Shown: piece by piece, positions 1-64,000 of the stretch
Layout of the letters: each line of letters opens with the position of its first letter
How positions within the stretch are numbered: the first letter of the stretch is position 1
DNA from: Janibacter sp. A1S7
GTDB lineage: Bacteria > Actinomycetota > Actinomycetes > Actinomycetales > Dermatophilaceae
Direction: 5' to 3'
Assembly: GCF_037198315.1 (NCBI RefSeq)
Contig: NZ_CP144913.1
Coordinates: 2,418,001-2,482,000, forward strand
DNA: 64,000 nucleotides
Position numbers and translations under genes: made by a program
Notes under the pieces: generated by a model
Databases searched by the model: none
What the model saw: the letters and a program-made list of their open reading frames with translations, nothing else
Told to the model about the DNA's origin: nothing

Positions 1-1455
1 ACGCTCGAGGCGATGCGTGAGCGGCTCGGGCTCGCCGAGGAGATGCACGAGGTCGGTCTGGACCAGAGCGAGATCAACGTCCTCGCCTCGCCGATGCAGT
101 CGGTGCGCGACGTCTTCGACGTCATGCCGACGGTGACGGCCGATGACTGGGCAACGATCGCGACCCGCATGGCCAAGGTCCCGCGAGCACTCGAGCAGTG
201 GACCGAGTCGCTCAGCTCATCGGCTGACGCGGGACGGATCGCCCCCCGTCGCCAGTACGAGCGGTGCATCGATCAGTGCGCCGACCTGACCGCCCCGGAC
301 GGCTACTACGCGTCCTTCCTCGCCGGCGCGAGGCTGGACGACGGACAGCCGCTGCCGGAGTCGGTCTCCGCGGACCTGCGCCGCTCGGTCGAGGCAGCCG
401 CCGACGGCTACCGCGAGTTGGCCGAGCGGTTGAAGCCGTTGCGGGACAAGGCCCCCCAGGCAGATTCCTGCGGCAGAGAGGATTACCAGCTGCACTCCCG
501 GGTCTTTCTCGGCGCCCGAGTCGACCTCGAGGAGACCTACGCGTGGGGCCAGGCGGAGCTCGCCCGGATCACCGGCGAGATGGCCGCTGTCGCCGAGCAG
601 ATCTCCCCGGGCGCGAGCACCAAGGAAGCCATCGACCTCCTCGATGCCGACCCGCGCTACCGGCTGCACGGCACGCACGCGCTGCAGGCGTGGATGCAGG
701 AGAGGGCGGACGAGGCCATCGAGATGCTCGACCCGCACATGGACATCCCCGAGCCGGTGCGCACGATCGAGTGCATGATCGCGCCCACCGAGACCGGCGG
801 CATCTACTACACCGGCCCGAGCGACGACTTCTCCCGCCCGGGGCGCATGTGGTGGTCGGTCCCCAAGGGCGTCACCGAGTTCGGCACGTGGCGCGAGCTG
901 ACGACCGTCTACCACGAGGGCGTGCCGGGTCACCACCTCCAGATCGGCCAGACCGTCCACCGCAAGGAGTTGCTCAACCGGTGGCGGCGACTGGCCTCGT
1001 GGACCTCGGGGCACGGTGAGGGCTGGGCCCTGTACGCCGAGTGGCTCATGGCCGAGCTGGGCCACATGGACGACCCGGGCAACCGGATGGGCCTCTTGGA
1101 CGGCCAGTCGCTGCGGGCTGCGCGAGTGGTCCTCGACATCGGGGTGCACTGCGGATTCGAGGCGCCGGCCGAGGTCGGTGGTGGCGCGTGGTCCTACGAC
1201 AAGGCGTGGCAGTTCCTCACCGCCCACGCCAACCAGGGTGAGGACTTCCTGCGCTTCGAGCTGGACCGGTATCTCGGGTGGCCGGGTCAGGCCCCGAGCT
1301 ACAAGATCGGCGAGCGGCTGTGGCTGCAGCTGCGCGAGGAGACCGCTCGCCGCGAGGGCGAGGCCTTCGACCTCAGGGCCTTCCACCGTCGCGCCCTGGA
1401 CATCGGCGGTGTCGGCCTGGACACCCTGCGCACGGCGGTCCTGGGGTCCGCCTGA
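1..1455 (+). CDS. DUF885 family protein (5' end outside window)
   Basis: The reading frame is open from base 1, so this is the C-terminal part of a longer protein. The recognisable feature is the HEGVPGHH motif near base 915, the metalloprotease-like signature of the DUF885 family, followed by a conserved HGEGWALYAEWL segment. DUF885 proteins are usually 550-600 residues, so roughly the first 80-120 residues are missing. The sequence suggests a zinc-dependent hydrolase or peptidase; the substrate is unknown. No signal peptide can be judged because the N-terminus is absent. A strong rho-independent terminator follows nine bases after the stop. The family call is secure; the biochemical role is not. 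Confidence 0.85.
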   Translation, partial: TLEAMRERLGLAEEMHEVGLDQSEINVLASPMQSVRDVFDVMPTVTADDWATIATRMAKVPRALEQWTESLSSSADAGRIAPRRQYERCIDQCADLTAPDGYYASFLAGARLDDGQPLPESVSADLRRSVEAAADGYRELAERLKPLRDKAPQADSCGREDYQLHSRVFLGARVDLEETYAWGQAELARITGEMAAVAEQISPGASTKEAIDLLDADPRYRLHGTHALQAWMQERADEAIEMLDPHMDIPEPVRTIECMIAPTETGGIYYTGPSDDFSRPGRMWWSVPKGVTEFGTWRELTTVYHEGVPGHHLQIGQTVHRKELLNRWRRLASWTSGHGEGWALYAEWLMAELGHMDDPGNRMGLLDGQSLRAARVVLDIGVHCGFEAPAEVGGGAWSYDKAWQFLTAHANQGEDFLRFELDRYLGWPGQAPSYKIGERLWLQLREETARREGEAFDLRAFHRRALDIGGVGLDTLRTAVLGSA

Positions 1456-1463
1456 CCACACGA

Positions 1464-1500
1464 CGAAGGGGGTGGGCCCACACCGGGCCCACCCCCTTCG
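1464..1500. terminator. bidirectional terminator built on a CGAAGGGGG inverted pair
   Basis: A perfect 16-base stem (1464-1479 with 1485-1500) closes a 5-base loop between the convergent DUF885 and lipase genes. Both arms begin with the 9-mer CGAAGGGGG, which recurs throughout the window. Confidence 0.85.
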
Positions 1501-1512
1501 CTCATCGCCGGC

Positions 1513-2784
1513 TCAGAGGCGCCAGCAGCTGTTGACCGTGGTGCGGCCGGCGAAGCGCTTCTCGAAGAAGTACATCGACTTCTCGACGTGCGGGATCATG
1601 CCGCCGATGTGTGTCGGGGTCAGACCGGGGTTGAGCGTCACCCGCGAGCCCCGGTCGCACCAGTCGCTGGCGAGCTGCTTGCCGACCTCGAAGGGGATGA
1701 CGTCATCGCCCCAGGCGTGGTTGATCACGACCGGAGCGCTCGGCTGCATCGTGCCGATCCGCTGCTCCTCCACCGCTGAGGCGAAGGGCTCCGTGGCGAG
1801 CAGCTCGGTCAGGTCCAGGCCGCTCTCGGTGTACTGGCCGCTGTCCTTGAAGGCATGGCTGAAGAGGTCGAAGACGCAGTCGCCCTCGACGGCGGCGGCC
1901 ACCTGCTCACCGGCGTCGTTGAGCAAGGGCGCCGGGTCGATGTGCTCGGCCGTGGCGACACCGAGCATGGCGAAGAGCGCGAAGGCGTTGTACAGGCCGC
2001 CGTCGATCGTCGCCCCGACCCTGGCGAGGTCCGCGGGTGGGGCGCCGATCGCGGACCCCCTGATGTCCAACTCGGGAGCGTAGGACGAGGCGAGCTCAGC
2101 GGCCGCGGCTGCGGCACCACCACCCTGCGAGTACCCCATCAGACCGATCGGGTTGTCCGCGTCCACGTCGTCGCCCGCCAGCTGCTGCGCGGCCCGGGCC
2201 ATGTCGAGGGAGGCATGGCCCTGGGCGGCGCGGACCATGTAGGTGTGCGTCCCGGGAGTGCCCAGCCCCTGGTAGTCGGTCATGGCGACCGCGTAGCCGC
2301 GCGAGACGGCCCGGGCGATGCCGATCCCCTCGTACTCGACGAGCTCCTCCATCTGGCGTGAGGGCGCACACGTGTCGGCGATCCCCTGCGTGCCGGCCGT
2401 GTACGAGATCAACGGTCGCCCGGAGGAGCCCACGTAGTCACTCGTCGGCACGAAGACGGTGCCGGTCACGGCGATCGGCACCCCGTCGGCGTCGGTCGAG
2501 GAGTACATCATCCGGGTGGCGGTGACGACGCGGGAGGACAGACCCAACGGGTCGAGCAGGAAGCTGGCCGGCTCGGTGCGGATGACCGTCCCGGGCGTGC
2601 TCGGGATCTGCGCCGGCGGCTCGTAGAAGTCGGGACGCCCCGGCTCCGGCGTGTCGGTGAGGGTGCTGGCACCCGCCGTGCCGGGGACGTCTCCCGGGCC
2701 GGCCTGGGCTGTACCGGCCAGGGGCACGGTGATGGCGATCGCGAGCGTGGCCGCTGCGGCAGACCGCTTGGCGAGGGAACTCAT
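1513..2784 (-). CDS. secreted lipase of the LIP (secretory lipase) family
   Basis: A 423-residue alpha/beta hydrolase. The N-terminus is a classical signal peptide (MSSLAKR, a hydrophobic stretch, then an AQA-type cleavage site near residue 28), so it is predicted to be exported. The nucleophile elbow GYSQGGG lies near residue 200. The overall layout (N-terminal cap, YTAGTQG, TDYQGLG, NHAWGDDVIPF near the end) matches the LIP family known from Candida and Actinobacteria. It probably hydrolyses esters or triglycerides outside the cell. The start at 2784 is chosen because the signal peptide begins there. It is divergent from maf and convergent with the DUF885 gene. Substrate preference cannot be read from the sequence. 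Confidence 0.85.
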   Translation of the reverse strand: MSSLAKRSAAAATLAIAITVPLAGTAQAGPGDVPGTAGASTLTDTPEPGRPDFYEPPAQIPSTPGTVIRTEPASFLLDPLGLSSRVVTATRMMYSSTDADGVPIAVTGTVFVPTSDYVGSSGRPLISYTAGTQGIADTCAPSRQMEELVEYEGIGIARAVSRGYAVAMTDYQGLGTPGTHTYMVRAAQGHASLDMARAAQQLAGDDVDADNPIGLMGYSQGGGAAAAAAELASSYAPELDIRGSAIGAPPADLARVGATIDGGLYNAFALFAMLGVATAEHIDPAPLLNDAGEQVAAAVEGDCVFDLFSHAFKDSGQYTESGLDLTELLATEPFASAVEEQRIGTMQPSAPVVINHAWGDDVIPFEVGKQLASDWCDRGSRVTLNPGLTPTHIGGMIPHVEKSMYFFEKRFAGRTTVNSCWRL

Positions 2785-2919
2785 GGACGTCCTGTCTGTG
2801 GCGGGAGCGAGATCCCCCGACCGGGCAGGGGGCTGACCCCGGACACGGGTGACCTCATCACTGGGTGGGGATAAGTTACCGACTGGTCACCTCGCCGGCA
2901 ACCGGAGGATGATGTCCTC

Positions 2920-3540
2920 ATGCACCCGCTCGTCCTCGCCTCCGCGTCCCCCGCCCGCCTCGGCCTGCTGCGCGCCAGTGGCCTCGACCCGCAGGTCGTG
3001 GTCAGCGAAGTCGACGAGGACGCGGTCGAGTCCCGGGCCCGGCAGCAGGACCCACGCCTCTCCCCCGCGGGTCTGGCCCAGGTGCTGGCGGAGGCGAAGG
3101 GGGCAGCCGTCCGGGACCGCCTGGCCGGGGACCACCGGCTCGTGCTCGCCTGCGACTCGGTGCTCGAGTTCGACGGCGCCGTCCACGGCAAGCCCGGCAC
3201 GGTCGAGCTCGCCCGCCGTCGATGGCAGGAGGTGCGCGGCAGGACCGGCACACTGCACACCGGGCACTGGATCGTCGACCCGGTCAGCGGACGGACCGCG
3301 GGTGCCCCGGCACAGGCAACAGTGCACTTCGCCGACGTCACCGACGCCGAGCTCGAGGGGTACCTTGCCACCGGCGAGCCGCTGCACGTCGCCGGTGGCT
3401 TCACGCTCGACGGGCTGGGCGCCCCCTTCGTCGACTCGATCGAGGGGCACCCCAGCACCGTGGTCGGACTGTGCCTGCCGCTGCTGCGGCAGCTGCTGAT
3501 CGACCTCGACGTCGCGTGGTGGGACATCGCCTCCGCCTGA
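2920..3540 (+). CDS. maf: Maf family nucleoside triphosphate pyrophosphatase
   Basis: A 206-residue cytosolic protein starting MHPLVLASASPARLGLL, the Maf signature in which SASPAR replaces the more usual SxSPRR. Later motifs are ACDSVLEFDG followed by GKP, the KPGT-type loop, and a C-terminal GGFTLDGLGAPFVDSIEGHPSTVVGLCLP segment typical of the family (shown here as landmarks, read between residues 160 and 190). Maf proteins hydrolyse dTTP, UTP or modified NTPs to the monophosphate and are implicated in house-cleaning and septum control. In M. tuberculosis maf also sits near acc genes, as here. The ATG at 2920 gives the standard length. The substrate subgroup is not assigned. Confidence 0.92.
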   Translation: MHPLVLASASPARLGLLRASGLDPQVVVSEVDEDAVESRARQQDPRLSPAGLAQVLAEAKGAAVRDRLAGDHRLVLACDSVLEFDGAVHGKPGTVELARRRWQEVRGRTGTLHTGHWIVDPVSGRTAGAPAQATVHFADVTDAELEGYLATGEPLHVAGGFTLDGLGAPFVDSIEGHPSTVVGLCLPLLRQLLIDLDVAWWDIASA

Positions 3541-3544
3541 CCCG

Positions 3545-3587
3545 CCGAGGGGCGACGGTGTCCTCACCGGTCACCACCGCCCCTCGG
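3545..3587. terminator. hairpin between convergent maf and subtilase genes
   Basis: Arms at 3545-3560 and 3575-3587 pair as CCGAGGGGCG..CGGTG with CACCGCCCCTCGG, leaving a two-base bulge. The position just after the maf stop and just before the end of the minus-strand protease gene suits a shared terminator. Confidence 0.65.
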
Positions 3588-3601
3588 CCTCGAGCAGCCC
3601 G

Positions 3602-4684
3602 TCAGGACACGGGTGTGCCCACGGCGGCCTCCGCGTCGACGATGCCCCTTCCGTACATGAGGGTCGCCCCACCGCGGGTCCCCAGCAAGGGGTGCCGCGC
3701 AGTGGTGAGCATCGCGTCCTCGACGCCGGCCATGGACCGCCCCTGGCCGTAGAGCAGGGCCGCGACCCCGGCGACGTGCGGGGTCGCCATCGAGGTACCC
3801 GCGTAGGCGTCGTAGTCCGCGCCGCCGCACTCCGGCGTGCCGGTACCGCGCGGGACGGTGGAGATGATGTTGTCCTCGCAGGGGCCACCGAGCGGATTGC
3901 CGGAGCCGCCCGGAGCGGCCACGGACTTGCCGCTGAGCTTGATCGGCAGCTCGGAGAAGTACGACTTGAGCTCGGTGCGATCCGTCGCCCCGACGCAGAT
4001 CGAGTCGCTGTTGAAGGCAGGGTCGTTGCACAGCAGGGTCGAGGTGTTGCCGGCCGCCGCGACCGTCAGCGTCCCCCGGCCACGGGCGTACTCGATGGCG
4101 TCGATGGTCGTCGTGTCCAGGCCCAGTGCGCCGATCAGCTGCAGGCCCGGCAGGCTGCCGAGGCTGAGGTTGATGACGTCCGCGCCGTTGTCGGCCGCCC
4201 AGCGGATGCCCTCGGCGATGTCGGCGTTGGTGCCCGCGCCGTCCTCGAGCACCTTGATCGGCATGATCCTCGCGTCCGGGGCGACCCCTGCGATGCCCAC
4301 CCGGTTGTCGGCGACGGCGGCGATCGTGCCGGCGACATGGGTGCCGTGGGAGTCGGTCGCCTGGCCGACACCGTCGACGCCCTTCCACCCCCCGTCACCG
4401 CAGGGACCCTCGTGACCGTCCTCGCAGACGAACGTCGCTCCGGGGACGAGCTGGCCGGCCAGGTCCGGGTGGCCCAGGTCGACGCCGGTGTCGACGACCG
4501 CGACGGTCGCCCCGCCACCGGTGGACTCGCTCCAGGACTGCTCGGCATGGATCTGGTCGAGCCCCCACAGCTCGGGGCGAAGGGGGTCGCTGGTCGCCGC
4601 GCTCGCGGCGCCGGCGGTGGCCACGAGACCGATCGCGCTGGTGGCGGCCGCCAGGGGCGCGGCCCATCGGATGCTGCGCTGCAT
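3602..4684 (-). CDS. secreted subtilisin-like serine protease (S8)
   Basis: A 360-residue precursor with a signal peptide (MQRSIRWAAPLAAATSA, then a cleavage site near GAASAA). All three catalytic motifs are present in order: Asp in VVDTGVDLGHPDL (near residue 68), His in HGTHVAGTIA (near 115) and Ser in GTSMATPHVAG (near 295). The oxyanion-loop sequence AAAGN is also visible. There is no long propeptide; the mature chain begins almost at once after the signal, and there is no C-terminal anchor, so it is probably released. Four cysteines (CEDGHEGPCGDG and CNDPAFNSDSIC regions) could form disulfides. Role inferred: extracellular protein degradation. Confidence 0.93.
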   Translation of the reverse strand: MQRSIRWAAPLAAATSAIGLVATAGAASAATSDPLRPELWGLDQIHAEQSWSESTGGGATVAVVDTGVDLGHPDLAGQLVPGATFVCEDGHEGPCGDGGWKGVDGVGQATDSHGTHVAGTIAAVADNRVGIAGVAPDARIMPIKVLEDGAGTNADIAEGIRWAADNGADVINLSLGSLPGLQLIGALGLDTTTIDAIEYARGRGTLTVAAAGNTSTLLCNDPAFNSDSICVGATDRTELKSYFSELPIKLSGKSVAAPGGSGNPLGGPCEDNIISTVPRGTGTPECGGADYDAYAGTSMATPHVAGVAALLYGQGRSMAGVEDAMLTTARHPLLGTRGGATLMYGRGIVDAEAAVGTPVS

Positions 4685-4750
4685 GGGTGGAACCTCCGTC
4701 AGGGGTGCGACGAAGCAGGTCTCCGCCGCGTGCTACCCGAAGGTAACAAT

Positions 4751-4785
4751 GGTGGGCCGACCTCGCAGTGCGAGATCGGCCCACC
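4751..4785 (-). terminator. terminator after the accD-type gene
   Basis: Arms 4751-4765 and 4771-4785 pair over 14 of 15 positions around a 5-base loop. Read on the minus strand, a T-containing tract (ATTGTTACC) follows. It lies 20 bases past the end of the carboxyltransferase gene. Confidence 0.75.
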
Positions 4786-4804
4786 CCGGCAGGTGCGCGC
4801 AGGG

Positions 4805-6370
4805 TCACACCGGCGGGATGTCCCGACGACGGGTGGAGAAGGTGCGCTCCCGACCACGGGCATGCCGCAACCGCGCGAGGAGCTCGTCGCGCAGGTGCTC
4901 GGGCTCGGTCACCTGGTCGAGGACGAGATCGGCGGCCAGCCGCTCGAGGTCGACGTCCTCCTCGTACTCCGCCCGCTTCGCCGCGATGAACTCATCCCGC
5001 GCTGCTTCACCCTGCTCGGCCTCGACCTGCGCGATCTTGTTGGCGTAGACGGCGTTGACGGCGGCCTCGGGACCCATGACCGCGATCCGCGCCGTCGGCA
5101 GGGCGATCGTCGCGTCGGGCGCGAAACCGGGTCCGCCCATCGCGTACAGGCCGGCGCCGTAGGCCTTGCGGACCACGACGCAGAACTGGGGCACGGTGGC
5201 CGACGAGACGGCCGAGACCATCTTCGCACCGTGGCGGATGATGCCGCCGCGCTCGACCTCGGAGCCGATCATGAACCCCGGCACGTCGGCCAGGTAGATC
5301 AGCGGGATCGAGTAGGCGTCGCACAGCCAGATGAAGCGCGATGCCTTGTCCGCGCTGTCGGTGAACAGGACACCGCCCTTGGCCATCGAGTTGTTGGCGA
5401 CGATGCCGACGGTCTCACCGTTCATCCGACCGAGACCGACGACGAGCTCCGGGGCGAAGAGCTCCTTGACCTCGAAGAAGGAGTCGTCGTCGACCAGTCC
5501 GTCGATGACGTCGTGGACGTCGAAGGGCTGCGACTCCCGCTCGGGGATGGTCTCCTGGGTCAGCTGCGCCGCCGGGGCCTCGGCCGCGTACGACGGCACC
5601 TCGCTGTGCCAGTTGAGCGGTAGGTAGCTCAGCCAGATCCGGGCCGTCTCGATGGCCTCGGTGTCGTCGGCGACGAGGACATCACCGACACCGCTGACGG
5701 TGCAGTGCATCCGGGCACCGCCCATCTCCTCCAGCGAGACCTTCTCCCCGACGACCATCTCGGCCATGCGCGGACTGCCCAGGTACATGGAGGCATTGCC
5801 CTCGACCATGATCACCAGGTCGGTGAAGGAGGGGATGTAGGCGCCCCCGGCCGCACTCGGACCGAAGAGGCAGCACACCTGGGGCACCTTCCCGGAGAGC
5901 GCCACCTGGTTGTGGAAGATGCGCCCGGCTCCCCGTCGTCCGGGGAACATCTCCACCTGGTCGGTGATCCGCGCACCGGCGGAGTCAACCATCCAGAAGA
6001 CGGGCAGTTCCTCACGCAGGGCCGACTCCGTGGCCCGCACGATCTTCTCCACCGTGCGAGCGCCCCACGAACCGGCCTTGACCGTCGGGTCGTTCGCGAT
6101 GATGATCACCGGTCGCTCGTCGACGAGACCGCGTCCGGTGATCACACCGTCGGCGGGCAGGTTCGAGGCAAGGGCGTTGGCGTAGCGCCCGTCCTCGACG
6201 AAGGAGCCCTCGTCGACGAGCAGCGCGATGCGGTCGCGGACGTAGAGCTTGTTCTGCGACTCGAGCTTGGCGGCGGCCTTCTCTGTCGGTCGCTCGGAGG
6301 CCTCGTGGGCCTGCGCCATCCGCTGACGGACGTCCTCGACCTTGGGGTCGAGTGGATACGGGGTGGACAT
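4805..6370 (-). CDS. acyl-CoA carboxylase, carboxyltransferase (beta) subunit
   Basis: A 521-residue biotin-dependent carboxyltransferase that moves the carboxyl group from biotin to an acyl-CoA. Visible landmarks are the N-half crotonase-like core (DGVITGRG, SAGARI, GPSAAGGAYIP, EEMGGARMH) and the C-half core (FEVKELFAPELVVGLGR, ADVPGFMIG, KAYGAGLYAMGG). The start is the ATG at 6370, preceded by an AGGGAG Shine-Dalgarno sequence; a longer open frame upstream overlaps the dehydrogenase gene in another frame and is not coding. The gene lies 14 bases after an acyl-CoA dehydrogenase under a LiuR-like regulator, which favours branched-chain amino acid or fatty acid breakdown (methylcrotonyl-CoA-type or propionyl-CoA-type). 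No biotin carboxylase is in the same operon; the one at 17363 could be its partner. Confidence 0.9.
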   Translation of the reverse strand: MSTPYPLDPKVEDVRQRMAQAHEASERPTEKAAAKLESQNKLYVRDRIALLVDEGSFVEDGRYANALASNLPADGVITGRGLVDERPVIIIANDPTVKAGSWGARTVEKIVRATESALREELPVFWMVDSAGARITDQVEMFPGRRGAGRIFHNQVALSGKVPQVCCLFGPSAAGGAYIPSFTDLVIMVEGNASMYLGSPRMAEMVVGEKVSLEEMGGARMHCTVSGVGDVLVADDTEAIETARIWLSYLPLNWHSEVPSYAAEAPAAQLTQETIPERESQPFDVHDVIDGLVDDDSFFEVKELFAPELVVGLGRMNGETVGIVANNSMAKGGVLFTDSADKASRFIWLCDAYSIPLIYLADVPGFMIGSEVERGGIIRHGAKMVSAVSSATVPQFCVVVRKAYGAGLYAMGGPGFAPDATIALPTARIAVMGPEAAVNAVYANKIAQVEAEQGEAARDEFIAAKRAEYEEDVDLERLAADLVLDQVTEPEHLRDELLARLRHARGRERTFSTRRRDIPPV

Positions 6371-6384
6371 GTCGCTCCCTTCGC

Positions 6385-7581
6385 TCAGACCGACAGACCG
6401 AGGTGACGGGCGATGACCATCCGCTGGACCTCGGAGGTGCCCTCGCCGATCTCGAGGATCTTGGCATCGCGGTAGAAGCGAGCCACGGGGTACTCCTCGA
6501 TGAATCCGTTGCCACCGAAGATCTGCGTGGCGGTGCGCGTGGCGCTCACCGCCGCCTCGGAGGTGTAGAGCTTGGCGATGGCCGCGGCCTTGGCGACCTC
6601 CTTCGTCGAGCGACGACCCCGATCGGCCTCGTCCTTCAACCAGGCCGCCTTGTAGGTCAGCACGCGGGAGGTCTCGGCCATGACGGCCAGGTCGGAGATC
6701 TGGAAGGAGACGCCTTGGTTGGCCCCGATCGGGCGGCCGAAGGAGGTGCGGGTGTTCGCGTACTCCGTGGCGAGCTCGAGCATTCGCTGGGTCAGGCCGG
6801 CGGCGAGGGCGGAGATGGCGATCCGGCCGTCGTCGAGGGTCTTGAGGAACTGGCGGAAGCCCTTGCCCTCCTCCCCCACGAGGTTCCCCGAGGGAACCCG
6901 GCAGTCGGAGAAGCCCAGACCGTGCGTGTCGGAGATGTGCCAGCCGAGCTTGTCGTAGGGCTCCTCGACCGTGAAGCCGGGGGTGCCGCTCGGCACGATG
7001 ATCGCCGAGATCTGCGCCCGGCCGTCCTCGCTCGTGCCGGTGCGGGCGGTCACGGTCACCAGGGAGGTGATGTCGGTCCCGGAGTTGGTGATGAAGGACT
7101 TGGCGCCGTTGATGACCCACTCGTCGCCCTCGCGCTTGGCGGTGGTGCGGGTGCCGCCCGCGTCGGACCCGGCGTCGGGCTCGGTCAGACCGAAGCCGGC
7201 GAGCGCACGACCCGCGACGAGGTCGGGCAACCACCGGTCCCGCTGCTCGTCGTCACCGAAGGACAGGATCGGGTTGATGCCCAGACCCACGCCCGCGGAG
7301 AGGGTGATGCCGATCGACTGGTCGACGCGCCCCAGCTCCTCGATCGCCACGCACAGTGCGGTGAAGTCGGACTGGACCACGCCGTCGACGGTCTCGGCGG
7401 AGCCACCCCAGCGCTCGGGGACGACGAGGCCGAAGAAGCCCATCTCCCCCATCTTGTGCACGACCTCCAGCGGCAGGTGGTGCTCCTTGTCCCACTGCGC
7501 GACGTGCGGCTCGACCTCGCTCTCGGCGAAGTCGCGCACCGCGGCGCGGAAGTCCTCGTGGTCCTGCGAGAGCTCGAACAT
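6385..7581 (-). CDS. acyl-CoA dehydrogenase
   Basis: A 398-residue FAD flavoprotein that introduces the alpha-beta double bond in acyl-CoA. The sequence contains the family landmarks: FGLTEPDAGSDAGGT (substrate/FAD loop), the ITNSGTD region, RTSFGRPIGANQGVSFQ and the C-terminal QIFGGNGFIEEYPVARFYRD. The catalytic-base position reads EIGEGTSEV, so the glutamate is in the place used by short/medium and short-branched chain dehydrogenases, not moved as in isovaleryl-CoA dehydrogenase. The start at 7581 (MFELSQDHEDF) fits the family's usual beginning; the open frame extends further but that part overlaps the operator. It is the first gene of an operon with the downstream carboxyltransferase. Confidence 0.92.
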   Translation of the reverse strand: MFELSQDHEDFRAAVRDFAESEVEPHVAQWDKEHHLPLEVVHKMGEMGFFGLVVPERWGGSAETVDGVVQSDFTALCVAIEELGRVDQSIGITLSAGVGLGINPILSFGDDEQRDRWLPDLVAGRALAGFGLTEPDAGSDAGGTRTTAKREGDEWVINGAKSFITNSGTDITSLVTVTARTGTSEDGRAQISAIIVPSGTPGFTVEEPYDKLGWHISDTHGLGFSDCRVPSGNLVGEEGKGFRQFLKTLDDGRIAISALAAGLTQRMLELATEYANTRTSFGRPIGANQGVSFQISDLAVMAETSRVLTYKAAWLKDEADRGRRSTKEVAKAAAIAKLYTSEAAVSATRTATQIFGGNGFIEEYPVARFYRDAKILEIGEGTSEVQRMVIARHLGLSV

Positions 7582-7631
7582 GCCCGACCTTTCCCGGCGC
7601 CCCGGCGTCTTCGCCGACGTCGCGCCACTGC

Positions 7632-7653
7632 TTGACGTTGACGTCAACGTAAA
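7632..7653. promoter_or_regulatory. palindromic MerR/LiuR-type operator
   Basis: The core ACGTTGACGTCAACGT (7635-7650) is a perfect 16-base palindrome and extends to 22 bases (TTGACGT at one end, ACGTAAA at the other) with one mismatched pair. It lies between the divergent dehydrogenase and MerR genes and contains a TTGACG -35-like hexamer. From memory it resembles LiuR sites described in proteobacteria for branched-chain amino acid genes. Confidence 0.75.
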
Positions 7654-7655
7654 GC

Positions 7656-8108
7656 ATGATTCCCGACATGACAAGCCCGGCGAAGGGAGCAGCCCGCCCG
7701 GGGACCGGTGGGTCCCGGGGCGAGCGCGCGCCCGCGGGCCGGACCTGGACGATCCGGGAGATCGCCGACGAGTTCGGTATCACCACCCGCACGGTGCGCC
7801 ACTACGAGGACATCGGCCTGCTCTCCCCCGAGCGGGTCGGCACGACCCGGGTCTTCCACCGGCGCGAGCGCACCCGGCTGTCGTTGATCCTGCGCGGTCG
7901 ACGGCTCGGCTTCCCGCTGGACGAGATCGCCACGATCGTCAACCTCTACGACGTCCCGCGCGGCAAGCGCAGTCAGCTGGAGTACGTCCTCGCGCAGATC
8001 GACGAGCGCCGCGAGGACCTCGAGCAGCGCCGTCGCGACATCGAGGACGCCCTGACCGAGCTCGACGGATTCGAGCGCCGCTGCCGCGACGAGCTCGACG
8101 CCCTCTGA
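7656..8108 (+). CDS. MerR family regulator, LiuR-like
   Basis: A protein of up to 150 residues with an N-terminal winged helix-turn-helix (WTIREIADEFGITTRTVRHY, about residues 30-50), a wing containing GTTRVFHRRERTRL, and a C-terminal coiled coil (ERREDLEQRRRDIEDALTEL). No cysteines are positioned for metal binding, so it belongs with the organic-effector MerR group; LiuR controls leucine/isovalerate catabolism. It is divergent from the acyl-CoA dehydrogenase-carboxyltransferase operon, and the shared operator lies directly before it. The ATG at 7656 is two bases from the operator; ATG 7668 (MTSPAKG) is an alternative start. The effector is inferred, not seen. Confidence 0.85.
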   Translation: MIPDMTSPAKGAARPGTGGSRGERAPAGRTWTIREIADEFGITTRTVRHYEDIGLLSPERVGTTRVFHRRERTRLSLILRGRRLGFPLDEIATIVNLYDVPRGKRSQLEYVLAQIDERREDLEQRRRDIEDALTELDGFERRCRDELDAL

Positions 8109-8129
8109 GCGAGACCCCGGGCCACCGAT

Positions 8130-8177
8130 GACGTGGACATCGAGTGGGGGCGCGGCACAACCACGTCCTCACTCGAT
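8130..8177. terminator. possible hairpin between convergent merR and SDR genes
   Basis: Two competing pairings are possible: GACGTGG (8130-8136) with CCACGTC (8161-8167), and ATCGAGTG (8139-8146) with CACTCGAT (8170-8177). A short T-rich tract follows on the plus strand. Mutually exclusive structures make the exact form uncertain. Confidence 0.4.
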
Positions 8178-8215
8178 TTCTCCGTCCGGCGGCGGGGACG
8201 CCCTCCCCCGTCGCA

Positions 8216-9058
8216 TCACCCGCGTCGCGCCTGCTGCTTGCGCATCTTCTTCTGCACCCGGCGGCCGTGGGAGACCATGAAGGGCACGGCAGCCAGCCCG
8301 AACCCCGGGAACGCGTCACCGAGGCGCACGAGCGCACCGCGCCACGCGGGGACGGCGGTGACCAGTCGGGGCCGGTCCAGCACGTGCTCGATGGCCTCGA
8401 CGACGTCCTCGGGCTGCAGCAGCGTGCCGGAGAAGGACAGCGCCGCGCCCGGGTCGTCGAGCTTGTCGTGCAGCATCGGCGTCCAGATGCCGTCGGGGCA
8501 GATGCAGGAGATGTCGATGTCCTCGATCCCGGCAGCGCGCAGATCGGCCATGGCGCTCAGGCTGAAGCCCATGACCGCGTGCTTCGAGGCCGCGTAGACC
8601 CCCTCCCCCGGGACGGCGGTGATCCCCGCGAGCGAGGCGATGTTGACGATGTGTCCACCACCGGTGCCACGCATGGCGTCGATCGCGGCGAGGGTGCCGG
8701 TGATCGCGCCCAGGGCATTGACCTCCAGGGTGAGTCGACGCGTGGCGTCATCGTGCTCCCAGACCGGGCCGGTGAAGAGCACCCCGGCGTTGTTGACCCA
8801 CAGGTCGAGCCGGCCGGCCAGCTCCACGACCCGGTCGCGGGCGGCCCGCACGGCGGCCTCATCGCGCACGTCCACGGCGAAGGGGTGCGCCCGGTCGCCG
8901 AGATCGGCCGCGGCTCCCTTCGCGGCCGACTCGTCGACGTCGGTGACCAGGACGGTGTATCCGCGCGCGATCAGCAGCGCCGCGACCTGCCGGCCCAGCC
9001 CTCCGGCCGCACCGGTGACGACGGCACCGGCGGGGCTCGGGTGCGGTGCGGTGCTCAT
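8216..9058 (-). CDS. short-chain dehydrogenase/reductase
   Basis: A 280-residue SDR. The Rossmann glycine motif TGAAGGLG is near residue 17, the NNAG motif (NNAGVLF) near 93 and the catalytic YAASKHAV (Tyr-x-x-x-Lys) near 160, preceded by the active serine in NIASLAG. The acidic residue after beta-2 (VTDVDES) suggests an NAD preference. The start ATG at 9058 overlaps the stop of the preceding metallo-beta-lactamase-fold gene as ATGA, so translation is likely coupled. A basic tail (RRVQKKMRKQQARRG) ends the protein. The substrate is unknown; the linked MBL protein and AraC regulator suggest a small inducible catabolic or detoxification unit. Confidence 0.88.
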   Translation of the reverse strand: MSTAPHPSPAGAVVTGAAGGLGRQVAALLIARGYTVLVTDVDESAAKGAAADLGDRAHPFAVDVRDEAAVRAARDRVVELAGRLDLWVNNAGVLFTGPVWEHDDATRRLTLEVNALGAITGTLAAIDAMRGTGGGHIVNIASLAGITAVPGEGVYAASKHAVMGFSLSAMADLRAAGIEDIDISCICPDGIWTPMLHDKLDDPGAALSFSGTLLQPEDVVEAIEHVLDRPRLVTAVPAWRGALVRLGDAFPGFGLAAVPFMVSHGRRVQKKMRKQQARRG

Positions 9059-10197
9059 CGGCGGCCCGGCGTGATGGTGCCGTACTCGATGCCACCGTGG
9101 TGGTGCGTCGGTACGACGGGCCAGAAGCGCTTCCACGGCGCGAGCTCGCTCGAGGGCAGGATCTGCAGCCAGCGCGGGTCGTCCCTGGACGGATCCGCGA
9201 GGGTCTTCTCCTTGATCATCGAGTCGTACTGGTCGAGCGAGTCCTCGAGCGTGTTGCCGTTCGGGCAGACCTCACGGCCGTACTGGCGGTGGTAGAGGCC
9301 CACCCCGGGGATCCTGGACAGCTCCGGCTGCCAGTTGTCCAGGGCGATCCCGTTCTCCGAGGAGACCCACACGCCGTCGGGGGTGTTGACGACGAGCGAG
9401 TGGTTGCCGTCGGTGTGACCGGGTGTCCACAGCAGCGCGATACCGGGCCCGAGCTCGATGTCCCCCTCGAAGGTGGCGAACTTGTCCATGTCCACACCGT
9501 CGAGGCCGTCCTCGACGTACCAGGCCCACTGCATCGGGTGCAGCGACTGCAGGGTGGCCAGCTCGCGGGTGTTCACCAGCATCTTCGCGTCCCCGAAGAT
9601 CGGCTCACGGGTCCTGCTCTCGCCCGGCACGGGCGTGGAGGAGCCGAGGATCATCCGCGGGTCCTGCACGTGCAGGTGGTCGAAGGCACAGAAGTCGATG
9701 TCCCGGGCGGTCAGGCCGACCGTGGCCAGGACGTCCTGGGGCTCGTTGTAGTAGTTGACGATGACCTTCTCGCCCAGGTGGGCACCGGGGATCCTGCTCA
9801 TCAGCGCCACCAGCTTGCTGAAGAACGGCGCCTCGGCCGAACCGTCGGGAACGGTCGGCTCGAAGACCAGGGTGCGCGCCCGCCCGTCCCAGTCCTCGTA
9901 CTGCACGACGAGCATCCGGTTGATGATCGGGATGAGCGGCGAGTGCGGGACGGACACGGCCGTGTGGAAGCCGAATTTCACCGGGTAGGGCGCGGAGGCG
10001 ATGTCCAAGGACTTCACCGCACTGACCTGGCCCTGGCCGGTGAACCGGGTCTTGTACTCGCGCGCGGCGGAGCGCACGGCCTCGAGCCGGTCGCCGCGCG
10101 GCCACACGTCGTGCACGCCCTCGAACTCCGGGATCGAGCGGGCCCCGATCGCTGCGAGTCTGTCCTCCAGCGACTGGTCGTGCGCCTGGGTCGTCAT
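9055..10197 (-). CDS. metallo-beta-lactamase-fold protein
   Basis: A 380-residue protein. Metal-ligand-like motifs are CAFDHLHVQDP (in place of the usual HxHxDH), TPGHTDGNHSL for the third ligand, and a C-terminal PTHHHGGIEYG. The first motif keeps the two histidines but lacks the DH pair, so metal content may differ from classical hydrolases. It is longer than simple MBL hydrolases, with an N-terminal region of about 150 residues that I do not recognise. The start at 10197 (MTTQAHDQSLE) follows an AGGAGG-like sequence; the open frame extends upstream without support. Operon partner of the SDR by ATGA overlap. Substrate unknown. Confidence 0.75.
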   Translation of the reverse strand: MTTQAHDQSLEDRLAAIGARSIPEFEGVHDVWPRGDRLEAVRSAAREYKTRFTGQGQVSAVKSLDIASAPYPVKFGFHTAVSVPHSPLIPIINRMLVVQYEDWDGRARTLVFEPTVPDGSAEAPFFSKLVALMSRIPGAHLGEKVIVNYYNEPQDVLATVGLTARDIDFCAFDHLHVQDPRMILGSSTPVPGESRTREPIFGDAKMLVNTRELATLQSLHPMQWAWYVEDGLDGVDMDKFATFEGDIELGPGIALLWTPGHTDGNHSLVVNTPDGVWVSSENGIALDNWQPELSRIPGVGLYHRQYGREVCPNGNTLEDSLDQYDSMIKEKTLADPSRDDPRWLQILPSSELAPWKRFWPVVPTHHHGGIEYGTITPGRR

Positions 10198-10271
10198 GGT
10201 GCGGTCCTCCTGTGGTGCGGGCACGGTTCCTCGGTCCCACTCTGACCCACGAGACCCGACCCGTACGTGAC

Positions 10272-11324
10272 TCAGGACGACAGATTGCCGGATTCGCCCT
10301 GCCTCAGGCTCCGTGGGCTCGCGCCGAACCATCTGCGGACCGCCCGGCTCAGCGCGCTCTGCTCGCTGAAGCCGAGCATCGCCGCCACCTGCGCGACGGG
10401 GATGTCCGTCGTCGTGAGGTACCGCTCGGCTGCCGAGCGGCGCACGTCGTCCAGGACGAGGTCGAAACTCGTCCCCTCTGCCGCCAATCGCCGCTGCAGC
10501 GTTCGTGGGTGCACGGACAGCAGTCGCGCGACCTGCGGGAGCGACGGGGAAACCGTGCCGAGCCCGTCGGACAGGGCCCCACGGACCCGGACCGCCGTCG
10601 ATCCGTGCGGGCTGGTGTAGTTCGCCGACAGGTGCGCCAGGGCGACCTCGCGGATCGACTCGTCGGCCGCGGAGAACCTCGCGTCCAGGACGCGCCGGTC
10701 GAGGCGGAGGGCGGCCACCGGTGCGTGGAAGCGGGTCGGCACGCCGAAGACCTCGGCGTAGTGCTCGATCGGCGAGATGGGCGCGTGCGGCACCTCGATC
10801 GACCGCAGGCCATCGATCCCGCCGAGCATGGCTGCGCAGATCCGTCGGAGCAGGGTGAGGCCGAGCTCCATGGCCTGGGGCGAGTACGGCGACTCCCTCA
10901 GGTCCTTGCGGTAGGTCACGGCGACGACACCGGTGGCCGCACGGGGATCGGCTTCGACGCCGATCCGCAGCGCCGGGCTGTGCACGAACATGAACCGCGT
11001 GGCGAACTCCAGAGCCTCGGCGACCGTCGAGGAGGACTCGATCGCCAGGGCCAGCGGGCCGAGGATGCCCAGATCCTGCCGCTGTGCCAGGCGCAGCCCG
11101 AGGTCCGGGCAGGCCAGCTCCTCGGCTGCGGTGTCGAGCATGAGGTCGTGGGCCGTGATCGAGATCAGTCCGTCGTCGTCATCGAGGACGGACTGCGGGA
11201 TGCGGAACCGAGCGAGCAGGCGAAGGGGGTCCCCGCCCAGCTCCTCGACCAGCGGCACGAACCCGCGCAGGCTGGCGGCACGGATCAGTGCCGTGTCACC
11301 GGCGGCCGCTGCACGAGGCTTCAT
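10272..11324 (-). CDS. AraC family transcriptional regulator
   Basis: A 350-residue regulator with a long N-terminal ligand domain of the Arabinose_bd type (QtrG/OruR-like; LDTAAEELACPDLGLRLAQ is typical) and two C-terminal helix-turn-helix motifs: LPQVARLLSVHPRTLQRRL near residue 270 and VAQVAAMLGFSEQSALSRAV near 315. The start at 11324 (MKPRAAAAGD) gives the family's standard length; the longer open frame overlaps the MoxR gene and is spurious. It is transcribed towards the MBL-SDR pair and lies 74 bases upstream of it in the same direction, so it could be co-transcribed with or control those genes. The inducer is unknown. Confidence 0.88.
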   Translation of the reverse strand: MKPRAAAAGDTALIRAASLRGFVPLVEELGGDPLRLLARFRIPQSVLDDDDGLISITAHDLMLDTAAEELACPDLGLRLAQRQDLGILGPLALAIESSSTVAEALEFATRFMFVHSPALRIGVEADPRAATGVVAVTYRKDLRESPYSPQAMELGLTLLRRICAAMLGGIDGLRSIEVPHAPISPIEHYAEVFGVPTRFHAPVAALRLDRRVLDARFSAADESIREVALAHLSANYTSPHGSTAVRVRGALSDGLGTVSPSLPQVARLLSVHPRTLQRRLAAEGTSFDLVLDDVRRSAAERYLTTTDIPVAQVAAMLGFSEQSALSRAVRRWFGASPRSLRQGESGNLSS

Positions 11325-11435
11325 GCCCGCCAGTGTGCCCCTGCCCTCCCTTCGTCCCCGGCAGCCGGTGAGGTGCGGCCGGCGGCACACCCTGTGCGTA
11401 CGAGGCCTGCCTGGCCGTCGGGCAGACTGGCGCCC

Positions 11436-12344
11436 ATGACCCACACCCCCCGCTTCGCCTCCGTCGACGACGTCCGGGAGCGCCTGGCCGACCACGGCTA
11501 CCTCGCCTCCGACGCGATCGCGACGACGGTCTACCTCGCGGACCAGCTGGGCAAGCCGCTGCTCGTCGAGGGCCCGGCAGGCGTCGGCAAGACCGCCCTC
11601 TCTGCGGCGGTGGCGTCCGCGACCGCGGGTGAGCTCGTCCGCCTGCAGTGCTACGAGGGCGTCGACGAGGCTCGCGCGCTCTACGAGTGGAACCACGCCA
11701 AGCAGCTGTTGCGGATCACCGCCGCCGGCGCCCATCACGACGCGAAGGGGGCGGACGAGGCCGACTGGTCCTCGGTCAAGGAGGACATCTTCACCGACGA
11801 GTTCCTCCTGGCCCGACCGCTGCTGACCGCCATCCGCAACGAGCACCGCACGGTGCTGCTCATCGACGAGCTGGACAAGGCGGACGTCGAGATCGAGGGG
11901 CTGCTGCTCGAGGTCCTCTCCGACTTCCAGGTGACCGTGCCCGAGCTCGGCACGATCCGGGCGCGGCAGACCCCCTTCGTCGTGCTCACCTCGAATGCCA
12001 CCCGGGAGCTGTCCGAGGCGTTGCGGCGCCGCTGCCTCTACCTGTACATCGACTACCCGCCGGCCGATCTCGAGCGGCAGATCGTCGCGCTCACCGTGCC
12101 CGACCTCGACAAGGCACTCACCGACTCGATCGTCCGGCTCGTCGGCGCCCTGCGGGAGATGCGGCTGCGCAAGTCCCCCTCCGTCGCCGAGACGATCGAC
12201 TGGGCGCGCACCCTGCTCAGCCTCGGGGCGGCCGGTGACCTCGACCCGGGGCTGGTCCGCGCCACCCTGGGCGTCGTCCTGAAGCACCAGGAGGACATCG
12301 ACCTGGCCGCGGAGAAGCTGGACCTCGCCGGTGTCCTCACCTGA
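11436..12344 (+). CDS. MoxR-type AAA ATPase
   Basis: A 302-residue AAA+ ATPase. Walker A is GPAGVGKT (residues 46-53), Walker B is VLLIDELDKAD, and sensor 1 is LTSNATRELSEALRRRC with the arginine finger. The C-terminal lid domain has the ALREMRLRKSPSVAETIDWA segment seen in CoxD/MoxR proteins. The downstream VWA gene starts (GTG 12331) before this one stops, an overlap of 14 bases, the standard MoxR-VWA (CoxD-CoxE) arrangement. Such pairs act as chaperones inserting metals or cofactors into partner enzymes; no partner enzyme such as CO dehydrogenase lies adjacent here. The ATG at 11436 is preferred; the frame upstream is only open by chance. Confidence 0.92.
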   Translation: MTHTPRFASVDDVRERLADHGYLASDAIATTVYLADQLGKPLLVEGPAGVGKTALSAAVASATAGELVRLQCYEGVDEARALYEWNHAKQLLRITAAGAHHDAKGADEADWSSVKEDIFTDEFLLARPLLTAIRNEHRTVLLIDELDKADVEIEGLLLEVLSDFQVTVPELGTIRARQTPFVVLTSNATRELSEALRRRCLYLYIDYPPADLERQIVALTVPDLDKALTDSIVRLVGALREMRLRKSPSVAETIDWARTLLSLGAAGDLDPGLVRATLGVVLKHQEDIDLAAEKLDLAGVLT

Positions 12345-13803
12345 TCCACTCGGCGCGCGGCTGGTCGACCTCGGCCGGTCGCTGCGCCGGCACGGGGTGA
12401 AGGTCGGCACCTCGGAGATCACCGATGCGGCGGCGGCTGCCCGCGTGCTCGGCCTGGCGGATCGCGAGCGGCTGCGTGCCGGGGCTGCGGCGGCGATGAT
12501 GCGCCGCTCGTCCGACCGCGAGCTGTTCGACCAGCTCTTCGACATCCACTTCCCGGCCGCCGTGGGCGCCCGCACCGGCGAGGACGAGGCCCCGGAGGCG
12601 ACGGACGCTGCCGGGGCCCGCGAGCGCGCCGCCGCCATCCGCGAGGACCTCGTCGAGGCGCTGGCCCGCGCCGACGACGAGGAGCTGGACCGGTTGGCCG
12701 CACGGGCGCTGGCCGAGCTCGGACGACTGTCCAACGAGGCGAGCACGGGCGGGTGGTCGGCACACCAGGCGATCGAGCGGCTTGCCCCGCAGACCGCGGT
12801 CGCCGCCGCCCTGCAGCGGGCCCGGGACGCCGGCGACGTCACCGGCGGATCCGGTGAGGGCTCGGGTGGCTCCGGGCAGGGCTCGGGCGGTGCCTCCGGC
12901 GGCGCCGGGGGCGAAGGGGGCCCACGCTTCAGTGACCGCTACGACCGGGATGAGATCCGCAGCCGGGTCGGTCACTTCCGTCGCAGGATCGAGACCGAGG
13001 CCGCCCGGCGCAATGCCGAGGTCCGCGGACGTGACCGGATCTCCCGCTACGGGGTACGGGACCCGTTGGAGCGCAAGGACTTCCTGCTCACCGGCACCAC
13101 GGAGGCGGCCGAGCTGCAGGCCGCGATCGGGCCCCTCTCGCGCAAGCTCGCGGCCAAGCTCGCCGCACGGCAGCGTCGGCACTCCCGCGGGGCCATCGAC
13201 ATCCGACGCACGCTGCGGGCGGCGATGTCCACCGGCGGTGTCCCCATCCGCCCGGCCCACCGTCGTCGTCACCGCAGTCGCGCGGAGATCGTCCTGCTCT
13301 GCGACATGTCCGGGTCGGTCGCGGGGTTCTCCCGGTTCACGATGCTGCTGCTGCAGTCCCTGGCCGGTGTCTTCCGCCGCGTGCGCTTCATCGGCTTCAT
13401 CAACACCTGCGACGACATCACCGAGCTGGTGCGCGACAGCCGCGTCGGCGAGGACATCCGCGAGCGGGTCTCGCGCGAGGCGACGATGACGCGATGGCAC
13501 GGCTCGAGCGACTACGGCGCCGCCTTCGAGGACGCCGTCAGGAACCACATCGACGCCATCGGGCCGCGCTCGACCCTGCTGGTCCTCGGTGACGCCCGCA
13601 CCAACGGCACCGACCCGCAGGTGGACGCGTTGCGCGAGCTCGTCACCCGCGCGAAGCACGCCGTCTGGCTCAACCCCGAGCCGGTGGGCCAGTGGGACAC
13701 CGGCGACTCCGTGGCCGGTCGCTACGCGCAGGTCGTCGACATGCACGAGGTGCGCAACATCGACCAGCTGCGGCAGTTCGTCTCCCGCCTGCCGGTCACC
13801 TGA
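12331..13803 (+). CDS. CoxE-like von Willebrand factor A domain protein
   Basis: A 490-residue protein with an N-terminal helical domain (about 1-160), a flexible glycine/serine linker (residues 170-195, repeated GSG units), a middle region that interacts with nucleic-acid-like or ATPase partners in homologues, and a C-terminal VWA domain. The MIDAS motif DMSGS is at about residue 326 (LLCDMSGSVAG), with a threonine and aspartate contributed later. It starts with GTG inside the 3' end of the MoxR gene, so the two are translationally coupled. Known CoxE-like proteins work with their MoxR ATPase in enzyme maturation. The client of this pair is not evident. Confidence 0.88.
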   Translation: MSSPDPLGARLVDLGRSLRRHGVKVGTSEITDAAAAARVLGLADRERLRAGAAAAMMRRSSDRELFDQLFDIHFPAAVGARTGEDEAPEATDAAGARERAAAIREDLVEALARADDEELDRLAARALAELGRLSNEASTGGWSAHQAIERLAPQTAVAAALQRARDAGDVTGGSGEGSGGSGQGSGGASGGAGGEGGPRFSDRYDRDEIRSRVGHFRRRIETEAARRNAEVRGRDRISRYGVRDPLERKDFLLTGTTEAAELQAAIGPLSRKLAAKLAARQRRHSRGAIDIRRTLRAAMSTGGVPIRPAHRRRHRSRAEIVLLCDMSGSVAGFSRFTMLLLQSLAGVFRRVRFIGFINTCDDITELVRDSRVGEDIRERVSREATMTRWHGSSDYGAAFEDAVRNHIDAIGPRSTLLVLGDARTNGTDPQVDALRELVTRAKHAVWLNPEPVGQWDTGDSVAGRYAQVVDMHEVRNIDQLRQFVSRLPVT

Positions 13804-13818
13804 GCGGCGCACCCCTTC

Positions 13819-13946
13819 GCCCCTCCCCTCCACAACGGCCCCTCGCAACGAAGTGCTGCTGGCTCGAGTTCGTTGACCCAGCACCAGCTCGTGGTGCTGC
13901 TGGCCATACGAGGTGCAGCCAGCAGCACTTCGTAGGGGGAGGGGCG
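13819..13946. repeat. nested inverted-repeat element, about 128 bases
   Basis: Three concentric dyads are visible: an outer G/C-rich pair (GCCCCTCCCCT-like, about 13820-13830, with AGGGGGAGGGGC near 13935-13946), a perfect 16-base pair ACGAAGTGCTGCTGGC (13848-13863) with its complement (13918-13933), and an inner 8-base hairpin CAGCACCA/TGGTGCTG (13879-13886 and 13892-13899). The word GTGCTGCTGGC occurs in both the left arm and the inner segment. It lies between the VWA gene and the response regulator. It could be a terminator, a REP/BIME-like repeat or a small transposable remnant. Confidence 0.7.
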
Positions 13947-14011
13947 CGCTGGGTTGCCGATCTGCAGAGGAACTCCAGATGTCATCCCGGCGACCTCCCG
14001 GTCGGCGTCCA

Positions 14012-14017
14012 TAGCCT
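14012..14017 (+). promoter_or_regulatory. -10 hexamer of a likely leaderless promoter
   Basis: TAGCCT ends 6 bases before the response regulator's ATG, so transcription would begin at or next to the start codon. No clear Shine-Dalgarno sequence lies between. Confidence 0.45.
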
Positions 14018-14023
14018 GAGTGC

Positions 14024-14716
14024 ATGACCGACACCGCACCCGCCCGCCTGCTCGTCGTCGAGGACGACCCGACGATCAACCAGGCGCTGGCCGACCGCTT
14101 CGCGGCCGAGGGCTTCACCGTGGACCGGGCCGGCGACGGGCCGGGGGCGGTGGCCGCCTTCGAGCAGCAATCCCCCGACCTGGTGGTCCTGGACCTGATG
14201 CTCCCCGGTTTCGACGGCCTCGAGGTCTGCCGACGCATCCAGGCGAAACGGCCGGTGCCGGTCCTGATGCTCACCGCCCGCGACGAGGAGAGCGACGTCC
14301 TCGTCGGCCTCGGTGTCGGGGCCGACGACTACCTGACCAAGCCCTTCCGGATGCGCGAGGTCGTCGCCCGGGTACGAGCACTGTTGCGCCGGGTGGAGCG
14401 CGCTGCCGAGCTCCAGCGGGACACCGGCGCACTCGAGCACGACGGGTTGACCCTGGACGGACGCACCCGCCGGTGCACGGTCGGCGGGGAGCCGGTCCAC
14501 CTGACCCCCACCGAGTTCGACGTCCTCGTCCTGCTCGCCCGCGAGCCGGGCGTCGTGCTTCATCGTGAGCACCTCGCGACCGCGCTCTGGGGCTGGGACG
14601 ACTCCAGCCGCACCCTCGACACCCACGTGAAGTCCCTGCGCACCAAGGTCGGGCACCAGCGCATCCGCACCGTCCACGGCGTCGGCTATGCGCTCGACGA
14701 CGGGGCCGAACGATGA
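14024..14716 (+). CDS. OmpR-family response regulator
   Basis: A 230-residue two-component regulator. The receiver domain (about 6-118) shows the acidic pair EDD, the phosphorylated aspartate in VVLDLMLPGFDG (about residue 52), the TAR motif and KPF lysine. The C-terminal winged helix (about 130-228) has the OmpR/PhoB DNA-binding features, including LTPTEFDVLVLLA and the TLDTHVKSLRTKVG recognition segment. Its stop overlaps the start of the histidine kinase-DUF4173 gene as ATGA, so the two form a signalling pair. The regulated genes are unknown. Confidence 0.95.
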   Translation: MTDTAPARLLVVEDDPTINQALADRFAAEGFTVDRAGDGPGAVAAFEQQSPDLVVLDLMLPGFDGLEVCRRIQAKRPVPVLMLTARDEESDVLVGLGVGADDYLTKPFRMREVVARVRALLRRVERAAELQRDTGALEHDGLTLDGRTRRCTVGGEPVHLTPTEFDVLVLLAREPGVVLHREHLATALWGWDDSSRTLDTHVKSLRTKVGHQRIRTVHGVGYALDDGAER

Positions 14717-17286
14717 GTCGCACCGAGCCCCTCGTCGGTCTGTCCTCCATCCGCACCCGTCTGGCGGTCCTGGTCGGGGTGAGCGTGCTCGTCGCCGCGG
14801 TCGTCGGCGCCGTCGGTACCGACGCCGGGGTCCCCCTCGGGTTGGCGCTGCCCGCGACGATCGCCCTCGCCCTCGTGATCACCCGGTGGCTCGCGACCGG
14901 GATGACCACCCCCCTTCGGCAGATGACCGAGGCCGCCGACCGGATGGCTCGCGGTGACTACGGCGCCCGGATCACCACGAGCGGCCGGGACGAGGTCGGC
15001 GCGCTGGCGCGGGCCTTCGCCACGATGGCCCGGGACCTCGAGGAGGGCGAGGAGCGTCGGCGCCAGCTCGTCGCGACCGTCGCCCACGAGCTGCGCACGC
15101 CGTTGAGCGCCCAGCGCGCCCTCCTGGAGAACCTCGTCGACGGGGTCACCGCCCCCAGCGACGCCACGCTCGGCAGCGCCCTCGCCCAGTCCGAACGCCT
15201 CAGCTCCCTCGTCGCCGACCTGCTCGACCTCTCCCGCCCCGATGGCGGTGTCCCGCTCAACCCCAGCCGCGTCCTGGTCGCCGACCTCCTGACGTCCGCG
15301 CTCGACGAAGCCTCCCTCCAGGGTCGCGAGGTCACCCTGGTCACCGACGTCGAGCCGCCCGACCTCACCATCACCGGTGACCGGGCCCGCCTGGCGCAGG
15401 TCACCGCCAACCTCTTGGACAACGCCGTGCGCCACAGCCCCACCGGTGGGACCGTCACCGTGACCGCCCGGCGCTGCGACGACCAGTGGTCGCTCACCGT
15501 CACCGACGAGGGGCCAGGGTTGTCCCCGGAGCGTGCCGAGCGCCTTTTCCACCGCTTCGGTCAGGGAGCGGACGAAGGGGGTGGCACCGGCCTGGGTCTG
15601 GCGATCGTCGCGTGGGTCGCCGACCTGCACGGCGGTGGTGTCCAAGCGCTCGCTCCCGGCGACGCCGGGGCGAGGATGCGCATGACGCTGCCGATCGCTC
15701 CTCCCGCACCGGGCGACTCCGGGTCGTGGCCGCTCGCCTCGGCACGTGAGGTCGTTCCCTCTTCGCCCACCACCAGGTCCGCACCGGAGGAACAGATGAC
15801 CCCCTCGACGGCGCCAACCACCACGACGACCACGGCTGCACCCCCTTCGACGGGGCTTGCGCGGTGGTGGCCGGAGCGGATCACCACACCCCGGCCGGAC
15901 CTGCTGCTCGCCGCTCTCGGCGTCGGGATCGTCGCAGCGATCCTGCTGCCGGACCATGCGATCGGACTCGGGATGCTGGTCGTGCTCTCCTGCGGCGGGC
16001 TGGCCATCTGGCTCGCCTCACCCCGCCGGTCGGCCCGCTGGTCATGGTTCGCCGCAGCACTGTCGCTGCCGCTCGCCGCGACGACGGTGCTGCGTGACAA
16101 CCCGGGCTTCACCTTCCTCGCCGTCGCGGTGGCCGGGGTCCTCGCGGCGACCTCCTGCACGGATGCCCGCACCGTCCCCGGCATCGTCGCCGCCGTCGCG
16201 GCGTGGCCGTTCTCGGCGCTGCGCGGTCTCCCCCTGCTCGACCGGACCATCAAGGCACTCGCCCGACGAGGGAAGACCTGGTCGGTGCTGCGGACCGCCG
16301 CCGTCAGCCTCGTGCTGCTCCTCGTCTTCGGAGGGCTGCTCGCCTCCGCCGATGCCGTCCTCGGGTCGTGGGCGTCCGCGCTCGTGCCACAGCCGAGCGA
16401 GATGATCGTCTTCCGGGCATTCACCCTCGTCTTCTTCACCGGTATCACCCTCAGCGGGCTGTACCTGGCCATCAACCCGCCCCGGGTCCACCAGGTGCGA
16501 GGGGGCACGGCACGGATCCCGATGTGGGAGTGGGCGGTCCCCCTGGGCGTCGTCATCGCGGTCTTCGTCGCCTTCATCGCGGCGCAGGCGGCTGCGATGT
16601 TCGGCGGGCACGAGTACGTCCTGCGCACCACCGGGCTCACCTACGCCGAGTCCGCGCGCGAGGGCTTCGGGCAGCTGACGGTCGCCACCGCCCTGGTGCT
16701 GCTGCTCATCGCCGGCGTGCGCGCCTGGGGTCGGGCCGACACCGTGCGCGACCGCCGGGTGATGACGGCGACGAGCGCGGCCCTGTGTGTGCTCACCCTC
16801 GTCGTCGTCGCCTCGGCGCTGCGCCGGATGGCGCTGTACCAGGACGCCTTCGGCTACACGGTCCTGCGGGTGAGCGTCGACCTCTTCGAGATCTGGCTCG
16901 GCGCCGTCGTGCTGTCCGTGCTCGTCTCGCTCCTCGCCCCGTCCCGCCGGTGGCTGGGTCGCACGGTGCTCGTCAGCGCGGCCATCGTGACGATCGTGTG
17001 GTCCGTGGGCAACACCAGCGCGTGGGTCGCCGAGCACAACATCGAACGGTGGGAGGCGACCGGGTCCCTGGACGAGTGGTACCTCGCGTCGCTGCCCGAC
17101 GACGCGGTCCCGGCGATCGCCCGGAGCGCCCTGCCCGACGAGACGAAGGCGTGCATCCTGCAGGTGGGCGCCACTGCGACCGACGTCGACGACGGTCTAC
17201 CGGGGTGGAACCTCGCCCGTGAGCGCGCCGCCGACATCCGGGCCGGGTACACCGCGAGCGACTCCTGCACGCTGCGTGGTCGTTGA
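14713..17286 (+). CDS. sensor histidine kinase fused to a DUF4173-type membrane protein
   Basis: One open frame of 857 residues carries two modules. Residues 1-330 form a histidine kinase: two membrane helices, HAMP (about 60-112), phosphoacceptor [14 protein letters not shown] (His about 127) and ATPase boxes [24 protein letters not shown]. After a Thr/Ser/Pro-rich linker (about 340-380) comes a polytopic membrane module of about 450 residues resembling DUF4173/DUF4153 proteins (INPPRVHQ, about 12 helices, soluble tail). At 15786-15796 a GGAGG sequence sits five bases before an in-frame ATG (MTPSTAPT), so the membrane module also has the signals of an independent gene. In another frame a TGA at 15747 would end a stand-alone kinase. 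It may be a true fusion or the result of an indel. Partner of the preceding regulator. Confidence 0.82.
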
Positions 17287-17349
17287 GCGGTGGCGCCAGC
17301 GGGGCACGGCCACGATGCGGGCCGTGCGTCGCCGCGTCGCCACACGCAG

Positions 17350-17355
17350 TAGTCT
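17350..17355 (+). promoter_or_regulatory. -10 hexamer of a likely leaderless promoter (accA)
   Basis: TAGTCT lies 7 bases before the ATG of the biotin carboxylase gene, with no Shine-Dalgarno sequence between. Confidence 0.45.
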
Positions 17356-17362
17356 GCCGCCC

Positions 17363-19126
17363 ATGGCCATCAGCAAAGTCCTCATCGCTAATCGTGGCGA
17401 GATCGCCGTACGGGTTGCCCGCGCGTGCGGTGACGCCGGCATCTCCTCCGTCGCCGTGTACGCCGAGCCCGACCGAGACGCCCTGCACGTCAAGGTCGCC
17501 GACGAGGCGTACGCCCTCGGTGGTTCGACACCCGCTGACAGCTACCTCCTGCAGGACAAGCTGATCGCGGTCGCCCACGAGTCCGGCGCCGACGCAGTCC
17601 ATCCCGGGTACGGCTTCCTCTCCGAGAACGCCGAGTTCGCCCAGGCGGTCATGGACGCGGGTTTGATCTGGATCGGTCCGCCGCCGAGCGCCATCGACGC
17701 CCTGGGCGACAAGGCCAAGGCCAAGCACATCGCCGTCACGGCGAACGCTCCGCTGGCCCCCGGCACCAAGGACCCGGTCAAGGACGCCGACGAGGTCACC
17801 GCACTCGCCGAGGAGTTCGGTCTGCCGATCGCCATCAAGGCGGTCTACGGCGGTGGCGGTCGCGGCCTGAAGGTCGTGCGCACCATGGAGGAGATCCCCG
17901 AGCTCTTCGACTCCGCCGTCCGTGAGGCCGTCGGCGCCTTCGGTCGCGGCGAGTGCCTCGTGGAGAAGTTCCTCGACAAGCCGCGTCACGTCGAGACCCA
18001 GTGCCTGGCCGACCAGCACGGCAACGTCGTCGTCGTCTCCACGCGCGACTGCTCGCTGCAGCGCCGCAACCAGAAGCTCGTGGAGGAGGCCCCGGCGCCC
18101 TTCCTGACCGACGAGCAGCACGCGGAGCTCGTCCGTGCGTCGAAGGCGATCCTCAAGGAGGCCGGCTACGTCGGCGCCGGCACCTGCGAGTACCTCGTCG
18201 CCCAGGACGGCACGATCTCCTTCCTCGAGGTCAACACCCGCCTGCAGGTCGAGCACCCCGTGAGCGAGGAGGTCACCGGTATCGACCTCGTCCGCGAGAT
18301 GCTGCGCATCGCCGACGGCGAGGAGCTCGGCTACGACGACCCGGTCGAGCGCGGCCACTCCCTCGAGTTCCGCATCAACGGCGAGGACGCCGGCCGCAAC
18401 TTCATGCCGGCCCCCGGCACGGTCACCACGATGCACGTGCCCCAGGGTCCGGGGGTGCGCTGGGACGCCGGCATCGAGGAGGGCGACACGGTCGCCGGGG
18501 CCTTCGACTCGATGATCGCCAAGCTCATCGTCACCGGTTCCAGCCGCGAGCAGGCACTCGAGCGCTCCCGCCGTGCGCTGGACGAGCTCGTGGTCGAGGG
18601 CATGCCGACGGTGGTGCCCTTCCACCGGACCATCGTCTCCGACCCGGCCTTCGCACCCGCCGATGGCGCCCCCTTCAGCGTCCACACCCGGTGGATCGAG
18701 ACCGAGTTCGACAACCAGATCGCGCCCTACGGTGGTGAGATCGGCGAGGCCGCCGAGGACGGCGGCGAGCGCCAGAAGATCACCGTCGAGGTCGGCGGCA
18801 AGCGCCTCGAGGTCGTCCTCCCGGGCGACCTGGCCCTCGGTGGTGGCGGCGCCAAGAAGAAGAAGGCCCCGAAGCGCTCCGGTGGCGGCAGCGGCGCCGC
18901 TGCGGTCTCCGGCGACAGCCTCGCCGCCCCGATGCAGGGCACGGTCGTGAAGATCGCCGTCGAGGAGGGCCAGGAGGTCGCCGAGGGTGACCTGGTCGTC
19001 GTCATCGAGGCGATGAAGATGGAGCAGCCGCTCAACGCCCACAAGGCCGGCACCATCACCGGCCTGAAGGCTCAGGTCGGCGAGACGGTCAACAACGGCG
19101 CGGTCATCGCCGACATCAAGGACTGA
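17363..19126 (+). CDS. acyl-CoA carboxylase alpha subunit (biotin carboxylase + BCCP)
   Basis: A 587-residue AccA3-type protein. The biotin carboxylase half starts [17 protein letters not shown] and contains the ATP-grasp glycine loop [10 protein letters not shown], the ERxxSxQRRNQK catalytic region (SLQRRNQK) and [17 protein letters not shown] lysine/alanine-rich linker (about 495-515) leads to the biotinyl domain, with EAMKM placing the biotinylated lysine at residue 552. It carboxylates its own biotin for use by separate carboxyltransferase subunits, in actinomycetes usually several (acetyl-, propionyl- or long-chain acyl-CoA). The ATG at 17363 begins the family's conserved sequence; no Shine-Dalgarno is evident. 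The AccD-type subunit at 4805-6370 is a possible partner. Confidence 0.95.
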
Positions 19127-19206
19127 TCCCCTCGGCCGGCGACCACACCAGCGAGTCCGCCCCCGGCGCGCCCACCCGGCGCACCGGGGGCGGACTCGTC
19201 ATCGCC

Positions 19207-21144
19207 GTGCTCGCTCTGTGCGGGACCGTCGTCTCGCTGCAGCAGACGATGGTGCTGCCGCTGCTGCCGGACCTGCCGGACCTCATCGGCACGAGCACGA
19301 GCAACGCCTCCTGGATCATCACCGCGACGCTGATCGCCGGGGCCGTGGCCACGCCGGTCATCTCCCGGATGGCCGACATGTACGGCAAGCGCCGGATGAT
19401 CCTGCTGACCCTGGCGATCGTCGCCGTCGGCGCCCTCATCGGGGGCGTCTCCACCGCCCTCCCCCTCCTCATCCTCGCCCGGGTCCTGCAGGGCATCGGG
19501 ATGGCTCTCGTGCCCGTCGGCATCGCCACGATGCGCGACGAGCTCGACCCCGACAAGGTCCCACTGGCCGTGGCCTTGATGAGCGCGACCCTCGCCATCG
19601 GCGCCGGCGTGGGGCTGCCGCTGGGCGGCTACCTGGCCGAGGCCTTCGACTGGCACGTCGTGCTCTGGCTCCCCGGGCTCCTCGCGGTCCTGCTGATCGG
19701 CCTGGTCCTGCGCACCGTCTCCGAGTCGCCGGTGCGCACCGCCGGTGCCTTCGACTTCCGTGGCGCGGCCCTGCTCAGCCTCGCCCTCGTCCTGCTGCTC
19801 CTGGCCGTGTCGAAGGGAGCGGACTGGGGCTGGACGGACGCCACCACCCTGGGGACGTTCGCCGCCGGCCTCGTCCTGCTCGCGATCTTCGTGCCGCTCG
19901 AGCTGCGCATCCCCAACCCGCTCGTCGACATCCGCACGGCCGCACAACCCGTCGTGGTGTCGGCGAACACGATCTCCGTCCTCATGGGCTTCGGCATGTT
20001 CCTCAACATGCTCGTCTCCACCCAGCTGCTGCAGACCCCGACGGACACCGGTTACGGGCTCGGCCTGGACGCGCTGCACGCCGGACTGTGGATGGCACCG
20101 TCCGCCGTGGCCTTCGGCGTGCTCGCGCCGGTGTCCGGGTGGGTGACGCGTCGCTTCGGTCCGGAGCTGGCGATCGGCATCGGCAGCGCGATCATGGCCG
20201 TGTCCTACCTGGCTCGCATCCCCTTCAGCGACTCGGTGGCGCTCGTCGTCATCGGCACGCTCGTCGTGACCGTCGGCACGGCGCTGGCCTACTCGGCGCT
20301 GCCGACGCTGATCATGCGCTCCGTGCCCGTCACCGAGACCGCTGCCGCCAACGGCCTGAACACCCTCCTGCGCTCGGTCGGCACCTCCACGGCCAGCGCG
20401 GTCACCGCCGCGGTCTTCGCCGCGACGATCACCTCCGGCACGGGCGGCTACCCGACCTTCGGCGCGATGACGCTGATGTTCGTCCTGGCCGGCGTGGGCT
20501 CGGGCATCAGCACCGTGCTCATCCTGCCCTTCCTGCGTCGTCGTGCGGCCGAGGGTGACGACCAGCCCACCGAGCGGCTCACCGCCGACCACGTCGTCCA
20601 CGGCCGGGTCGAGGATGCGAAGGGGGTCGGGGTCTCGGGCGCGATCGTCACCGTCATGGGCGGTCGGGGCAGCCATGTCGACTGGGCGCGTACGGACTCG
20701 GCCGGTGACTTCAGCGTCGCCACCGCAGGCCCGATCCGCCACCTCTTCGTCGTCTCGGCGGAGGGATGGTCACCCGCGTCGATCTATGCCGACCTCTCCG
20801 ACGACCGGGGGCTGGCTCCCTTCGTCCTGAGGAACCGACTGACCGTCCAAGGCCTGGTCACCGATCCGCAGGAGGTGCCCACCGCAGACGCCTCGGTCGT
20901 CATCACCAAGCGGACCGGCGGGTCGGTCTCGTGGGTGCGAACCGACGCGGAGGGCCGCTACGTCCTGCCCCTCCCCCACGAAGGGGTCTATGACCTCACG
21001 GCGGTGCACCGTGCGACGGGGGCGACCACCAGCCGTGTCCTCATGGTCGGCGGACGCTCGGTCGAGGTGGACCTCCGGCTGCAGGAAGCCGCGATCAGTG
21101 CGACGGGTGCAGCCGCCGGGCCGCCTCGGCGAGCGTCCCGGTGA
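19207..21144 (+). CDS. MFS transporter with C-terminal carboxypeptidase-regulatory-like domains
   Basis: Up to 645 residues. The first 445 or so form a 14-helix EmrB/QacA-type drug:H+ antiporter (DMYGKRRMIL loop between helices 2 and 3, LPLGGYLAEAFDW motif C). Residues about 452-635 carry two repeats resembling carboxypeptidase regulatory-like (Cna-B-type) beta-sandwiches: VHGRVEDAKGVGVSGAIVTV and VQGLVTDPQEVPTADASVVI, each followed by a WVRTD or WARTD strand. The start is unsettled: GTG 19207 falls inside the first hydrophobic helix, and the frame is open back to the accA stop with only a CTG (19123) as a further candidate. The 3' end overlaps the convergent lpdA by 50 bases. Substrate unknown. 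Confidence 0.82.
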   Translation: MLALCGTVVSLQQTMVLPLLPDLPDLIGTSTSNASWIITATLIAGAVATPVISRMADMYGKRRMILLTLAIVAVGALIGGVSTALPLLILARVLQGIGMALVPVGIATMRDELDPDKVPLAVALMSATLAIGAGVGLPLGGYLAEAFDWHVVLWLPGLLAVLLIGLVLRTVSESPVRTAGAFDFRGAALLSLALVLLLLAVSKGADWGWTDATTLGTFAAGLVLLAIFVPLELRIPNPLVDIRTAAQPVVVSANTISVLMGFGMFLNMLVSTQLLQTPTDTGYGLGLDALHAGLWMAPSAVAFGVLAPVSGWVTRRFGPELAIGIGSAIMAVSYLARIPFSDSVALVVIGTLVVTVGTALAYSALPTLIMRSVPVTETAAANGLNTLLRSVGTSTASAVTAAVFAATITSGTGGYPTFGAMTLMFVLAGVGSGISTVLILPFLRRRAAEGDDQPTERLTADHVVHGRVEDAKGVGVSGAIVTVMGGRGSHVDWARTDSAGDFSVATAGPIRHLFVVSAEGWSPASIYADLSDDRGLAPFVLRNRLTVQGLVTDPQEVPTADASVVITKRTGGSVSWVRTDAEGRYVLPLPHEGVYDLTAVHRATGATTSRVLMVGGRSVEVDLRLQEAAISATGAAAGPPRRASR

Positions 21145-22489
21145 GGGAGGGGTAGACGGTGGAGCTGGCGGCCACCTGGTCGACCGACAACCGGTTCTGC
21201 ACCGCGATGGAGACCGGGAAGATCAGCTCCGAGGCGCGGGGCGCGACGACCACACCGCCGAGAACCGTCCCGGTGCCGCGGTAGGCGAAGAGCTTGACGA
21301 AACCCTCGCGGATGCCGAGCATCTTCGCCCGCGGGTTGCGCGAGAGCGGCATCATCACGGTCTCGATGTCCGGGTCGTCCGCCTCGGCGGCGCTGACCCC
21401 GACGGTCGCGATCTCCGGGTCGGTGAAGACGTTGCTGGCCACGGCCGACATCCGCAGCGGGGTCACCGCGTCCCCGAGGGCGTGCGCCATCGCCGTGCGA
21501 CCCTGCACCGCGGCGACCGAGGCCAGGGCGAACACGCCGGTGCAGTCGCCCGCTGCGTAGATCCCGCGGACCGAGGTGCGCGAGACGCGGTCGGTGACGA
21601 TGTGCCCCGAGTCGCTCAGCTCGACGCCGAGCTCGGCCAGACCGAGGTCGGCGGTCCGCGGGACGGCACCGACGGCGATGAGCACGTGGCTACCCCGGAC
21701 CTCCCGACCGTCCTCGAGGGTGACGACGACGCCCTCGCCCTCACGCCGGGCGCCGGCCATCCGGGAGCGATTGAGGATCGTCATCCCGCGCCGGCGGAAG
21801 ACGTCCTCGATGACCGCGGCCGCGTCCTGGTCCTCCTGGGGCAGCACCAGGTCGCGGGAGGAGACGAGGGTGACGTCGCTGCCGAGACCGAGGTAGGCCT
21901 GCGCGAGCTCGGCGCCGGTGACTCCCGATCCGACGACGATGAGCCTCTCCGGCAGCTCCGGCAACTGGTAGATCTGCTGCCAGGTGAGGATCCGCTCCCC
22001 GTCCGGCACGGCGGAGTCGAGTACCCGCGGAGTGGCGCCGGTGCTGACGAGGACGACGTCGGCGTCGATCACCTCGGTCGCGTCGTCGGTCTCGACGACG
22101 ACCCGGCCGGGGGTCTCCAGCCGACCGCGCCCGGCGAGGACGCGCACGCCGACCTCGGCCAACCGGGTCGAGATGTCCGCCGACTGGGCGGCCGCCAGGC
22201 CCAGGACGCGCTGGTTGATGCTCGCGAGGTCGGCGACCGGGTCGGTGGCCGGGTCACCGTCCTCGTCCTCGAGGTGCACCCCGAGCTCGGAGGCGATCTC
22301 GATGCCGCCGAGGTAGTCGGCGGTCGCGATCAGCGTCTTGCTGGGGACCGCGTCGGTCAGCACCGCAGCGCCACCGATGCCGTCCCGGTCGATGACGGTG
22401 ACGGTCGCACCGAGCTGGGCGGCCACCAGAGCCGCCTCGTAGCCGCCGGGGCCACCGCCGAGGATCACAACTGAGCTGCTACGTGTCAC
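21095..22489 (-). CDS. lpdA: LpdA-type NAD(P)H-quinone dehydrogenase/flavoprotein disulfide reductase family
   Basis: A 464-residue two-dinucleotide-binding flavoprotein. The FAD motif [14 protein letters not shown] opens the protein, the NAD(P) motif [12 protein letters not shown] is near residue 175, and a second FAD motif is [13 protein letters not shown]. The usual redox disulfide (CxxxxC) is absent: the segment reads [17 protein letters not shown]. That, and its place beside the purine nucleoside phosphorylase gene, matches the LpdA group (M. tuberculosis Rv3303c), which reduces quinones rather than disulfides. GTG at 22489 is the start because the FAD motif follows almost at once; it is divergent from the phosphorylase gene by 33 bases. 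Confidence 0.88.
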
Positions 22490-22510
22490 GCCCCCATCCA
22501 ACCACCCTTG

Positions 22511-22516
22511 TACATT
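22511..22516 (+). promoter_or_regulatory. -10 hexamer of a likely leaderless promoter (PNP gene)
   Basis: TACATT ends 6 bases before the GTG at 22523. An in-frame TTG at 22508 also exists but would overlap this element. Confidence 0.4.
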
Positions 22517-22522
22517 GCGGAT

Positions 22523-23341
22523 GTGACCCAGCACAGCGCAGACCAGGACCCCTTCGCCCTCGCCCGCGACGCCGCGGCGGTCATCGCCGAACGCACCGGC
22601 GTCGGCACCCATGACGTCGCCCTCGTCCTCGGCTCCGGCTGGGGGCAGGCCGCCGACCTCGTCGGCGCGACCGAGGCCGCCTTCGACCAGACCGACGTGC
22701 CCGGGTTCGCCGCTGCCACCGTGGCGGGCCACTCCGGGCAGGTGCGCTCGGTGGACATCGCCGGGTCCGGTCGTCGGGCGCTCGTCTTCGGTACCCGCAC
22801 GCACTTCTACGAGGGGCGGGGAGTGCGCGCCGTCGTCCACGCGGTGCGCACCGCTGCCGCTGCCGGGTGCCGCACGATCGTGCTGACCAACGGGTGCGGC
22901 GGACTGCGACCCGAGTGGGCCCCCGGCACCCCGGTCCTGATCAGCGACCACCTGAACCTCACCGCGAGCTCACCGGTCGAGGGCGCGAACTTCGTGGACC
23001 TCACCGATCTGTACAGCCCGCGCCTGCGGGACCTCGCCCGCGAGGTCGACCCCTCACTCGGCGAGGGCGTGTACGCGCAGTTCCGCGGCCCGCACTACGA
23101 GACGCCGGCCGAGGTGCGCATGGCAGGAGTCCTCGGTGCCGACCTGGTCGGGATGAGCACCACGCTCGAGGCCATCGCCGCCCGCGAAGCCGGGCTGGAG
23201 GTGCTCGGCGTCTCGCTGGTGACGAACCAGGCTGCCGGCATCAGTGAGACGCCGCTGGCGCACGAGGAGGTCGTTGCCGCCGGCCGGGCGGCCGCCGACC
23301 GGTGCGGTCGCCTGCTCGCCGACATCGTCGGCCGGATCTGA
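22523..23341 (+). CDS. purine-nucleoside phosphorylase (trimeric PNP type)
   Basis: A 272-residue enzyme that phosphorolyses purine (deoxy)ribonucleosides to base and (deoxy)ribose-1-phosphate. Family signatures are [12 protein letters not shown] (phosphate loop), [24 protein letters not shown], the [12 protein letters not shown] phosphate/ribose motif and the purine-site region [13 protein letters not shown]. The GTG at 22523 (VTQHSADQD) is preferred over TTG 22508. It is followed after eight bases by a phosphohexomutase gene, the same order as deoD-pmmB in M. tuberculosis. The products feed the DeoC and mutase reactions encoded nearby. Confidence 0.93.
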
Positions 23342-23349
23342 GGCCGCGC

Positions 23350-25050
23350 ATGGAGCACCGCGGGCGGCACAGCACCCCTTCCCCCGTCGACGACCTGCGG
23401 CAAGCCGCTCACGAGTGGGCCGTCGACGACCCGGACCCGCAGACCCGTGCCGAGCTGGAGGCGGTCATCACTGCCGCCGAAGGGGGTGACCCCGCCGCGG
23501 TCGCCGACCTCACCGACCGCTTCACCGGCCTTCTGCAGTTCGGGACGGCCGGCCTGCGCGGCGCTCTCGGCGCCGGTCCGAACCGGATGAACCGTGCCGT
23601 CGTCATCCGGGCCGCTGCCGGCCTCGTCGCCCACCTGCGGCAGGGGACGGAGACCCCCTTCGTCGTCATCGGCCGGGACGCCCGGTACAAGTCCGACGCC
23701 TTTGCCATCGACACCGCCGCCGTGGTCACCGCAGCCGGTGGCCGCGCAGCGCTCCTGCCGGAGCCGTTGCCGACACCGGTGCTCGCGTTCGCCATCCGCC
23801 ACCTCGGCGCGGACGCCGGGGTCATGGTCACGGCCAGCCACAACCCGCCCCAGGACAACGGCTACAAGGTCTACCTCGGCGACGGCAGCCAGATCGTGCC
23901 CCCGGTCGACGAGCAGATCGCTGACCGGATCACCCGGGTCGAGTCCGTCGCGTCCGTGGCGCGGGCCGAGTCCGGGTGGGAGGTGCTCGGGGACGAGATC
24001 GTCGAGGCCTACCTCACGGCGATCACTGCCGTCGTGGCCCCCGACACGCCTCGTGACGTGCGGATCCTGCACACCTCCCTGCACGGCGTCGGGGACGTCA
24101 CGGTTCAGCGGGCCTTCGCCCGCGCCGGCTTCCCCGAACCGCGCCGGGTGCCCGGTCAGGCGGAGCCCGACCCCGACTTCCCCACCGTCAACTTCCCGAA
24201 CCCGGAGGAGGACGGCGCTCTTGACCTCGCCCTCGCCGCGGCCCGGGAGGCCTCCCCCGACCTCGTCATCGCCAACGACCCCGACGCCGACCGGTGCGCC
24301 GTGGCGGTACCGGACGCCCAGGTCGACGGCGGGTGGCGGCTGCTGCGCGGCGACGAGCTCGGGGCCCTGCTCGCCTCGCACCTGATCATGCGTGGCGTCC
24401 CCGAAGGGCGCCGGATGGCCAACTCCATCGTCTCCTCACGCCTGCTCGCGGCGATGTGCGAGCTGGCGGGGGTGCCCCACGAGGAGACCCTGACCGGGTT
24501 CAAGTGGATCGCGCGCGTACCCGACCTGCACTACGGCTACGAGGAGGCGCTCGGCTACTGCGTCGCCCCGGACCTGGTCAAGGACAAGGACGGCATCTCG
24601 GCCGCCCTGCTCATCGCGGAGCTCACCGCCGTCCTCAAGGCCGAGGGGCGGTCGCTGCAGTCCGTCCTCGACGACCTGCACACCCGGCTCGGGGTCCACG
24701 CGACCGATGCCCTCTCCGTCCGGGTGAGCGACCTGACCGACCTCGGGGTGCTCATGGACCGCCTGCGGGCTGCCCCACCGGTGGAGCTCGCCGGTTCACC
24801 CGTCACCGACGCGGACGACCTCTCGCTCGGCGACGGCCGACTGCCACCCACGGACGGGTTGCGGTATCTCCTGGCGGACGCGACCCGGATCATCGTGCGG
24901 CCCTCGGGTACGGAGCCGAAGCTGAAGGTCTACCTCGAGGCGATCGAACCGGTCGACCGCCACGAGGATCTCGCTGCCGCACGCGAGCGTGCGGCGGCGC
25001 GTCTGGCCGCCGTGCGCGCCGCGATGGAGCGGCTCACCGCCCTCCCCTGA
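23350..25050 (+). CDS. phosphomannomutase/phosphopentomutase-type phosphohexomutase
   Basis: A 566-residue alpha-D-phosphohexomutase. The catalytic serine lies in TASHNP (Ser163), the metal-binding loop is NDPDADRCAV and the phosphate-binding C-terminal loop is RPSGTEPKLKVY. It belongs to the PGM2/PmmB group, which interconverts hexose or pentose 1- and 6-/5-phosphates. Next to purine nucleoside phosphorylase and DeoC, a role as phosphopentomutase converting (deoxy)ribose-1-phosphate to the 5-phosphate is a reasonable inference; phosphomannomutase or phosphoglucomutase activity is equally consistent with the sequence. Confidence 0.92.
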   Translation: MEHRGRHSTPSPVDDLRQAAHEWAVDDPDPQTRAELEAVITAAEGGDPAAVADLTDRFTGLLQFGTAGLRGALGAGPNRMNRAVVIRAAAGLVAHLRQGTETPFVVIGRDARYKSDAFAIDTAAVVTAAGGRAALLPEPLPTPVLAFAIRHLGADAGVMVTASHNPPQDNGYKVYLGDGSQIVPPVDEQIADRITRVESVASVARAESGWEVLGDEIVEAYLTAITAVVAPDTPRDVRILHTSLHGVGDVTVQRAFARAGFPEPRRVPGQAEPDPDFPTVNFPNPEEDGALDLALAAAREASPDLVIANDPDADRCAVAVPDAQVDGGWRLLRGDELGALLASHLIMRGVPEGRRMANSIVSSRLLAAMCELAGVPHEETLTGFKWIARVPDLHYGYEEALGYCVAPDLVKDKDGISAALLIAELTAVLKAEGRSLQSVLDDLHTRLGVHATDALSVRVSDLTDLGVLMDRLRAAPPVELAGSPVTDADDLSLGDGRLPPTDGLRYLLADATRIIVRPSGTEPKLKVYLEAIEPVDRHEDLAAARERAAARLAAVRAAMERLTALP

Positions 25051-25057
25051 CCGGTCG

Positions 25058-25063
25058 TAGACT
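25058..25063 (+). promoter_or_regulatory. -10 hexamer of a likely leaderless promoter
   Basis: TAGACT ends 8 bases before the GTG of the uridine-kinase-like gene, in the 21-base gap after the mutase gene. Confidence 0.4.
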
Positions 25064-25071
25064 CTCCCGCT

Positions 25072-25689
25072 GTGAGTGCGCCCGACCAGACCCCAGCCAC
25101 CGGGCGGGTCGTCGTCCTCGCCGGCCCGAGTGGCTCGGGCAAGTCGCGCCTCGCCGACCGTCTGAGCCGAGCCCACGGGTGGCCGATCGTGCGTCTCGAC
25201 GACTTCTACAAGAGCGCCGACGCCCCTGGACTGCCGCGAAGCGACGAGCTGGGGATGGTCGACTGGGACCACCCGGACAGCTGGGACCAGGATGCGTCCG
25301 TCTCGGCGCTCTCTCGACTGCTCGAGCAGGGCACGGCGTCCATGCCGATCTACGACATCAGCACCTCCAGCACTCTCGGAGAGCACACCGTGACGGCCCG
25401 TCCCGAGGACCTGGTCGTCGCCGAGGGGATCTTCGCGGCCGAGGCCGTCCCCGCACTGCGTGCGGCTGGACTGCTGCACTCCGCGTGGTGCATCCGCCAC
25501 CACCGCTGGCACACCTTCGTGCTGCGCCTCGTGCGAGACCTTGCCGAGCGGCGGAAACCACCGCTGACGCTGATCCGACGGGGGCTGGTGCTCACGCGCG
25601 AGGAGCCTCGGGTCGTCGCGCGCCACGTCGCCCTCGGGGCCAGGGTCGCCTCTCCGAGGCAGGCCGAGCAGATCCTCTCCCGGATCTGA
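25072..25689 (+). CDS. uridine kinase-like P-loop kinase
   Basis: A 205-residue cytosolic P-loop protein with Walker A GPSGSGKS near residue 23, the RLDDFYK substrate segment and DWDHPDSWD, both typical of uridine/cytidine kinase-like proteins, and VVAEGIFA as the Walker B-like strand. It starts at GTG 25072. It sits between a mutase and YigZ in the plus-strand nucleoside block, which fits a nucleoside or pentose kinase. The true substrate is not settled; phosphoribulokinase/uridine kinase family is as far as the sequence goes. Confidence 0.82.
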   Translation: MSAPDQTPATGRVVVLAGPSGSGKSRLADRLSRAHGWPIVRLDDFYKSADAPGLPRSDELGMVDWDHPDSWDQDASVSALSRLLEQGTASMPIYDISTSSTLGEHTVTARPEDLVVAEGIFAAEAVPALRAAGLLHSAWCIRHHRWHTFVLRLVRDLAERRKPPLTLIRRGLVLTREEPRVVARHVALGARVASPRQAEQILSRI

Positions 25690-25699
25690 GGAGCGCCCG

Positions 25700-26344
25700 A
25701 TGTCCCCGACGTCCTACCGCACCATCGCCCGCGACGGCGAGGCGGAGATCGAGGTGAAGCGCTCCCGCTTCCGCTGCACGCTCGCGCGGGTCGAGTCGCA
25801 GGACGCTGCACGCGCGGTCGTGCAGAGGGTGCGCAAGGAGCACTGGGACGCCCGACACCACTGCTCGGCCCTCGTGATCGGTCCTGGTGGCGAGCTGCAC
25901 CGCTCCTTTGACGATGGCGAACCGTCCGGCAGTGCGGGGGCGCCGATGCTGGAGGTGCTGCGCGGGCGGGAGGTCAGCGACGTCGTCGCCGTCGTCACCC
26001 GGTGGTTCGGTGGGGTCCTGCTGGGTACCGGCGGGTTGGCCCGCGCCTATGGTGACGCGGTCAGAGTCGCTCTGGATTCGGTGGACACGATGCCACGGTC
26101 ACTGGCCCTCGAGTACGAGCTGGCTGTCTCCCACTCCGAAGCGGGCCGCATCGAGAACGATCTGCGCTCGCGCGGGGTCCGGATCCTCGAGACCACCTAC
26201 GCCACCGAGGTGACGCTGCGACTCGGCGTACCGGCCGACCGAGCAGGTGCGCTCGCTCCCACCGTGGCGGAGCTCACCGCGGGCTCCGGCCGCCTCGTCG
26301 AGGTCGGCTCGCGCTGGGTCGATCGGCCCTCGGGGCAACCGTAG
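25700..26344 (+). CDS. YigZ/IMPACT family protein
   Basis: A 214-residue protein with the N-terminal UPF0029 (IMPACT) domain: EVKRSRFRC, DARHHCSALVIG, SFDDGEPSGSAGAPML and TRWFGGVLLGTGGLARAY are the conserved blocks. The second, smaller ferredoxin-like DUF1949 domain (about 135-205) follows. Bacterial YigZ is related to eukaryotic IMPACT, a modulator of translation; its precise activity is unknown. The gene begins 11 bases after the kinase gene and ends 10 bases before deoC, so it is probably part of the same transcription unit. Confidence 0.92.
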   Translation: MSPTSYRTIARDGEAEIEVKRSRFRCTLARVESQDAARAVVQRVRKEHWDARHHCSALVIGPGGELHRSFDDGEPSGSAGAPMLEVLRGREVSDVVAVVTRWFGGVLLGTGGLARAYGDAVRVALDSVDTMPRSLALEYELAVSHSEAGRIENDLRSRGVRILETTYATEVTLRLGVPADRAGALAPTVAELTAGSGRLVEVGSRWVDRPSGQP

Positions 26345-26347
26345 GAT
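26342..26347 (+). promoter_or_regulatory. -10 hexamer of a likely leaderless promoter (deoC)
   Basis: TAGGAT ends 6 bases before the deoC ATG and overlaps the yigZ stop codon. Confidence 0.4.
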
Positions 26348-26353
26348 CGAGGC

Positions 26354-27130
26354 ATGACGCGTCCCCCCTTCACCCCCGGCAGCACCCTGACCGTCCAGGA
26401 CGTCGCCGACCTCATCGACCACGCCCTGCTCAAGCCCGAGCTGACGCCCGACGAGGTCGCCGCCTCCGTCCGCGAGCTCGCCGGGCAGCACATCTGGAGC
26501 GTCTGCGTGCGACCCGGCGACGTGGTCCTGGCTGCCGCGACCATCGCCGAGGTCGCGGACAGCCCGACACGGGTGTGCACCGTGATCGGCTTCCCGCACG
26601 GGACGACGTCCACCGCCGCCAAGGTGGCCGAGTCCCGCCAGGCCCTCGCCGACGGTGCGACCGAGCTGGACATGGTGCTCAACATCGGCCGGTTGCGCGG
26701 CGGGGACCTCGCGTCGGTGCGCGACGACATCGCGGCGGTGGTCGAGGTCGGCCACGGGGCAGACGCGCTGGTCAAGGTCATCTTCGAGACCGCCCTGCTC
26801 GACGAGACCGCGAAGATCGACGCCTGCCGGGCCAGCGCTGAGGCGGGTGCCGACTTCACGAAGACCGCCACCGGCTTCGCGGGCGGTGGCGCCACACTCG
26901 CCGATGTCGCCCTCATGCGGGAGCACACCCCGGCGCGGATGGAGGTCAAGGCCTCCGGCGGGGTGCGCGACATCCCGACCCTGCTGGCGATGCTCGCGGA
27001 GGGAGTCACCCGCATCGGCACCTCGAGCACGGAGAAACTGCTCGCCGAGGCCGGCGATCCCGGGCCGGGCGGGCTCGTCGTCCCCGAGCCCGGTCGACGC
27101 GGAGGCCCCGCCACCCCCGACGGCTACTGA
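26354..27130 (+). CDS. deoC: deoxyribose-phosphate aldolase
   Basis: A 258-residue class I aldolase that splits 2-deoxyribose-5-phosphate into acetaldehyde and glyceraldehyde-3-phosphate. The Schiff-base lysine is in FTKTATGF (Lys170); a second conserved lysine is in VKVIFETALL (Lys141). Other family features are DHALLKP at the start, VCTVIGFPHG and VKASGGVRD. It completes the deoxynucleoside route fed by thymidine phosphorylase and purine nucleoside phosphorylase in this window. The last about 25 residues (GGLVVPEPGRRGG) are a non-conserved tail. Confidence 0.96.
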   Translation: MTRPPFTPGSTLTVQDVADLIDHALLKPELTPDEVAASVRELAGQHIWSVCVRPGDVVLAAATIAEVADSPTRVCTVIGFPHGTTSTAAKVAESRQALADGATELDMVLNIGRLRGGDLASVRDDIAAVVEVGHGADALVKVIFETALLDETAKIDACRASAEAGADFTKTATGFAGGGATLADVALMREHTPARMEVKASGGVRDIPTLLAMLAEGVTRIGTSSTEKLLAEAGDPGPGGLVVPEPGRRGGPATPDGY

Positions 27131-27227
27131 GACACTCGCGGCGGTGCTGGTCCACCTCCGGCATCCCGACGGGCGGCCGGGCACCGGATGTCCCTCGGCC
27201 TCCGTCCGGCGAGGTGAAGCAGAGTTC

Positions 27228-28361
27228 TCAGGTGCAGCGGAAGACGGCTCGCCCGTGAGAACCGTTGGCGGCCTGGACGGCGACGACGTCCCGGACCACA
27301 TCGAAGACGTGCTTGAGTGGGAGCGGTGTGTCGGCCACCTGCAGGTGTCGGTTGGTGACTCCGACCGGGTGCCACCAGGCACCGTCCGCGGCCAGGGTGG
27401 GCTCGGGCTCGATGGAGTCGAGGGTGATCTCCACCCCCTTCGCCGCGTAGCCCTCTTGGGCAACGGGACGGACCAGGCGGTCCTCCTCCGCGACCCCGAG
27501 GGAGGCCAGGGTGCCCAGGAGGTCTCCGGCTGCGGGAGCGTCCTCGGGCAGGTACGTCGCGGCCACCCGGACACGGAACCCGAGTTCGCGGGCCAGCTGG
27601 ATGCCCTCGAGGGCGCGCCGGTGCGAGCCGGCACCACGCTCCCGGTCGTGCAGCTGCGGACCGGCCGAGTCCAGACTGATCTGCAGCGTGACCCGGTCCC
27701 GGTCGAAGGACTCCAGGACCTCACGACGCCGGCCACGCCCGTAGACCATCGCATTGGTCAGCAGGGTTACCGGCACGTGCGCAGCGGTGCGGGCCACGAA
27801 CGCGCCGAGGTCAGGATGCAGGAAGGGCTCACCACCGGTGATGAGCAGCTCCCGCCCTCCCTGCTGGGCGAACTCTGCTGCCGCACTCGCGGCGGTCTCG
27901 ACCGGCATCAGGCGCTGGTCGGCACGCGGTGAGGACGCGGCACAGCAGTAGGTGCACGCCAGGTTGCAGTGGAAGTTCGAGTACAGCCACAGCCGGGTAC
28001 CCACGGTTGCGGGCGCCGCGGAAGAGTACTCGACGTCCGACGCGACGGTGCGGTCGCCACCACCAGGGGCCGTCCGGCCACGCTCGATCCACAGACGCCA
28101 AGGGCCGGGGTCGGCGTCGGCTGTGTCATCGACGACCGCAAGCAGGTCGTGGCCCGCCAAGCGGGCCCACGCGGGCAGATCGGCGAGCACCGACCCCTCG
28201 TTGGTGTACAGGAGCAGCACGGCGCCCTCGTCGATGCGCCGCATGCGAGACGTGATGGCAAGCAGCAGACCGCTCCCGCAGTCCTGGTCACCGCCGTCGT
28301 ACTCCAGGGCGACAGTCCGGGTGGGAGCATCCCGGGGCGGCAGCGCCGTGCGCTCTGGCAT
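27228..28361 (-). CDS. radical SAM enzyme with an N-terminal TusA-like domain
   Basis: A 377-residue protein, last gene of a four-gene cassette. Residues about 16-75 look TusA-like and are clearly related to the stand-alone TusA-like protein two genes upstream: both share DGGD, a CG motif (Cys28 here), an LLL helix and DLPAW..L.GH. The radical SAM core (about 125-300) has the cluster motif CNLACTYC (Cys132, 136, 139), followed by GGEP (ITGGEPFLHP). There is no evident C-terminal SPASM cysteine cluster. Radical SAM enzymes of this shape modify peptides, cofactors or sulfur compounds; fusion to a sulfur-carrier-like domain suggests that sulfur is delivered to, or handled by, the reaction. The substrate is unknown. 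The ATG at 28361 is 13 bases after the DsrE stop. Confidence 0.85.
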   Translation of the reverse strand: MPERTALPPRDAPTRTVALEYDGGDQDCGSGLLLAITSRMRRIDEGAVLLLYTNEGSVLADLPAWARLAGHDLLAVVDDTADADPGPWRLWIERGRTAPGGGDRTVASDVEYSSAAPATVGTRLWLYSNFHCNLACTYCCAASSPRADQRLMPVETAASAAAEFAQQGGRELLITGGEPFLHPDLGAFVARTAAHVPVTLLTNAMVYGRGRRREVLESFDRDRVTLQISLDSAGPQLHDRERGAGSHRRALEGIQLARELGFRVRVAATYLPEDAPAAGDLLGTLASLGVAEEDRLVRPVAQEGYAAKGVEITLDSIEPEPTLAADGAWWHPVGVTNRHLQVADTPLPLKHVFDVVRDVVAVQAANGSHGRAVFRCT

Positions 28362-28374
28362 CAGACGCCTGGCC

Positions 28375-28734
28375 CTAGAAGGACAACGACGACGCGCCGT
28401 CGGCCAGCAACGCCACCAGCGAGGCCCCACCGACGATGGTCGCACCTTCGATGAGGTCCTCCTCGCCGATCCCACGCTTCTTGGCGCACGGACTGCAGAC
28501 CAAGAAGGTGCCCCCAGCCTCGATGTAGCTGGAGACCAGCTCCGACATGGGTGCGAAGCCCTCCTCGTGCAGGGTGTCGGCGACTCCCGTGACGGCGAGT
28601 CGGGTGCCCTCGGACGACAGGAAGACCGTGGTTTCCTGCGATGAGGCGACGGAGGCGCCGGCGATGACGATGGCGACGCTGGTGCGGTCGACGTCGTCGA
28701 CCGAGTGGGTCAGGTTGATGATGAGTCCGTTCAT
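28375..28734 (-). CDS. DsrE family sulfur-relay-like protein
   Basis: A 119-residue DsrE/DsrF-like protein. It begins MNGLIINLTHSVDDVDR with the family's first beta-strand; the likely active cysteines are in FLVCSPCAKKRG (a CxxC near residues 81-84), in the place where DsrE proteins carry their persulfide cysteine. It overlaps the upstream TusA-like gene by ATGA and precedes the radical SAM gene, indicating one transcription unit. Expected role by family: accept and pass on sulfane sulfur. It is too small to be an enzyme with its own cofactor. Confidence in the fold is high, in the role moderate. Confidence 0.85.
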   Translation of the reverse strand: MNGLIINLTHSVDDVDRTSVAIVIAGASVASSQETTVFLSSEGTRLAVTGVADTLHEEGFAPMSELVSSYIEAGGTFLVCSPCAKKRGIGEEDLIEGATIVGGASLVALLADGASSLSF

Positions 28735-29042
28735 GGTGGTTCCTCTCGTGGGTGAGCCTGGGGCGGAGCCGGATCCGGACGCCGAAGTCGTGCCTGTGAA
28801 GTGCTGCGCGGCCGGTCGGAGAGCCGGATGTCGAAGTGGGCACGACCTCCGGCGGTGAGGCCCTGTCCGAGGTAGCGATGCCCCGTGAGGTGGCACCAGG
28901 CCGGCAGATCGATGGGCGCTGCTGGATCTGTGGCCAGGAGACGCAGCGTGCTGCCGGGAGCGAGCGTGCGGCTGCGTGCAGCCAGGACAAGCAGGAGTTC
29001 CCCGCAGCCGCGGTCGCCGCCGTCGACGACGTGGATGCTCAT
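28731..29042 (-). CDS. TusA-like sulfur carrier protein (divergent)
   Basis: A 103-residue protein. Its first about 60 residues resemble TusA: beta-strand MSIHVVDGGD, a cysteine at position 13 followed by glycine (CGEL), a helix LLLVLAARSR, then TLRLLATDPAAPIDLPAWCHLTGH, which matches the TusA segment ending in D.PAW....GH. The usual CPxP motif is changed to CGEL, so only the sulfur-carrying cysteine is kept. The last about 35 residues are arginine/proline rich and look unstructured. ATGA overlaps on both sides join it to the DoxX-like and DsrE-like genes. Probably a dedicated persulfide carrier for this cassette. Confidence 0.78.
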   Translation of the reverse strand: MSIHVVDGGDRGCGELLLVLAARSRTLAPGSTLRLLATDPAAPIDLPAWCHLTGHRYLGQGLTAGGRAHFDIRLSDRPRSTSQARLRRPDPAPPQAHPREEPP

Positions 29043-29986
29043 CGTGCAACCGACGGCGATGCGGGCTGCTGACGGCTGTGCGTGGTTGCCGCGGACGTCT
29101 GCCGTGTGACCGCGAGCGCCACGACGGCGAGGCAGAGCAGGAATCCCGCTGAGGTGGTCGTGCCGCCGAGCACCGGGTCGCTGAACCCCACCTGGATGTA
29201 CAGCGACAGCGCCGCCACCGTCGCGGTGACCGCTGCCCCCATGGCCGTCGCACGACCGCCCGCACCTGAACCAGGTCTCGAGGCGGCGAGCAGCAGGACG
29301 CCGATGAGCAGGAGCACGAGGCCGCCCCCGAGGTTGTAGGCCCCCAGGCTGACGGACGGGTCGCTCGAGCCGACCTCGTAGCCGCTGGCCGCCAACGGGT
29401 CATCGAGCGACCCCACGACCGCAACCAGGCCGACGAGCATCGCCAGCACTCCCCACGACCGGAGCACGGGGATACCCCGGGACAGCCCCGCACGGATGGC
29501 ATCCGTGGACAGCACCCTGCCGGCGGAGCTGAACAGGATCATCAGGTGGGCGCCGATCATCAACCAGTAGGACCAGGGCCACTCGGCAGGCGCGTAGGCG
29601 ACCGAGAGCGCGATGGCGACCGATTGAGCGATTCCCACCGCAGCCGCCACTCGGACCCAGGTGCCGGTCAGGAGCATGACCGCCAGACCGGTCTCAACGA
29701 CGAGCACGACCCATCCGAAGGCCTGGAAGTGGGGCAGGACGGCGTGCTCGACCACCCAGCTGAACGGAGGAAACACCGGGTCGCTGACGGCGTAGCCGGT
29801 GAATTTGAAGAGGCCGTTGCCCGCCTCTTGGCCGAAGTCAGGCGCCCGCTTCCACGCCACGTTGTACAACCACATCAGGCCGAGCAGCACCCGCAGGGCG
29901 GCCGCCGCCCGTGCGCTTCCGATGGGCGCCTTGTCGACTGCTGGGCTCACCAGCCACCGGAGTCCCGTGTGCGCCAACTTCCTCAC
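29039..29986 (-). CDS. DoxX/DoxD-like integral membrane protein
   Basis: A 315-residue membrane protein, first gene of the sulfur cassette. Several hydrophobic helices can be seen: LRVLLGLMWLYNVAWK near residue 31, VLVVETGLAVMLLTGTW near 95, VAAAVGIAQSVAIALSVAY, WLMIGAHLMILFSSAGR, then four further helices in the C-terminal half. The first half resembles DoxX and the small DoxD subunit of thiosulfate:quinone oxidoreductase. If so, it would link sulfur oxidation to the quinone pool. The C-terminal half is not recognised. Its stop overlaps the TusA-like start as ATGA. Family assignment is reasonable; thiosulfate oxidation itself is speculation. Confidence 0.75.
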   Translation of the reverse strand: MRKLAHTGLRWLVSPAVDKAPIGSARAAAALRVLLGLMWLYNVAWKRAPDFGQEAGNGLFKFTGYAVSDPVFPPFSWVVEHAVLPHFQAFGWVVLVVETGLAVMLLTGTWVRVAAAVGIAQSVAIALSVAYAPAEWPWSYWLMIGAHLMILFSSAGRVLSTDAIRAGLSRGIPVLRSWGVLAMLVGLVAVVGSLDDPLAASGYEVGSSDPSVSLGAYNLGGGLVLLLIGVLLLAASRPGSGAGGRATAMGAAVTATVAALSLYIQVGFSDPVLGGTTTSAGFLLCLAVVALAVTRQTSAATTHSRQQPASPSVAR

Positions 29987-30056
29987 CTGGTCCTGTCCGA
30001 GCGCCGGCCGAACGGCCCGTGGACCCGGACCCCCACGACGACGCGATGGAACGTGC

Positions 30057-30078
30057 AGTGTGTGGCATGACTCACACT
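30057..30078. promoter_or_regulatory. near-palindrome upstream of the DoxX-TusA-DsrE-radical SAM operon
   Basis: A 22-base imperfect dyad with AGTGTG and CACACT ends and 18 of 22 positions symmetric, 70 bases upstream of the DoxX-like start. Candidate operator; the regulator is unknown. Confidence 0.4.
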
Positions 30079-30196
30079 ACCGGTCCGTGCAAGGTCAACC
30101 AGAGGTCGGGGCCGGCGACGACATCTCGGGGAGCACGGCGCCCGACACCCGCGGACGTCTCCCCTCGCTGCGACCGTTCCCCTGAGCCCCTCGACG

Positions 30197-31345
30197 TCAG
30201 TCCGTCGGGGAAGCTGCGGCGTACCCGGGCTTGATGATGCCCTCGATCAGCTCGAGCCGTTCATCGAAGGGAAGGAAGGCGGACTTCATCGCGTTCGTCG
30301 TCACCCAGCGAAGGTCGGCAAGGTCCCAACCCGCATCGGTGACGAGGGCGTGCATCTCCGTGGTCATCGACGTGTCCGACATCAGTCGGTTGTCGGTGTT
30401 GAGGGTGACGCGATAGCGCAATCGGGTCAGCAACGTGATCGGGTGGGCCGCGATGGACGGTGCTGCTCCCGTCTGGACGTTGCTGTGCGGGCACATCTCC
30501 AGGGGAACCCGGGTGTCTCGCACGTACGCGGCCAGACGCCCCAGTCGCAGCTGTGACGGGTCCTCGAGCACCGCGGCGTTGGCTCCCAACGGGTCGTCGG
30601 TGACGGTGCCGCCGCCGAAACCGATGTCGTCGACGATGCGCACGCCGTGGCCGAGGCGGTCCGCACCGCACCACTGCAGGGCCTCCCAGATGCTCGGCAA
30701 CCCGAAGGCCTCACCGGCGTGGATGGTGAAGTGTGCGTTCTCCCGCCTGAGGTACTCGAAGGCATCGAGGTGACGACTCGGCGGGTGTCCCGCCTCGGCG
30801 CCCGCGATGTCGAATCCGGCCACGCCCCGGTCCCGGTAGTTCACCGCGAGCTCGGCGATCTCGCGGGACTTGGCTGCGTGCCGCATCGCGGTCAGCAGGC
30901 CCCGCACGACGATCGGGTGCCCCTCGGCGGCAGCCTCCTCCTCGCCCTCGCGGAAACCGGCATCCACCTCCTCGACGACCTGTTCCAGGGTGAGACCGGC
31001 CTCGAGGTGCTGCTCCGGGGCGTAGCGCGACTCGGCGTACACGACGCCATCGCGAGCGAGGTCGAGGACCGACTCCCGGGCGACGCGACGCAGCGCCGGA
31101 GCGGTCTGCATGACCCCGACGGTGTGCGCGAAGGTCTCGAGGTAGCGCTCCAGCGAGCCGGAGTCCGCCGAGTCCCGGAACCAGCGGGCCAAGCCCTCCG
31201 CCGTGCGCTGCGCACCGTCGACCGGCAGGTCGTGGCCGACCTCGTCGGCAATCTCCAGGACGGTGGCCGGTCGGACTCCTCCGTCGAGGTGGTCGTGGAG
31301 GACGACCTTGGGAAGGGCGCGGATCACCCGCTCGTCGGGACTCAC
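30197..31345 (-). CDS. add: adenosine deaminase
   Basis: A 382-residue zinc amidohydrolase converting (deoxy)adenosine to (deoxy)inosine. The metal-binding HDHLDGG lies near residue 17 ([13 protein letters not shown]), TIHAGE near 215 holds the catalytic glutamate, HGVRI supplies the second histidine and [11 protein letters not shown] supplies the aspartates. GTG at 31345 overlaps the cupin stop as GTGA. It is the last gene of the nucleoside operon, and its product feeds purine nucleoside phosphorylase. Confidence 0.95.
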
Positions 31346-31701
31346 CCCTCGTCCTCGCGATTGACCGTGTCGGGAGCGAATGCCGGAGTGCAGATCGCGA
31401 CGTACTCGGCACCGTCCGCGCCGGTCGAGTAGCGGACCCGCTCTCCCGCCGCGGTCACGACGCTCTGACCGGCCGTCACGGTGGTGGTGCCGCCATCGTG
31501 CTCGACGAGGACCGTCCCGGCGATGACGAGGGTGACCTCGTCGAACTGCGGGCGTTGGGCCGGCTCGGACCACCCCGCCGGTGCCTTCATGTGGGCGACG
31601 GACATCGCATCGGTGCCTGTCGCGATGCGACCGACGTGCTCGGCGATGACCTTGCCTCCCGGTACGTCGATGATCGAGGGAGTGTCGTTGAGCTCGGGCA
31701 T
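31342..31701 (-). CDS. small cupin-domain protein in the nucleoside operon
   Basis: A 119-residue single-domain cupin. Metal-ligand-like residues occur in [20 protein letters not shown] and the second motif [18 protein letters not shown], but classic HxH is not obvious (FDEV in its place). The start was set at 31701 because AGGAGG lies six bases before that third of three adjacent ATG codons (31707, 31704, 31701). It overlaps deoA at one end and add at the other. A cupin is not a known part of nucleoside catabolism; it could be an ethanolamine/sugar-like isomerase or an effector-binding protein. Confidence 0.75.
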
Positions 31702-31703
31702 CA

Positions 31704-33011
31704 TCATCCTCCTGAACTGATCCGGTCGAGCACGACCGAGCGGGGCGCCGGGATCGTGCTGCTGATTCGCCAGGCACCGTCCAGCGCCTCGATCGCCCGG
31801 CCGAAGCGCTCCGGGGTGTCCGTGTGCAAGGTCAACAGCGGGTCGCCACGCCGGACCGGCTCCCCCGGCCGGGCATGCAGCTCCACACCGGCGGCAGCCT
31901 GTACCGGGTCCTCCTTGCGGGCCCGACCGGCGCCGAGGCGCCAGGCAGCGAGGCCGACGGCGAAGGCATCGACGTGCTCGAGGTGGCCGTCGGCGTCCGC
32001 GGTGATGGTCTCGGTCGACGCAGCGGTCGGCAGCGGCGCGTCCGGGTCCCCGCCCTGGGCGGAGATCATCCGGCGCCACACGTCCATCGCGCGGCCGTCG
32101 GCGAGCGCGGCCCGCAGCTCGTCGGGGCCCACCTCACGACCCGCAGCGCGGGTCATCTCGTCGGCGATGGCCACGGTCAGCTCGACGACGTCCTGCGGGC
32201 CGCCCCCGGCGAGGACCTCGAGCGACTCGCGGACCTCGAGGCCGTTGCCGGCGGTCAGTCCGAGCGGTACCGACATGTCGGTGATCAGCGCGACGGTGCG
32301 GACGCCGGCATCGGTGCCGAGGTCGACCATGGTGCGGGCCAGCTCGGTGGCGTCCTGCCGCGTCTTCATGAAGGCACCCGAGCCGACCTTGACGTCGAGC
32401 ACGAGCGAGCCGGTGCCCTCGGCGATCTTCTTGCTCATGATGGAGCTGGCAATGAGCGGGATGGCCTCCACCGTGCCGGTGACGTCCCGAAGGGCGTAGA
32501 GCTTCTTGTCGGCCGGGGCGAGTCCGGCGCCGGCCGCGCAGATGACGGCACCGACGTCCTCGAGCTGCGCCAGCATCGCCTCGTTGGTGAGGTCCGCCTG
32601 CCAACCGGGGATCGCTTCGAGCTTGTCAAGGGTGCCTCCGGTGTGTCCGAGGCCTCGCCCGGAGAGCTGGGGCACCGCGACGTCGAAGACGGCGACCAGC
32701 GGCGCGAGCGGGAGGGTGATCTTGTCGCCCACTCCGCCCGTGGAGTGCTTGTCCGCGGTGGGCCGGCTGAGCGAGGCGAAGTCCATCCGCTCGCCGCTGT
32801 CGATCATCGCCGTGGTCCACCGGGAGATCTCCGGTCGGGTCATGCCGTTGAGCAGGATGGCCATGGCCAGCGAGGACATCTGCTCGTCGGCGACGACGCC
32901 GCGGGTGTAGGCGTCGACCACCCAGTCGATCTGGGAGTCGCTCAACTCACCCCGGTCACGCTTGGCGCGGATGACGTCGACGACGTCGTGGTTCTCGACC
33001 GGATCACTCAC
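31704..33011 (-). CDS. deoA: thymidine phosphorylase
   Basis: A 435-residue pyrimidine nucleoside phosphorylase that splits thymidine and deoxyuridine to base and deoxyribose-1-phosphate. Signature elements are the phosphate-binding [10 protein letters not shown] (near residue 80), [16 protein letters not shown], the [10 protein letters not shown] region near 190 and the C-terminal domain with [16 protein letters not shown] at 33011 (VSDPVENHD) overlaps the cdd stop; the last codons overlap the cupin starts. Product deoxyribose-1-phosphate can go through the mutase and DeoC encoded upstream. Confidence 0.95.
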
Positions 33012-33418
33012 GGTGCTCCCTTCGTCAGGTCCTGCGCCCCGAAGGCCTGGGGCAGGATCTCGGTGAGGGAGAGATCTCCCTCCGGTGTGCGGATGAGGCA
33101 CTCGGCTCCGCCGTGCTCCCACAGCAACTGGCGACACCGCCCGCACGGCATGAGCGTCTCGCCCCGTGCGTCGACGCACCAGACAGCGACGAGCCGACCC
33201 CCTCCCGTGCGGACCAGATCGCTGATCAGGCCGCACTCGGCACACAGACCCACCGCGTACGAGGCGTTCTCGACGTTGCACGCACTGAGCAGCCGTCCGT
33301 CGTCGGCGAATCCGGCGACCCCGACCGGGAAGTCGGAGTACGGGGCGTAGGCACGCTCCATGGCCTCGACGGCAGCGGCGTGCAGCTGCTGCCACCCGTC
33401 CTCGGTCAGGGTCGCCAC
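33008..33418 (-). CDS. cdd: cytidine deaminase
   Basis: A 136-residue tetrameric-type cytidine deaminase. Zinc-binding elements are ACNVENASY followed by CAECGLI (catalytic glutamate) and PCGRCRQ. It converts cytidine and deoxycytidine to uridine and deoxyuridine. GTG at 33418 is chosen because it comes two bases after the permease stop and gives the usual length; the longer frame overlaps the permease. Its stop overlaps the deoA start. Confidence 0.93.
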   Translation of the reverse strand: MATLTEDGWQQLHAAAVEAMERAYAPYSDFPVGVAGFADDGRLLSACNVENASYAVGLCAECGLISDLVRTGGGRLVAVWCVDARGETLMPCGRCRQLLWEHGGAECLIRTPEGDLSLTEILPQAFGAQDLTKGAP

Positions 33419-33419
33419 G

Positions 33420-34685
33420 TCAGTGGCCCTCGCCCCGGCGGTAGACCTTGCCGTTGGCCGCCGGCATGCGTAGTCGTTGGCTGGCAAAGGCCAGCACGAG
33501 CAAGGTCGTCAGGTGCGGGGCGAAGCGGGTGAAGTCCCCCGGGATGGTGTCCGTGAGCAGCCACAGGACGACCACGCCGATGCCGGCGGCGATGGCCACG
33601 CTGCCCTGGACGAGTCGCTGGCGGCGCACGATCTGCCACCCACCGATGGCCAGGATCAGGACGCCGACGAGGAGCAGCAGCGCGTGGATGGCCTCGCCAC
33701 CACCGCGCAGCTGGAGGGCGTCGATGTAGCCGAAGAGCCCGGAACCCATGAGGACACCGCCGGGGCGCCAGTTGCCGAAGATCATCGCTGCGAGACCGAT
33801 GTAGCCGCGACCGCCGGTCTGGTCCTCGCGATAGGCGCTCGAGGCGACCATGGCCAGGAAGCCACCACCGAGACCGGCGAGGCCTCCTGACACGGTGACC
33901 GCGATGTACTTGTACAGGTAGACGTTGATGCCGAGGGTCTCGGCGGAGGCCGGCGACTCCCCGCAGCTGCGCACCCGCAGGCCGAAGGAGGTGTGCCACA
34001 GCACCCACCACGTGCCCAGGATGAGCAGCAGCGCGACGACGGTGAGCATGGACAGGTCGGTGGTCACTCCGCGCAGCAGCGCTGCGACGTCGGAGACGAA
34101 GAACCAGCCGCGGTCCTCGATCGACCCCAGCAGGTCGGAGACGCCGGGCAGGCTCACGCTCGGAAGCGACGGCAGTGGGGGCGACTGGACGTCGCTCCCG
34201 CCCTCGAGCTCACCGAAGAACCGTGCGGCGAGATAGCTGGCCACACCGAGCGCGACGATGTTCAACGCGACACCGGAGACGATGTGGTCCACGCCGAAGG
34301 TGACCGTGGCCAGCGCGTGCACGAGACCACCGAGTGCGCCGCAGACCACGGCGCCCAGGACGCCCATCCACGGCCCGCCGTGGATGGCGCCGAAGGCGGC
34401 CCCCCAGGTCCCGAGGATCATCATCCCCTCGAGCCCGATGTTGATCACCCCGGCCCGCTCGGACCACAGGCCGCCCAGACCGGCGAGCGCGAGCGGCATC
34501 GCCCAGGCCAGCGCGGCGCTGATCGTCCCCGAGGAGAAGATGTCGTCCTGGCCGGTGATCTCACGGACGATCGCGATGACCACGATCGCGACGGCCAGTC
34601 CGATGGGCCACGCCCAGAACGGGAAGCGGCGTCCCTTCGGCAGTGGCTCCGTCCGCGTCTCGGGGGCGCTCACGAGCGTGCTCAT
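33420..34685 (-). CDS. nucleoside ABC transporter permease 2 (BPD_transp_2 family)
   Basis: A 421-residue membrane permease of the branched-chain amino acid/sugar importer type (BPD_transp_2), like NupC/YufQ. Eight to ten helices are visible; GINVYLYKYIAVTVSGGLAGLGGGFLAM and GLAAMIFGNWRPGGVLMGSG are the family's conserved segments. The ATG at 34685 overlaps the stop of the first permease as ATGA. It pairs with the other permease as a heterodimer beneath the ABC ATPase. Confidence 0.92.
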   Translation of the reverse strand: MSTLVSAPETRTEPLPKGRRFPFWAWPIGLAVAIVVIAIVREITGQDDIFSSGTISAALAWAMPLALAGLGGLWSERAGVINIGLEGMMILGTWGAAFGAIHGGPWMGVLGAVVCGALGGLVHALATVTFGVDHIVSGVALNIVALGVASYLAARFFGELEGGSDVQSPPLPSLPSVSLPGVSDLLGSIEDRGWFFVSDVAALLRGVTTDLSMLTVVALLLILGTWWVLWHTSFGLRVRSCGESPASAETLGINVYLYKYIAVTVSGGLAGLGGGFLAMVASSAYREDQTGGRGYIGLAAMIFGNWRPGGVLMGSGLFGYIDALQLRGGGEAIHALLLLVGVLILAIGGWQIVRRQRLVQGSVAIAAGIGVVVLWLLTDTIPGDFTRFAPHLTTLLVLAFASQRLRMPAANGKVYRRGEGH

Positions 34686-35782
34686 GCCGAGGCTCCTTCC
34701 GCTGTGGCACCGGCGTCGAGCTGCCGGGTGACCTGCTTCTGCTCCAGCCGTTGCTCGAACCGGTGGACGACCTCGTAGGCGATGACGACCGCCAGGAGGA
34801 TCACGCCCTGGATGATGTAGACGAGGGCCGGAGATACACCGGCCTGCAGCTGCAGACCGTCGGACGCCTTCTCCAGCCAGGACCAGAGCAGGGCGGCGAA
34901 GGCCATCCCCACCGCGTGGTTGCGTCCCAGGAGTGCCACGCCGATACCGATGAAGCCGACGCCCTCCTGGAAGTTGAGTCCGTAGCTGTGGTCGGCGCCG
35001 AAGAAGGCCGGCATGCCGATGAGCCCGGCCACGGCACCCGAGCCGATCATCGCGAAGAGCACCATGCGCGGCACCTTCACGCCGCTGGCGAGGGCCACCG
35101 TCTCGGACTCGCCCGTGGCGCGCACGTCGAAGCCCAATCGGGTGCGGTTGATGACGAACCAGTAGACGACGCCGACGATGATCGCCAGGACGAGCAGCGT
35201 GTAGACGAGGTTGGGCGCGTCGGGGACGAGTGGCAGCCCCTCGAGCTGACTCGACTGCGGGATGGTCGTCGTGTTGCGGGTGTTGCTCCCCTCGGCACGG
35301 TGACCCCAGGTGCGCAGTCCCCAACCGACGAGTCCCGCCGAGATCATGTTGAGCATGATCGTCGAGATGACCTCGGACACCCCGCGCTTGACCTTCAGCC
35401 AGCCGGCGATCCCGGCCCAGAAGCCACCGACGGCCATGGCGACCAGCATCGCGAAGATGATGTTCAGTGGCCCCGGGAGGTATCCCTGCCCGGCGAAGAC
35501 CGCCGCAGCGAACGTGGCCAGCCGGTACTGTCCGTCGACGCCGATGTTGAACAGCTTCATCTTGAAACCGATCGCGACGGCGACGGCGGCGATGTAGTAG
35601 GTGATCGCGCTGTTGAAGGTGTTGACGAGCGTGCGTGGTCGCGGCTCGGACAGCAGCGTCTGCCACACGAGCCCGACCGGGTCCCCCACCGCGACGAGCA
35701 CGATCGAGGTGACGACGAAGGCCACGACCACGGCCAGGAGTGGTGCCGAGAGGTTCAGCGCCAACCGGCGCGGGGAGAGCAT
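34682..35782 (-). CDS. nucleoside ABC transporter permease 1 (BPD_transp_2 family)
   Basis: A 366-residue membrane permease, like NupB/YufP, with the KLFNIGVDGQY element and the conserved FIGIGVALLGRNHAVGMAFAALLW segment. The N-terminal helix (LLAVVVAFVVTSIVLVAVG) is followed by a large periplasmic-side loop. The ATG at 35782 begins at the last base of the ATPase stop. It works with the neighbouring permease, ATPase and BMP lipoprotein. Confidence 0.92.
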   Translation of the reverse strand: MLSPRRLALNLSAPLLAVVVAFVVTSIVLVAVGDPVGLVWQTLLSEPRPRTLVNTFNSAITYYIAAVAVAIGFKMKLFNIGVDGQYRLATFAAAVFAGQGYLPGPLNIIFAMLVAMAVGGFWAGIAGWLKVKRGVSEVISTIMLNMISAGLVGWGLRTWGHRAEGSNTRNTTTIPQSSQLEGLPLVPDAPNLVYTLLVLAIIVGVVYWFVINRTRLGFDVRATGESETVALASGVKVPRMVLFAMIGSGAVAGLIGMPAFFGADHSYGLNFQEGVGFIGIGVALLGRNHAVGMAFAALLWSWLEKASDGLQLQAGVSPALVYIIQGVILLAVVIAYEVVHRFEQRLEQKQVTRQLDAGATAEGASA

Positions 35783-37335
35783 CACGAGGCGTCCTTCCCG
35801 GCTCCGGTCATCGCACTGCCCAGCTGCTGACTGGTCACGCTCTCCGGATCGAACTCGTCGGTGAGCCGTCCGCGCAGGATGACCCGGATCGTGTCGGAGA
35901 GCCCGATGAGCTCCTCGAGGTCGGCGCTGATGAGCAGCACGGCAAGCCCCTCCCGGCGGGCTCGGCGGATGAGATCCCAGATCGCCGCCTGCGCCCCGAC
36001 GTCGACACCACGGGTCGGGTGGCTGGCGATGAGCACCTTGGGGCGGTGGCTCATCTCGCGACCGATGATCAGCTTCTGCTGGTTTCCGCCGGAGAGCGAC
36101 CCGGCGGTGACGTGGATGCTCGGGGTACGCACGTCGTAGTCGGCCACGATGCGTTCGGTGTCGGCACGTGCGGCGGCGGGGGTGAGGATCCCCCTCCGGG
36201 AGGAGGGGGCCTCGGTCTGGTGCCCGAGCATGCGGTTCTCCCACAAGGGCGCGTCGAGGAGGAGGCCCTGGCGGTGCCGGTCCTCGGGGATGTACCCGAC
36301 GCCGGCCTCGCGGATGCTGCGCACGTCCCAGTCGGAGATGTCGGTCCCCTCGAGCGAGATCCGCCCGGCAGAGGGCTCCCGTACACCCATGAGGACCTCG
36401 ACCAGCTCCGCCTGGCCGTTGCCCTCGACGCCGGCGATGCCGAGGACCTCGCCGGCCCGGATGCGCAGCTCCACGTCCGTCAGGAGCGTGCGCCCGTCAC
36501 CGTCAAGGGTGACGCCCGCGGCCTCGAGGACGGCGCGATCGGTGACTGTCGACGCCTCGCTCTCGGGTAGCGGAAGCTCGCTGCCGACCATGAGCTCGGC
36601 GAGCTGGCGGGCGGTGACGTCGCCGGGCAGGACGGTGTCGACAGTGGTCCCGCGGCGGACCACGGTGATGCGGTCGGCGACGGAGAGCACCTCGTCGAGC
36701 TTGTGGGAGATGAACAGGACGGTGATGCCCTCCCGCTTCAGCTCGCGCAGGTTGCCGAAGAGCTCGTCGACCTCCTGGGGCACGAGGACCGCGGTCGGCT
36801 CGTCGAGGATGATGGTGCGGGCACCGCGGTAGAGGACCTTGAGGATCTCCACGCGCTGGCGGGCCCCGACCCCCAGGTCGGCGACGAGGGCACCGGAGTC
36901 GATGTCGAGGCCGTACTCGTCGGAGATCCGGTCGATCTCCGCTCGGGCCGCCGTGCCGATGCCATGCAGCTTCTCCGCCCCGAGGACGACGTTCTCGGTG
37001 ACGGTGAGGTTGTCGGCGAGCATGAAGTGCTGGAAGACCATGCCGACGCCGTGCTTGATCGCGTCCGCGGGAGAGTGCAGCGAGACCTGGTCGCCGTTGA
37101 TGCGGATGGTGCCCTCATCGGGACGCTGGACACCGTAGAGGATCTTCATCAGCGTGGACTTGCCCGCGCCGTTCTCGCCGACGATCGCGTGCACCGTCCC
37201 CCGCGTCACAGCGAACGAGACGTCGTGGTTGGCGACGACCCCGGGGAAGCGCTTGGTGATCCCCTCGACTTCGACGGCCAGCTCGCCGCTGGGCGCGCCG
37301 GTGGACGAAGGGGGGACCGGGACGGTCGTGCTCAT
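35782..37335 (-). CDS. nucleoside ABC transporter ATP-binding protein (double ABC)
   Basis: A 517-residue protein with two fused ABC domains, like NupA/YufO/RbsA. Domain 1 has Walker A GENGAGKST near residue 53 and Walker B IILDEPTAVL. Domain 2 has a degenerate Walker A (GVEGNGQAEL), signature LSGGNQQK and HPTRGVDVGA. The degenerate second site is usual in this family. It is the second gene of the operon, 118 bases after the BMP gene with a stem-loop between them. Confidence 0.95.
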   Translation of the reverse strand: MSTTVPVPPSSTGAPSGELAVEVEGITKRFPGVVANHDVSFAVTRGTVHAIVGENGAGKSTLMKILYGVQRPDEGTIRINGDQVSLHSPADAIKHGVGMVFQHFMLADNLTVTENVVLGAEKLHGIGTAARAEIDRISDEYGLDIDSGALVADLGVGARQRVEILKVLYRGARTIILDEPTAVLVPQEVDELFGNLRELKREGITVLFISHKLDEVLSVADRITVVRRGTTVDTVLPGDVTARQLAELMVGSELPLPESEASTVTDRAVLEAAGVTLDGDGRTLLTDVELRIRAGEVLGIAGVEGNGQAELVEVLMGVREPSAGRISLEGTDISDWDVRSIREAGVGYIPEDRHRQGLLLDAPLWENRMLGHQTEAPSSRRGILTPAAARADTERIVADYDVRTPSIHVTAGSLSGGNQQKLIIGREMSHRPKVLIASHPTRGVDVGAQAAIWDLIRRARREGLAVLLISADLEELIGLSDTIRVILRGRLTDEFDPESVTSQQLGSAMTGAGKDAS

Positions 37336-37392
37336 GGTGCCTCCGTGGTGCGTCTGCGACGTGCTGCCGCAGGCGAAGGATACTGCCGACAC

Positions 37393-37439
37393 ACCTCGGG
37401 TCCGGCCACGCGCACTGCACGCGTGACCGGACCCGAGGT
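37393..37439 (-). terminator. stem-loop between the BMP lipoprotein gene and the ABC ATPase gene
   Basis: A 20-base stem (37393-37412 with 37420-37439) with one mismatch and a 7-base loop. It lies after the lipoprotein gene in the direction of transcription. No strong T tract follows, so partial termination or 3'-end protection of the lipoprotein message is more likely than a full stop, the usual way to obtain excess binding protein. Confidence 0.75.
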
Positions 37440-37453
37440 TCAGTCGATCTGCG

Positions 37454-38491
37454 TCACTTGGACGGGACGGTGATCTCCCCGTCGATGATCTTCTGCTTGT
37501 ACTCGTCGAGCTTGTCCGTGATGTCGTCGATCTTGCCGCCCGTGGTGGAGTACGAGACACCGCCGTCCTTGAGGTCGAACTCGACCAGGCCGGAGATGTC
37601 CTCGCCCTCGGTCGCCGCCTTGAGGTAGTCGAAGACCGCGACGTTCACGTTCTTGACCATCGAGGTGATGATGACGTCCTGCACGTCCTGCTCGGCCGTC
37701 TTGGCCTGGTCGGAGTCGACGCCGATGGCCATCTTCTTGTTCTCCTTGGCGGCCTCGAAGAGGCCGGCACCGGAGCCGCCGGCCGCGTGGTAGATCACGT
37801 CAGCGCCCTTGTCGTACATCCCCTCCGCGGCGGTCTTGCCCTTGGCCGGGTCGGCAAAGCCGGACCCGTCCTCGGCGAGGTACTTGGTCTGGATGTCGAT
37901 GTCCTCGTCGACGGCCTTCGCGCCCGCCTTGAAACCGGCCTCGAACTTGTTGATCAGCGGCACGTCGGTGCCACCGATGAAGCCGACCTTGCCGCTCTTG
38001 GACTTCAGGGCCGCCGCGGACCCGACGAGGAAGGATCCCTCGTGCTCGGCGAAGACGAGCTGGGCGATGTTGTCGCCCTCGGAGGCCTCGGACGCGTCGT
38101 CGATGATCGCGAAGTTGACGTCCGGGTTGTCCTTGGCCGCGTTACCGATGGCCTTGGCGTAGATGTAGCCGACACCGACGATGTTGGTGCAGCCCACGTT
38201 GACCAGCTGGTTGAGACGGTCCTCGCGAGCGGCGTCGTTCTCGCCCTGGCTCGCCTCGACCTCCTCGGTCTCGATGCCCAGCTCGTCCTTGGCCTGGTCA
38301 AGACCCTTGGCGGCGGAGTCGTTGAACGACTGGTCGCCGCGCCCGCCGACGTCGTAGGCGAGGCACGCCTTGACGTCCGTCCCGGACCCGGACGCCGACG
38401 TCTCGTCCTCGGTGCTGCTGCTGCCGCCGCAGGCGGTCAGTGCCAGGGCGGCCACTGACATGATCGATGCAGCCTTCACGGTGTGACGCAA
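37454..38491 (-). CDS. BMP family nucleoside-binding lipoprotein
   Basis: A 345-residue lipoprotein of the Bmp/PnrA family. The signal peptide ends in lipobox LTAC, with Cys near residue 21 (counting from the TTG start). The PnrA-like fold shows VGGRGDQSFNDSAAKG at the mature N-terminus, VGYIYAKAIGNAAKDNPD, FIGGTDVPLI and AIGVDSDQ. PnrA-type proteins bind purine and pyrimidine nucleosides. TTG at 38491 is chosen because AAGGAGA lies six bases before it; the longer ATG at 38536 would put about 15 polar residues before the signal. It is the first gene of the operon that also encodes Cdd, DeoA and Add. Confidence 0.92.
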   Translation of the reverse strand: MRHTVKAASIMSVAALALTACGGSSSTEDETSASGSGTDVKACLAYDVGGRGDQSFNDSAAKGLDQAKDELGIETEEVEASQGENDAAREDRLNQLVNVGCTNIVGVGYIYAKAIGNAAKDNPDVNFAIIDDASEASEGDNIAQLVFAEHEGSFLVGSAAALKSKSGKVGFIGGTDVPLINKFEAGFKAGAKAVDEDIDIQTKYLAEDGSGFADPAKGKTAAEGMYDKGADVIYHAAGGSGAGLFEAAKENKKMAIGVDSDQAKTAEQDVQDVIITSMVKNVNVAVFDYLKAATEGEDISGLVEFDLKDGGVSYSTTGGKIDDITDKLDEYKQKIIDGEITVPSK

Positions 38492-38574
38492 GGCGCTCTC
38501 CTTCTTCACAGGGGTTCTCGGGCACGCATGTGCCATCAGGGGATGCTACGTGCCGTTCTCTCGGGGCCTGCCAC

Positions 38575-38599
38575 CAGTTGGCCCTCGTCCACCCAACTG
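38575..38599. promoter_or_regulatory. dyad upstream of the nucleoside operon
   Basis: CAGTTGG (38575-38581) and CCAACTG (38593-38599) form perfect 7-base arms with an 11-base spacer, about 85-110 bases upstream of the lipoprotein start. Candidate operator for a nucleoside-responsive regulator; no regulator gene is adjacent. The surrounding 38537-38673 gap holds no gene. Confidence 0.4.
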
Positions 38600-38673
38600 T
38601 TATGAGACCGCGATGCAATCTCCTCGGATGAGTCGTGGACGCCGCCGGCAGCCCCGGTCGATCCCCTCGGCCC

Positions 38674-39873
38674 TCAGCCGTCCTGATCGAGCCGGGTCCA
38701 CTCCCCAGCGGCAGCGAGGGTGAGCAACGCCGTCCCGTTGCGCACCGCGGCCTCGTCGATGACGAGGTCCCCCTGGTGCAGGTCGAAGACACGGCCGCCG
38801 GGGGCACGAGTACCCAGACGAGCCAGGGCGCCCTGCGACTCATGCAGCATCCAGGCGAAGTCCTCACCACCGAGGCTGTGGGGCGTGGGCACCGGACGCA
38901 TCCCAGCGGCCATGGTGGCCCGGCCGAGCGCCGCGACGGCCGCGACGTCGTTGACGACGGGCGGCACTCCTCGGATGTGCTCGACGGTGGCATCGACCCC
39001 GTACGGCGCGACCACCCCGTCGACGACATCGTGCAGCAGCGGCCCGATCTCCTCCCACAGCCCGACGTCGAGCATGCGCACGGTGCCCTGGACCACGCCG
39101 GTGGAGGGGATGACGTTGATCGCCTCACCAGAGACGATGCGCCCCCAGACGATGACGAGTCCCGAGCGCGGGTCCACCCGCCGGCTCAACACGGCCGGAA
39201 CATCGGTGATGACCTTGGCCAGGGCGTAGGTGAGGTCCTCGGTGAGGAAGGGGCGTGACGTGTGCCCACCCCGCCCGCGCAGGGTGACGGTCACCTGGTC
39301 GGCGGCCGCGGTCAGCGCCCCCTCGCGCAGCCCGATCTCCCCGACGTCCAGTGCGGGGTCGCAGTGCACCGCGTAGACGGTGTCGACGCCGGACATCACA
39401 CCGGCCCGGACGTAGGCCAGGGCGCCCCCGGGCATGACCTCCTCCGCGGGCTGGAAGACCAGACGCACGGCGAGGTGCCGGGCCGTCAGCTCGTCGGCGA
39501 CCTCCGCGAGGGCCAGACCGGCTCCGAGCAGGGCGGCGGTGTGGACATCGTGGCCGCAGGCGTGGCAGATGCCGTCACGCGTGGAGCTCCAGTCCAGTCC
39601 CGTGCGCTCCCGTACGGGGAGGGCGTCGATGTCACCGCGCAGGGCCACCCTCCGACGAGGCTCCTCGGCTCCCAGGTCGACGACCAGACCCGTCTCACCG
39701 ACCGGGCGTGGTTGCAGACCGGCCAGCTCGAGGCGTTCGCGCAACCGCGCCGTCGTGCGATGCTCCTGCCACGAGAGCTCGGGGTGGGCGTGCAGGTCCC
39801 GCCGGAAGTCGATCAGCTCGGGCAGGAGCCGGTCGATGGCGCCGAGCAAGGCCGGGGCGAGAGGGACAGTCAT
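38674..39873 (-). CDS. M20 family amidohydrolase (aminoacylase/hippurate hydrolase type)
   Basis: A 399-residue metallohydrolase. DLHAHPELSWQEHRT near the N-terminus, GDIDALPV and CHACGHDVHTA carry the metal ligands of the M20 amidohydrolase group (IAA-amino acid hydrolase/hippurate hydrolase/AmhX). The HxxxxEE motif appears in FQPAEEVMPGG. It probably removes an acyl group from an N-acyl amino acid. TAGAGT nine bases before the ATG suggests a leaderless message. It lies next to, but not clearly in, the nucleoside operon. Confidence 0.92.
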   Translation of the reverse strand: MTVPLAPALLGAIDRLLPELIDFRRDLHAHPELSWQEHRTTARLRERLELAGLQPRPVGETGLVVDLGAEEPRRRVALRGDIDALPVRERTGLDWSSTRDGICHACGHDVHTAALLGAGLALAEVADELTARHLAVRLVFQPAEEVMPGGALAYVRAGVMSGVDTVYAVHCDPALDVGEIGLREGALTAAADQVTVTLRGRGGHTSRPFLTEDLTYALAKVITDVPAVLSRRVDPRSGLVIVWGRIVSGEAINVIPSTGVVQGTVRMLDVGLWEEIGPLLHDVVDGVVAPYGVDATVEHIRGVPPVVNDVAAVAALGRATMAAGMRPVPTPHSLGGEDFAWMLHESQGALARLGTRAPGGRVFDLHQGDLVIDEAAVRNGTALLTLAAAGEWTRLDQDG

Positions 39874-39939
39874 GGCGAGATGACTCTACCGACCTGCGGT
39901 CACCGGCATGCGCAGACGCGACGTGGCCGGGCTCCGGTC

Positions 39940-41031
39940 TCAGACGAGATCGGTGCGCCCTTCGTCCTTGAGTGCCTGCACGATGAGCCTGACGTCCTGG
40001 GCGCGCGCCCGGCTGGTGACCAGGAGGGCGTCGTCGGTCTCGACGACGACGACGTCATCGAGCCCCACGACCGCGACCATGCGACCGGACTCCGAGACCA
40101 CAAGGCCCGCGGAGTCGATGGCACGGACATCGGCAGCATCCCCGACGACCGTCATCGGCTCGTCCTCGTGGGCCAGAAGCCCGGTCAGTGCCTTGAAGTC
40201 ACCGACGTCGTCCCAGTCGAAGGACCCCGGCACCATCGCCAGAAGCCCCTCGTCAGCGGCTGGTTCGGCCACCGCGTGGTCGATGGAGATCCTCTCCAGC
40301 CCGCCCCACAGTTCGCCGAGTCGGTCGGGTTCCTCGGCGATCTGCCGCAGCCCTGCGGCCAGCTGCGGGTGCCAGCGCTCGAGGAGGTCGAGCAGCACGC
40401 CCGCCCGGACGACGAACATGCCGGCGTTCCACCGGAACTCACCGGTCGCCAGGTACGAGGCAGCCCGACGCGCGTCGGGCTTCTCGACGAACTGGCGCAC
40501 CCGTGCAGCGGTGGGGAAACTCTCCAGCGGCGGCCCCTGCTGGATGTAGCCGAAGCCAGTGGCCGGGTGGGTCGGCGTGATGCCGATGGTGACCAGCCGG
40601 TCGGCGCGGGCCGCGACGACGACGGCTTCCTCGACCGCGCGGTGGAAGCCGTCCACGTCGTTGATCGCGTGATCGGCGGCGAAGGACCCGATGATCGCGC
40701 CCGGGTCGCGGCGCTCGAGCACCGCAGCCGCCAGACCGATCGCGGCCATGGAGTCGCGGGGCGAGGGCTCGGCGAGCACGTGGTCGTCGGTCAGGTCCGG
40801 TACCTGCTCTCGCACCGCGTCGACGTGCGCGGCGCCGGTCACGACGAGCACGCGGTCGGCGGCCAGCCTCCGCAGGCGGTCGACCGTCGCCTGGATCAGG
40901 GTGCGGCCCGTGCCCGTGAGGTCGTGCAGGAACTTCGGCGAGCTCGCTCGCGACACCGGCCACAGGCGGGTGCCGGCACCTCCTGCGGGGACCACGGCCC
41001 AGAACCGCTCCAGCTCCTCGCTCGACGTCAT
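39940..41031 (-). CDS. manC: mannose-1-phosphate guanylyltransferase
   Basis: A 363-residue nucleotidyltransferase making GDP-mannose from mannose-1-phosphate and GTP. It starts with the pyrophosphorylase signature PAGGAGTRLWPVSR and has the FVEKPD motif near residue 180; there is no C-terminal isomerase domain, so it is the single-function type. The ATG at 41031 is preferred to 41040 because a TAGCGT -10-like element lies 7 bases upstream. GDP-mannose would feed mannosylation or polysaccharide synthesis, consistent with the glycosyltransferase gene nearby. Confidence 0.92.
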   Translation of the reverse strand: MTSSEELERFWAVVPAGGAGTRLWPVSRASSPKFLHDLTGTGRTLIQATVDRLRRLAADRVLVVTGAAHVDAVREQVPDLTDDHVLAEPSPRDSMAAIGLAAAVLERRDPGAIIGSFAADHAINDVDGFHRAVEEAVVVAARADRLVTIGITPTHPATGFGYIQQGPPLESFPTAARVRQFVEKPDARRAASYLATGEFRWNAGMFVVRAGVLLDLLERWHPQLAAGLRQIAEEPDRLGELWGGLERISIDHAVAEPAADEGLLAMVPGSFDWDDVGDFKALTGLLAHEDEPMTVVGDAADVRAIDSAGLVVSESGRMVAVVGLDDVVVVETDDALLVTSRARAQDVRLIVQALKDEGRTDLV

Positions 41032-41038
41032 GGTCCGC

Positions 41039-41044
41039 ACGCTA
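41039..41044 (-). promoter_or_regulatory. -10 hexamer of a likely leaderless promoter (manC)
   Basis: Read on the minus strand, TAGCGT ends 7 bases before the ATG at 41031, supporting that start. Confidence 0.4.
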
Positions 41045-41070
41045 CCCGCCGGTCAGCACGGCACCGCCGG

Positions 41071-41604
41071 TCACGGGGACGGCAGCAGTCGTTCACCCGT
41101 GAGGTCGAAGTCGACCATGGGCCGCCAGACGCCGTCCGAGCCGTGGTCATAGAGGTGGAATCGGCTGACCTCGAAGCGCGCGTCGAAGCCCGCGAGGTCG
41201 TCGAAGGCGCGGTCGAGTCCGACCTCGTCGATGTCGTGGGCGATCGTCACGTGCGGGTGGTAGGGGAACTCCAGGTCCCGTGAGATGGGGCCACGGCGCA
41301 CGGCCTGCTCCAGTCGCTCGCACATCGGGATGCCTTGGGAGACCTGCACGAAGACGACGCGGCTGACGGGCCGGAAGCTCCCGGTGCCGCGCAGGTGGAT
41401 CGTGAAGGGTCCGTGGTGGGCCGCGACCTCATCGAGGTGCCGGACGAATCGCTCCATCTCGCTCGGAGCGATTTCCGTCGGCGGCATCAAGGTGATGTGC
41501 GGTGGGATCGCGTGGGCCATCGGGTCCCCGACGTCCTCACGCTGTTGCTGCAGCTGGTCGCACCACGGCTCGGGAACCGCGATCGAGACCCCGTGCACCG
41601 CCAT
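41071..41604 (-). CDS. 2'-5' RNA ligase-like 2H phosphoesterase
   Basis: A 177-residue protein with the two HxT/S motifs of the 2H phosphoesterase family: PPHITLMPP near residue 36 and HPHVTIAHD near residue 117. Family members hydrolyse cyclic phosphodiesters or RNA 2'-5' linkages. The stop is 37 bases from the manC start, and the start is two bases from the trpS stop, so it is probably co-transcribed with trpS. The substrate is unknown. Confidence 0.88.
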   Translation of the reverse strand: MAVHGVSIAVPEPWCDQLQQQREDVGDPMAHAIPPHITLMPPTEIAPSEMERFVRHLDEVAAHHGPFTIHLRGTGSFRPVSRVVFVQVSQGIPMCERLEQAVRRGPISRDLEFPYHPHVTIAHDIDEVGLDRAFDDLAGFDARFEVSRFHLYDHGSDGVWRPMVDFDLTGERLLPSP

Positions 41605-41606
41605 GC

Positions 41607-44254
<2,648 letters not shown>

Positions 44255-44255
44255 G

Positions 44256-44510
44256 TCAAGGCTGCCGCGCCTCGGGAGCAGCCAGCGCGCCAGTCCCCTC
44301 CGCGAGCCTGAGCGCGTCCGTCATGCGGCCACGCGGAATGACGAGACCTGCGTCCCTCAGGTGCCGCAAGTGCGCCAGCCGTTCTTCCGCACCAACAGCC
44401 GGTTGGTTCTGTCGTCGACGCTCTGTCCGCGACAGCAGCAGCATCCCCCCGACGTAGGCGATCAGCGGCATGGAAGCCCACCCCAGAAACACCATGTTCT
44501 CCACATGCAC
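44256..44510 (-). CDS. small single-span membrane protein, uncharacterised
   Basis: An 84-residue protein with one hydrophobic segment near the N-terminus (MVFLGWASMPLIAYVGGMLLL) followed by a charged tail (RTERRRQNQPAVGAEERL). I do not recognise a family. GTG at 44510 is chosen because GGGGAGGGGAG ends five bases before it; a TTG at 44534 is a weaker alternative. The gene is two bases from the start of the glycosyltransferase, so the two are translated together. It may assist or regulate polysaccharide synthesis. Confidence 0.6.
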   Translation of the reverse strand: MHVENMVFLGWASMPLIAYVGGMLLLSRTERRRQNQPAVGAEERLAHLRHLRDAGLVIPRGRMTDALRLAEGTGALAAPEARQP

Positions 44511-44529
44511 GAGAACTCCCCTCCCCAGG

Positions 44530-44559
44530 TTCAATCGTTTTCAATCAGTCATTGAGAAT
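44530..44559. promoter_or_regulatory. spaced direct repeats upstream of the glycosyltransferase pair
   Basis: TTCAATC occurs at 44530-44536 and again at 44540-44546, ten bases apart, and TCAAT-CAGTC-ATTGA (44541-44555) forms a dyad. The region is A/T rich for this genome and lies between the divergent idh and membrane protein genes. Possible activator binding site. Confidence 0.35.
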
Positions 44560-44584
44560 GCGACCTTACCAATCGCTTACTTTC

Positions 44585-44612
44585 TTGACTAGACCCTGAC
44601 CGTTGCTATTCA
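44585..44612 (+). promoter_or_regulatory. sigma-70-like promoter of the isocitrate dehydrogenase gene
   Basis: TTGACT (44585-44590) and TATTCA (44607-44612) are separated by 16 bases, close to the housekeeping consensus. The predicted leader is about 74 bases and ends with GGAGGGA before the ATG. Confidence 0.7.
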
Positions 44613-44692
44613 CCGCCGACAGCCGTGTCGTGCGTCATACCCGCGCGTGGGAAGATCGGGGCAAAACACCCCACACCCACGGAGGGACACAC

Positions 44693-46912
44693 ATGACCGC
44701 GAAGATCATCTGGACCAAGATCGACGAAGCGCCGGCCCTGGCCACCTACTCGCTGCTGCCGATCGTCCAGGCCTTCACCTCGGGCACCGGTGTGGAGCTC
44801 GAGACGAGCGACATCTCCCTCGCGGCTCGCATCCTCGCCCAGTTCCCCGACCGCCTCACCCAGGACCAGCGTGTGCCGAACAACCTCGCCGCGCTCGGTG
44901 AGCTGACGCAGTCGCCCGAGGCGAACATCATCAAGCTGCCCAACATCTCCGCGTCCGTTCCCCAGCTGAAGGCGGCCATCGCCGAGCTGCGGGGTCAGGG
45001 CTACGACCTGCCGGACTACCCGGACTCCCCCAGCACCGATGAGGAGAAGGAGGTGGCCGCCGCCTACGCCAACGTACTCGGTTCCGCGGTCAACCCCGTT
45101 CTGCGAGAGGGCAACTCCGACCGTCGCGCCCCCCAGGCCGTGAAGAACTTCACGAAGAAGCACCCGCACCGCCTCGGCGAGTGGACGGCCGACAACAAGG
45201 CCCGCGTCGTCTCGATGGCCGGAGGCGACTTCTACGGCAACGAGAAGTCGGTCGTCATGCCCGCGGACGACACCCTGACGATCACGCTCACCACCACCGG
45301 CGGCGAGAGGGTCGTCCTGAAGGACTCCCTCGCGGTGACGAAGGGCGAGATCGTCGACGGGACCTTCATGTCCGCGACGGCTCTGCGCGCCTTCTACCGG
45401 GAGCAGATCGAGGTTGCCCGTCAGGAGGGCCTGCTGCTCTCCCTGCACCTCAAGGCCACGATGATGAAGGTCTCCGACCCCATCATCTTCGGCCATGCCG
45501 TCGCGGCATGGCTCGGCTCGGTCGTCGACACCCACGCCGAGGCCCTCGCCGAGGCCGGCGTCGACCTGCGCTACGGTCTGGCCTCCCTCTACACCCAGCT
45601 GGAGACCCTCCCGGAGGAGAAGGCCGCCGCGATCCGCGCGGACATCGACGCGTTGTCGACGGAGCGCCCCGGCCTTGCCATGGTCGACTCCGGCAAGGGC
45701 ATCACCAATCTGCACGTGCCCAGCGACGTGATCATCGACGCCTCGATGCCCGTCGTCATCCGCGACTCGGGCCAGATGTGGAACGCCGACGACGGCCAGT
45801 CCGAGACGCTCGCGATGATCCCCGACCGGTCCTACGGAACGATGTACGCCGCTGTCATCGAGGAGCACAAGAAGAACGGCGCCCTCGACCCCGCGACGAT
45901 CGGCACCGTGCCCAACGTCGGGCTCATGGCACAGAAGGCCGAGGAGTACGGCTCGCACCCGACGACCTTCGAGATCCCGCAGGACGGCAGTGTCACGGTG
46001 ACCAATGCCGCCGGTGAGACCCTCATGGAGCACACCGTCGAGAAGGACGACATCTGGCGGATGAGCCGGGTGAAGGACATCCCCGTCCAGGACTGGGTCA
46101 AGCTCGCCGTCACGCGGGCCCGCGCCACCGGCGCGCCGGCCGTCTTCTTCCTCGACGAGCAGCGCGCCCACGACGCCCGGGTCATCGCCAAGGTCAACCA
46201 GTACCTCGGCGACCACGACACCGACGGCCTGGACATCCGCATCCTGCCGCCGCAGGAGGCCGTCGTCTTCTGCCTCGAGCAGATCCGCGCCGGCAAGGAC
46301 GCCATCTCCGTCACCGGCAACGTCCTGCGCGATTACCTCACCGACCTCTTCCCGATCCTCGAGCTCGGCACGAGCGCGAAGATGCTGTCGATCGTCCCCC
46401 TGCTCAACGGCGGCGGTCTCTTCGAGACAGGTGCCGGTGGCTCCGCACCGAAGCACGTCCAGCAGTTCCTCAAGGAGAACTACCTGCGCTGGGACTCGCT
46501 CGGCGAGTTCTCCGCGCTGGGCGCCTCGCTGGAGCACCTGGCGCAGAACTTCGACAACCCGAAGGCCCAGGTCCTCGCGGACACCCTCGACACGGCGATC
46601 GCGACCTTCCTCGAGGAGAACAAGTCCCCGGCCCGCAAGCTCGGCCAGATCGACAACCGCGGCAGCCACTTCTACCTCGCCCTCTACTGGGCGCAGGCGC
46701 TGGCCGCCCAGGACGTCGACCCCGAGCTGAAGGAGCGGTTCACCTCGGTCGCCGAGCGCCTTGCGGCCGACGAGGAGACGATCGTCGGTGAGCTCATCGG
46801 CGCCCAGGGTTCGCCGGTCGACCTCGACGGGTACTACAAGCCCGACGCCGAGAAGGCCTCGGCCGCGATGCGTCCGAGCGCCACCTTCAACGCGGTGCTC
46901 GACTCCGTGTGA
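44693..46912 (+). CDS. icd: monomeric NADP-dependent isocitrate dehydrogenase
   Basis: A 739-residue monomeric IDH (IDH-I/Icd2 type), which decarboxylates isocitrate to 2-oxoglutarate in the TCA cycle and makes NADPH. The size and the sequence [17 protein letters not shown] at the start are diagnostic; the internal [22 protein letters not shown] segment and the [19 protein letters not shown] region are conserved in monomeric IDHs. The ATG at 44693 has a GGAGGGA sequence seven bases before it. A CGAAGGGGG-type terminator follows the stop. Confidence 0.96.
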
Positions 46913-46934
46913 CCAACGGCCACCTGCCACCTGA

Positions 46935-46976
46935 CGAAGGGGGTGATCCACGCAGCCGGCGGGGTCGCCCCCTTCG
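46935..46976. terminator. terminator of the isocitrate dehydrogenase gene (CGAAGGGGG pair)
   Basis: The arms begin with CGAAGGGGG and end with CCCCCTTCG, with G-U-tolerant pairing through about 15 positions, 22 bases after the stop codon. Confidence 0.8.
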
Positions 46977-47081
46977 TCCACGTCCAGGTGTCGCGGTGGA
47001 CGAGAGCGAGGATGCGCGCCATGATGAACGCGACTCCATCGCGGGGGCATCCAGGCCAGCGCGCTAGGTTGAGGAGAAGCC

Positions 47082-47831
47082 GTGCCCCACGACCTGCCCC
47101 ACCGTCTCGGCGCCGAGTTCCTCGGCACCTTCTGGCTGGTCTTCGGCGGCTGCGGCAGCGCGATCTTCGCCGCTCAGCACCTGAGCGACGGCCAGGACAC
47201 CGGGCTCGGCATCGGCTTCGTGGGCGTCGCTCTCGCTTTCGGTCTGACCGTCCTGACCATGGTCTACGCCGTCGGCCACGTCTCGGGAGGCCACTTCAAC
47301 CCCGCCGTCACGCTCGGCCTGGCCGCGGGTCGTCGCTTCGAGTGGAAGGACGTGCCGGCCTACATCTGCACCCAGGTCGTCGCTGGACTCGTCGCCGGTG
47401 GCGTGCTGTATGTCATCGCCAACGGCAAGGCCGGATTCGACGCATCCGCGGGCTTCGCGGCCAACGGTTACGCCGAGCACTCCCCGGGGGGCTACACCCT
47501 CGCCGCGGTCCTCATCGCCGAGGTTCTGCTCACCGCCTTCTTCCTGTACATCATCCTCGGCGCCACCGATGACCGCGCCCCGGTGGGCTTCGCCCCGCTC
47601 GCCATCGGCTTGGGCCTGACGCTCATCCACCTCATCTCCATCCCGATCAGCAACACCTCGGTCAACCCGGCCCGCTCGACGGGCGTCGCCTTCTTCCAGG
47701 ACGGCGCCGCGGGCCAGTTGTGGGTCTTCTGGTTGGCTCCGATCGTCGGCGCACTCATCGCGGGTGTCACCTACGCTGCGATCACCGGCGTGGACCGACA
47801 GCACCTCGACGTGGACGGTACCGCCGTCTGA
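47082..47831 (+). CDS. aqpZ: aquaporin Z-type water channel
   Basis: A 249-residue six-helix MIP-family protein. Both NPA boxes are intact: HFNPAVT (near residue 70) and SVNPARS (near 193). Selectivity-filter positions around [10 protein letters not shown] and the short loops fit the AqpZ water channel group more than glycerol facilitators. GTG at 47082 follows GAGGAGAA. A longer-than-usual periplasmic loop ([16 protein letters not shown]) lies between helices 3 and 4, as in other actinobacterial AqpZ. Confidence 0.92.
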
Positions 47832-47832
47832 C

Positions 47833-47860
47833 CCATCCGGGGCAGCGGTCGGCGCCGAAC
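47833..47860 (+). promoter_or_regulatory. SigK-type promoter of the molybdopterin oxidoreductase gene
   Basis: CCATCC (47833-47838) and CCGAAC (47855-47860) are separated by exactly 16 bases. From memory the M. tuberculosis SigK consensus is CCATCC-N16/17-CCGAATA. The start codon lies seven bases after the -10, so the message would be leaderless. Confidence 0.7.
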
Positions 47861-47867
47861 CCCCGGC

Positions 47868-49388
47868 ATGAACGTCCGTAGGATCACCGCCGCCATGTGC
47901 GGGATCCTCGCGACCGCGCTCGGAGGCGCCGCGGCGCACCTGGTCGCGGCACTCGTCTCGGCGCCGTCATCACCCGTCCTCGCGGTCGGCAGCACCGTCA
48001 TCGACGGCACCCCGACACCCGTGAAGGAGTGGGCGGTGGGGACCTTCGGCACGGCGGACAAGCCGATCCTCATCGGGTCGGTCATCGCCGTCACCCTCCT
48101 GCTGGCCGCGGTCGCCGGGGTCCTGCGACTGCGTTCCCGGGCCGCTGCGGTCGCCGTCCTGGTGCTGCTCACCGTCCTCGCCGGTGCCGCCGCGGTGCTG
48201 CGTCCGCAGGCCGGCTCCTTCGCCTGGCTGCCGGCCATCGTGGCGGCCGTCGTCGGCGTCGCCTGCCTGGAGTGGCTCGTCTCCCGGACCCGGTTGCTGC
48301 GCCCGGACCCCGACGTGCCGGGCGAGCCGACCCGACGCGGCGTCCTCGCACTCGGTGGCGCCGGCGTCGGCGCCGTCGCCCTCGGCGCCGGCGGTCAGGC
48401 ACTCGCCCGCCGTCGCGCACCGGTCACGATCTCCCTGCCCACGGCTGCCGACCCGCTGCCACCACTGGCGAAGGGGGTCGATGTCGGCAAGGCAGGCATC
48501 TCCCCCTTCGTCACCCCCGTCAAGGACTTCTACCGGATCGACACCGCTCTGCTCGTACCCAAGGTCGATCCGGGCACCTGGTCGTTGACCATCGACGGTG
48601 ACGTGCCGGACCCCTTCACGATCGACCTCGACGAGCTGCTCGCGATGCCCGCGGTCGAGCGGGACATCACCCTCAACTGCGTCTCCAACCCCGTCGGGGG
48701 CCCCTACGTCGGCAATGCCCGCTGGCTCGGGGTCCTCACCCGCGAGCTCTTCGCCCGGGCCGGCATCGACGCCGACCCACGCGACCCTGACCTGCAGGTG
48801 CTGTCCACCTCGACGGACGGGATGACGATCTCCACGCCGCTGTCCGCCCTGCTCGACGACCGGGACGCCCTCGTCGCGGTGGGCATGAACGGCGCTCCCC
48901 TGGCTGCCGAGCGAGGTTTCCCCGCCCGGCTCCTCACACCCCGGCTGTACGGCTTCGTCGGTGCCACCAAGTGGCTGACCCGGATGACCGTGACCCGCTA
49001 CGACGAGCAACCCGCGTACTGGACGGAGCGGGGGTGGGCCACCGACGGCACCGTCAAGACCCAGTCGCGGATCGACACCCCCGCCCCCCTGGCCCGTCTG
49101 GATCCCGGACGCACGACCATCGGCGGCGTCGCCTGGGCCCAGGGCCGTGGGATCGCGAAGGTCGAGGTGCGTGTGGACGACGGACCGTGGCAGCGGGCCA
49201 CCCTGGGCGTCGAGGCCGACATCGACTGCTGGCGACAGTGGTTCCTGCCCTGGGATGCCACCGACGGCCGCCATGATCTCACCGTGCGCGCGACGGACGG
49301 TACCGGCGAGATTCAGACGACCACGATGGCCAACCCCTTCCCCGCAGGCGCCTCGGGACTGCATTCGATCGCGGTCACCGTCGGTTGA
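47868..49388 (+). CDS. membrane-anchored molybdopterin oxidoreductase (sulfite oxidase-like fold)
   Basis: A 506-residue protein. The N-terminal 150 residues contain four membrane helices. After RRGVLALGG (a twin-arginine-like element, about residue 163) comes the Oxidored_molyb domain (about 205-400), with the cofactor cysteine in LNCVSNPVGG, and a C-terminal Mo-co dimerisation-like beta domain with VEVRVDDGPWQ. It resembles YedY/sulfite oxidase-fold enzymes fused to a membrane anchor, as found in actinomycetes. The substrate is unknown. A SigK-type promoter immediately upstream and the SigK/RskA genes downstream suggest envelope or redox-stress control. Confidence 0.88.
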   Translation: MNVRRITAAMCGILATALGGAAAHLVAALVSAPSSPVLAVGSTVIDGTPTPVKEWAVGTFGTADKPILIGSVIAVTLLLAAVAGVLRLRSRAAAVAVLVLLTVLAGAAAVLRPQAGSFAWLPAIVAAVVGVACLEWLVSRTRLLRPDPDVPGEPTRRGVLALGGAGVGAVALGAGGQALARRRAPVTISLPTAADPLPPLAKGVDVGKAGISPFVTPVKDFYRIDTALLVPKVDPGTWSLTIDGDVPDPFTIDLDELLAMPAVERDITLNCVSNPVGGPYVGNARWLGVLTRELFARAGIDADPRDPDLQVLSTSTDGMTISTPLSALLDDRDALVAVGMNGAPLAAERGFPARLLTPRLYGFVGATKWLTRMTVTRYDEQPAYWTERGWATDGTVKTQSRIDTPAPLARLDPGRTTIGGVAWAQGRGIAKVEVRVDDGPWQRATLGVEADIDCWRQWFLPWDATDGRHDLTVRATDGTGEIQTTTMANPFPAGASGLHSIAVTVG

Positions 49389-49389
49389 C

Positions 49390-49417
49390 CAATCCGGTCG
49401 GACACCCTACTACGAAC
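49390..49417 (+). promoter_or_regulatory. SigK-type promoter of the fasciclin lipoprotein gene
   Basis: CAATCC (49390-49395) and ACGAAC (49412-49417), again with a 16-base spacer, a close variant of the element before the molybdopterin oxidoreductase gene. Leader about 33 bases with GGAGG before the ATG. Confidence 0.6.
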
Positions 49418-49456
49418 TCCAGATGCACACTCCCACAACGTCTTTGGAGGCACACC

Positions 49457-50101
49457 ATGAACCGCAGGACCACCACGCGCCTGGCTGCGACGTTCGCCGC
49501 AGTCGCCCTGCCCTTCGCCCTGACCGCCTGCGGTTCGGACGCGGACTCCAGCGGCGGCAGCAGTGCCTCCGAGTCCACCTCCGGGAGCTCGGAGAGCATG
49601 TCGGGCGACGACGCCATGACAGCATCCGCCCCCTTCGGTGACGGCTGCGCCGCCGTACCCGAGGACGGCAAGGGCTCCTTCGACGGCATGGCCGAGGACC
49701 CGGTGGCCACCGCCGCCGGCAACAACCCGGCGCTGAGCACCCTGGTCGGCGCGGTGAAGAAGGCCGAGCTCGCCTCGACGCTCAACTCCGCCGAGGACAT
49801 CACCGTCTTCGCGCCGACCAACGACGCCTTCGATGCCATGGACCCGGCCACGCTCGACAAGGCCATGAACGACCCGAAGGGCCTGCTCTCCACGGTGCTG
49901 ACCCACCACGTCGTCGAGGGTCGCCTCGCGCCGGAGGACCTGGCCGGCACCCACTCGACGCTCGCCGGCGACGAGGTCACCGTCGAGGGGTCGGACGAGG
50001 ACTTCACCGTCGGTGAGGCGCAGGTCGTCTGCGGCAACGTGCAGACCGCCAACGCGACGGTCTACATCATCGACGGCGTGCTGATGCCCACCGCGAAGTG
50101 A
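49457..50101 (+). CDS. fasciclin-domain lipoprotein (MPT70/MPT83-like)
   Basis: A 214-residue secreted protein. The signal peptide ends in lipobox LTAC, followed by a Ser/Gly-rich spacer (about 25-55). The FAS1 domain (about 75-212) has the H1 box ITVFAPTNDAFDAM and the H2 box NATVYIIDGVLMP, with YH-equivalent sequence THHVVEGRL. In M. tuberculosis MPT70/MPT83 are SigK-controlled surface antigens; here the gene is directly upstream of sigK and has a SigK-type promoter. Likely anchored to the outer face of the membrane, with an adhesion or cell-surface role. Confidence 0.92.
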   Translation: MNRRTTTRLAATFAAVALPFALTACGSDADSSGGSSASESTSGSSESMSGDDAMTASAPFGDGCAAVPEDGKGSFDGMAEDPVATAAGNNPALSTLVGAVKKAELASTLNSAEDITVFAPTNDAFDAMDPATLDKAMNDPKGLLSTVLTHHVVEGRLAPEDLAGTHSTLAGDEVTVEGSDEDFTVGEAQVVCGNVQTANATVYIIDGVLMPTAK

Positions 50102-50111
50102 TCGATCACGC

Positions 50112-50753
50112 ATGATGGGTTCCGTGACCCCTTTCCCCAGCAAGAACACCGGCGACGGCGCCAGCGGCGCCGCCTCCCGAAGTACGACGGCGTCAGGGGT
50201 CACGGAATCCGACCGGCTCGCGGCCACGCTCCGAGCCACGGCCAGGGGGGACGATGCCGCCTTCGCCCGTGTCTACGACGACACGTCCGCAAGGGTCCAC
50301 GGCCTCGTGCTGCGGGTGCTGCGCAACCCGGCCCAGGCCGAGGAGGTCACCCAGGAGGTGTACCTCGAGGTCTGGCGTCGCGCCAGCTCCTTCGACCCGG
50401 CGAAGGGCTCTCCCTACGCCTGGTTGCTGACCCTGGCCCACCGACGGGCCGTCGACCGGGTCCGCAGCAGTCAGTCGGCCACCGCGCGGGACGAGACCTG
50501 GGAAGCGCGCACCCGCGACATCCACTACGACACGACAGCCGAGAAGGCGACCGAGAGACTGGAGGCCCACCGCGTGCGCGCAGCCCTCCACGAGCTCACG
50601 GACGCACAGCGGCAGGCCGTGAGCCTGGCCTACCTCGGTGGGTACACCCACCGCGAGGTGGCCAGCCTGCTCGATCTGCCCCTCGGCACCGCCAAGACCC
50701 GCATCCGCGACGGGTTGATCCGCCTACGAGACCAGTTGGGAGTGACCTCATGA
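50112..50753 (+). CDS. sigK: ECF sigma factor SigK
   Basis: A 213-residue ECF sigma factor with region 2 (AFARVYDDTSARVHGLVLR to FDPAKGSPYAWLLTLAHRRAVDRVR) and region 4 (LTDAQRQAVSLAYLGGYTHREVA to LGTAKTRIRDGLIRLR). The WLLTLAHRRAVDRVR stretch is typical of the SigK group, and the next gene is its anti-sigma factor RskA, overlapping as ATGA. No SigK-type promoter is seen directly before it; it could be read through from the fasciclin promoter (11-base gap), giving positive feedback. Confidence 0.92.
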   Translation: MMGSVTPFPSKNTGDGASGAASRSTTASGVTESDRLAATLRATARGDDAAFARVYDDTSARVHGLVLRVLRNPAQAEEVTQEVYLEVWRRASSFDPAKGSPYAWLLTLAHRRAVDRVRSSQSATARDETWEARTRDIHYDTTAEKATERLEAHRVRAALHELTDAQRQAVSLAYLGGYTHREVASLLDLPLGTAKTRIRDGLIRLRDQLGVTS

Positions 50754-51487
50754 GTGAGGATCTGCACAGCCTCTCCGGCGCCTACGTGCTCAACTCCCTC
50801 ACCGAGCAGGAGCGTGCCGACTTCGAGATGCACCTGCGCCGCTGCCCGACCTGCCGGGACGAGATCGACTCGCTTCGCGAGGTGGTCCCCCTGCTCGCCG
50901 AGACCGTCGCGAGCGAGCCGCCCCCCTCGTTGCGGGAGAACATCCTCGCGCAAGCGGCCCGGACACGGCAGGACCCACCGGACTCCGTCCAGCAGGCAGA
51001 GGTGCCGCCCGCCCGCGTCCGCGAGCACCCTGCGCACGGCCGGGTGATCCCCCTTCGTCGTCGTCGGTGGGCGGCCGGCCTCGCCGCCGCAGCAGCCCTC
51101 GTCGTCGGCGGCGGCGTCACCTGGCAGGTCGTCGAGCAGACGACCACCGGCGTCACCGAGCAGGTCGCCTCGGCGCCGGACGCCCGCAGCTGGCAGGCCG
51201 AGACCACCAGCGGCGCCACGATCGTCGTCACCCGCAGTGAGCAGATGGGCGAGGCGGTGCTTCGTGTCAAGGGCCTGGACGACCCCGGCGAGGGTCACGC
51301 GTACCAGGCCTGGCTGCAGAACGAGGAGGGCAACATGGTCCCGGCCGGAGTGATGAGCGGGACCGACGGCGAGATGGTCCTCAAGGGTGACGTCAAGCAG
51401 GCGAAGGGGGTCGGTCTGACCGTCGAGCCGGCCGGTGGCTCGGAGCAGCCGACGACCGACCCGGTCGCCCTGGTCGTCCTGTCCTAG
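50750..51487 (+). CDS. rskA: anti-sigma-K factor RskA
   Basis: A 245-residue single-span membrane protein. The N-terminal cytoplasmic anti-sigma domain (about 1-70) includes HLRRCPTC, the zinc-binding-like HxxxCxxC motif. One membrane helix ([17 protein letters not shown], about 105-122) separates it from the extracytoplasmic RskA domain, with [20 protein letters not shown]. It holds SigK inactive at the membrane until regulated proteolysis. Stop-start overlap with sigK indicates coupled synthesis. Confidence 0.93.
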
Positions 51488-51575
51488 GGCGCGGTGTCCG
51501 TCCGAGCCGGCCCGGAGTAGGGTCGGACCGTCAATTGTTCGCCCCCAACACCCGCATGAAGGGGTACGAGTTCTC

Positions 51576-52571
51576 GTGAGCACCACTCCCGTCAAGGTCG
51601 CCGTCACCGGCGCCGCCGGCCAGATCGGCTACAGCCTCCTCTTCCGCATCGCCAGCGGATCCCTCTTCGGTCCCGACACGCCCGTCGAGCTGCGCCTGCT
51701 CGAGATCACGCCCGCGCTGAAGTCGCTCGAGGGTGTCGTCATGGAGCTCGACGACTGCGCCTTCCCGACGCTTGCCGGCGTGGAGATCGGCGACGACCCG
51801 GAGAAGGTCTTCGACGGCGTCAACCACGCCCTGCTCGTCGGTGCCCGCCCCCGCGGCCCCGGCATGGAGCGCGGCGACCTGCTCGAGGCCAACGGCGGCA
51901 TCTTCGCCCCGCAGGGCGCTGCGCTGAACAAGGTCGCGGCCGACGACGTCCACGTGACGATCACCGGCAACCCGGCCAACACCAACGCGCTCATCGCGAT
52001 GAACAACGCTCCGGACATCCCCAACGAGCAGTTCTCCGCGCTCACCCGCCTCGACCACAATCGCGCCATCAGTCAGCTGTCCTCGAAGCTGGACGTGCCG
52101 GTCACCGACATCACGAAGATGACCATCTGGGGCAACCACTCCGCGACCCAGTACCCGGACCTCTTCCACGCCGAGGTCGGTGGCAAGAACGCCGCCGAGG
52201 CCGTCGGCGACCAGGACTGGCTGGAGAACACCTTCATCCCGACCGTCGCCAAGCGCGGCGCGGCGATCATCGAGGCCCGGGGTGCCTCCTCGGCGGCCTC
52301 GGCCGCCTCCGCGACCGTCGACCACGCGCGCGACTGGGCGCTGGGCACCCCCGAGGGCAACTGGGTGTCGATGTCGGTCTGCTCCGACGGCTCCTACGGC
52401 GTGCCGGAGGGCCTGATCTCCTCCTTCCCGGTCACCGTCAAGGACGGCAGGTGGGAGATCGTCCAGGGCCTGCAGATCGACGACTTCAGCCGCGGCCGGA
52501 TCGACGCCACCGTGGCCGAGCTCGCCGAGGAGCGCGACGCCGTGACCAAGCTCGGTCTCATCTCGGGCTGA
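51576..52571 (+). CDS. mdh: malate dehydrogenase
   Basis: A 331-residue NAD-dependent malate dehydrogenase of the cytosolic-type LDH/MDH2 group. The dinucleotide motif [14 protein letters not shown] begins near residue 10; the active-site loop [33 protein letters not shown] and the catalytic histidine in [11 protein letters not shown] are present. It starts with GTG at 51576 (VSTTPVKV), preceded by GGGGTACGAG. It is a TCA-cycle partner of the isocitrate dehydrogenase and succinyl-CoA synthetase elsewhere in the window. A terminator follows. Confidence 0.96.
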
Positions 52572-52586
52572 CCGGCCGAGCACGGA

Positions 52587-52626
52587 CGAAGGGGGACCCG
52601 CGCCGGTTGGTGCGGGTCCCCCTTCG
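52587..52626. terminator. terminator of mdh (CGAAGGGGG pair)
   Basis: A perfect or near-perfect 18-base stem (CGAAGGGGGACCCGCGCC with its complement, one mismatch) with a short TT-containing loop, 16 bases after the mdh stop. Also serves the convergent DUF3017 gene. Confidence 0.85.
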
Positions 52627-52744
52627 CTGTGCTCGCCCCATCACGATTATCGGGTCACCCGTGAATCACCGGCTGTGCCCGAGTATGAAACCCCGGCGAA
52701 CCCGGGGAAAGTCGTGTGGAGTCAGACGTCGAGGACGAGGCCCG

Positions 52745-53092
52745 TCAGCGAGGCGTCATGTCGAGGGTGAAGCCGGAGACGACGATCAGCCCCGCGAGCA
52801 CGACGAGGGTAAGGACGTCGAGGACCCGGCTGCGCACGACCAGCCCCCCGGCACGGTCCGTGGAGAGCACGATCCGCAGCACCGCCGCCAGCACGAGCGT
52901 GGCACCGAGGACCGCGGTCGCCCGCAGCACGTGGTCGGTGAGGACGAAGATCAGCCCCACCACGACCCCCGCAGCGATGACCCACCACGCCGCCAGGGGC
53001 GGCACGTCGAGCGCAGGGCGCGACTGCTCGGACAGGTCCTCGCTCGCGACCTCGTCCGGGTCGAGCTCACCATGGACGTCCTCGTCAGGCAC
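52745..53092 (-). CDS. DUF3017 small membrane protein
   Basis: A 115-residue protein with an acidic N-terminus (about 30 residues) and three hydrophobic segments: [35 protein letters not shown] and [18 protein letters not shown]. This is the usual DUF3017 layout in actinomycetes, where the gene regularly follows folD as it does here (eight-base overlap). Function unknown. Confidence 0.88.
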
Positions 53093-53936
53093 TGGCGGCT
53101 CCGACGACGTTGGCCAGCAGCATCGCGCGGGTCATCGGACCCACCCCGCCGGGGTTGGGGCTGATCCAACCGGCCACCTCGGCGACGTCGTCGGCCACGT
53201 CGCCGGCGATCCGGCTCTTGCCGTCCTCGCCCTCGACCCGGCTGACTCCGACGTCCAGCACCGCGGCACCGGGCTTGACCATGTCCGCGGTGATGATGCC
53301 GGGCACCCCCGCGGCCGCGACGACGATGTCCGCCGTACGCACCTCTGCCGCAAGGTCCCTCGTCCCGGTGTGGCACAGCACCGGCGTGGCGTTCTCGCTG
53401 CGCCGGGTGAGGATCAGGCCCAGCGGCCGGCCGACGGTGATACCGCGTCCGACGACCGCGACCTTGGCTCCCTGGGTCGGCACGTCGTGCCGCCGAAGCA
53501 ACTCGAGGCAGCCCATCGGCGTGCAGGGCAGCGGGCCCGGCTCCCCCAGCACCAGTCGACCGAGGTTGACCGGGTGCAGCCCGTCGACGTCCTTCGCCGG
53601 GTCGACCGCCGAGAGGATCGCGTTCTCGTCCAGACCGGTCGGTTGCTGCACGAGGAAGCCGGTACAGGCCGGGTCCTCGTTCAGCTCCCGGACCACTGCC
53701 AGGACCTCCTCCAGCGTCGAGTCGGCCGGCAGGTCGCGGCGGATGCTCGTGATCCCGATCTCGGCGCAGTCCCGGTGCTTGGCGCCGACGTACCAGCGGC
53801 TGCCGGGGTCGTCACCGACGAGGACGGTGCCCAGACCGGGGGTGATGCCCCGCTCCCTGAGCGCGGCCACCGTCGTCCTCAGCTCGTCCTTGATCGACGC
53901 GAGCGCCGCCTTGCCGTCGAGGATCTGTGCAGTCAC
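53085..53936 (-). CDS. folD: methylenetetrahydrofolate dehydrogenase/cyclohydrolase
   Basis: A 283-residue bifunctional enzyme that interconverts methylene-, methenyl- and formyl-tetrahydrofolate. The catalytic [11 protein letters not shown] segment (Tyr and Lys), the [11 protein letters not shown] motif and the NADP-binding [11 protein letters not shown] are present. The usual VQLPLP motif reads [10 protein letters not shown], a notable variation. It supplies 10-formyl-THF to PurN and PurH, encoded just upstream; the start is 29 bases after the purH stop. Confidence 0.94.
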
Positions 53937-53965
53937 GTGGTCATCCTTCCAGTGCGTGGCGCTGA

Positions 53966-55576
53966 TCAGTGGGCGAAGTGCCGGGTACCGGTGAAGTACA
54001 TCGTGATGCCGGCCGCCTTCGCGGCCTCGACGACCTCGTCGTCACGCACCGAGCCACCGGGGGCGACGACTGCGCGGACCCCGGCGTCGAGCAGGACCTG
54101 CAGACCGTCAGCGAAGGGGAAGAACGCGTCGGAGGCCGCCACGGCCCCCTTCGCCCGGTCCTCACCGGCACGTCCGACCGCGAGGTGGCAGGAGTCGACG
54201 CGGTTGACCTGCCCCATGCCGATACCGACGGAACCGCCGTCCCTGGCCAGCAAGATGGCATTGGACTTCGTCGCCCGTACCGCACGCCACGCGAAGGCGA
54301 GGTCGGCGAGGGTCGCGCCGTCCGCAGCCTCACCGGCCACCAGGGCCCACCGAGTCGGGTCGTCGCCCTGTCCGCCACGGCCCCGGCTGGAGTCCTCGCC
54401 ACTCGTCGGCTCGACCACGGCGTCGATCGCGTCGCGGTCCTGGACGAGGACGCCACCGGAGATCGGACGCACCTCGACTCCGCCCGGTGTCGGTGTGGCG
54501 ACCTTCAGCAGGCGACGGTTCTTCTTCTCCTTCAGGATCTCCAGCGCATCGGCGTCGAAGTCGGGCGCCAGGACGACCTCGGAGAACGTGTCATTGAGCG
54601 CCGTCGCCATCGTGGCGGTGATCGGGCGGTTGCTGGCGACGATGCCGCCGTAGGCCGACACCGGGTCGCAGGCCTGGGCACGCTCGTAGGCAGCCTCGAT
54701 GGTCTCGCCCACGGCGATGCCGCAGGGATTGGCGTGCTTGATGATCGCCACGGTCGGCAGGTCACCGTGGTCGTGCGCGGCGCGCAGAGCAGCGTCGGCG
54801 TCGACGTAGTTGTTGTAGGACATCGCCTTGCCGTGCAGCTGCTCGGCCTGCGCGAGCCCCGCGCCACCGTCGGCGACGTAGAGGGCAGCGCGCTGGTGCG
54901 GGTTCTCGCCGTAGCGCAGCGTCTGCTCGCGGGTCCAGGTGCCACCGATCTGCGCGTCGAAGCCGGTGCCGTCGCCGGTGTCGGCCACCGTGTCGGCCAT
55001 CCAGTCGGCGACCGCCACGTCGTAGCGGGCCGTGTGGGCGAAGGCCTCGGCAGCGAGTCGCTGGCGCTGCTCGAGGGAGAAGCCGCCACCGCGGACGGCG
55101 TCGAGGACACCGCCGTAGCCGTCGGGGTCGGTCACGATCGCGACGGACGCGTGGTTCTTCGCCGCGGCGCGCACCATCGTCGGCCCCCCGATGTCGATCT
55201 TCTCGATGCAGTCCTGCACGCCCGCGCCGGAGGCGACGGTGTCGGCGAAGGGGTAGAGGTTGACCACGACGAGGTCGAAGGGGGCGACCTGCAGCTCCTC
55301 GAGCTGGCGGACGTGGTCGCTCAGCCGGGTGTCGGCCAGGATCCCGGCGTGGACCCGTGGGTGCAGGGTCTTGACGCGGCCGTCGAGGCACTCGGGGAAT
55401 CCGGTGAGGTCCTCGACCTTGGTCACGGGCAGGCCGAGCTTCTCGATCAGGGCGGCCGAGCCACCGGTGGAGACCAGCTCGACACCGGCGTCGGCGAGGC
55501 CCGAGACGAGGTCCTCCAGGCCGGTCTTGTCGAAGACCGAGACGAGGGCGCGGCGGACGGGGCGAGGATCGGACAC
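53966..55576 (-). CDS. purH: bifunctional AICAR transformylase/IMP cyclohydrolase
   Basis: A 536-residue enzyme performing the last two steps of purine synthesis. The N-terminal cyclohydrolase domain shows [25 protein letters not shown] and [18 protein letters not shown]; the C-terminal transformylase domain shows [13 protein letters not shown] and the catalytic KHANPCG. A short non-conserved insert ([17 protein letters not shown]) lies near residue 395. The GTG start at 55576 has CAGGAG six bases upstream. Its leader contains a ZTP riboswitch, so expression is tied to the folate/ZMP status. Confidence 0.96.
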
Positions 55577-55604
55577 GGATGCTCCTGGTGGGTCGGCTGC
55601 GTGG

Positions 55605-55682
55605 TGGGTGCACCCAGGCGGGCGATGCACCCCGACGTCCACTCCCCGGTGGTGATCCACCTTCGCCAGTCGTGTGTGTGGA
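55605..55682 (-). promoter_or_regulatory. ZTP (pfl) riboswitch upstream of purH
   Basis: Read on the minus strand, the leader contains the ordered pfl-motif elements: ACTGGCG, the GTGG..CCACC-type hairpin with GGTGGATCACCACC, CGGGGAGTGG and, after a short insert, CCGCCTGGGTGCA, which pairs with the 5' region in the pseudoknot. The aptamer senses ZTP/ZMP, which builds up when 10-formyl-THF is short, the exact substrate need of PurH. It ends about 30-40 bases before the purH start. Confidence 0.88.
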
Positions 55683-55684
55683 TG

Positions 55685-55713
55685 AGTTTACGTCTGCGGC
55701 CCGTGCCTGGCGA
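55685..55713 (-). promoter_or_regulatory. candidate promoter of the purH leader
   Basis: Read on the minus strand, TAAACT (55685-55690) is a good -10 element about seven bases upstream of the riboswitch 5' edge; the -35 (TTCGCC region) is weak. It would allow purH to be transcribed separately from purN. Confidence 0.5.
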
Positions 55714-55743
55714 ACCAACTGGCGATGTCTCCCGGTCCCGGGC

Positions 55744-56349
55744 TCAGCCCACGAGGCAGCGACGCCCCTCGACCCGCCAGCCACCGGTGGCCATGGCCGT
55801 GACGACGTCAACGAGCATCTCCCGCTCGACGACCTTGATCCGCTCGTGGAGTGACTCCTGCGTGTCCTCGTCGGTGATCTCGACGACACGCTGCTCGATG
55901 ATCGGACCGGTGTCGACCCCGGCGTCGACGAGATGGGCGGTCGAGCCGGTGATGCGCACGCCGTGGGCGAGCGCATCACGCACCCCGTGGGCGCCCGGGA
56001 AGGAGGGCAGCAGCGCCGGGTGGGTGTTGACGACGGTGGCCGACCCGAGCGTGGCCGGGCCCAGGATCTTCATGAAGCCCGCGGTGACGACGAGGTCGGG
56101 GGCGTGTCCACGCACCCGCTCGGCCAGTGCCGCGTCCCACGCGATCCGGTCGACGTGGTCGGAGACCGCCTCGACGAAGGTCGGGACACCGGCTGCCTCG
56201 GCCCGCTCGAGGCCGGGGCAGCCAGCCCGGTCGGCACCGACGGCGACGACCTCCGCCGGGAGCGTGCCGGCCGCCTGCGCGTCCAGCAGTGCCTGCAGCA
56301 GGGAGCCGGATCCGGAGACGAGGACGAGGAGACGAAGGGGGTCGCTCAC
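55744..56349 (-). CDS. purN: phosphoribosylglycinamide formyltransferase
   Basis: A 201-residue GAR transformylase. The N-terminal phosphate loop SGSGSLLQAL, the catalytic segment NTHPALLPSFPGAHGVRDAL (His and the HPxLLPSFPG core) and TAHLVDAGVDTGPII (catalytic aspartate) are intact. It uses 10-formyl-THF for the third step of purine synthesis. GTG at 56349 (VSDPLRLLV) is the start. It precedes purH, separated by the 167-base leader that carries the riboswitch. Confidence 0.95.
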   Translation of the reverse strand: MSDPLRLLVLVSGSGSLLQALLDAQAAGTLPAEVVAVGADRAGCPGLERAEAAGVPTFVEAVSDHVDRIAWDAALAERVRGHAPDLVVTAGFMKILGPATLGSATVVNTHPALLPSFPGAHGVRDALAHGVRITGSTAHLVDAGVDTGPIIEQRVVEITDEDTQESLHERIKVVEREMLVDVVTAMATGGWRVEGRRCLVG

Positions 56350-56418
56350 GCCGGGGAGTCTATCCGCGCTCGCGAGCCGAGCCCCTCCCCCTTCGCGACT
56401 GCGTGGGCTCGGGCGAGC

Positions 56419-57576
56419 TCAGCGGCGCAGGACCCACCACTCCCGTGCGAACACCGCGAGGGCACCCAGGCCGAGCTCGAGGACGAGCACGAGGCCGAGC
56501 CACTGGGCGGGCGCACCGAGGTGGGCGAGGTGCTCGGCACCCAGGGAGCCGCCGCCGAGCAGGTCGAGCCCGACCACACCGAGGGCAGCGACCCCGACGG
56601 AGACGGCGATGACCGCGAGCTTGGTCTGGGTCGCGGCGAGCCGCGGAACCCAGACGAGCGTCTCGCGACCCAGCCAGACGCCGATGAGCAGCGGGAGCAG
56701 GATCAGCAGGTGGGTGGCCCAGTGCAGGTCCCCCGGCTGCGGCTGAGCCGCGAGCGCCGGGACCATCGGCAGCAGGCCCGAGTCCGCAGCGGCCCATGTC
56801 GTGGTGGCTCCTCCGGTCGTGAAGCCGGGACCGGCGGCGAAAGAGGCGCCCCAGACGCCCAGGTTCGGCAGCAGACCCACTTGGAGCAGAACCAGCAGCA
56901 GCCCACCGAAGAAGCCCGCCCCCAGGTCGGCGTGGACCTGCATGACGCGGGCGATGTTGACCCCCACCGCCACGAGCACGAGCGCCGAACCGGCCGCGAC
57001 GGTGGCCAGGGCCCCCTTCGCCCCGGGGACGAGCCCACGGTGCAGCGCGACCGGGGCCCGCCGCCACAGCGCGCGGATGCCCTCGGGCAGCCCGTGCGCC
57101 CAGGCCAGGGCCACGACCGGGAGCACGAGCAGCGGCAGGACGAGGGAGAGCACATCCGGACCGATCGGCGCGAGCAGACCGAGCAGGGCCGCGATCACGC
57201 CGACCGCGGCGTAGCCGCCGAGCCAGGAACCCTGCAGCCGCAGGTCGGGCTCCTCCGGCAGGCCGCGACGCGCGCCGTACCTGGCGAGCACGAGCAGGGC
57301 GAGGGTCCACACGAGCGGCGTGAGCGCCACGGTGCCCCCGTCCAGGGACAGTCGGGCGCCGCCGAGCACGAGCCAGAGGAGCGCACCGGAGCCGATCGAC
57401 TCCCCCACGCCGGCAGCGGCGCGAGGGACGGCCAGCGCCGCGAGGAGGACGAGCGCGAGGGGTGCGAGCAACCCCGCGAGCGCCGTCAGCACGCCGGCCC
57501 CGGCAGCCCGCAGCTCGGGGCGCCGGCGGACATCGTCGGCGGTCGCCGCGGACCTGATGAGCTCCAGCACGGTCAC
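56419..57576 (-). CDS. DUF6350 polytopic membrane protein
   Basis: A 385-residue integral membrane protein with about ten hydrophobic helices and few long loops. The gene is typically found next to purN/purH in actinomycetes, as here, and is named DUF6350; some annotations link it to cell division (PerM), which the sequence does not prove. GTG at 57576 is used since it yields a short cytoplasmic start (VTVLELIRSAATADDVRRRPE) before the first helix. It is divergent from the ECF sigma factor gene. Confidence 0.85.
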   Translation of the reverse strand: MTVLELIRSAATADDVRRRPELRAAGAGVLTALAGLLAPLALVLLAALAVPRAAAGVGESIGSGALLWLVLGGARLSLDGGTVALTPLVWTLALLVLARYGARRGLPEEPDLRLQGSWLGGYAAVGVIAALLGLLAPIGPDVLSLVLPLLVLPVVALAWAHGLPEGIRALWRRAPVALHRGLVPGAKGALATVAAGSALVLVAVGVNIARVMQVHADLGAGFFGGLLLVLLQVGLLPNLGVWGASFAAGPGFTTGGATTTWAAADSGLLPMVPALAAQPQPGDLHWATHLLILLPLLIGVWLGRETLVWVPRLAATQTKLAVIAVSVGVAALGVVGLDLLGGGSLGAEHLAHLGAPAQWLGLVLVLELGLGALAVFAREWWVLRR

Positions 57577-57653
57577 AGCCCCATCGTGACCTACGAAGGG
57601 CCACTCGCGACGCAGACAAGCCGTAGCGTCAGAGGTGAATTGTCGGGTCCGGT

Positions 57654-57680
57654 GCAACCACGTGTCGCTCTCGCGCGTCT
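57654..57680 (+). promoter_or_regulatory. ECF-type promoter of the sigma factor gene
   Basis: GCAACC (57654-57659) and CGTCT (57676-57680) are 16 bases apart, the AAC/CGTC pattern of many ECF promoters, suggesting autoregulation. Transcription would start near 57687, which bears on the choice of start codon. Confidence 0.5.
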
Positions 57681-57704
57681 GGAGGGGTGATGAAGGGAGG
57701 GAAG

Positions 57705-58211
57705 GTGTCGGCGGCGGCCGAGTTCGACGAGTTCTACCGAGCCTGCGCGCAACGGGTCGTGCACGTCGTCTACGCCTCCACGGGTGACCTCGAGCTGGCC
57801 AGGGATGCCACGCAGGAGGCCTTCGCCCGGGCCTGGCAACGGTGGGACCAGGTCCGCTCGGCCGATGAACCACTGGCGTGGGTGCGCACCGTCGCGCGGC
57901 GTACCGCCATCTCCGCGTGGCGCAAGGACACCAACCGGACCAGGGCGATGGAACGACACGGACAGCCGGGCGGCCCTGCCGCCCCGAGCGAGGACCACGT
58001 GGCGGTGGTGGCCGCGCTACGCACCCTGGGGCCGGAGCTGCGCGAGACCGTGGCCCTGCACTACCTGGCCGACATGTCCGTCGACGAGATCTCCCGACAG
58101 ACGGGGTCCCCGCCGGGAACGATCAAGGCGAGACTGCACCGCGGCCGTGCCCAGCTCGCCAAGGCCCTGACCGCACCCGACTCGGAAGAAGGTCCCGATG
58201 ACCCGGCATGA
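57705..58211 (+). CDS. ECF sigma factor (SigE-family type)
   Basis: About 168 residues. Region 2 (FDEFYRACAQRVVHVVYASTG to DEPLAWVRTVARRTAISAWRK) and region 4 (LRTLGPELRETVALHYLADMSVDEIS to GTIKARLHRGRAQLAKAL) are clear. Possible starts are GTG 57687, ATG 57690 and GTG 57705; the last is preferred because AGGGAGG lies four bases upstream and is inside the predicted transcript. The next gene overlaps it by 14 bases and encodes a probable membrane regulator. Regulon unknown. Confidence 0.88.
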   Translation: MSAAAEFDEFYRACAQRVVHVVYASTGDLELARDATQEAFARAWQRWDQVRSADEPLAWVRTVARRTAISAWRKDTNRTRAMERHGQPGGPAAPSEDHVAVVAALRTLGPELRETVALHYLADMSVDEISRQTGSPPGTIKARLHRGRAQLAKALTAPDSEEGPDDPA

Positions 58212-59673
58212 CGACCCGTCGTGGGGACCCGATGACGACGAGCTGGTCCGGGCCGCGCTGATGTCGCTCATGGACGACGTGTCGGACCAGCCGCTGCCCG
58301 AACCGGAGTCCATCCGCGTCCGGGCCGAGGGCGGCACGGACGAGGTGACCGACCTCGCCGTCCACCGCAGCCGTCGACGCTCCTTCGCCGTCCTCGCGGG
58401 GGCGGCTGCCGCAGCCGTCGTCGCGACGACCGCCGGCATCTACGTGGCCAACCAGTCCCCCGACCGTCCGGTCGCGACGTCGAGTACGCACGAGGAGACC
58501 ACCAGCGGCTCGAGCACGGCCGCCTCGCGCCTGACCATGCTGAGTGCGGGCACCTGGTCCGCCGTCCTCGACCGCTCCGTCCGGGCGACGACCACGGACA
58601 CTCCCGACGGGGGGAGCTGCTTCGAGACCACCGACGACGCATCGTGGACCCGCGGTGCACCCCGGCTCGCCGACGGCAGTGTGCCCGCCGTCCAGTGGAT
58701 CGGTCTGCCCGAGTCGGGCTCGCAGCCGCCGACCCACGCGGTCGACGACGCCCTCGAGCGGTGCAGCGACCTGGCGATCACCGACACCACGCGCGGCACC
58801 CTCGGCGACGGCGCGGCCTACCGCGGCTGGCGTCTCGAGCCCGCCACCGGCGGGAGCGTCTGGTGGGTCGAGGTCACCGACGGTGGCGGGTTGTCACTCC
58901 TGACCGTCCCCGTGTCCGACGGCCTGCGTGACACCGGCGACGTGCGGGAGCTGGCCCGAGCCGTCGTCGGCGAGGCGGACCTGACACGGCAGACCTCGAC
59001 GTCCACGACGTCGGACCCGACGGAGACGGACACGGTCACCGCCACCACGACCGCACCCTCACCGACGACGACCGTGATCCCACCGCCCGATCCCACCGGC
59101 ACCAGCACCGGTGACACCGCGGGCACCGGCGCCACCGCGTCACCCTCATCGAGCTCGTCGTCAGACTCCCCGACCGACGTCATCGACAGCGCACGCTTCG
59201 TCCCGGCAGACCAGTGGGCCTCACCCGCCCTGACCGGAGGTGCGGCGACCACCTCCGGCCCGCTCCGCCTCGAGGGTGCCCCGCCGTACATCGAGGCCTG
59301 CATCACCAGCGAGCTCGAGGCCCCGGTGGCCGCCACGGGTATCCGCTCCGGACCCGGCGAGGACAACTACTTCGGCCGGCAGTACATCGCCCTCGCGTCG
59401 GACCCGGACGCCGTTCGCTCGGAGCTGCTCGCCGGCTACAGCAGCGGAGCGTGCCCGGGCCCGGCGATCGGCGGGACCTCGACCCAGCTCACCTCGAACA
59501 TCTTCAGGCTGCAGCACGGCGACCTGACCAACTACATCGCGGTGGTGCGGATCCAGGGCCGGGGCGTCTCCGTGCTGGAGCTGGCCGAGGCGAAGACCGC
59601 GCCCCGCGCGCTGACCGATTCGGTCGCGGTGTCGGAGCTGACGAGGATGTCCGACCTGGCCGCCGTGCGCTGA
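58198..59673 (+). CDS. membrane protein partner of the ECF sigma factor, two extracellular domains
   Basis: A 491-residue protein starting inside the sigma factor gene. The N-terminal about 60 residues are acidic and cytoplasmic (possible sigma-binding region, no zinc motif), then one membrane helix (SFAVLAGAAAAAVVATTAGIY, about 61-81). Outside, a first domain (about 105-260) is joined by a Thr/Ser/Pro-rich linker (about 262-320) to a second (about 325-490). Both contain cysteines (SCFETT.. / ERCSDLAI and EACITSELEA / GACPGPAI), suggesting disulfides. Not recognised as a known family. Position argues for an anti-sigma factor with a sensory outer part. Confidence 0.65.
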   Translation: MTRHDDPSWGPDDDELVRAALMSLMDDVSDQPLPEPESIRVRAEGGTDEVTDLAVHRSRRRSFAVLAGAAAAAVVATTAGIYVANQSPDRPVATSSTHEETTSGSSTAASRLTMLSAGTWSAVLDRSVRATTTDTPDGGSCFETTDDASWTRGAPRLADGSVPAVQWIGLPESGSQPPTHAVDDALERCSDLAITDTTRGTLGDGAAYRGWRLEPATGGSVWWVEVTDGGGLSLLTVPVSDGLRDTGDVRELARAVVGEADLTRQTSTSTTSDPTETDTVTATTTAPSPTTTVIPPPDPTGTSTGDTAGTGATASPSSSSSSDSPTDVIDSARFVPADQWASPALTGGAATTSGPLRLEGAPPYIEACITSELEAPVAATGIRSGPGEDNYFGRQYIALASDPDAVRSELLAGYSSGACPGPAIGGTSTQLTSNIFRLQHGDLTNYIAVVRIQGRGVSVLELAEAKTAPRALTDSVAVSELTRMSDLAAVR

Positions 59674-59683
59674 TCGTGCCACG

Positions 59684-59761
59684 GGCGACAGGGCAACGCC
59701 GACCCGGGAGCAGGGGGAATCGACCGGGTCGGCGCTGCGGTCTCAGGCTAACCCTGTCGCC
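59684..59761. terminator. nested hairpin between convergent genes
   Basis: An outer 10-base pair GGCGACAGGG/CCCTGTCGCC (59684-59693 and 59752-59761) encloses a strong inner hairpin GCCGACCCGG/CCGGGTCGGC (59698-59707 and 59724-59733). It separates the anti-sigma-like gene from ribH on the other strand. Confidence 0.65.
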
Positions 59762-59804
59762 GCGCGGAGGACACCCTCCTGAGGCGCGGGTCACGTCGAC
59801 CGCG

Positions 59805-60266
59805 TCACCGGCGCAGCAGCAGGGCCGTCGCGACGGCCGCCTCGGCCGCCTCGCGCCCCTTGTCCTCGCTCGAGTCGGGCAGGCCCGCGCGGGCGAGCGC
59901 CTGGGCCTCGTCGTCGCAGGTGAGCAGGCCGAAGCCGACCGGCGTGCGGGTGTCGACCGCGACCCGGGAGAGACCGTCGGTCGCGGCGGCGCACACGTAG
60001 TCGAAGTGCGGTGTGCCGCCCCGGATCACCACACCCAGGGCGACGACCGCGTCGTGGCTGCCGGCCAGTGCCGACGCCACGACCGGTAGCTCGAAGCTGC
60101 CCGGCACGCGCACGACCTCGGCCGTGATCCCGGCGTCGCCGAGGGCGCGCTGGGCGCCGGCGACGAGACCGTCCATGATGACGGTGTGCCAGCTGGAGGC
60201 GACGATGACGACCTTCAGGTCCCCCGCGTCGGTGATGTCGATGCTCGGCGCTCCGTGCCCACTCAT
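59805..60266 (-). CDS. ribH: 6,7-dimethyl-8-ribityllumazine synthase
   Basis: A 153-residue lumazine synthase, the penultimate step of riboflavin synthesis. Conserved parts are [53 protein letters not shown] (catalytic histidine) and [15 protein letters not shown]. It is the last gene of the rib operon; ATG overlaps the ribBA stop (ATGA). Confidence 0.96.
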
Positions 60267-61510
60267 GTCGTGCTCCTGTCCTGGTTGTCGGCCGGCAGCC
60301 ACGGTAGGTCGTGACCCATCCGGTCCCGCTTGGTGCGCAGGTAGCGCAGGTTGTCGTCGGTGACCCCTGCCGGCAGTGGCGTGCGGCCGACGGCCTCGAC
60401 GCCCAGGGCGCGCAGCGCCTCGACCTTGGCCGGGTTGTTGCTCAGGAGCTGCAGGCGGGTGATCCCCAGCTCGCGCAGGACCTGCGCGGCGTGGGTGTAG
60501 TCGCGGGCGTCGACCGGCAGCCCCAGGTCGGAGTTGGCGTCGACGGTGTCGGCACCCGCGTCCTGGGCGGCGTACGCGCGCAGCTTGTCGACGAGGCCGA
60601 TGCCCCGACCCTCGTGCCCGCGGACGTAGACGATCACCCCGGCGCCCGCATCGACGATGATCCGCTGGGCGGCCTCGAGCTGGGGTCCGCAGTCGCACCT
60701 GCGGGAGCCGAAGACGTCCCCGGTCAGGCACTCGCTGTGCACGCGCACCAGCGGGGTCCCGGTCGTGATGTCGCCGTGCACGAGCGCGATGTGCTCGCTG
60801 CCGTCGATCCCGGAGCGGAAGCCGTGCGCGATGAACTCGCCGGTGGCCGTGGGCAGCCGGGTCGTCACGACGGGCTCGATGAGCGCCTCGGTGCGCCGGC
60901 GGTGCTCGACGAGGTCGGCGATGCTGACCAGCGGCCAGCCGCGCTCGTCGGCCAGGCGGCGCAGGGAGGGCAGCCGGGACATGGACCCGTCCTCCTCGAC
61001 GACCTCGCAGATGACACCGGCGGGCGCCCGGCCGCCGAGGCGGCACAGGTCGAGCGCGGCCTCGGTGTGGCCGCGCCGCACGAGCACACCGCCACTGCGG
61101 GCGCGAAGGGGGAAGACGTGGCCCGGTCGCGCGAGGTCACCGCGCACCGTGGTCGGGTCGGCGAGCAGCCGTGCGGTGCGGGCCCGGTCAGCAGCGCTGA
61201 TGCCGGTGGTCACCCCTTGGGCGGCATCGACGGAGACGGAGTAGGCGGTGCCCTTGGCGTCCTCGTTGATCGCGGTCATCGGCGGCAGCGCGAGGCGGTC
61301 GAGTTCCTCCCCGGTCATCGCCACGCAGATCACGCCGCTGCCCAGGCGCACGGTCAGACCCATCAGCTCGGGGGTGGCGGCGTCGGCGGCGAAGATGATG
61401 TCGCCCTCGTTCTCCCGGTCGGCGTCGTCGACGACGAGCACCGGCTCACCCGCGGCGATCGCCTCGATCGCTCGCCCGACGTCGTCGAGCAGGTCGTCAC
61501 GCCCAGTCAT
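60263..61510 (-). CDS. ribBA: bifunctional DHBP synthase/GTP cyclohydrolase II
   Basis: A 415-residue fusion. The N-terminal half (about 1-205) is 3,4-dihydroxy-2-butanone-4-phosphate synthase with [17 protein letters not shown] and [16 protein letters not shown]; the C-terminal half is GTP cyclohydrolase II, with zinc ligands in [16 protein letters not shown] and the [10 protein letters not shown] motif. Both halves keep their catalytic residues. The start ATG at 61510 overlaps the ribE stop. Confidence 0.96.
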
Positions 61511-62118
61511 CGGTTCTCTCCCGTCTCGAGTGCGAGCATGCGGCCCACGTACTTGCCGAGGATGTCGACCTCGACGTTGACGCGGTCGCCGACCCCCTTG
61601 CGGCCCAGCGTGGTCAGCTCGAGGGTGGTGGGGATCAGGGCGACCTCGACGACGTCCGCGCCGACCGCGGAGAGGGTCAGGCTCACGCCGTCGAGGCAGA
61701 TCGAGCCCTTCTCCACGACGAAGGGGGCCAGCCCCGGGTCGAGGGAGAGGCGCACCTCCTCCCACCGGTCGCCCGGTCGACGCTCGAGGATCGTCGCGGT
61801 GCCGTCGACGTGCCCCTGGACGAGGTGTCCGTCCAGACGCGCGCCCAGGACCATCGCCCGCTCGAGGTTGACGGCATCACCGACCAGGAGATCGCCCAGG
61901 CCGGTGCGGCGCAGGCTCTCGGCCATGACGTCGAAGGTGACCTCACCTCCCTTCGCCCGGGTGTCGGTGACGGTGAGGCAGGCGCCGTTGACGGCGATCG
62001 AGGCCCCGTGGGCGGGGTCGCTCGTGGTGACGTCGCCGCGGACGGTGATCCGGCTGGAGTCGGAGCCCGTCTCGATGGCGACCACCTCCCCGAGCTCCTC
62101 GATGATCCCGGTGAACAT
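61507..62118 (-). CDS. ribE: riboflavin synthase alpha chain
   Basis: A 203-residue enzyme made of two similar barrel repeats. It begins [12 protein letters not shown], the diagnostic start; each half has a [20 protein letters not shown] motif and a [10 protein letters not shown] segment marks the junction. It dismutates two lumazine molecules to riboflavin. Stop and start overlap the neighbouring rib genes. Confidence 0.95.
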
Positions 62119-63221
62119 CAGCTGTCCCTTCTGACGGTGGCGGTGATGGCGACGTCGTCGCCCAGGCGGGTGACGTCCGTGGTGGTCAGGCGCAGCGCCT
62201 CGGTGATGGTGGTGATGCCGGCGCCCTGCAGGACGGGGCGACCGTCGCCGAGCAGGGCCGGAGCCAGGTGGGCGACGACCTCGTCGACGAGGTCGGCCGC
62301 GACGAAGGAGCCGGCGAGGTGGGCGCCGCCCTCGAGGAGGACGGAGCGGATGCCGCGCTCGTGCAGGGCCGCCAGGACCGCCGCGAGGTCGAGGCCGGCG
62401 TCCGTGCGCGGGACGGCCACGACGTCGATGTCGGCGGCGATCAGGTGGTCGGTGGTCGCGTCGTCCGCGACGACGACGAGGGTCGGGGCGGCCTCGTCGA
62501 GGACCCGTGCGGTCAGGGAGATCCCGGCCCCGGAGTCGAGGACGACGCGCAGCGGCTGGACCACGTCGGTGAGGTCGCGTGCGGCCAGGTGCGGGTCATC
62601 GGCTCGCAGCGTTGCGGCCCCGACCACGACCGCGTCGCACCGGGCGCGCAGCCGGTGGACCTCTGCGCGGGCCTGCGGACCGGTGATCCACCGGCTGGTG
62701 CCGTCCGCCGCGGCGGTGCGCCCATCGAGTGTGGCGGCGAGCTTCCAGGTGACGAAGGGCCGGTCGAGCGTCATGGCGTGCAACCACGCGCGGTTGACGT
62801 GGGCGGCCGCGTCACCGCCGACGCCGACGAGGACCTCCACCCCCGCCTCGCGCAGCTCCTGCGCACCTCCCCCGGCCACGGCGGTGGGGTCCGGCACGGC
62901 GATGACGACACGGGCCACGCCGGCGTCCAGCAGTGCCCGGGTGCACGGGCCGGTGCGGCCGGTGTGCCGGCACGGCTCGAGGGTGACGACTGCCGTTCCA
63001 CCCCGAGCCGACTCCCCCGCCGCGCGCAGTGCGTTGACCTCGGCGTGCGGCCCACCGGCGGACTCGTGGAGGCCTTCGCCCACGACCCGGCCGTCAACGT
63101 CCAGCAGGACGCACCCGACGACGGGGTTGGGGCTGGTGCGGCCCAGGGCGCGGGCGGCCAGCCCGACGGCGCGCGACATGGCGGCGTCGACCTCGGCTGC
63201 GTGGCCGACCGGCTGGCTCAT
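62118..63221 (-). CDS. ribD: riboflavin biosynthesis deaminase/reductase
   Basis: A 367-residue bifunctional enzyme. The N-terminal deaminase has the zinc ligands in GGPHAEVNAL and LEPCRHTGRTGPC; the C-terminal reductase has VTWKLAATLDGRTAAADG and the GGAHLAGSFVAADLVDE region. It performs steps two and three of riboflavin synthesis. It is the first gene of the operon, about 135 bases after the FMN riboswitch. The ATG at 63221 has GAGAGGG before it. Confidence 0.95.
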   Translation of the reverse strand: MSQPVGHAAEVDAAMSRAVGLAARALGRTSPNPVVGCVLLDVDGRVVGEGLHESAGGPHAEVNALRAAGESARGGTAVVTLEPCRHTGRTGPCTRALLDAGVARVVIAVPDPTAVAGGGAQELREAGVEVLVGVGGDAAAHVNRAWLHAMTLDRPFVTWKLAATLDGRTAAADGTSRWITGPQARAEVHRLRARCDAVVVGAATLRADDPHLAARDLTDVVQPLRVVLDSGAGISLTARVLDEAAPTLVVVADDATTDHLIAADIDVVAVPRTDAGLDLAAVLAALHERGIRSVLLEGGAHLAGSFVAADLVDEVVAHLAPALLGDGRPVLQGAGITTITEALRLTTTDVTRLGDDVAITATVRRDS

Positions 63222-63317
63222 GGAACCCTCTCGTGCTCTGACGCGAGCAACGGGGCGAGGGAGACACGTCCTGCGACGTGACGGCGTGCACCGGAAGGTC
63301 GATCGCTCGACCTCGAC

Positions 63318-63345
63318 CGTGCCGCTGGGAAGACCACGCGGCACG
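63318..63345 (-). promoter_or_regulatory. hairpin in the expression platform of the FMN riboswitch
   Basis: CGTGCCGC (63318-63325) pairs with GCGGCACG (63338-63345) around a 12-base loop, just 3' of the aptamer in the direction of transcription. There is no T tract, so whether it ends transcription is unclear. Confidence 0.5.
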
Positions 63346-63357
63346 GCGGCGCCACCG

Positions 63358-63483
63358 CGTGCTGCCTCCCATCCGGACTTTCACCGTCGGTGCTGGAGTT
63401 CCACCAGCTCGGCTCCCCTCCGTGAGGACGAGGAGTTCGCGGACTGTCACCGCCGGCTCGGACTTTCACCGACCCCGGAGCAC
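63358..63483 (-). promoter_or_regulatory. FMN riboswitch (RFN element) controlling the rib operon
   Basis: On the minus strand the RFN landmarks occur in order: CTCCGGGGTCGGTGAAAGTC, CCGGCGGTGACAGTCCGCG, the CTGGTGGAACTCCAG hairpin, ACCGACGGTGAAAGTCCGGA and the closing GGGAGGCAGCACG. Binding of FMN is expected to shut off ribD-ribE-ribBA-ribH. Confidence 0.96.
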
Positions 63484-63506
63484 GCGTACGACGTTTGTTC
63501 GTACGC
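63484..63506 (-). promoter_or_regulatory. short perfect hairpin just 5' of the FMN aptamer
   Basis: GCGTACGA (63484-63491) and TCGTACGC (63499-63506) are perfect 8-base arms around a 7-base loop. On the minus strand a TATCCT -10-like hexamer (63512-63517) lies six bases upstream, so the dyad would be at the transcript's 5' end, as a protective stem or an operator. Confidence 0.5.
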
Positions 63507-63625
63507 TCACGAGGATACCCGTCCGCTCGTGATCACGGCACGTGGGTCCGCTCACAGGCTCCAGCACCGCCACGTGGGTCGGGGCCGGATCCCGACAGCA
63601 TCCCCAGCGATGTGCCGACACACGA

Positions 63626-63665
63626 CGAAGGGGGCTGACGACCGCGTGGTCGTCGGCCCCCTTCG
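63626..63665. terminator. terminator of sucD (CGAAGGGGG pair)
   Basis: An 18-base stem with one mismatch and a GCGT loop; the arms start with CGAAGGGGG and end with CCCCCTTCG. It lies 17 bases after the sucD stop on the minus strand. Confidence 0.85.
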
Positions 63666-63681
63666 CCGGGAGGTGCCGGTC

Positions 63682-64000
63682 CTACTTGCTCAGGCCCTGC
63701 ATGATCTCGCGCATGAGGTCCGCGGTCGCGGACGGCGTCTTGCCGACCTTGACGCCGGCGGCCTCGAGGGCCTCCTTCTTGGCGGCGGCCGTGCCCGAGG
63801 AGCCGGAGACGATGGCGCCGGCGTGGCCCATCGTCTTGCCCTCGGGTGCGGTGAAGCCCGCGACGTACCCGACGACGGGCTTGGTCACGTTGTCCTTGAT
63901 GTAGGCCGCCGCGCGCTCCTCGGCGTCGCCACCGATCTCGCCGATCATGACGATCGCGTCGGTCTCGGGGTCGTTCTCGAAGGCCTCGAGGCAGTCGATG
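63682..64000 (-). CDS. sucD: succinyl-CoA synthetase alpha subunit (5' part outside window)
   Basis: The frame stays open to the window edge, so only the last 105 residues are present. They contain the phosphohistidine segment [22 protein letters not shown], the preceding [11 protein letters not shown] and the [15 protein letters not shown] end of the alpha subunit. The enzyme makes ATP or GTP from succinyl-CoA in the TCA cycle. A sucC gene is expected just beyond the window. Confidence 0.93.

Follow-up and report, generated by a model that had tools for sequence, protein, structure and literature searches.

The 9-mer CGAAGGGGG, scattered over the chromosomes of Janibacter, is most probably a DNA uptake sequence (DUS) of this genus and of genus g59, that is, a mark of self DNA preferred by the uptake machinery. 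Genome-sprinkled words for the uptake of self DNA have so far been reported from two Gram-negative families. Together with the other words of its own family (Intrasporangiaceae by NCBI naming), we consider it likely that CGAAGGGGG belongs to a third independently evolved self-DNA recognition for transformation, the first in Gram-positives, with at least four dialects (CGGCATAC, CGGCATCC, CCGCATAC, and CGAAGGGGG) read by tad/Flp and not type IVa pili, in which Janibacter and g59 switched to a mutually exclusive dialect. The genomic pattern of the word, the dialects, and the machinery genes were observed directly in the genomes, and the combination of overrepresentation, lack of polarity, intergenic hairpins, conservation, and dialects within one family is what characterizes DNA uptake sequences. 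An earlier reading, made from sequence only, had likened the word to a DUS. This interpretation is supported: the computational tests named for its refutation were run, none refuted it, and other genera with other words behave alike.

Overrepresentation of the word in the window and on the chromosome

The window, meaning the whole 64-kb stretch of Janibacter sp. A1S7 that was analyzed (G+C content, 70.9%), holds 19 copies of CGAAGGGGG and 17 copies of CCCCCTTCG, numbers identical to those of the sequence-only reading, each of whose 26 example positions was found again (Table 1). With the strands summed, 0.9, 1.3, 1.6, and 1.9 copies are expected at Markov orders 1 to 4 (the sequence-only reading had estimated about two at about 70% G+C), and 10.0 are expected at order 5. 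No other 9-mer is as frequent in the window, and at orders 2, 3, and 5 the word also has the highest z-score; the high expectations at orders 6 and 7 (26 and 31) arise because its own 7- and 8-mers sit in these models. Gene-borne copies occur in several reading frames, as had been claimed, and in both senses, and an NCBIfam search of nine open reading frames (ORFs) of the window gave no match relevant to the word.

The Janibacter chromosome of 3.36 Mb contains 684 plus 675 copies, compared with 17 plus 12 copies of the reversed word as a control. Perfect copies are enriched about sixteenfold (249 versus 15.1 expected), whereas all 27 one-mismatch forms pooled reach 489 versus 401, so that the excess over expectation is 234 for the perfect word versus 88 for the 27 forms together; the raw one-mismatch total is larger only because the high-G+C background already expects 401. 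A peptide or codon origin is ruled out by synonymous shuffling, where 157 genic copies stand against a mean of 26.8 and a maximum of 38 in 100 shuffles. These genic copies show no bias relative to the gene strand (81 sense versus 76 antisense) and fall at reading-frame offsets 1, 2, and 0 in 109, 39, and 9 cases, respectively. Thus, the genome-wide count proposed in the sequence-only reading lies far above both the Markov and the codon-shuffle expectations. Its view of the word as nonpolar, drawn from near-equal strand counts, held chromosome-wide and also with respect to replication: 127 of 249 copies are on the leading strand (P = 0.80), which rules out a polar replichore motif. For this assignment, we took the terminus as opposite to dnaA, which lies at 3,325,773; NCBIfam did not show this gene among the ORFs in the initial 12 kb of the chromosome.

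The word is nonpalindromic, and its extended consensus is GRCGAAGGGGGH, with GR before it, non-G after it, and little else besides a weak codon-like periodicity. Among 205 sites, 157 are intragenic, and 48, including some that straddle a gene end, are noncoding. Because noncoding DNA makes up 11.5% of the sequence, this is an approximately twofold excess.

Table 1. Copies and inverted pairs of the word in the window
Feature	Position	Strand	Context	Hairpin energy (kcal/mol)	z
CGAAGGGGG copy	3095..3103	+	genic, sense		
CGAAGGGGG copy	3422..3430	-	genic, antisense		
CGAAGGGGG copy	4578..4586	+	genic, antisense		
CGAAGGGGG copy	11221..11229	+	genic, antisense		
CGAAGGGGG copy	11743..11751	+	genic, sense		
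CGAAGGGGG copy	11971..11979	-	genic, antisense		
CGAAGGGGG copy	12912..12920	+	genic, sense		
CGAAGGGGG copy	14910..14918	-	genic, antisense		
CGAAGGGGG copy	15573..15581	+	genic, sense		
CGAAGGGGG copy	15841..15849	-	genic, antisense		
CGAAGGGGG copy	20618..20626	+	genic, sense		
CGAAGGGGG copy	23478..23486	+	genic, sense		
CGAAGGGGG copy	23654..23662	-	genic, antisense		
CGAAGGGGG copy	27434..27442	-	genic, sense		
CGAAGGGGG copy	37306..37314	+	genic, antisense		
CGAAGGGGG copy	41690..41698	-	genic, sense		
CGAAGGGGG copy	49629..49637	-	genic, antisense		
CGAAGGGGG copy	51049..51057	-	genic, antisense		
CGAAGGGGG copy	51402..51410	+	genic, sense		
CGAAGGGGG copy	54145..54153	-	genic, sense		
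CGAAGGGGG copy	55276..55284	+	genic, antisense		
CGAAGGGGG copy	57012..57020	-	genic, sense		
CGAAGGGGG copy	61104..61112	+	genic, antisense		
CGAAGGGGG copy	61719..61727	+	genic, antisense		
Inverted pair, CGAAGGGGG 1464 (+)/CCCCCTTCG 1492	1464..1500	.	convergent genes flank; 9 bp past stop of 13-1455(+)	-40.0	-7.8
Inverted pair 46935/46968	46935..46976	.	23 bp past stop of 44693-46912(+)	-39.9	-6.4
Inverted pair 48469/48502	48469..48510	.	within gene 47868-49388(+)	-32.7	-6.3
Inverted pair 52587/52618	52587..52626	.	convergent genes flank; 16 bp past stop of 51576-52571(+)	-44.8	-9.2
Inverted pair 56333/56387	56333..56395	.	spans gene end at 56349	-32.7	-1.1
Inverted pair 63626/63657	63626..63665	.	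17 bp past stop end (63682) of minus-strand gene 63682-63999	-42.1	-7.4

Inverted pairs, conservation, and depletion in alien DNA

The sequence-only reading had described four inverted pairs as terminators. All four are correctly placed and form strong predicted hairpins just past stop codons, but a U tract is absent 3' of each; their stems and their position directly past the stop codons suggest that they may nevertheless act as terminators. The hairpin that spans a gene end is barely distinct from shuffled sequences, 31 of 200 of which are equally good. Ten intergenic inverted pairs occur among the 205 sites, nine of them inward, with 19 to 24 bp between the copies.

Orthologous conservation of the word is 0.81/0.54/0.49/0.35 versus 0.46/0.36/0.23/0.18 for composition-matched 9-mers, that is, it is kept 1.5 to 2.1 times better, and about half of the sites have turned over between species at 80 to 84% identity. 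The word is depleted in horizontally acquired DNA, as judged from G+C content and one mobile element. In 4-kb bins, the ratio of observed to expected copies is 3.3 to 4.6 below 67% G+C (20 low-G+C bins hold 8 copies) versus 13.7 to 17.1 at 69% G+C or more, and the region 400,001 to 418,723, which carries a pSAM2-type RepSA, a resolvase, and an integrase, has no copy. One low-G+C stretch of 20 kb contains five copies; therefore, the depletion in such DNA is incomplete.

Dialects of the word within one family

All 16 Janibacter genomes searched hold 797 to 1,860 copies of CGAAGGGGG. In a survey of 149 genomes from 53 genera of the family, enrichment was confined to Janibacter (9 genomes) and g59 (3 genomes), which bears out the clade restriction, and none was found in 22 genomes outside the family. 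Instead, 76 of the 149 genomes (29 genera) carry CGGCATAC, the most common word of the family, which was not enriched in 148 genomes of 19 other families. Its variants CGGCATCC and CCGCATAC are found in further genera, while CGAAGGGGG is far more diverged; no genome of the family survey is enriched for CGAAGGGGG and CGGCATAC together. As far as sampled, the dialects are thus limited to one family.

No clear word was found in the 40 to 80 kb searched from each of eight genomes (G016, G017, G023, G024, G025, G028, G029, and G034). One candidate for G034, CCGGTCGAG, was rejected, with 15 of its 20 copies clustered in one stretch. In G016, CGGCATCC is mildly enriched (1,336 versus 310 for the control), with 38 genic copies versus 17.5 after shuffling (maximum of 24 in 50 shuffles). 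In 20 kb of G021, ACCGSCTCC-like words occur, and a clear word was not found. The CGGCATAC copies of genus g16 are likely a REP-type repeat and were not counted as DUS: 28 of 40 are intergenic with long conserved flanks, and 12 are genic versus 2.1 in synonymous shuffles (maximum of 5).

A tree of ComEC nests Janibacter among the CGGCATAC genera with moderate support (94/97), and the same clade also includes the wordless G016 and two entries from another family; the direction of the dialect switch, from CGGCATAC to CGAAGGGGG, is therefore tentative.

Competence machinery and candidate reader

ComEC and DprA are present in 16 of 16 Janibacter genomes, ComEA adjoins ComEC, and tad-type (Flp) pilus loci are present. 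The ComEA/ComEC and tad-type loci of the word-bearing genera occur equally in genera that lack a detectable word (44 ComEC loci were compared, one of them a duplicate), and none of the genes compared (ComEC, ComEA, T2SSE ATPases, and two tad loci) tracks the presence of the word, so the comparison of com and tad genes suggested in the sequence-only reading fails to separate the two kinds of genera. The weak T2SSE match of G021 (1.8e-4) would fit a separation, in one genome. The known reader ComP is of the N-methyl (type IVa) pilin class, as is the predicted reader ComN. Unlike Neisseria and Pasteurellaceae, 15 of 16 Janibacter genomes, including that of the chromosome analyzed here, lack this pilin (PF07963), which speaks against it as the reader of CGAAGGGGG.

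Micrococcus luteus belongs to the same NCBI order as Janibacter. In this actinobacterium, tad genes, in two loci, are needed for transformation, and no uptake word is mentioned in the excerpt of PMC4322843 that describes it; the genomes of other families were likewise unenriched for CGGCATAC (148) or CGAAGGGGG (22). A literature search found no report of preferential uptake of word-bearing DNA in members of the family studied here.

The uptake bias that we infer would begin at the cell surface, where a protein able to read sequence (most likely one of the minor pilins encoded by a tad-type locus) would bind double-stranded DNA that contains the word. The pilus would then draw the DNA to ComEA, ComEC would pass one strand, and DprA and RecA would recombine the incoming strand. 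Because word-bearing DNA would enter more often, recombination would steadily restore and spread the word (molecular drive); coding frames would tolerate the word, and it would find a second use in hairpins past stop codons. In Janibacter and g59, reader and word look as if they had changed together. If this is true, the dialect switch may have isolated the lineage genetically when it arose, biased uptake would be seen to evolve repeatedly, and the debate on self-recognition versus drive could be tested in an independent case, where words have been lost naturally and one dialect has been switched. It would also suggest that tad/Flp pili carry a DNA reader of a new class and offer a practical tool for the genetics of many genera.

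Alternative explanations

Chi sequences are usually G-rich, overrepresented, and different between groups, and CGAAGGGGG could be a signal read on one strand by a recombination nuclease-helicase (RecBCD, AddAB, or AdnAB type), halting degradation and starting recombination. We regard this as improbable: Chi of E. coli is polar and favors the leading strand, a bias missing from the 127 of 249 copies; the inward hairpin pairs past stop codons would be left unaccounted for; and CGGCATAC is not G-rich. E. coli Chi is likewise overrepresented (1,008 observed versus 151 expected in the excerpt of PMC1939737), but its one-mismatch forms number 8,855 versus 3,579 expected there, as opposed to 489 versus 401 for CGAAGGGGG, although the expectation models differ. 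A binding site for a nucleoid, segregation, or chromosome-organizing protein (KOPS, matS, or Noc-like) would agree with a chromosome-wide word maintained by selection or drive, yet the lack of polarity, the random-like spacing (coefficient of variation of gaps, 1.0), the turnover of about half of the sites, and the scarcity in low-G+C DNA, which should need packaging sites as well, make it very unlikely.

Equally doubtful is the idea that the word marks self against non-self for a defense system (restriction, BREX-like, or another) or serves as a methylation site, as has been suggested for HIP1 of cyanobacteria, even though clade-specific, self-marking words would suit it. Restriction sites are normally avoided in genomes, whereas CGAAGGGGG is strongly enriched and nonpalindromic, and a defense mark does not call for inverted pairs at gene ends. 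In favor of methylation, uptake in Campylobacter recognizes methylated DNA, according to the excerpt of PMC8468864. Inverted pairs at gene ends would also fit a repeat element, whether mobile or transcriptional (of the REP, MITE, or terminator family), but this is highly improbable with most sites intragenic and flanks that preserve so little; the long conserved intergenic unit of the REP/MITE class, seen for the g16 copies of CGGCATAC, was not found for CGAAGGGGG. Chi, KOPS, and HIP1 are polar or palindromic; they resemble CGAAGGGGG as overrepresented short chromosomal words and differ in not being paired at gene ends.

Comparison with known uptake sequences

As excerpted in PMC3630211, the DUS of Neisseriaceae occurs in thousands of copies, genic and intergenic, with inverted pairs at terminators, and has several dialects in one family with some genera wordless, features that the words described here share. 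Unlike it, the Janibacter word is unrelated in sequence, has a high-G+C actinobacterial host, and belongs to a set in which one dialect bears almost no resemblance to the rest. The uptake signal sequences (USS) of Pasteurellaceae, of Hin and Apl types, likewise combine a 9-bp core with an excess of perfect over one-mismatch copies, a peculiarity of USS and DUS, and with two clade-specific types in one family that has competence genes throughout (excerpt of PMC1626085); their reader is predicted to be the minor pilin ComN/PpdA (excerpt of PMC12616744). The flanks of USS contain AT-rich segments in the former excerpt, whereas those of CGAAGGGGG show only a weak preference.

Abundance and tight consensus of the word

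The most frequent 9-mer of the window, with both strands read, is CGAAGGGGG ("the word"). The sequence-only reading had given 19 copies of it and 17 of its complement, against about two expected; these counts are exact, all places named were right, and Markov models of orders 1 to 4 expect 0.9 to 1.9 copies (window G+C content, 70.9%). On the whole contig of Janibacter sp. A1S7 (G000; 3,360,916 bp), the word occurs 684 + 675 times and the reversed control (the word read backwards) 17 + 12 times; the genome-wide count is far above Markov and codon-shuffle expectation. Among 58 genomes counted, all 16 of Janibacter (NCBI family Intrasporangiaceae, Actinomycetota) carry 797 to 1860 copies, nearly equal on the two strands, and the 42 others at most 72. 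In 149 genomes from 53 genera of the family as the genome database defines it (f1; "the family" below), the word is enriched in 9/9 Janibacter genomes and in 3/3 of a second genus, g59 (1317 to 1939 copies), with at most 80 copies in the remaining 137.

In the G000 sample, we counted 249 perfect copies versus 15.1 expected, and 489 copies of all 27 one-mismatch forms versus 401 expected. The raw one-mismatch total is the larger because a G+C-rich background expects many such forms; judged instead by excess (234 versus 88), the word has the same tight consensus as the DNA uptake words of Neisseriaceae (DUS) and Pasteurellaceae (USS), for which a passage of PMC1626085 describes perfect copies far outnumbering singly mismatched ones as a peculiarity. 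The most enriched one-mismatch form, CGAAGGGAG (50 versus 10.6 in G000, 39 versus 4.3 in G009), is perhaps a second accepted form. The flanks show GR before the word and a base other than G after it, extending the consensus to GRCGAAGGGGGH, and otherwise a weak codon-like periodicity.

Selection on DNA, placement, and replication polarity

Over 484 kb of G000, 447 genes called with a purpose-written codon-model script contain 157 copies of the word, 81 sense and 76 antisense, compared with a mean of 26.8 and a maximum of 38 in 100 within-gene synonymous shuffles. This bears out the proposal, made from the window alone, that the enrichment acts on DNA and not on protein. Only 11.5% of the sequence is noncoding, yet 48 of the 205 sites lie between genes or across a gene end. 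Fourteen neighboring pairs are no more than 80 bp apart; 13 of them are inverted and 10 are intergenic, 9 of these 10 pointing inward with 19 to 24 bp between the words. Inverted pairs thus hold 26/205 sites, near the ∼10% stated for DUS and USS in a passage of PMC1939737. The four pairs in the window, taken earlier for terminators, do form strong hairpins 9 to 23 bp from a stop codon (folding, −40 to −45 kcal/mol; z, −6.4 to −9.2), but they lack a U tract.

Whole-genome strand balance alone is insufficient to show nonpolarity, since the two replichores cancel. With the terminus of G000 assumed to lie opposite dnaA, the leading strand carries 127 of the 249 copies sampled (P = 0.80; 658 kb, about a fifth of the genome), which is not the strong skew that the sequence-only reading had named as evidence against itself. 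Close pairs apart, the gaps between copies are random-like (coefficient of variation, 1.0). The word is therefore nonpolar.

Conservation and scarcity in foreign-looking DNA

When 16 Janibacter genomes are compared across the ComEC region, the fraction of words kept at the orthologous place is 0.81, 0.54, 0.49, and 0.35 at ≥88, 84 to 88, 80 to 84, and <80% identity (116, 59, 508, and 350 words), compared with 0.46, 0.36, 0.23, and 0.18 for control 9-mers of equal A+T content, which are unmatched in codon frame and, like the words, come from nonindependent genome pairs. The word is maintained by selection or drive, with turnover. In 139 bins of 4 kb of G000, the ratio of observed to composition-expected copies is 3.3 below 65% G+C (2 words, 7 bins), 4.6 at 65 to 67% (6 words, 13 bins), 11.1 at 67 to 69%, and 13.7 to 17.1 above; the word is scarcer in foreign-looking DNA.

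G001, the Janibacter genome poorest in words, has clustered repeats whose palindromic core is TGCCCGGGCA (GCGCAACTGCCCGGGCAAAT); some 50 such sites lie in 160 kb, in arrays of 29- to 32-bp period.

Other words in further genera of the family

A scan of 20-kb samples ranked RCGGCATAC first or close to first in several genera. By whole-genome counts in the 149 family genomes, 76 genomes, from 29 genera, are enriched for CGGCATAC (at least 500 copies and 3 times the reversed control); 11 further genomes are intermediate and 62 are low. Sequence around the word also inflates the control, and for this reason two genomes of g57 fall in the low class despite their 1646 and 1660 copies. Among genomes with at least 500 copies, the median strand imbalance is 0.9% and the largest 6.2%. 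No enrichment of CGGCATAC was found in 148 genomes from 19 other families of the order (highest count, 167; control, 184). The 12 CGAAGGGGG-bearing genomes have 7 to 41 copies of it, and none of the 149 is enriched for both words.

Single-base dialects occur as well. CGGCATCC reaches 3816 and 3838 copies in g17 (controls, 392 and 439) and 3949 in g48 (control, 289), with 260 to 1336 (controls, 145 to 406) in the other 27/30 genomes. CCGCATAC reaches 1204, 878, and 511 copies in g21 (controls, 107, 97, and 88) and is at control level in the other 27/30. Samples of g13 mix CGGCATAC with CGGCATTC, and those of g4 mix it with CGTCATAC. Our impression is that the words may share a core, tending to open with RC and then G within one base.

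Synonymous shuffles (50 per genome; genic observed/shuffle mean) gave 37/3.1 (G019), 27/1.8 (G022), 65/10.2 (G026), 52/5.3 (G018), and 47/4.4 (G032) for CGGCATAC, 37/7.5 (G031) for CGGCATCC, 17/2.9 (G035) for CCGCATAC, and 93/16.5 (G009) and 38/6.6 (G001) for CGAAGGGGG. Two wordless genera (those without a detectable word) showed no genic CGGCATAC excess (1/2.4 and 1/2.5). Eight further genera gave no clear word in 40 to 80 kb each, one of them (G016) with a mild CGGCATCC excess. In g16, 28/40 CGGCATAC copies are intergenic and embedded in a longer repeat; we treated them as a REP-like element, although the genic ones exceed shuffles (12 versus a mean of 2.1). The g16 genome G030 also has an intergenic repeat, AGCCCAGCGGCATACGG, partly as inverted pairs (L104, L130, L167, and L168), and a second word, GCACACTCGA (10 in 40 kb).

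Copy numbers of CGGCATAC differ within g47 (G105, 19; G131, 3681) and g57 (G158, 37; G150, 1660). G105 and G158 are not clearly enriched for CGGCATCC or CCGCATAC, and these low genomes can be read as natural losses or as bearers of another dialect.

A 40-row ComEC tree (g59 absent; three partial Janibacter rows and a duplicate J. limosus row dropped) shows Janibacter as one clade (100/100), nested in a clade (94/97) with CGGCATAC, CGGCATCC, and CCGCATAC genera. This nesting among CGGCATAC-type genera suggests a switch in Janibacter away from an older word, CGGCATAC. One wordless genus and two rows from another family fall in the 94/97 clade too, so comEC may have been transferred or the tree may be weakly resolved. 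A neighboring group holds a further three CGGCATAC genera (G018, G019, and G033) among wordless ones.

Uptake machinery and putative function

ComEC was found in 57/58 relatives, including 16/16 Janibacter, ComEA near it in 43/44 loci (one a duplicate), and DprA in 16/16 Janibacter. The exception for ComEA, which was not found within the 20-kb comEC locus, is the Janibacter genome G008, where a mobile element appears to have inserted in comEC; despite this disruption, G008 has 905 + 892 copies of CGAAGGGGG. A type IVa pilin signature is present in 12/58 genomes and 1/16 Janibacter. Four of the six T2SSE-matching regions of G000 were fetched, and all look tad-like when their open reading frames are read (TadA, TadB, TadC, and small pilin-like proteins); one of three small proteins scanned matched a family, a TadE-like model, below the cutoff. 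In Micrococcus luteus, tad genes in two loci are needed for transformation, according to passages of PMC4322843 and PMC6370729.

Judged by its genes, an uptake apparatus is present in Janibacter, but the com and tad comparison, suggested along with the uptake reading, does not separate word-bearing from wordless genera: two of the four tad-like regions have counterparts in both among the loci fetched, and no gene tested accounts for which genome has which word. If the minor pilins ComP and ComN are a guide, the candidate reader would be a TadE/TadF-like minor pilin.

CGAAGGGGG is thus real, selected as DNA, nonpolar, and clade specific, and belongs to a set of dialects that, in the genomes sampled, occurs in a single actinobacterial family. 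Counts, shuffles, nonpolarity, and dialects support the uptake-sequence-like pattern seen by the sequence-only reading; a DNA uptake sequence system is the best-supported reading, with uptake as a putative function. Among the best matches in the open-access literature without preprints, we found no prior report of these words, of uptake words in Actinobacteria or Gram-positive bacteria, or for Janibacter competence or Intrasporangiaceae, nor of such a word in the M. luteus tad-pilus literature.

Locations of individual features and side observations
Sequence	Positions	Strand	Feature
Window	55605-55683	-	ZMP/ZTP riboswitch, above Rfam gathering score
Window	63355-63487	-	FMN riboswitch, above Rfam gathering score
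G000	3,325,773		dnaA
G000	400,001-418,723		Zero CGAAGGGGG; encodes pSAM2-type RepSA, resolvase, integrase
G000	355,931-374,481		Second low-G+C stretch; 2 CGAAGGGGG copies
G000	1,570,001-1,590,000		67% G+C; single CGAAGGGGG
G000	∼894,900-896,000 (L006 4923-5982)		Local array: dodecamer TTGTCCGAGTTG or complement, 16 times within 1.1 kb
G001	L041 811-977		Example of TGCCCGGGCA array
G008	L077 8896-11954		comEC cut, abutted by serine-recombinase gene
G017	C17:129291-130273		17 CCGCATAC matches spaced 60-61 bp; possibly CRISPR or tandem array
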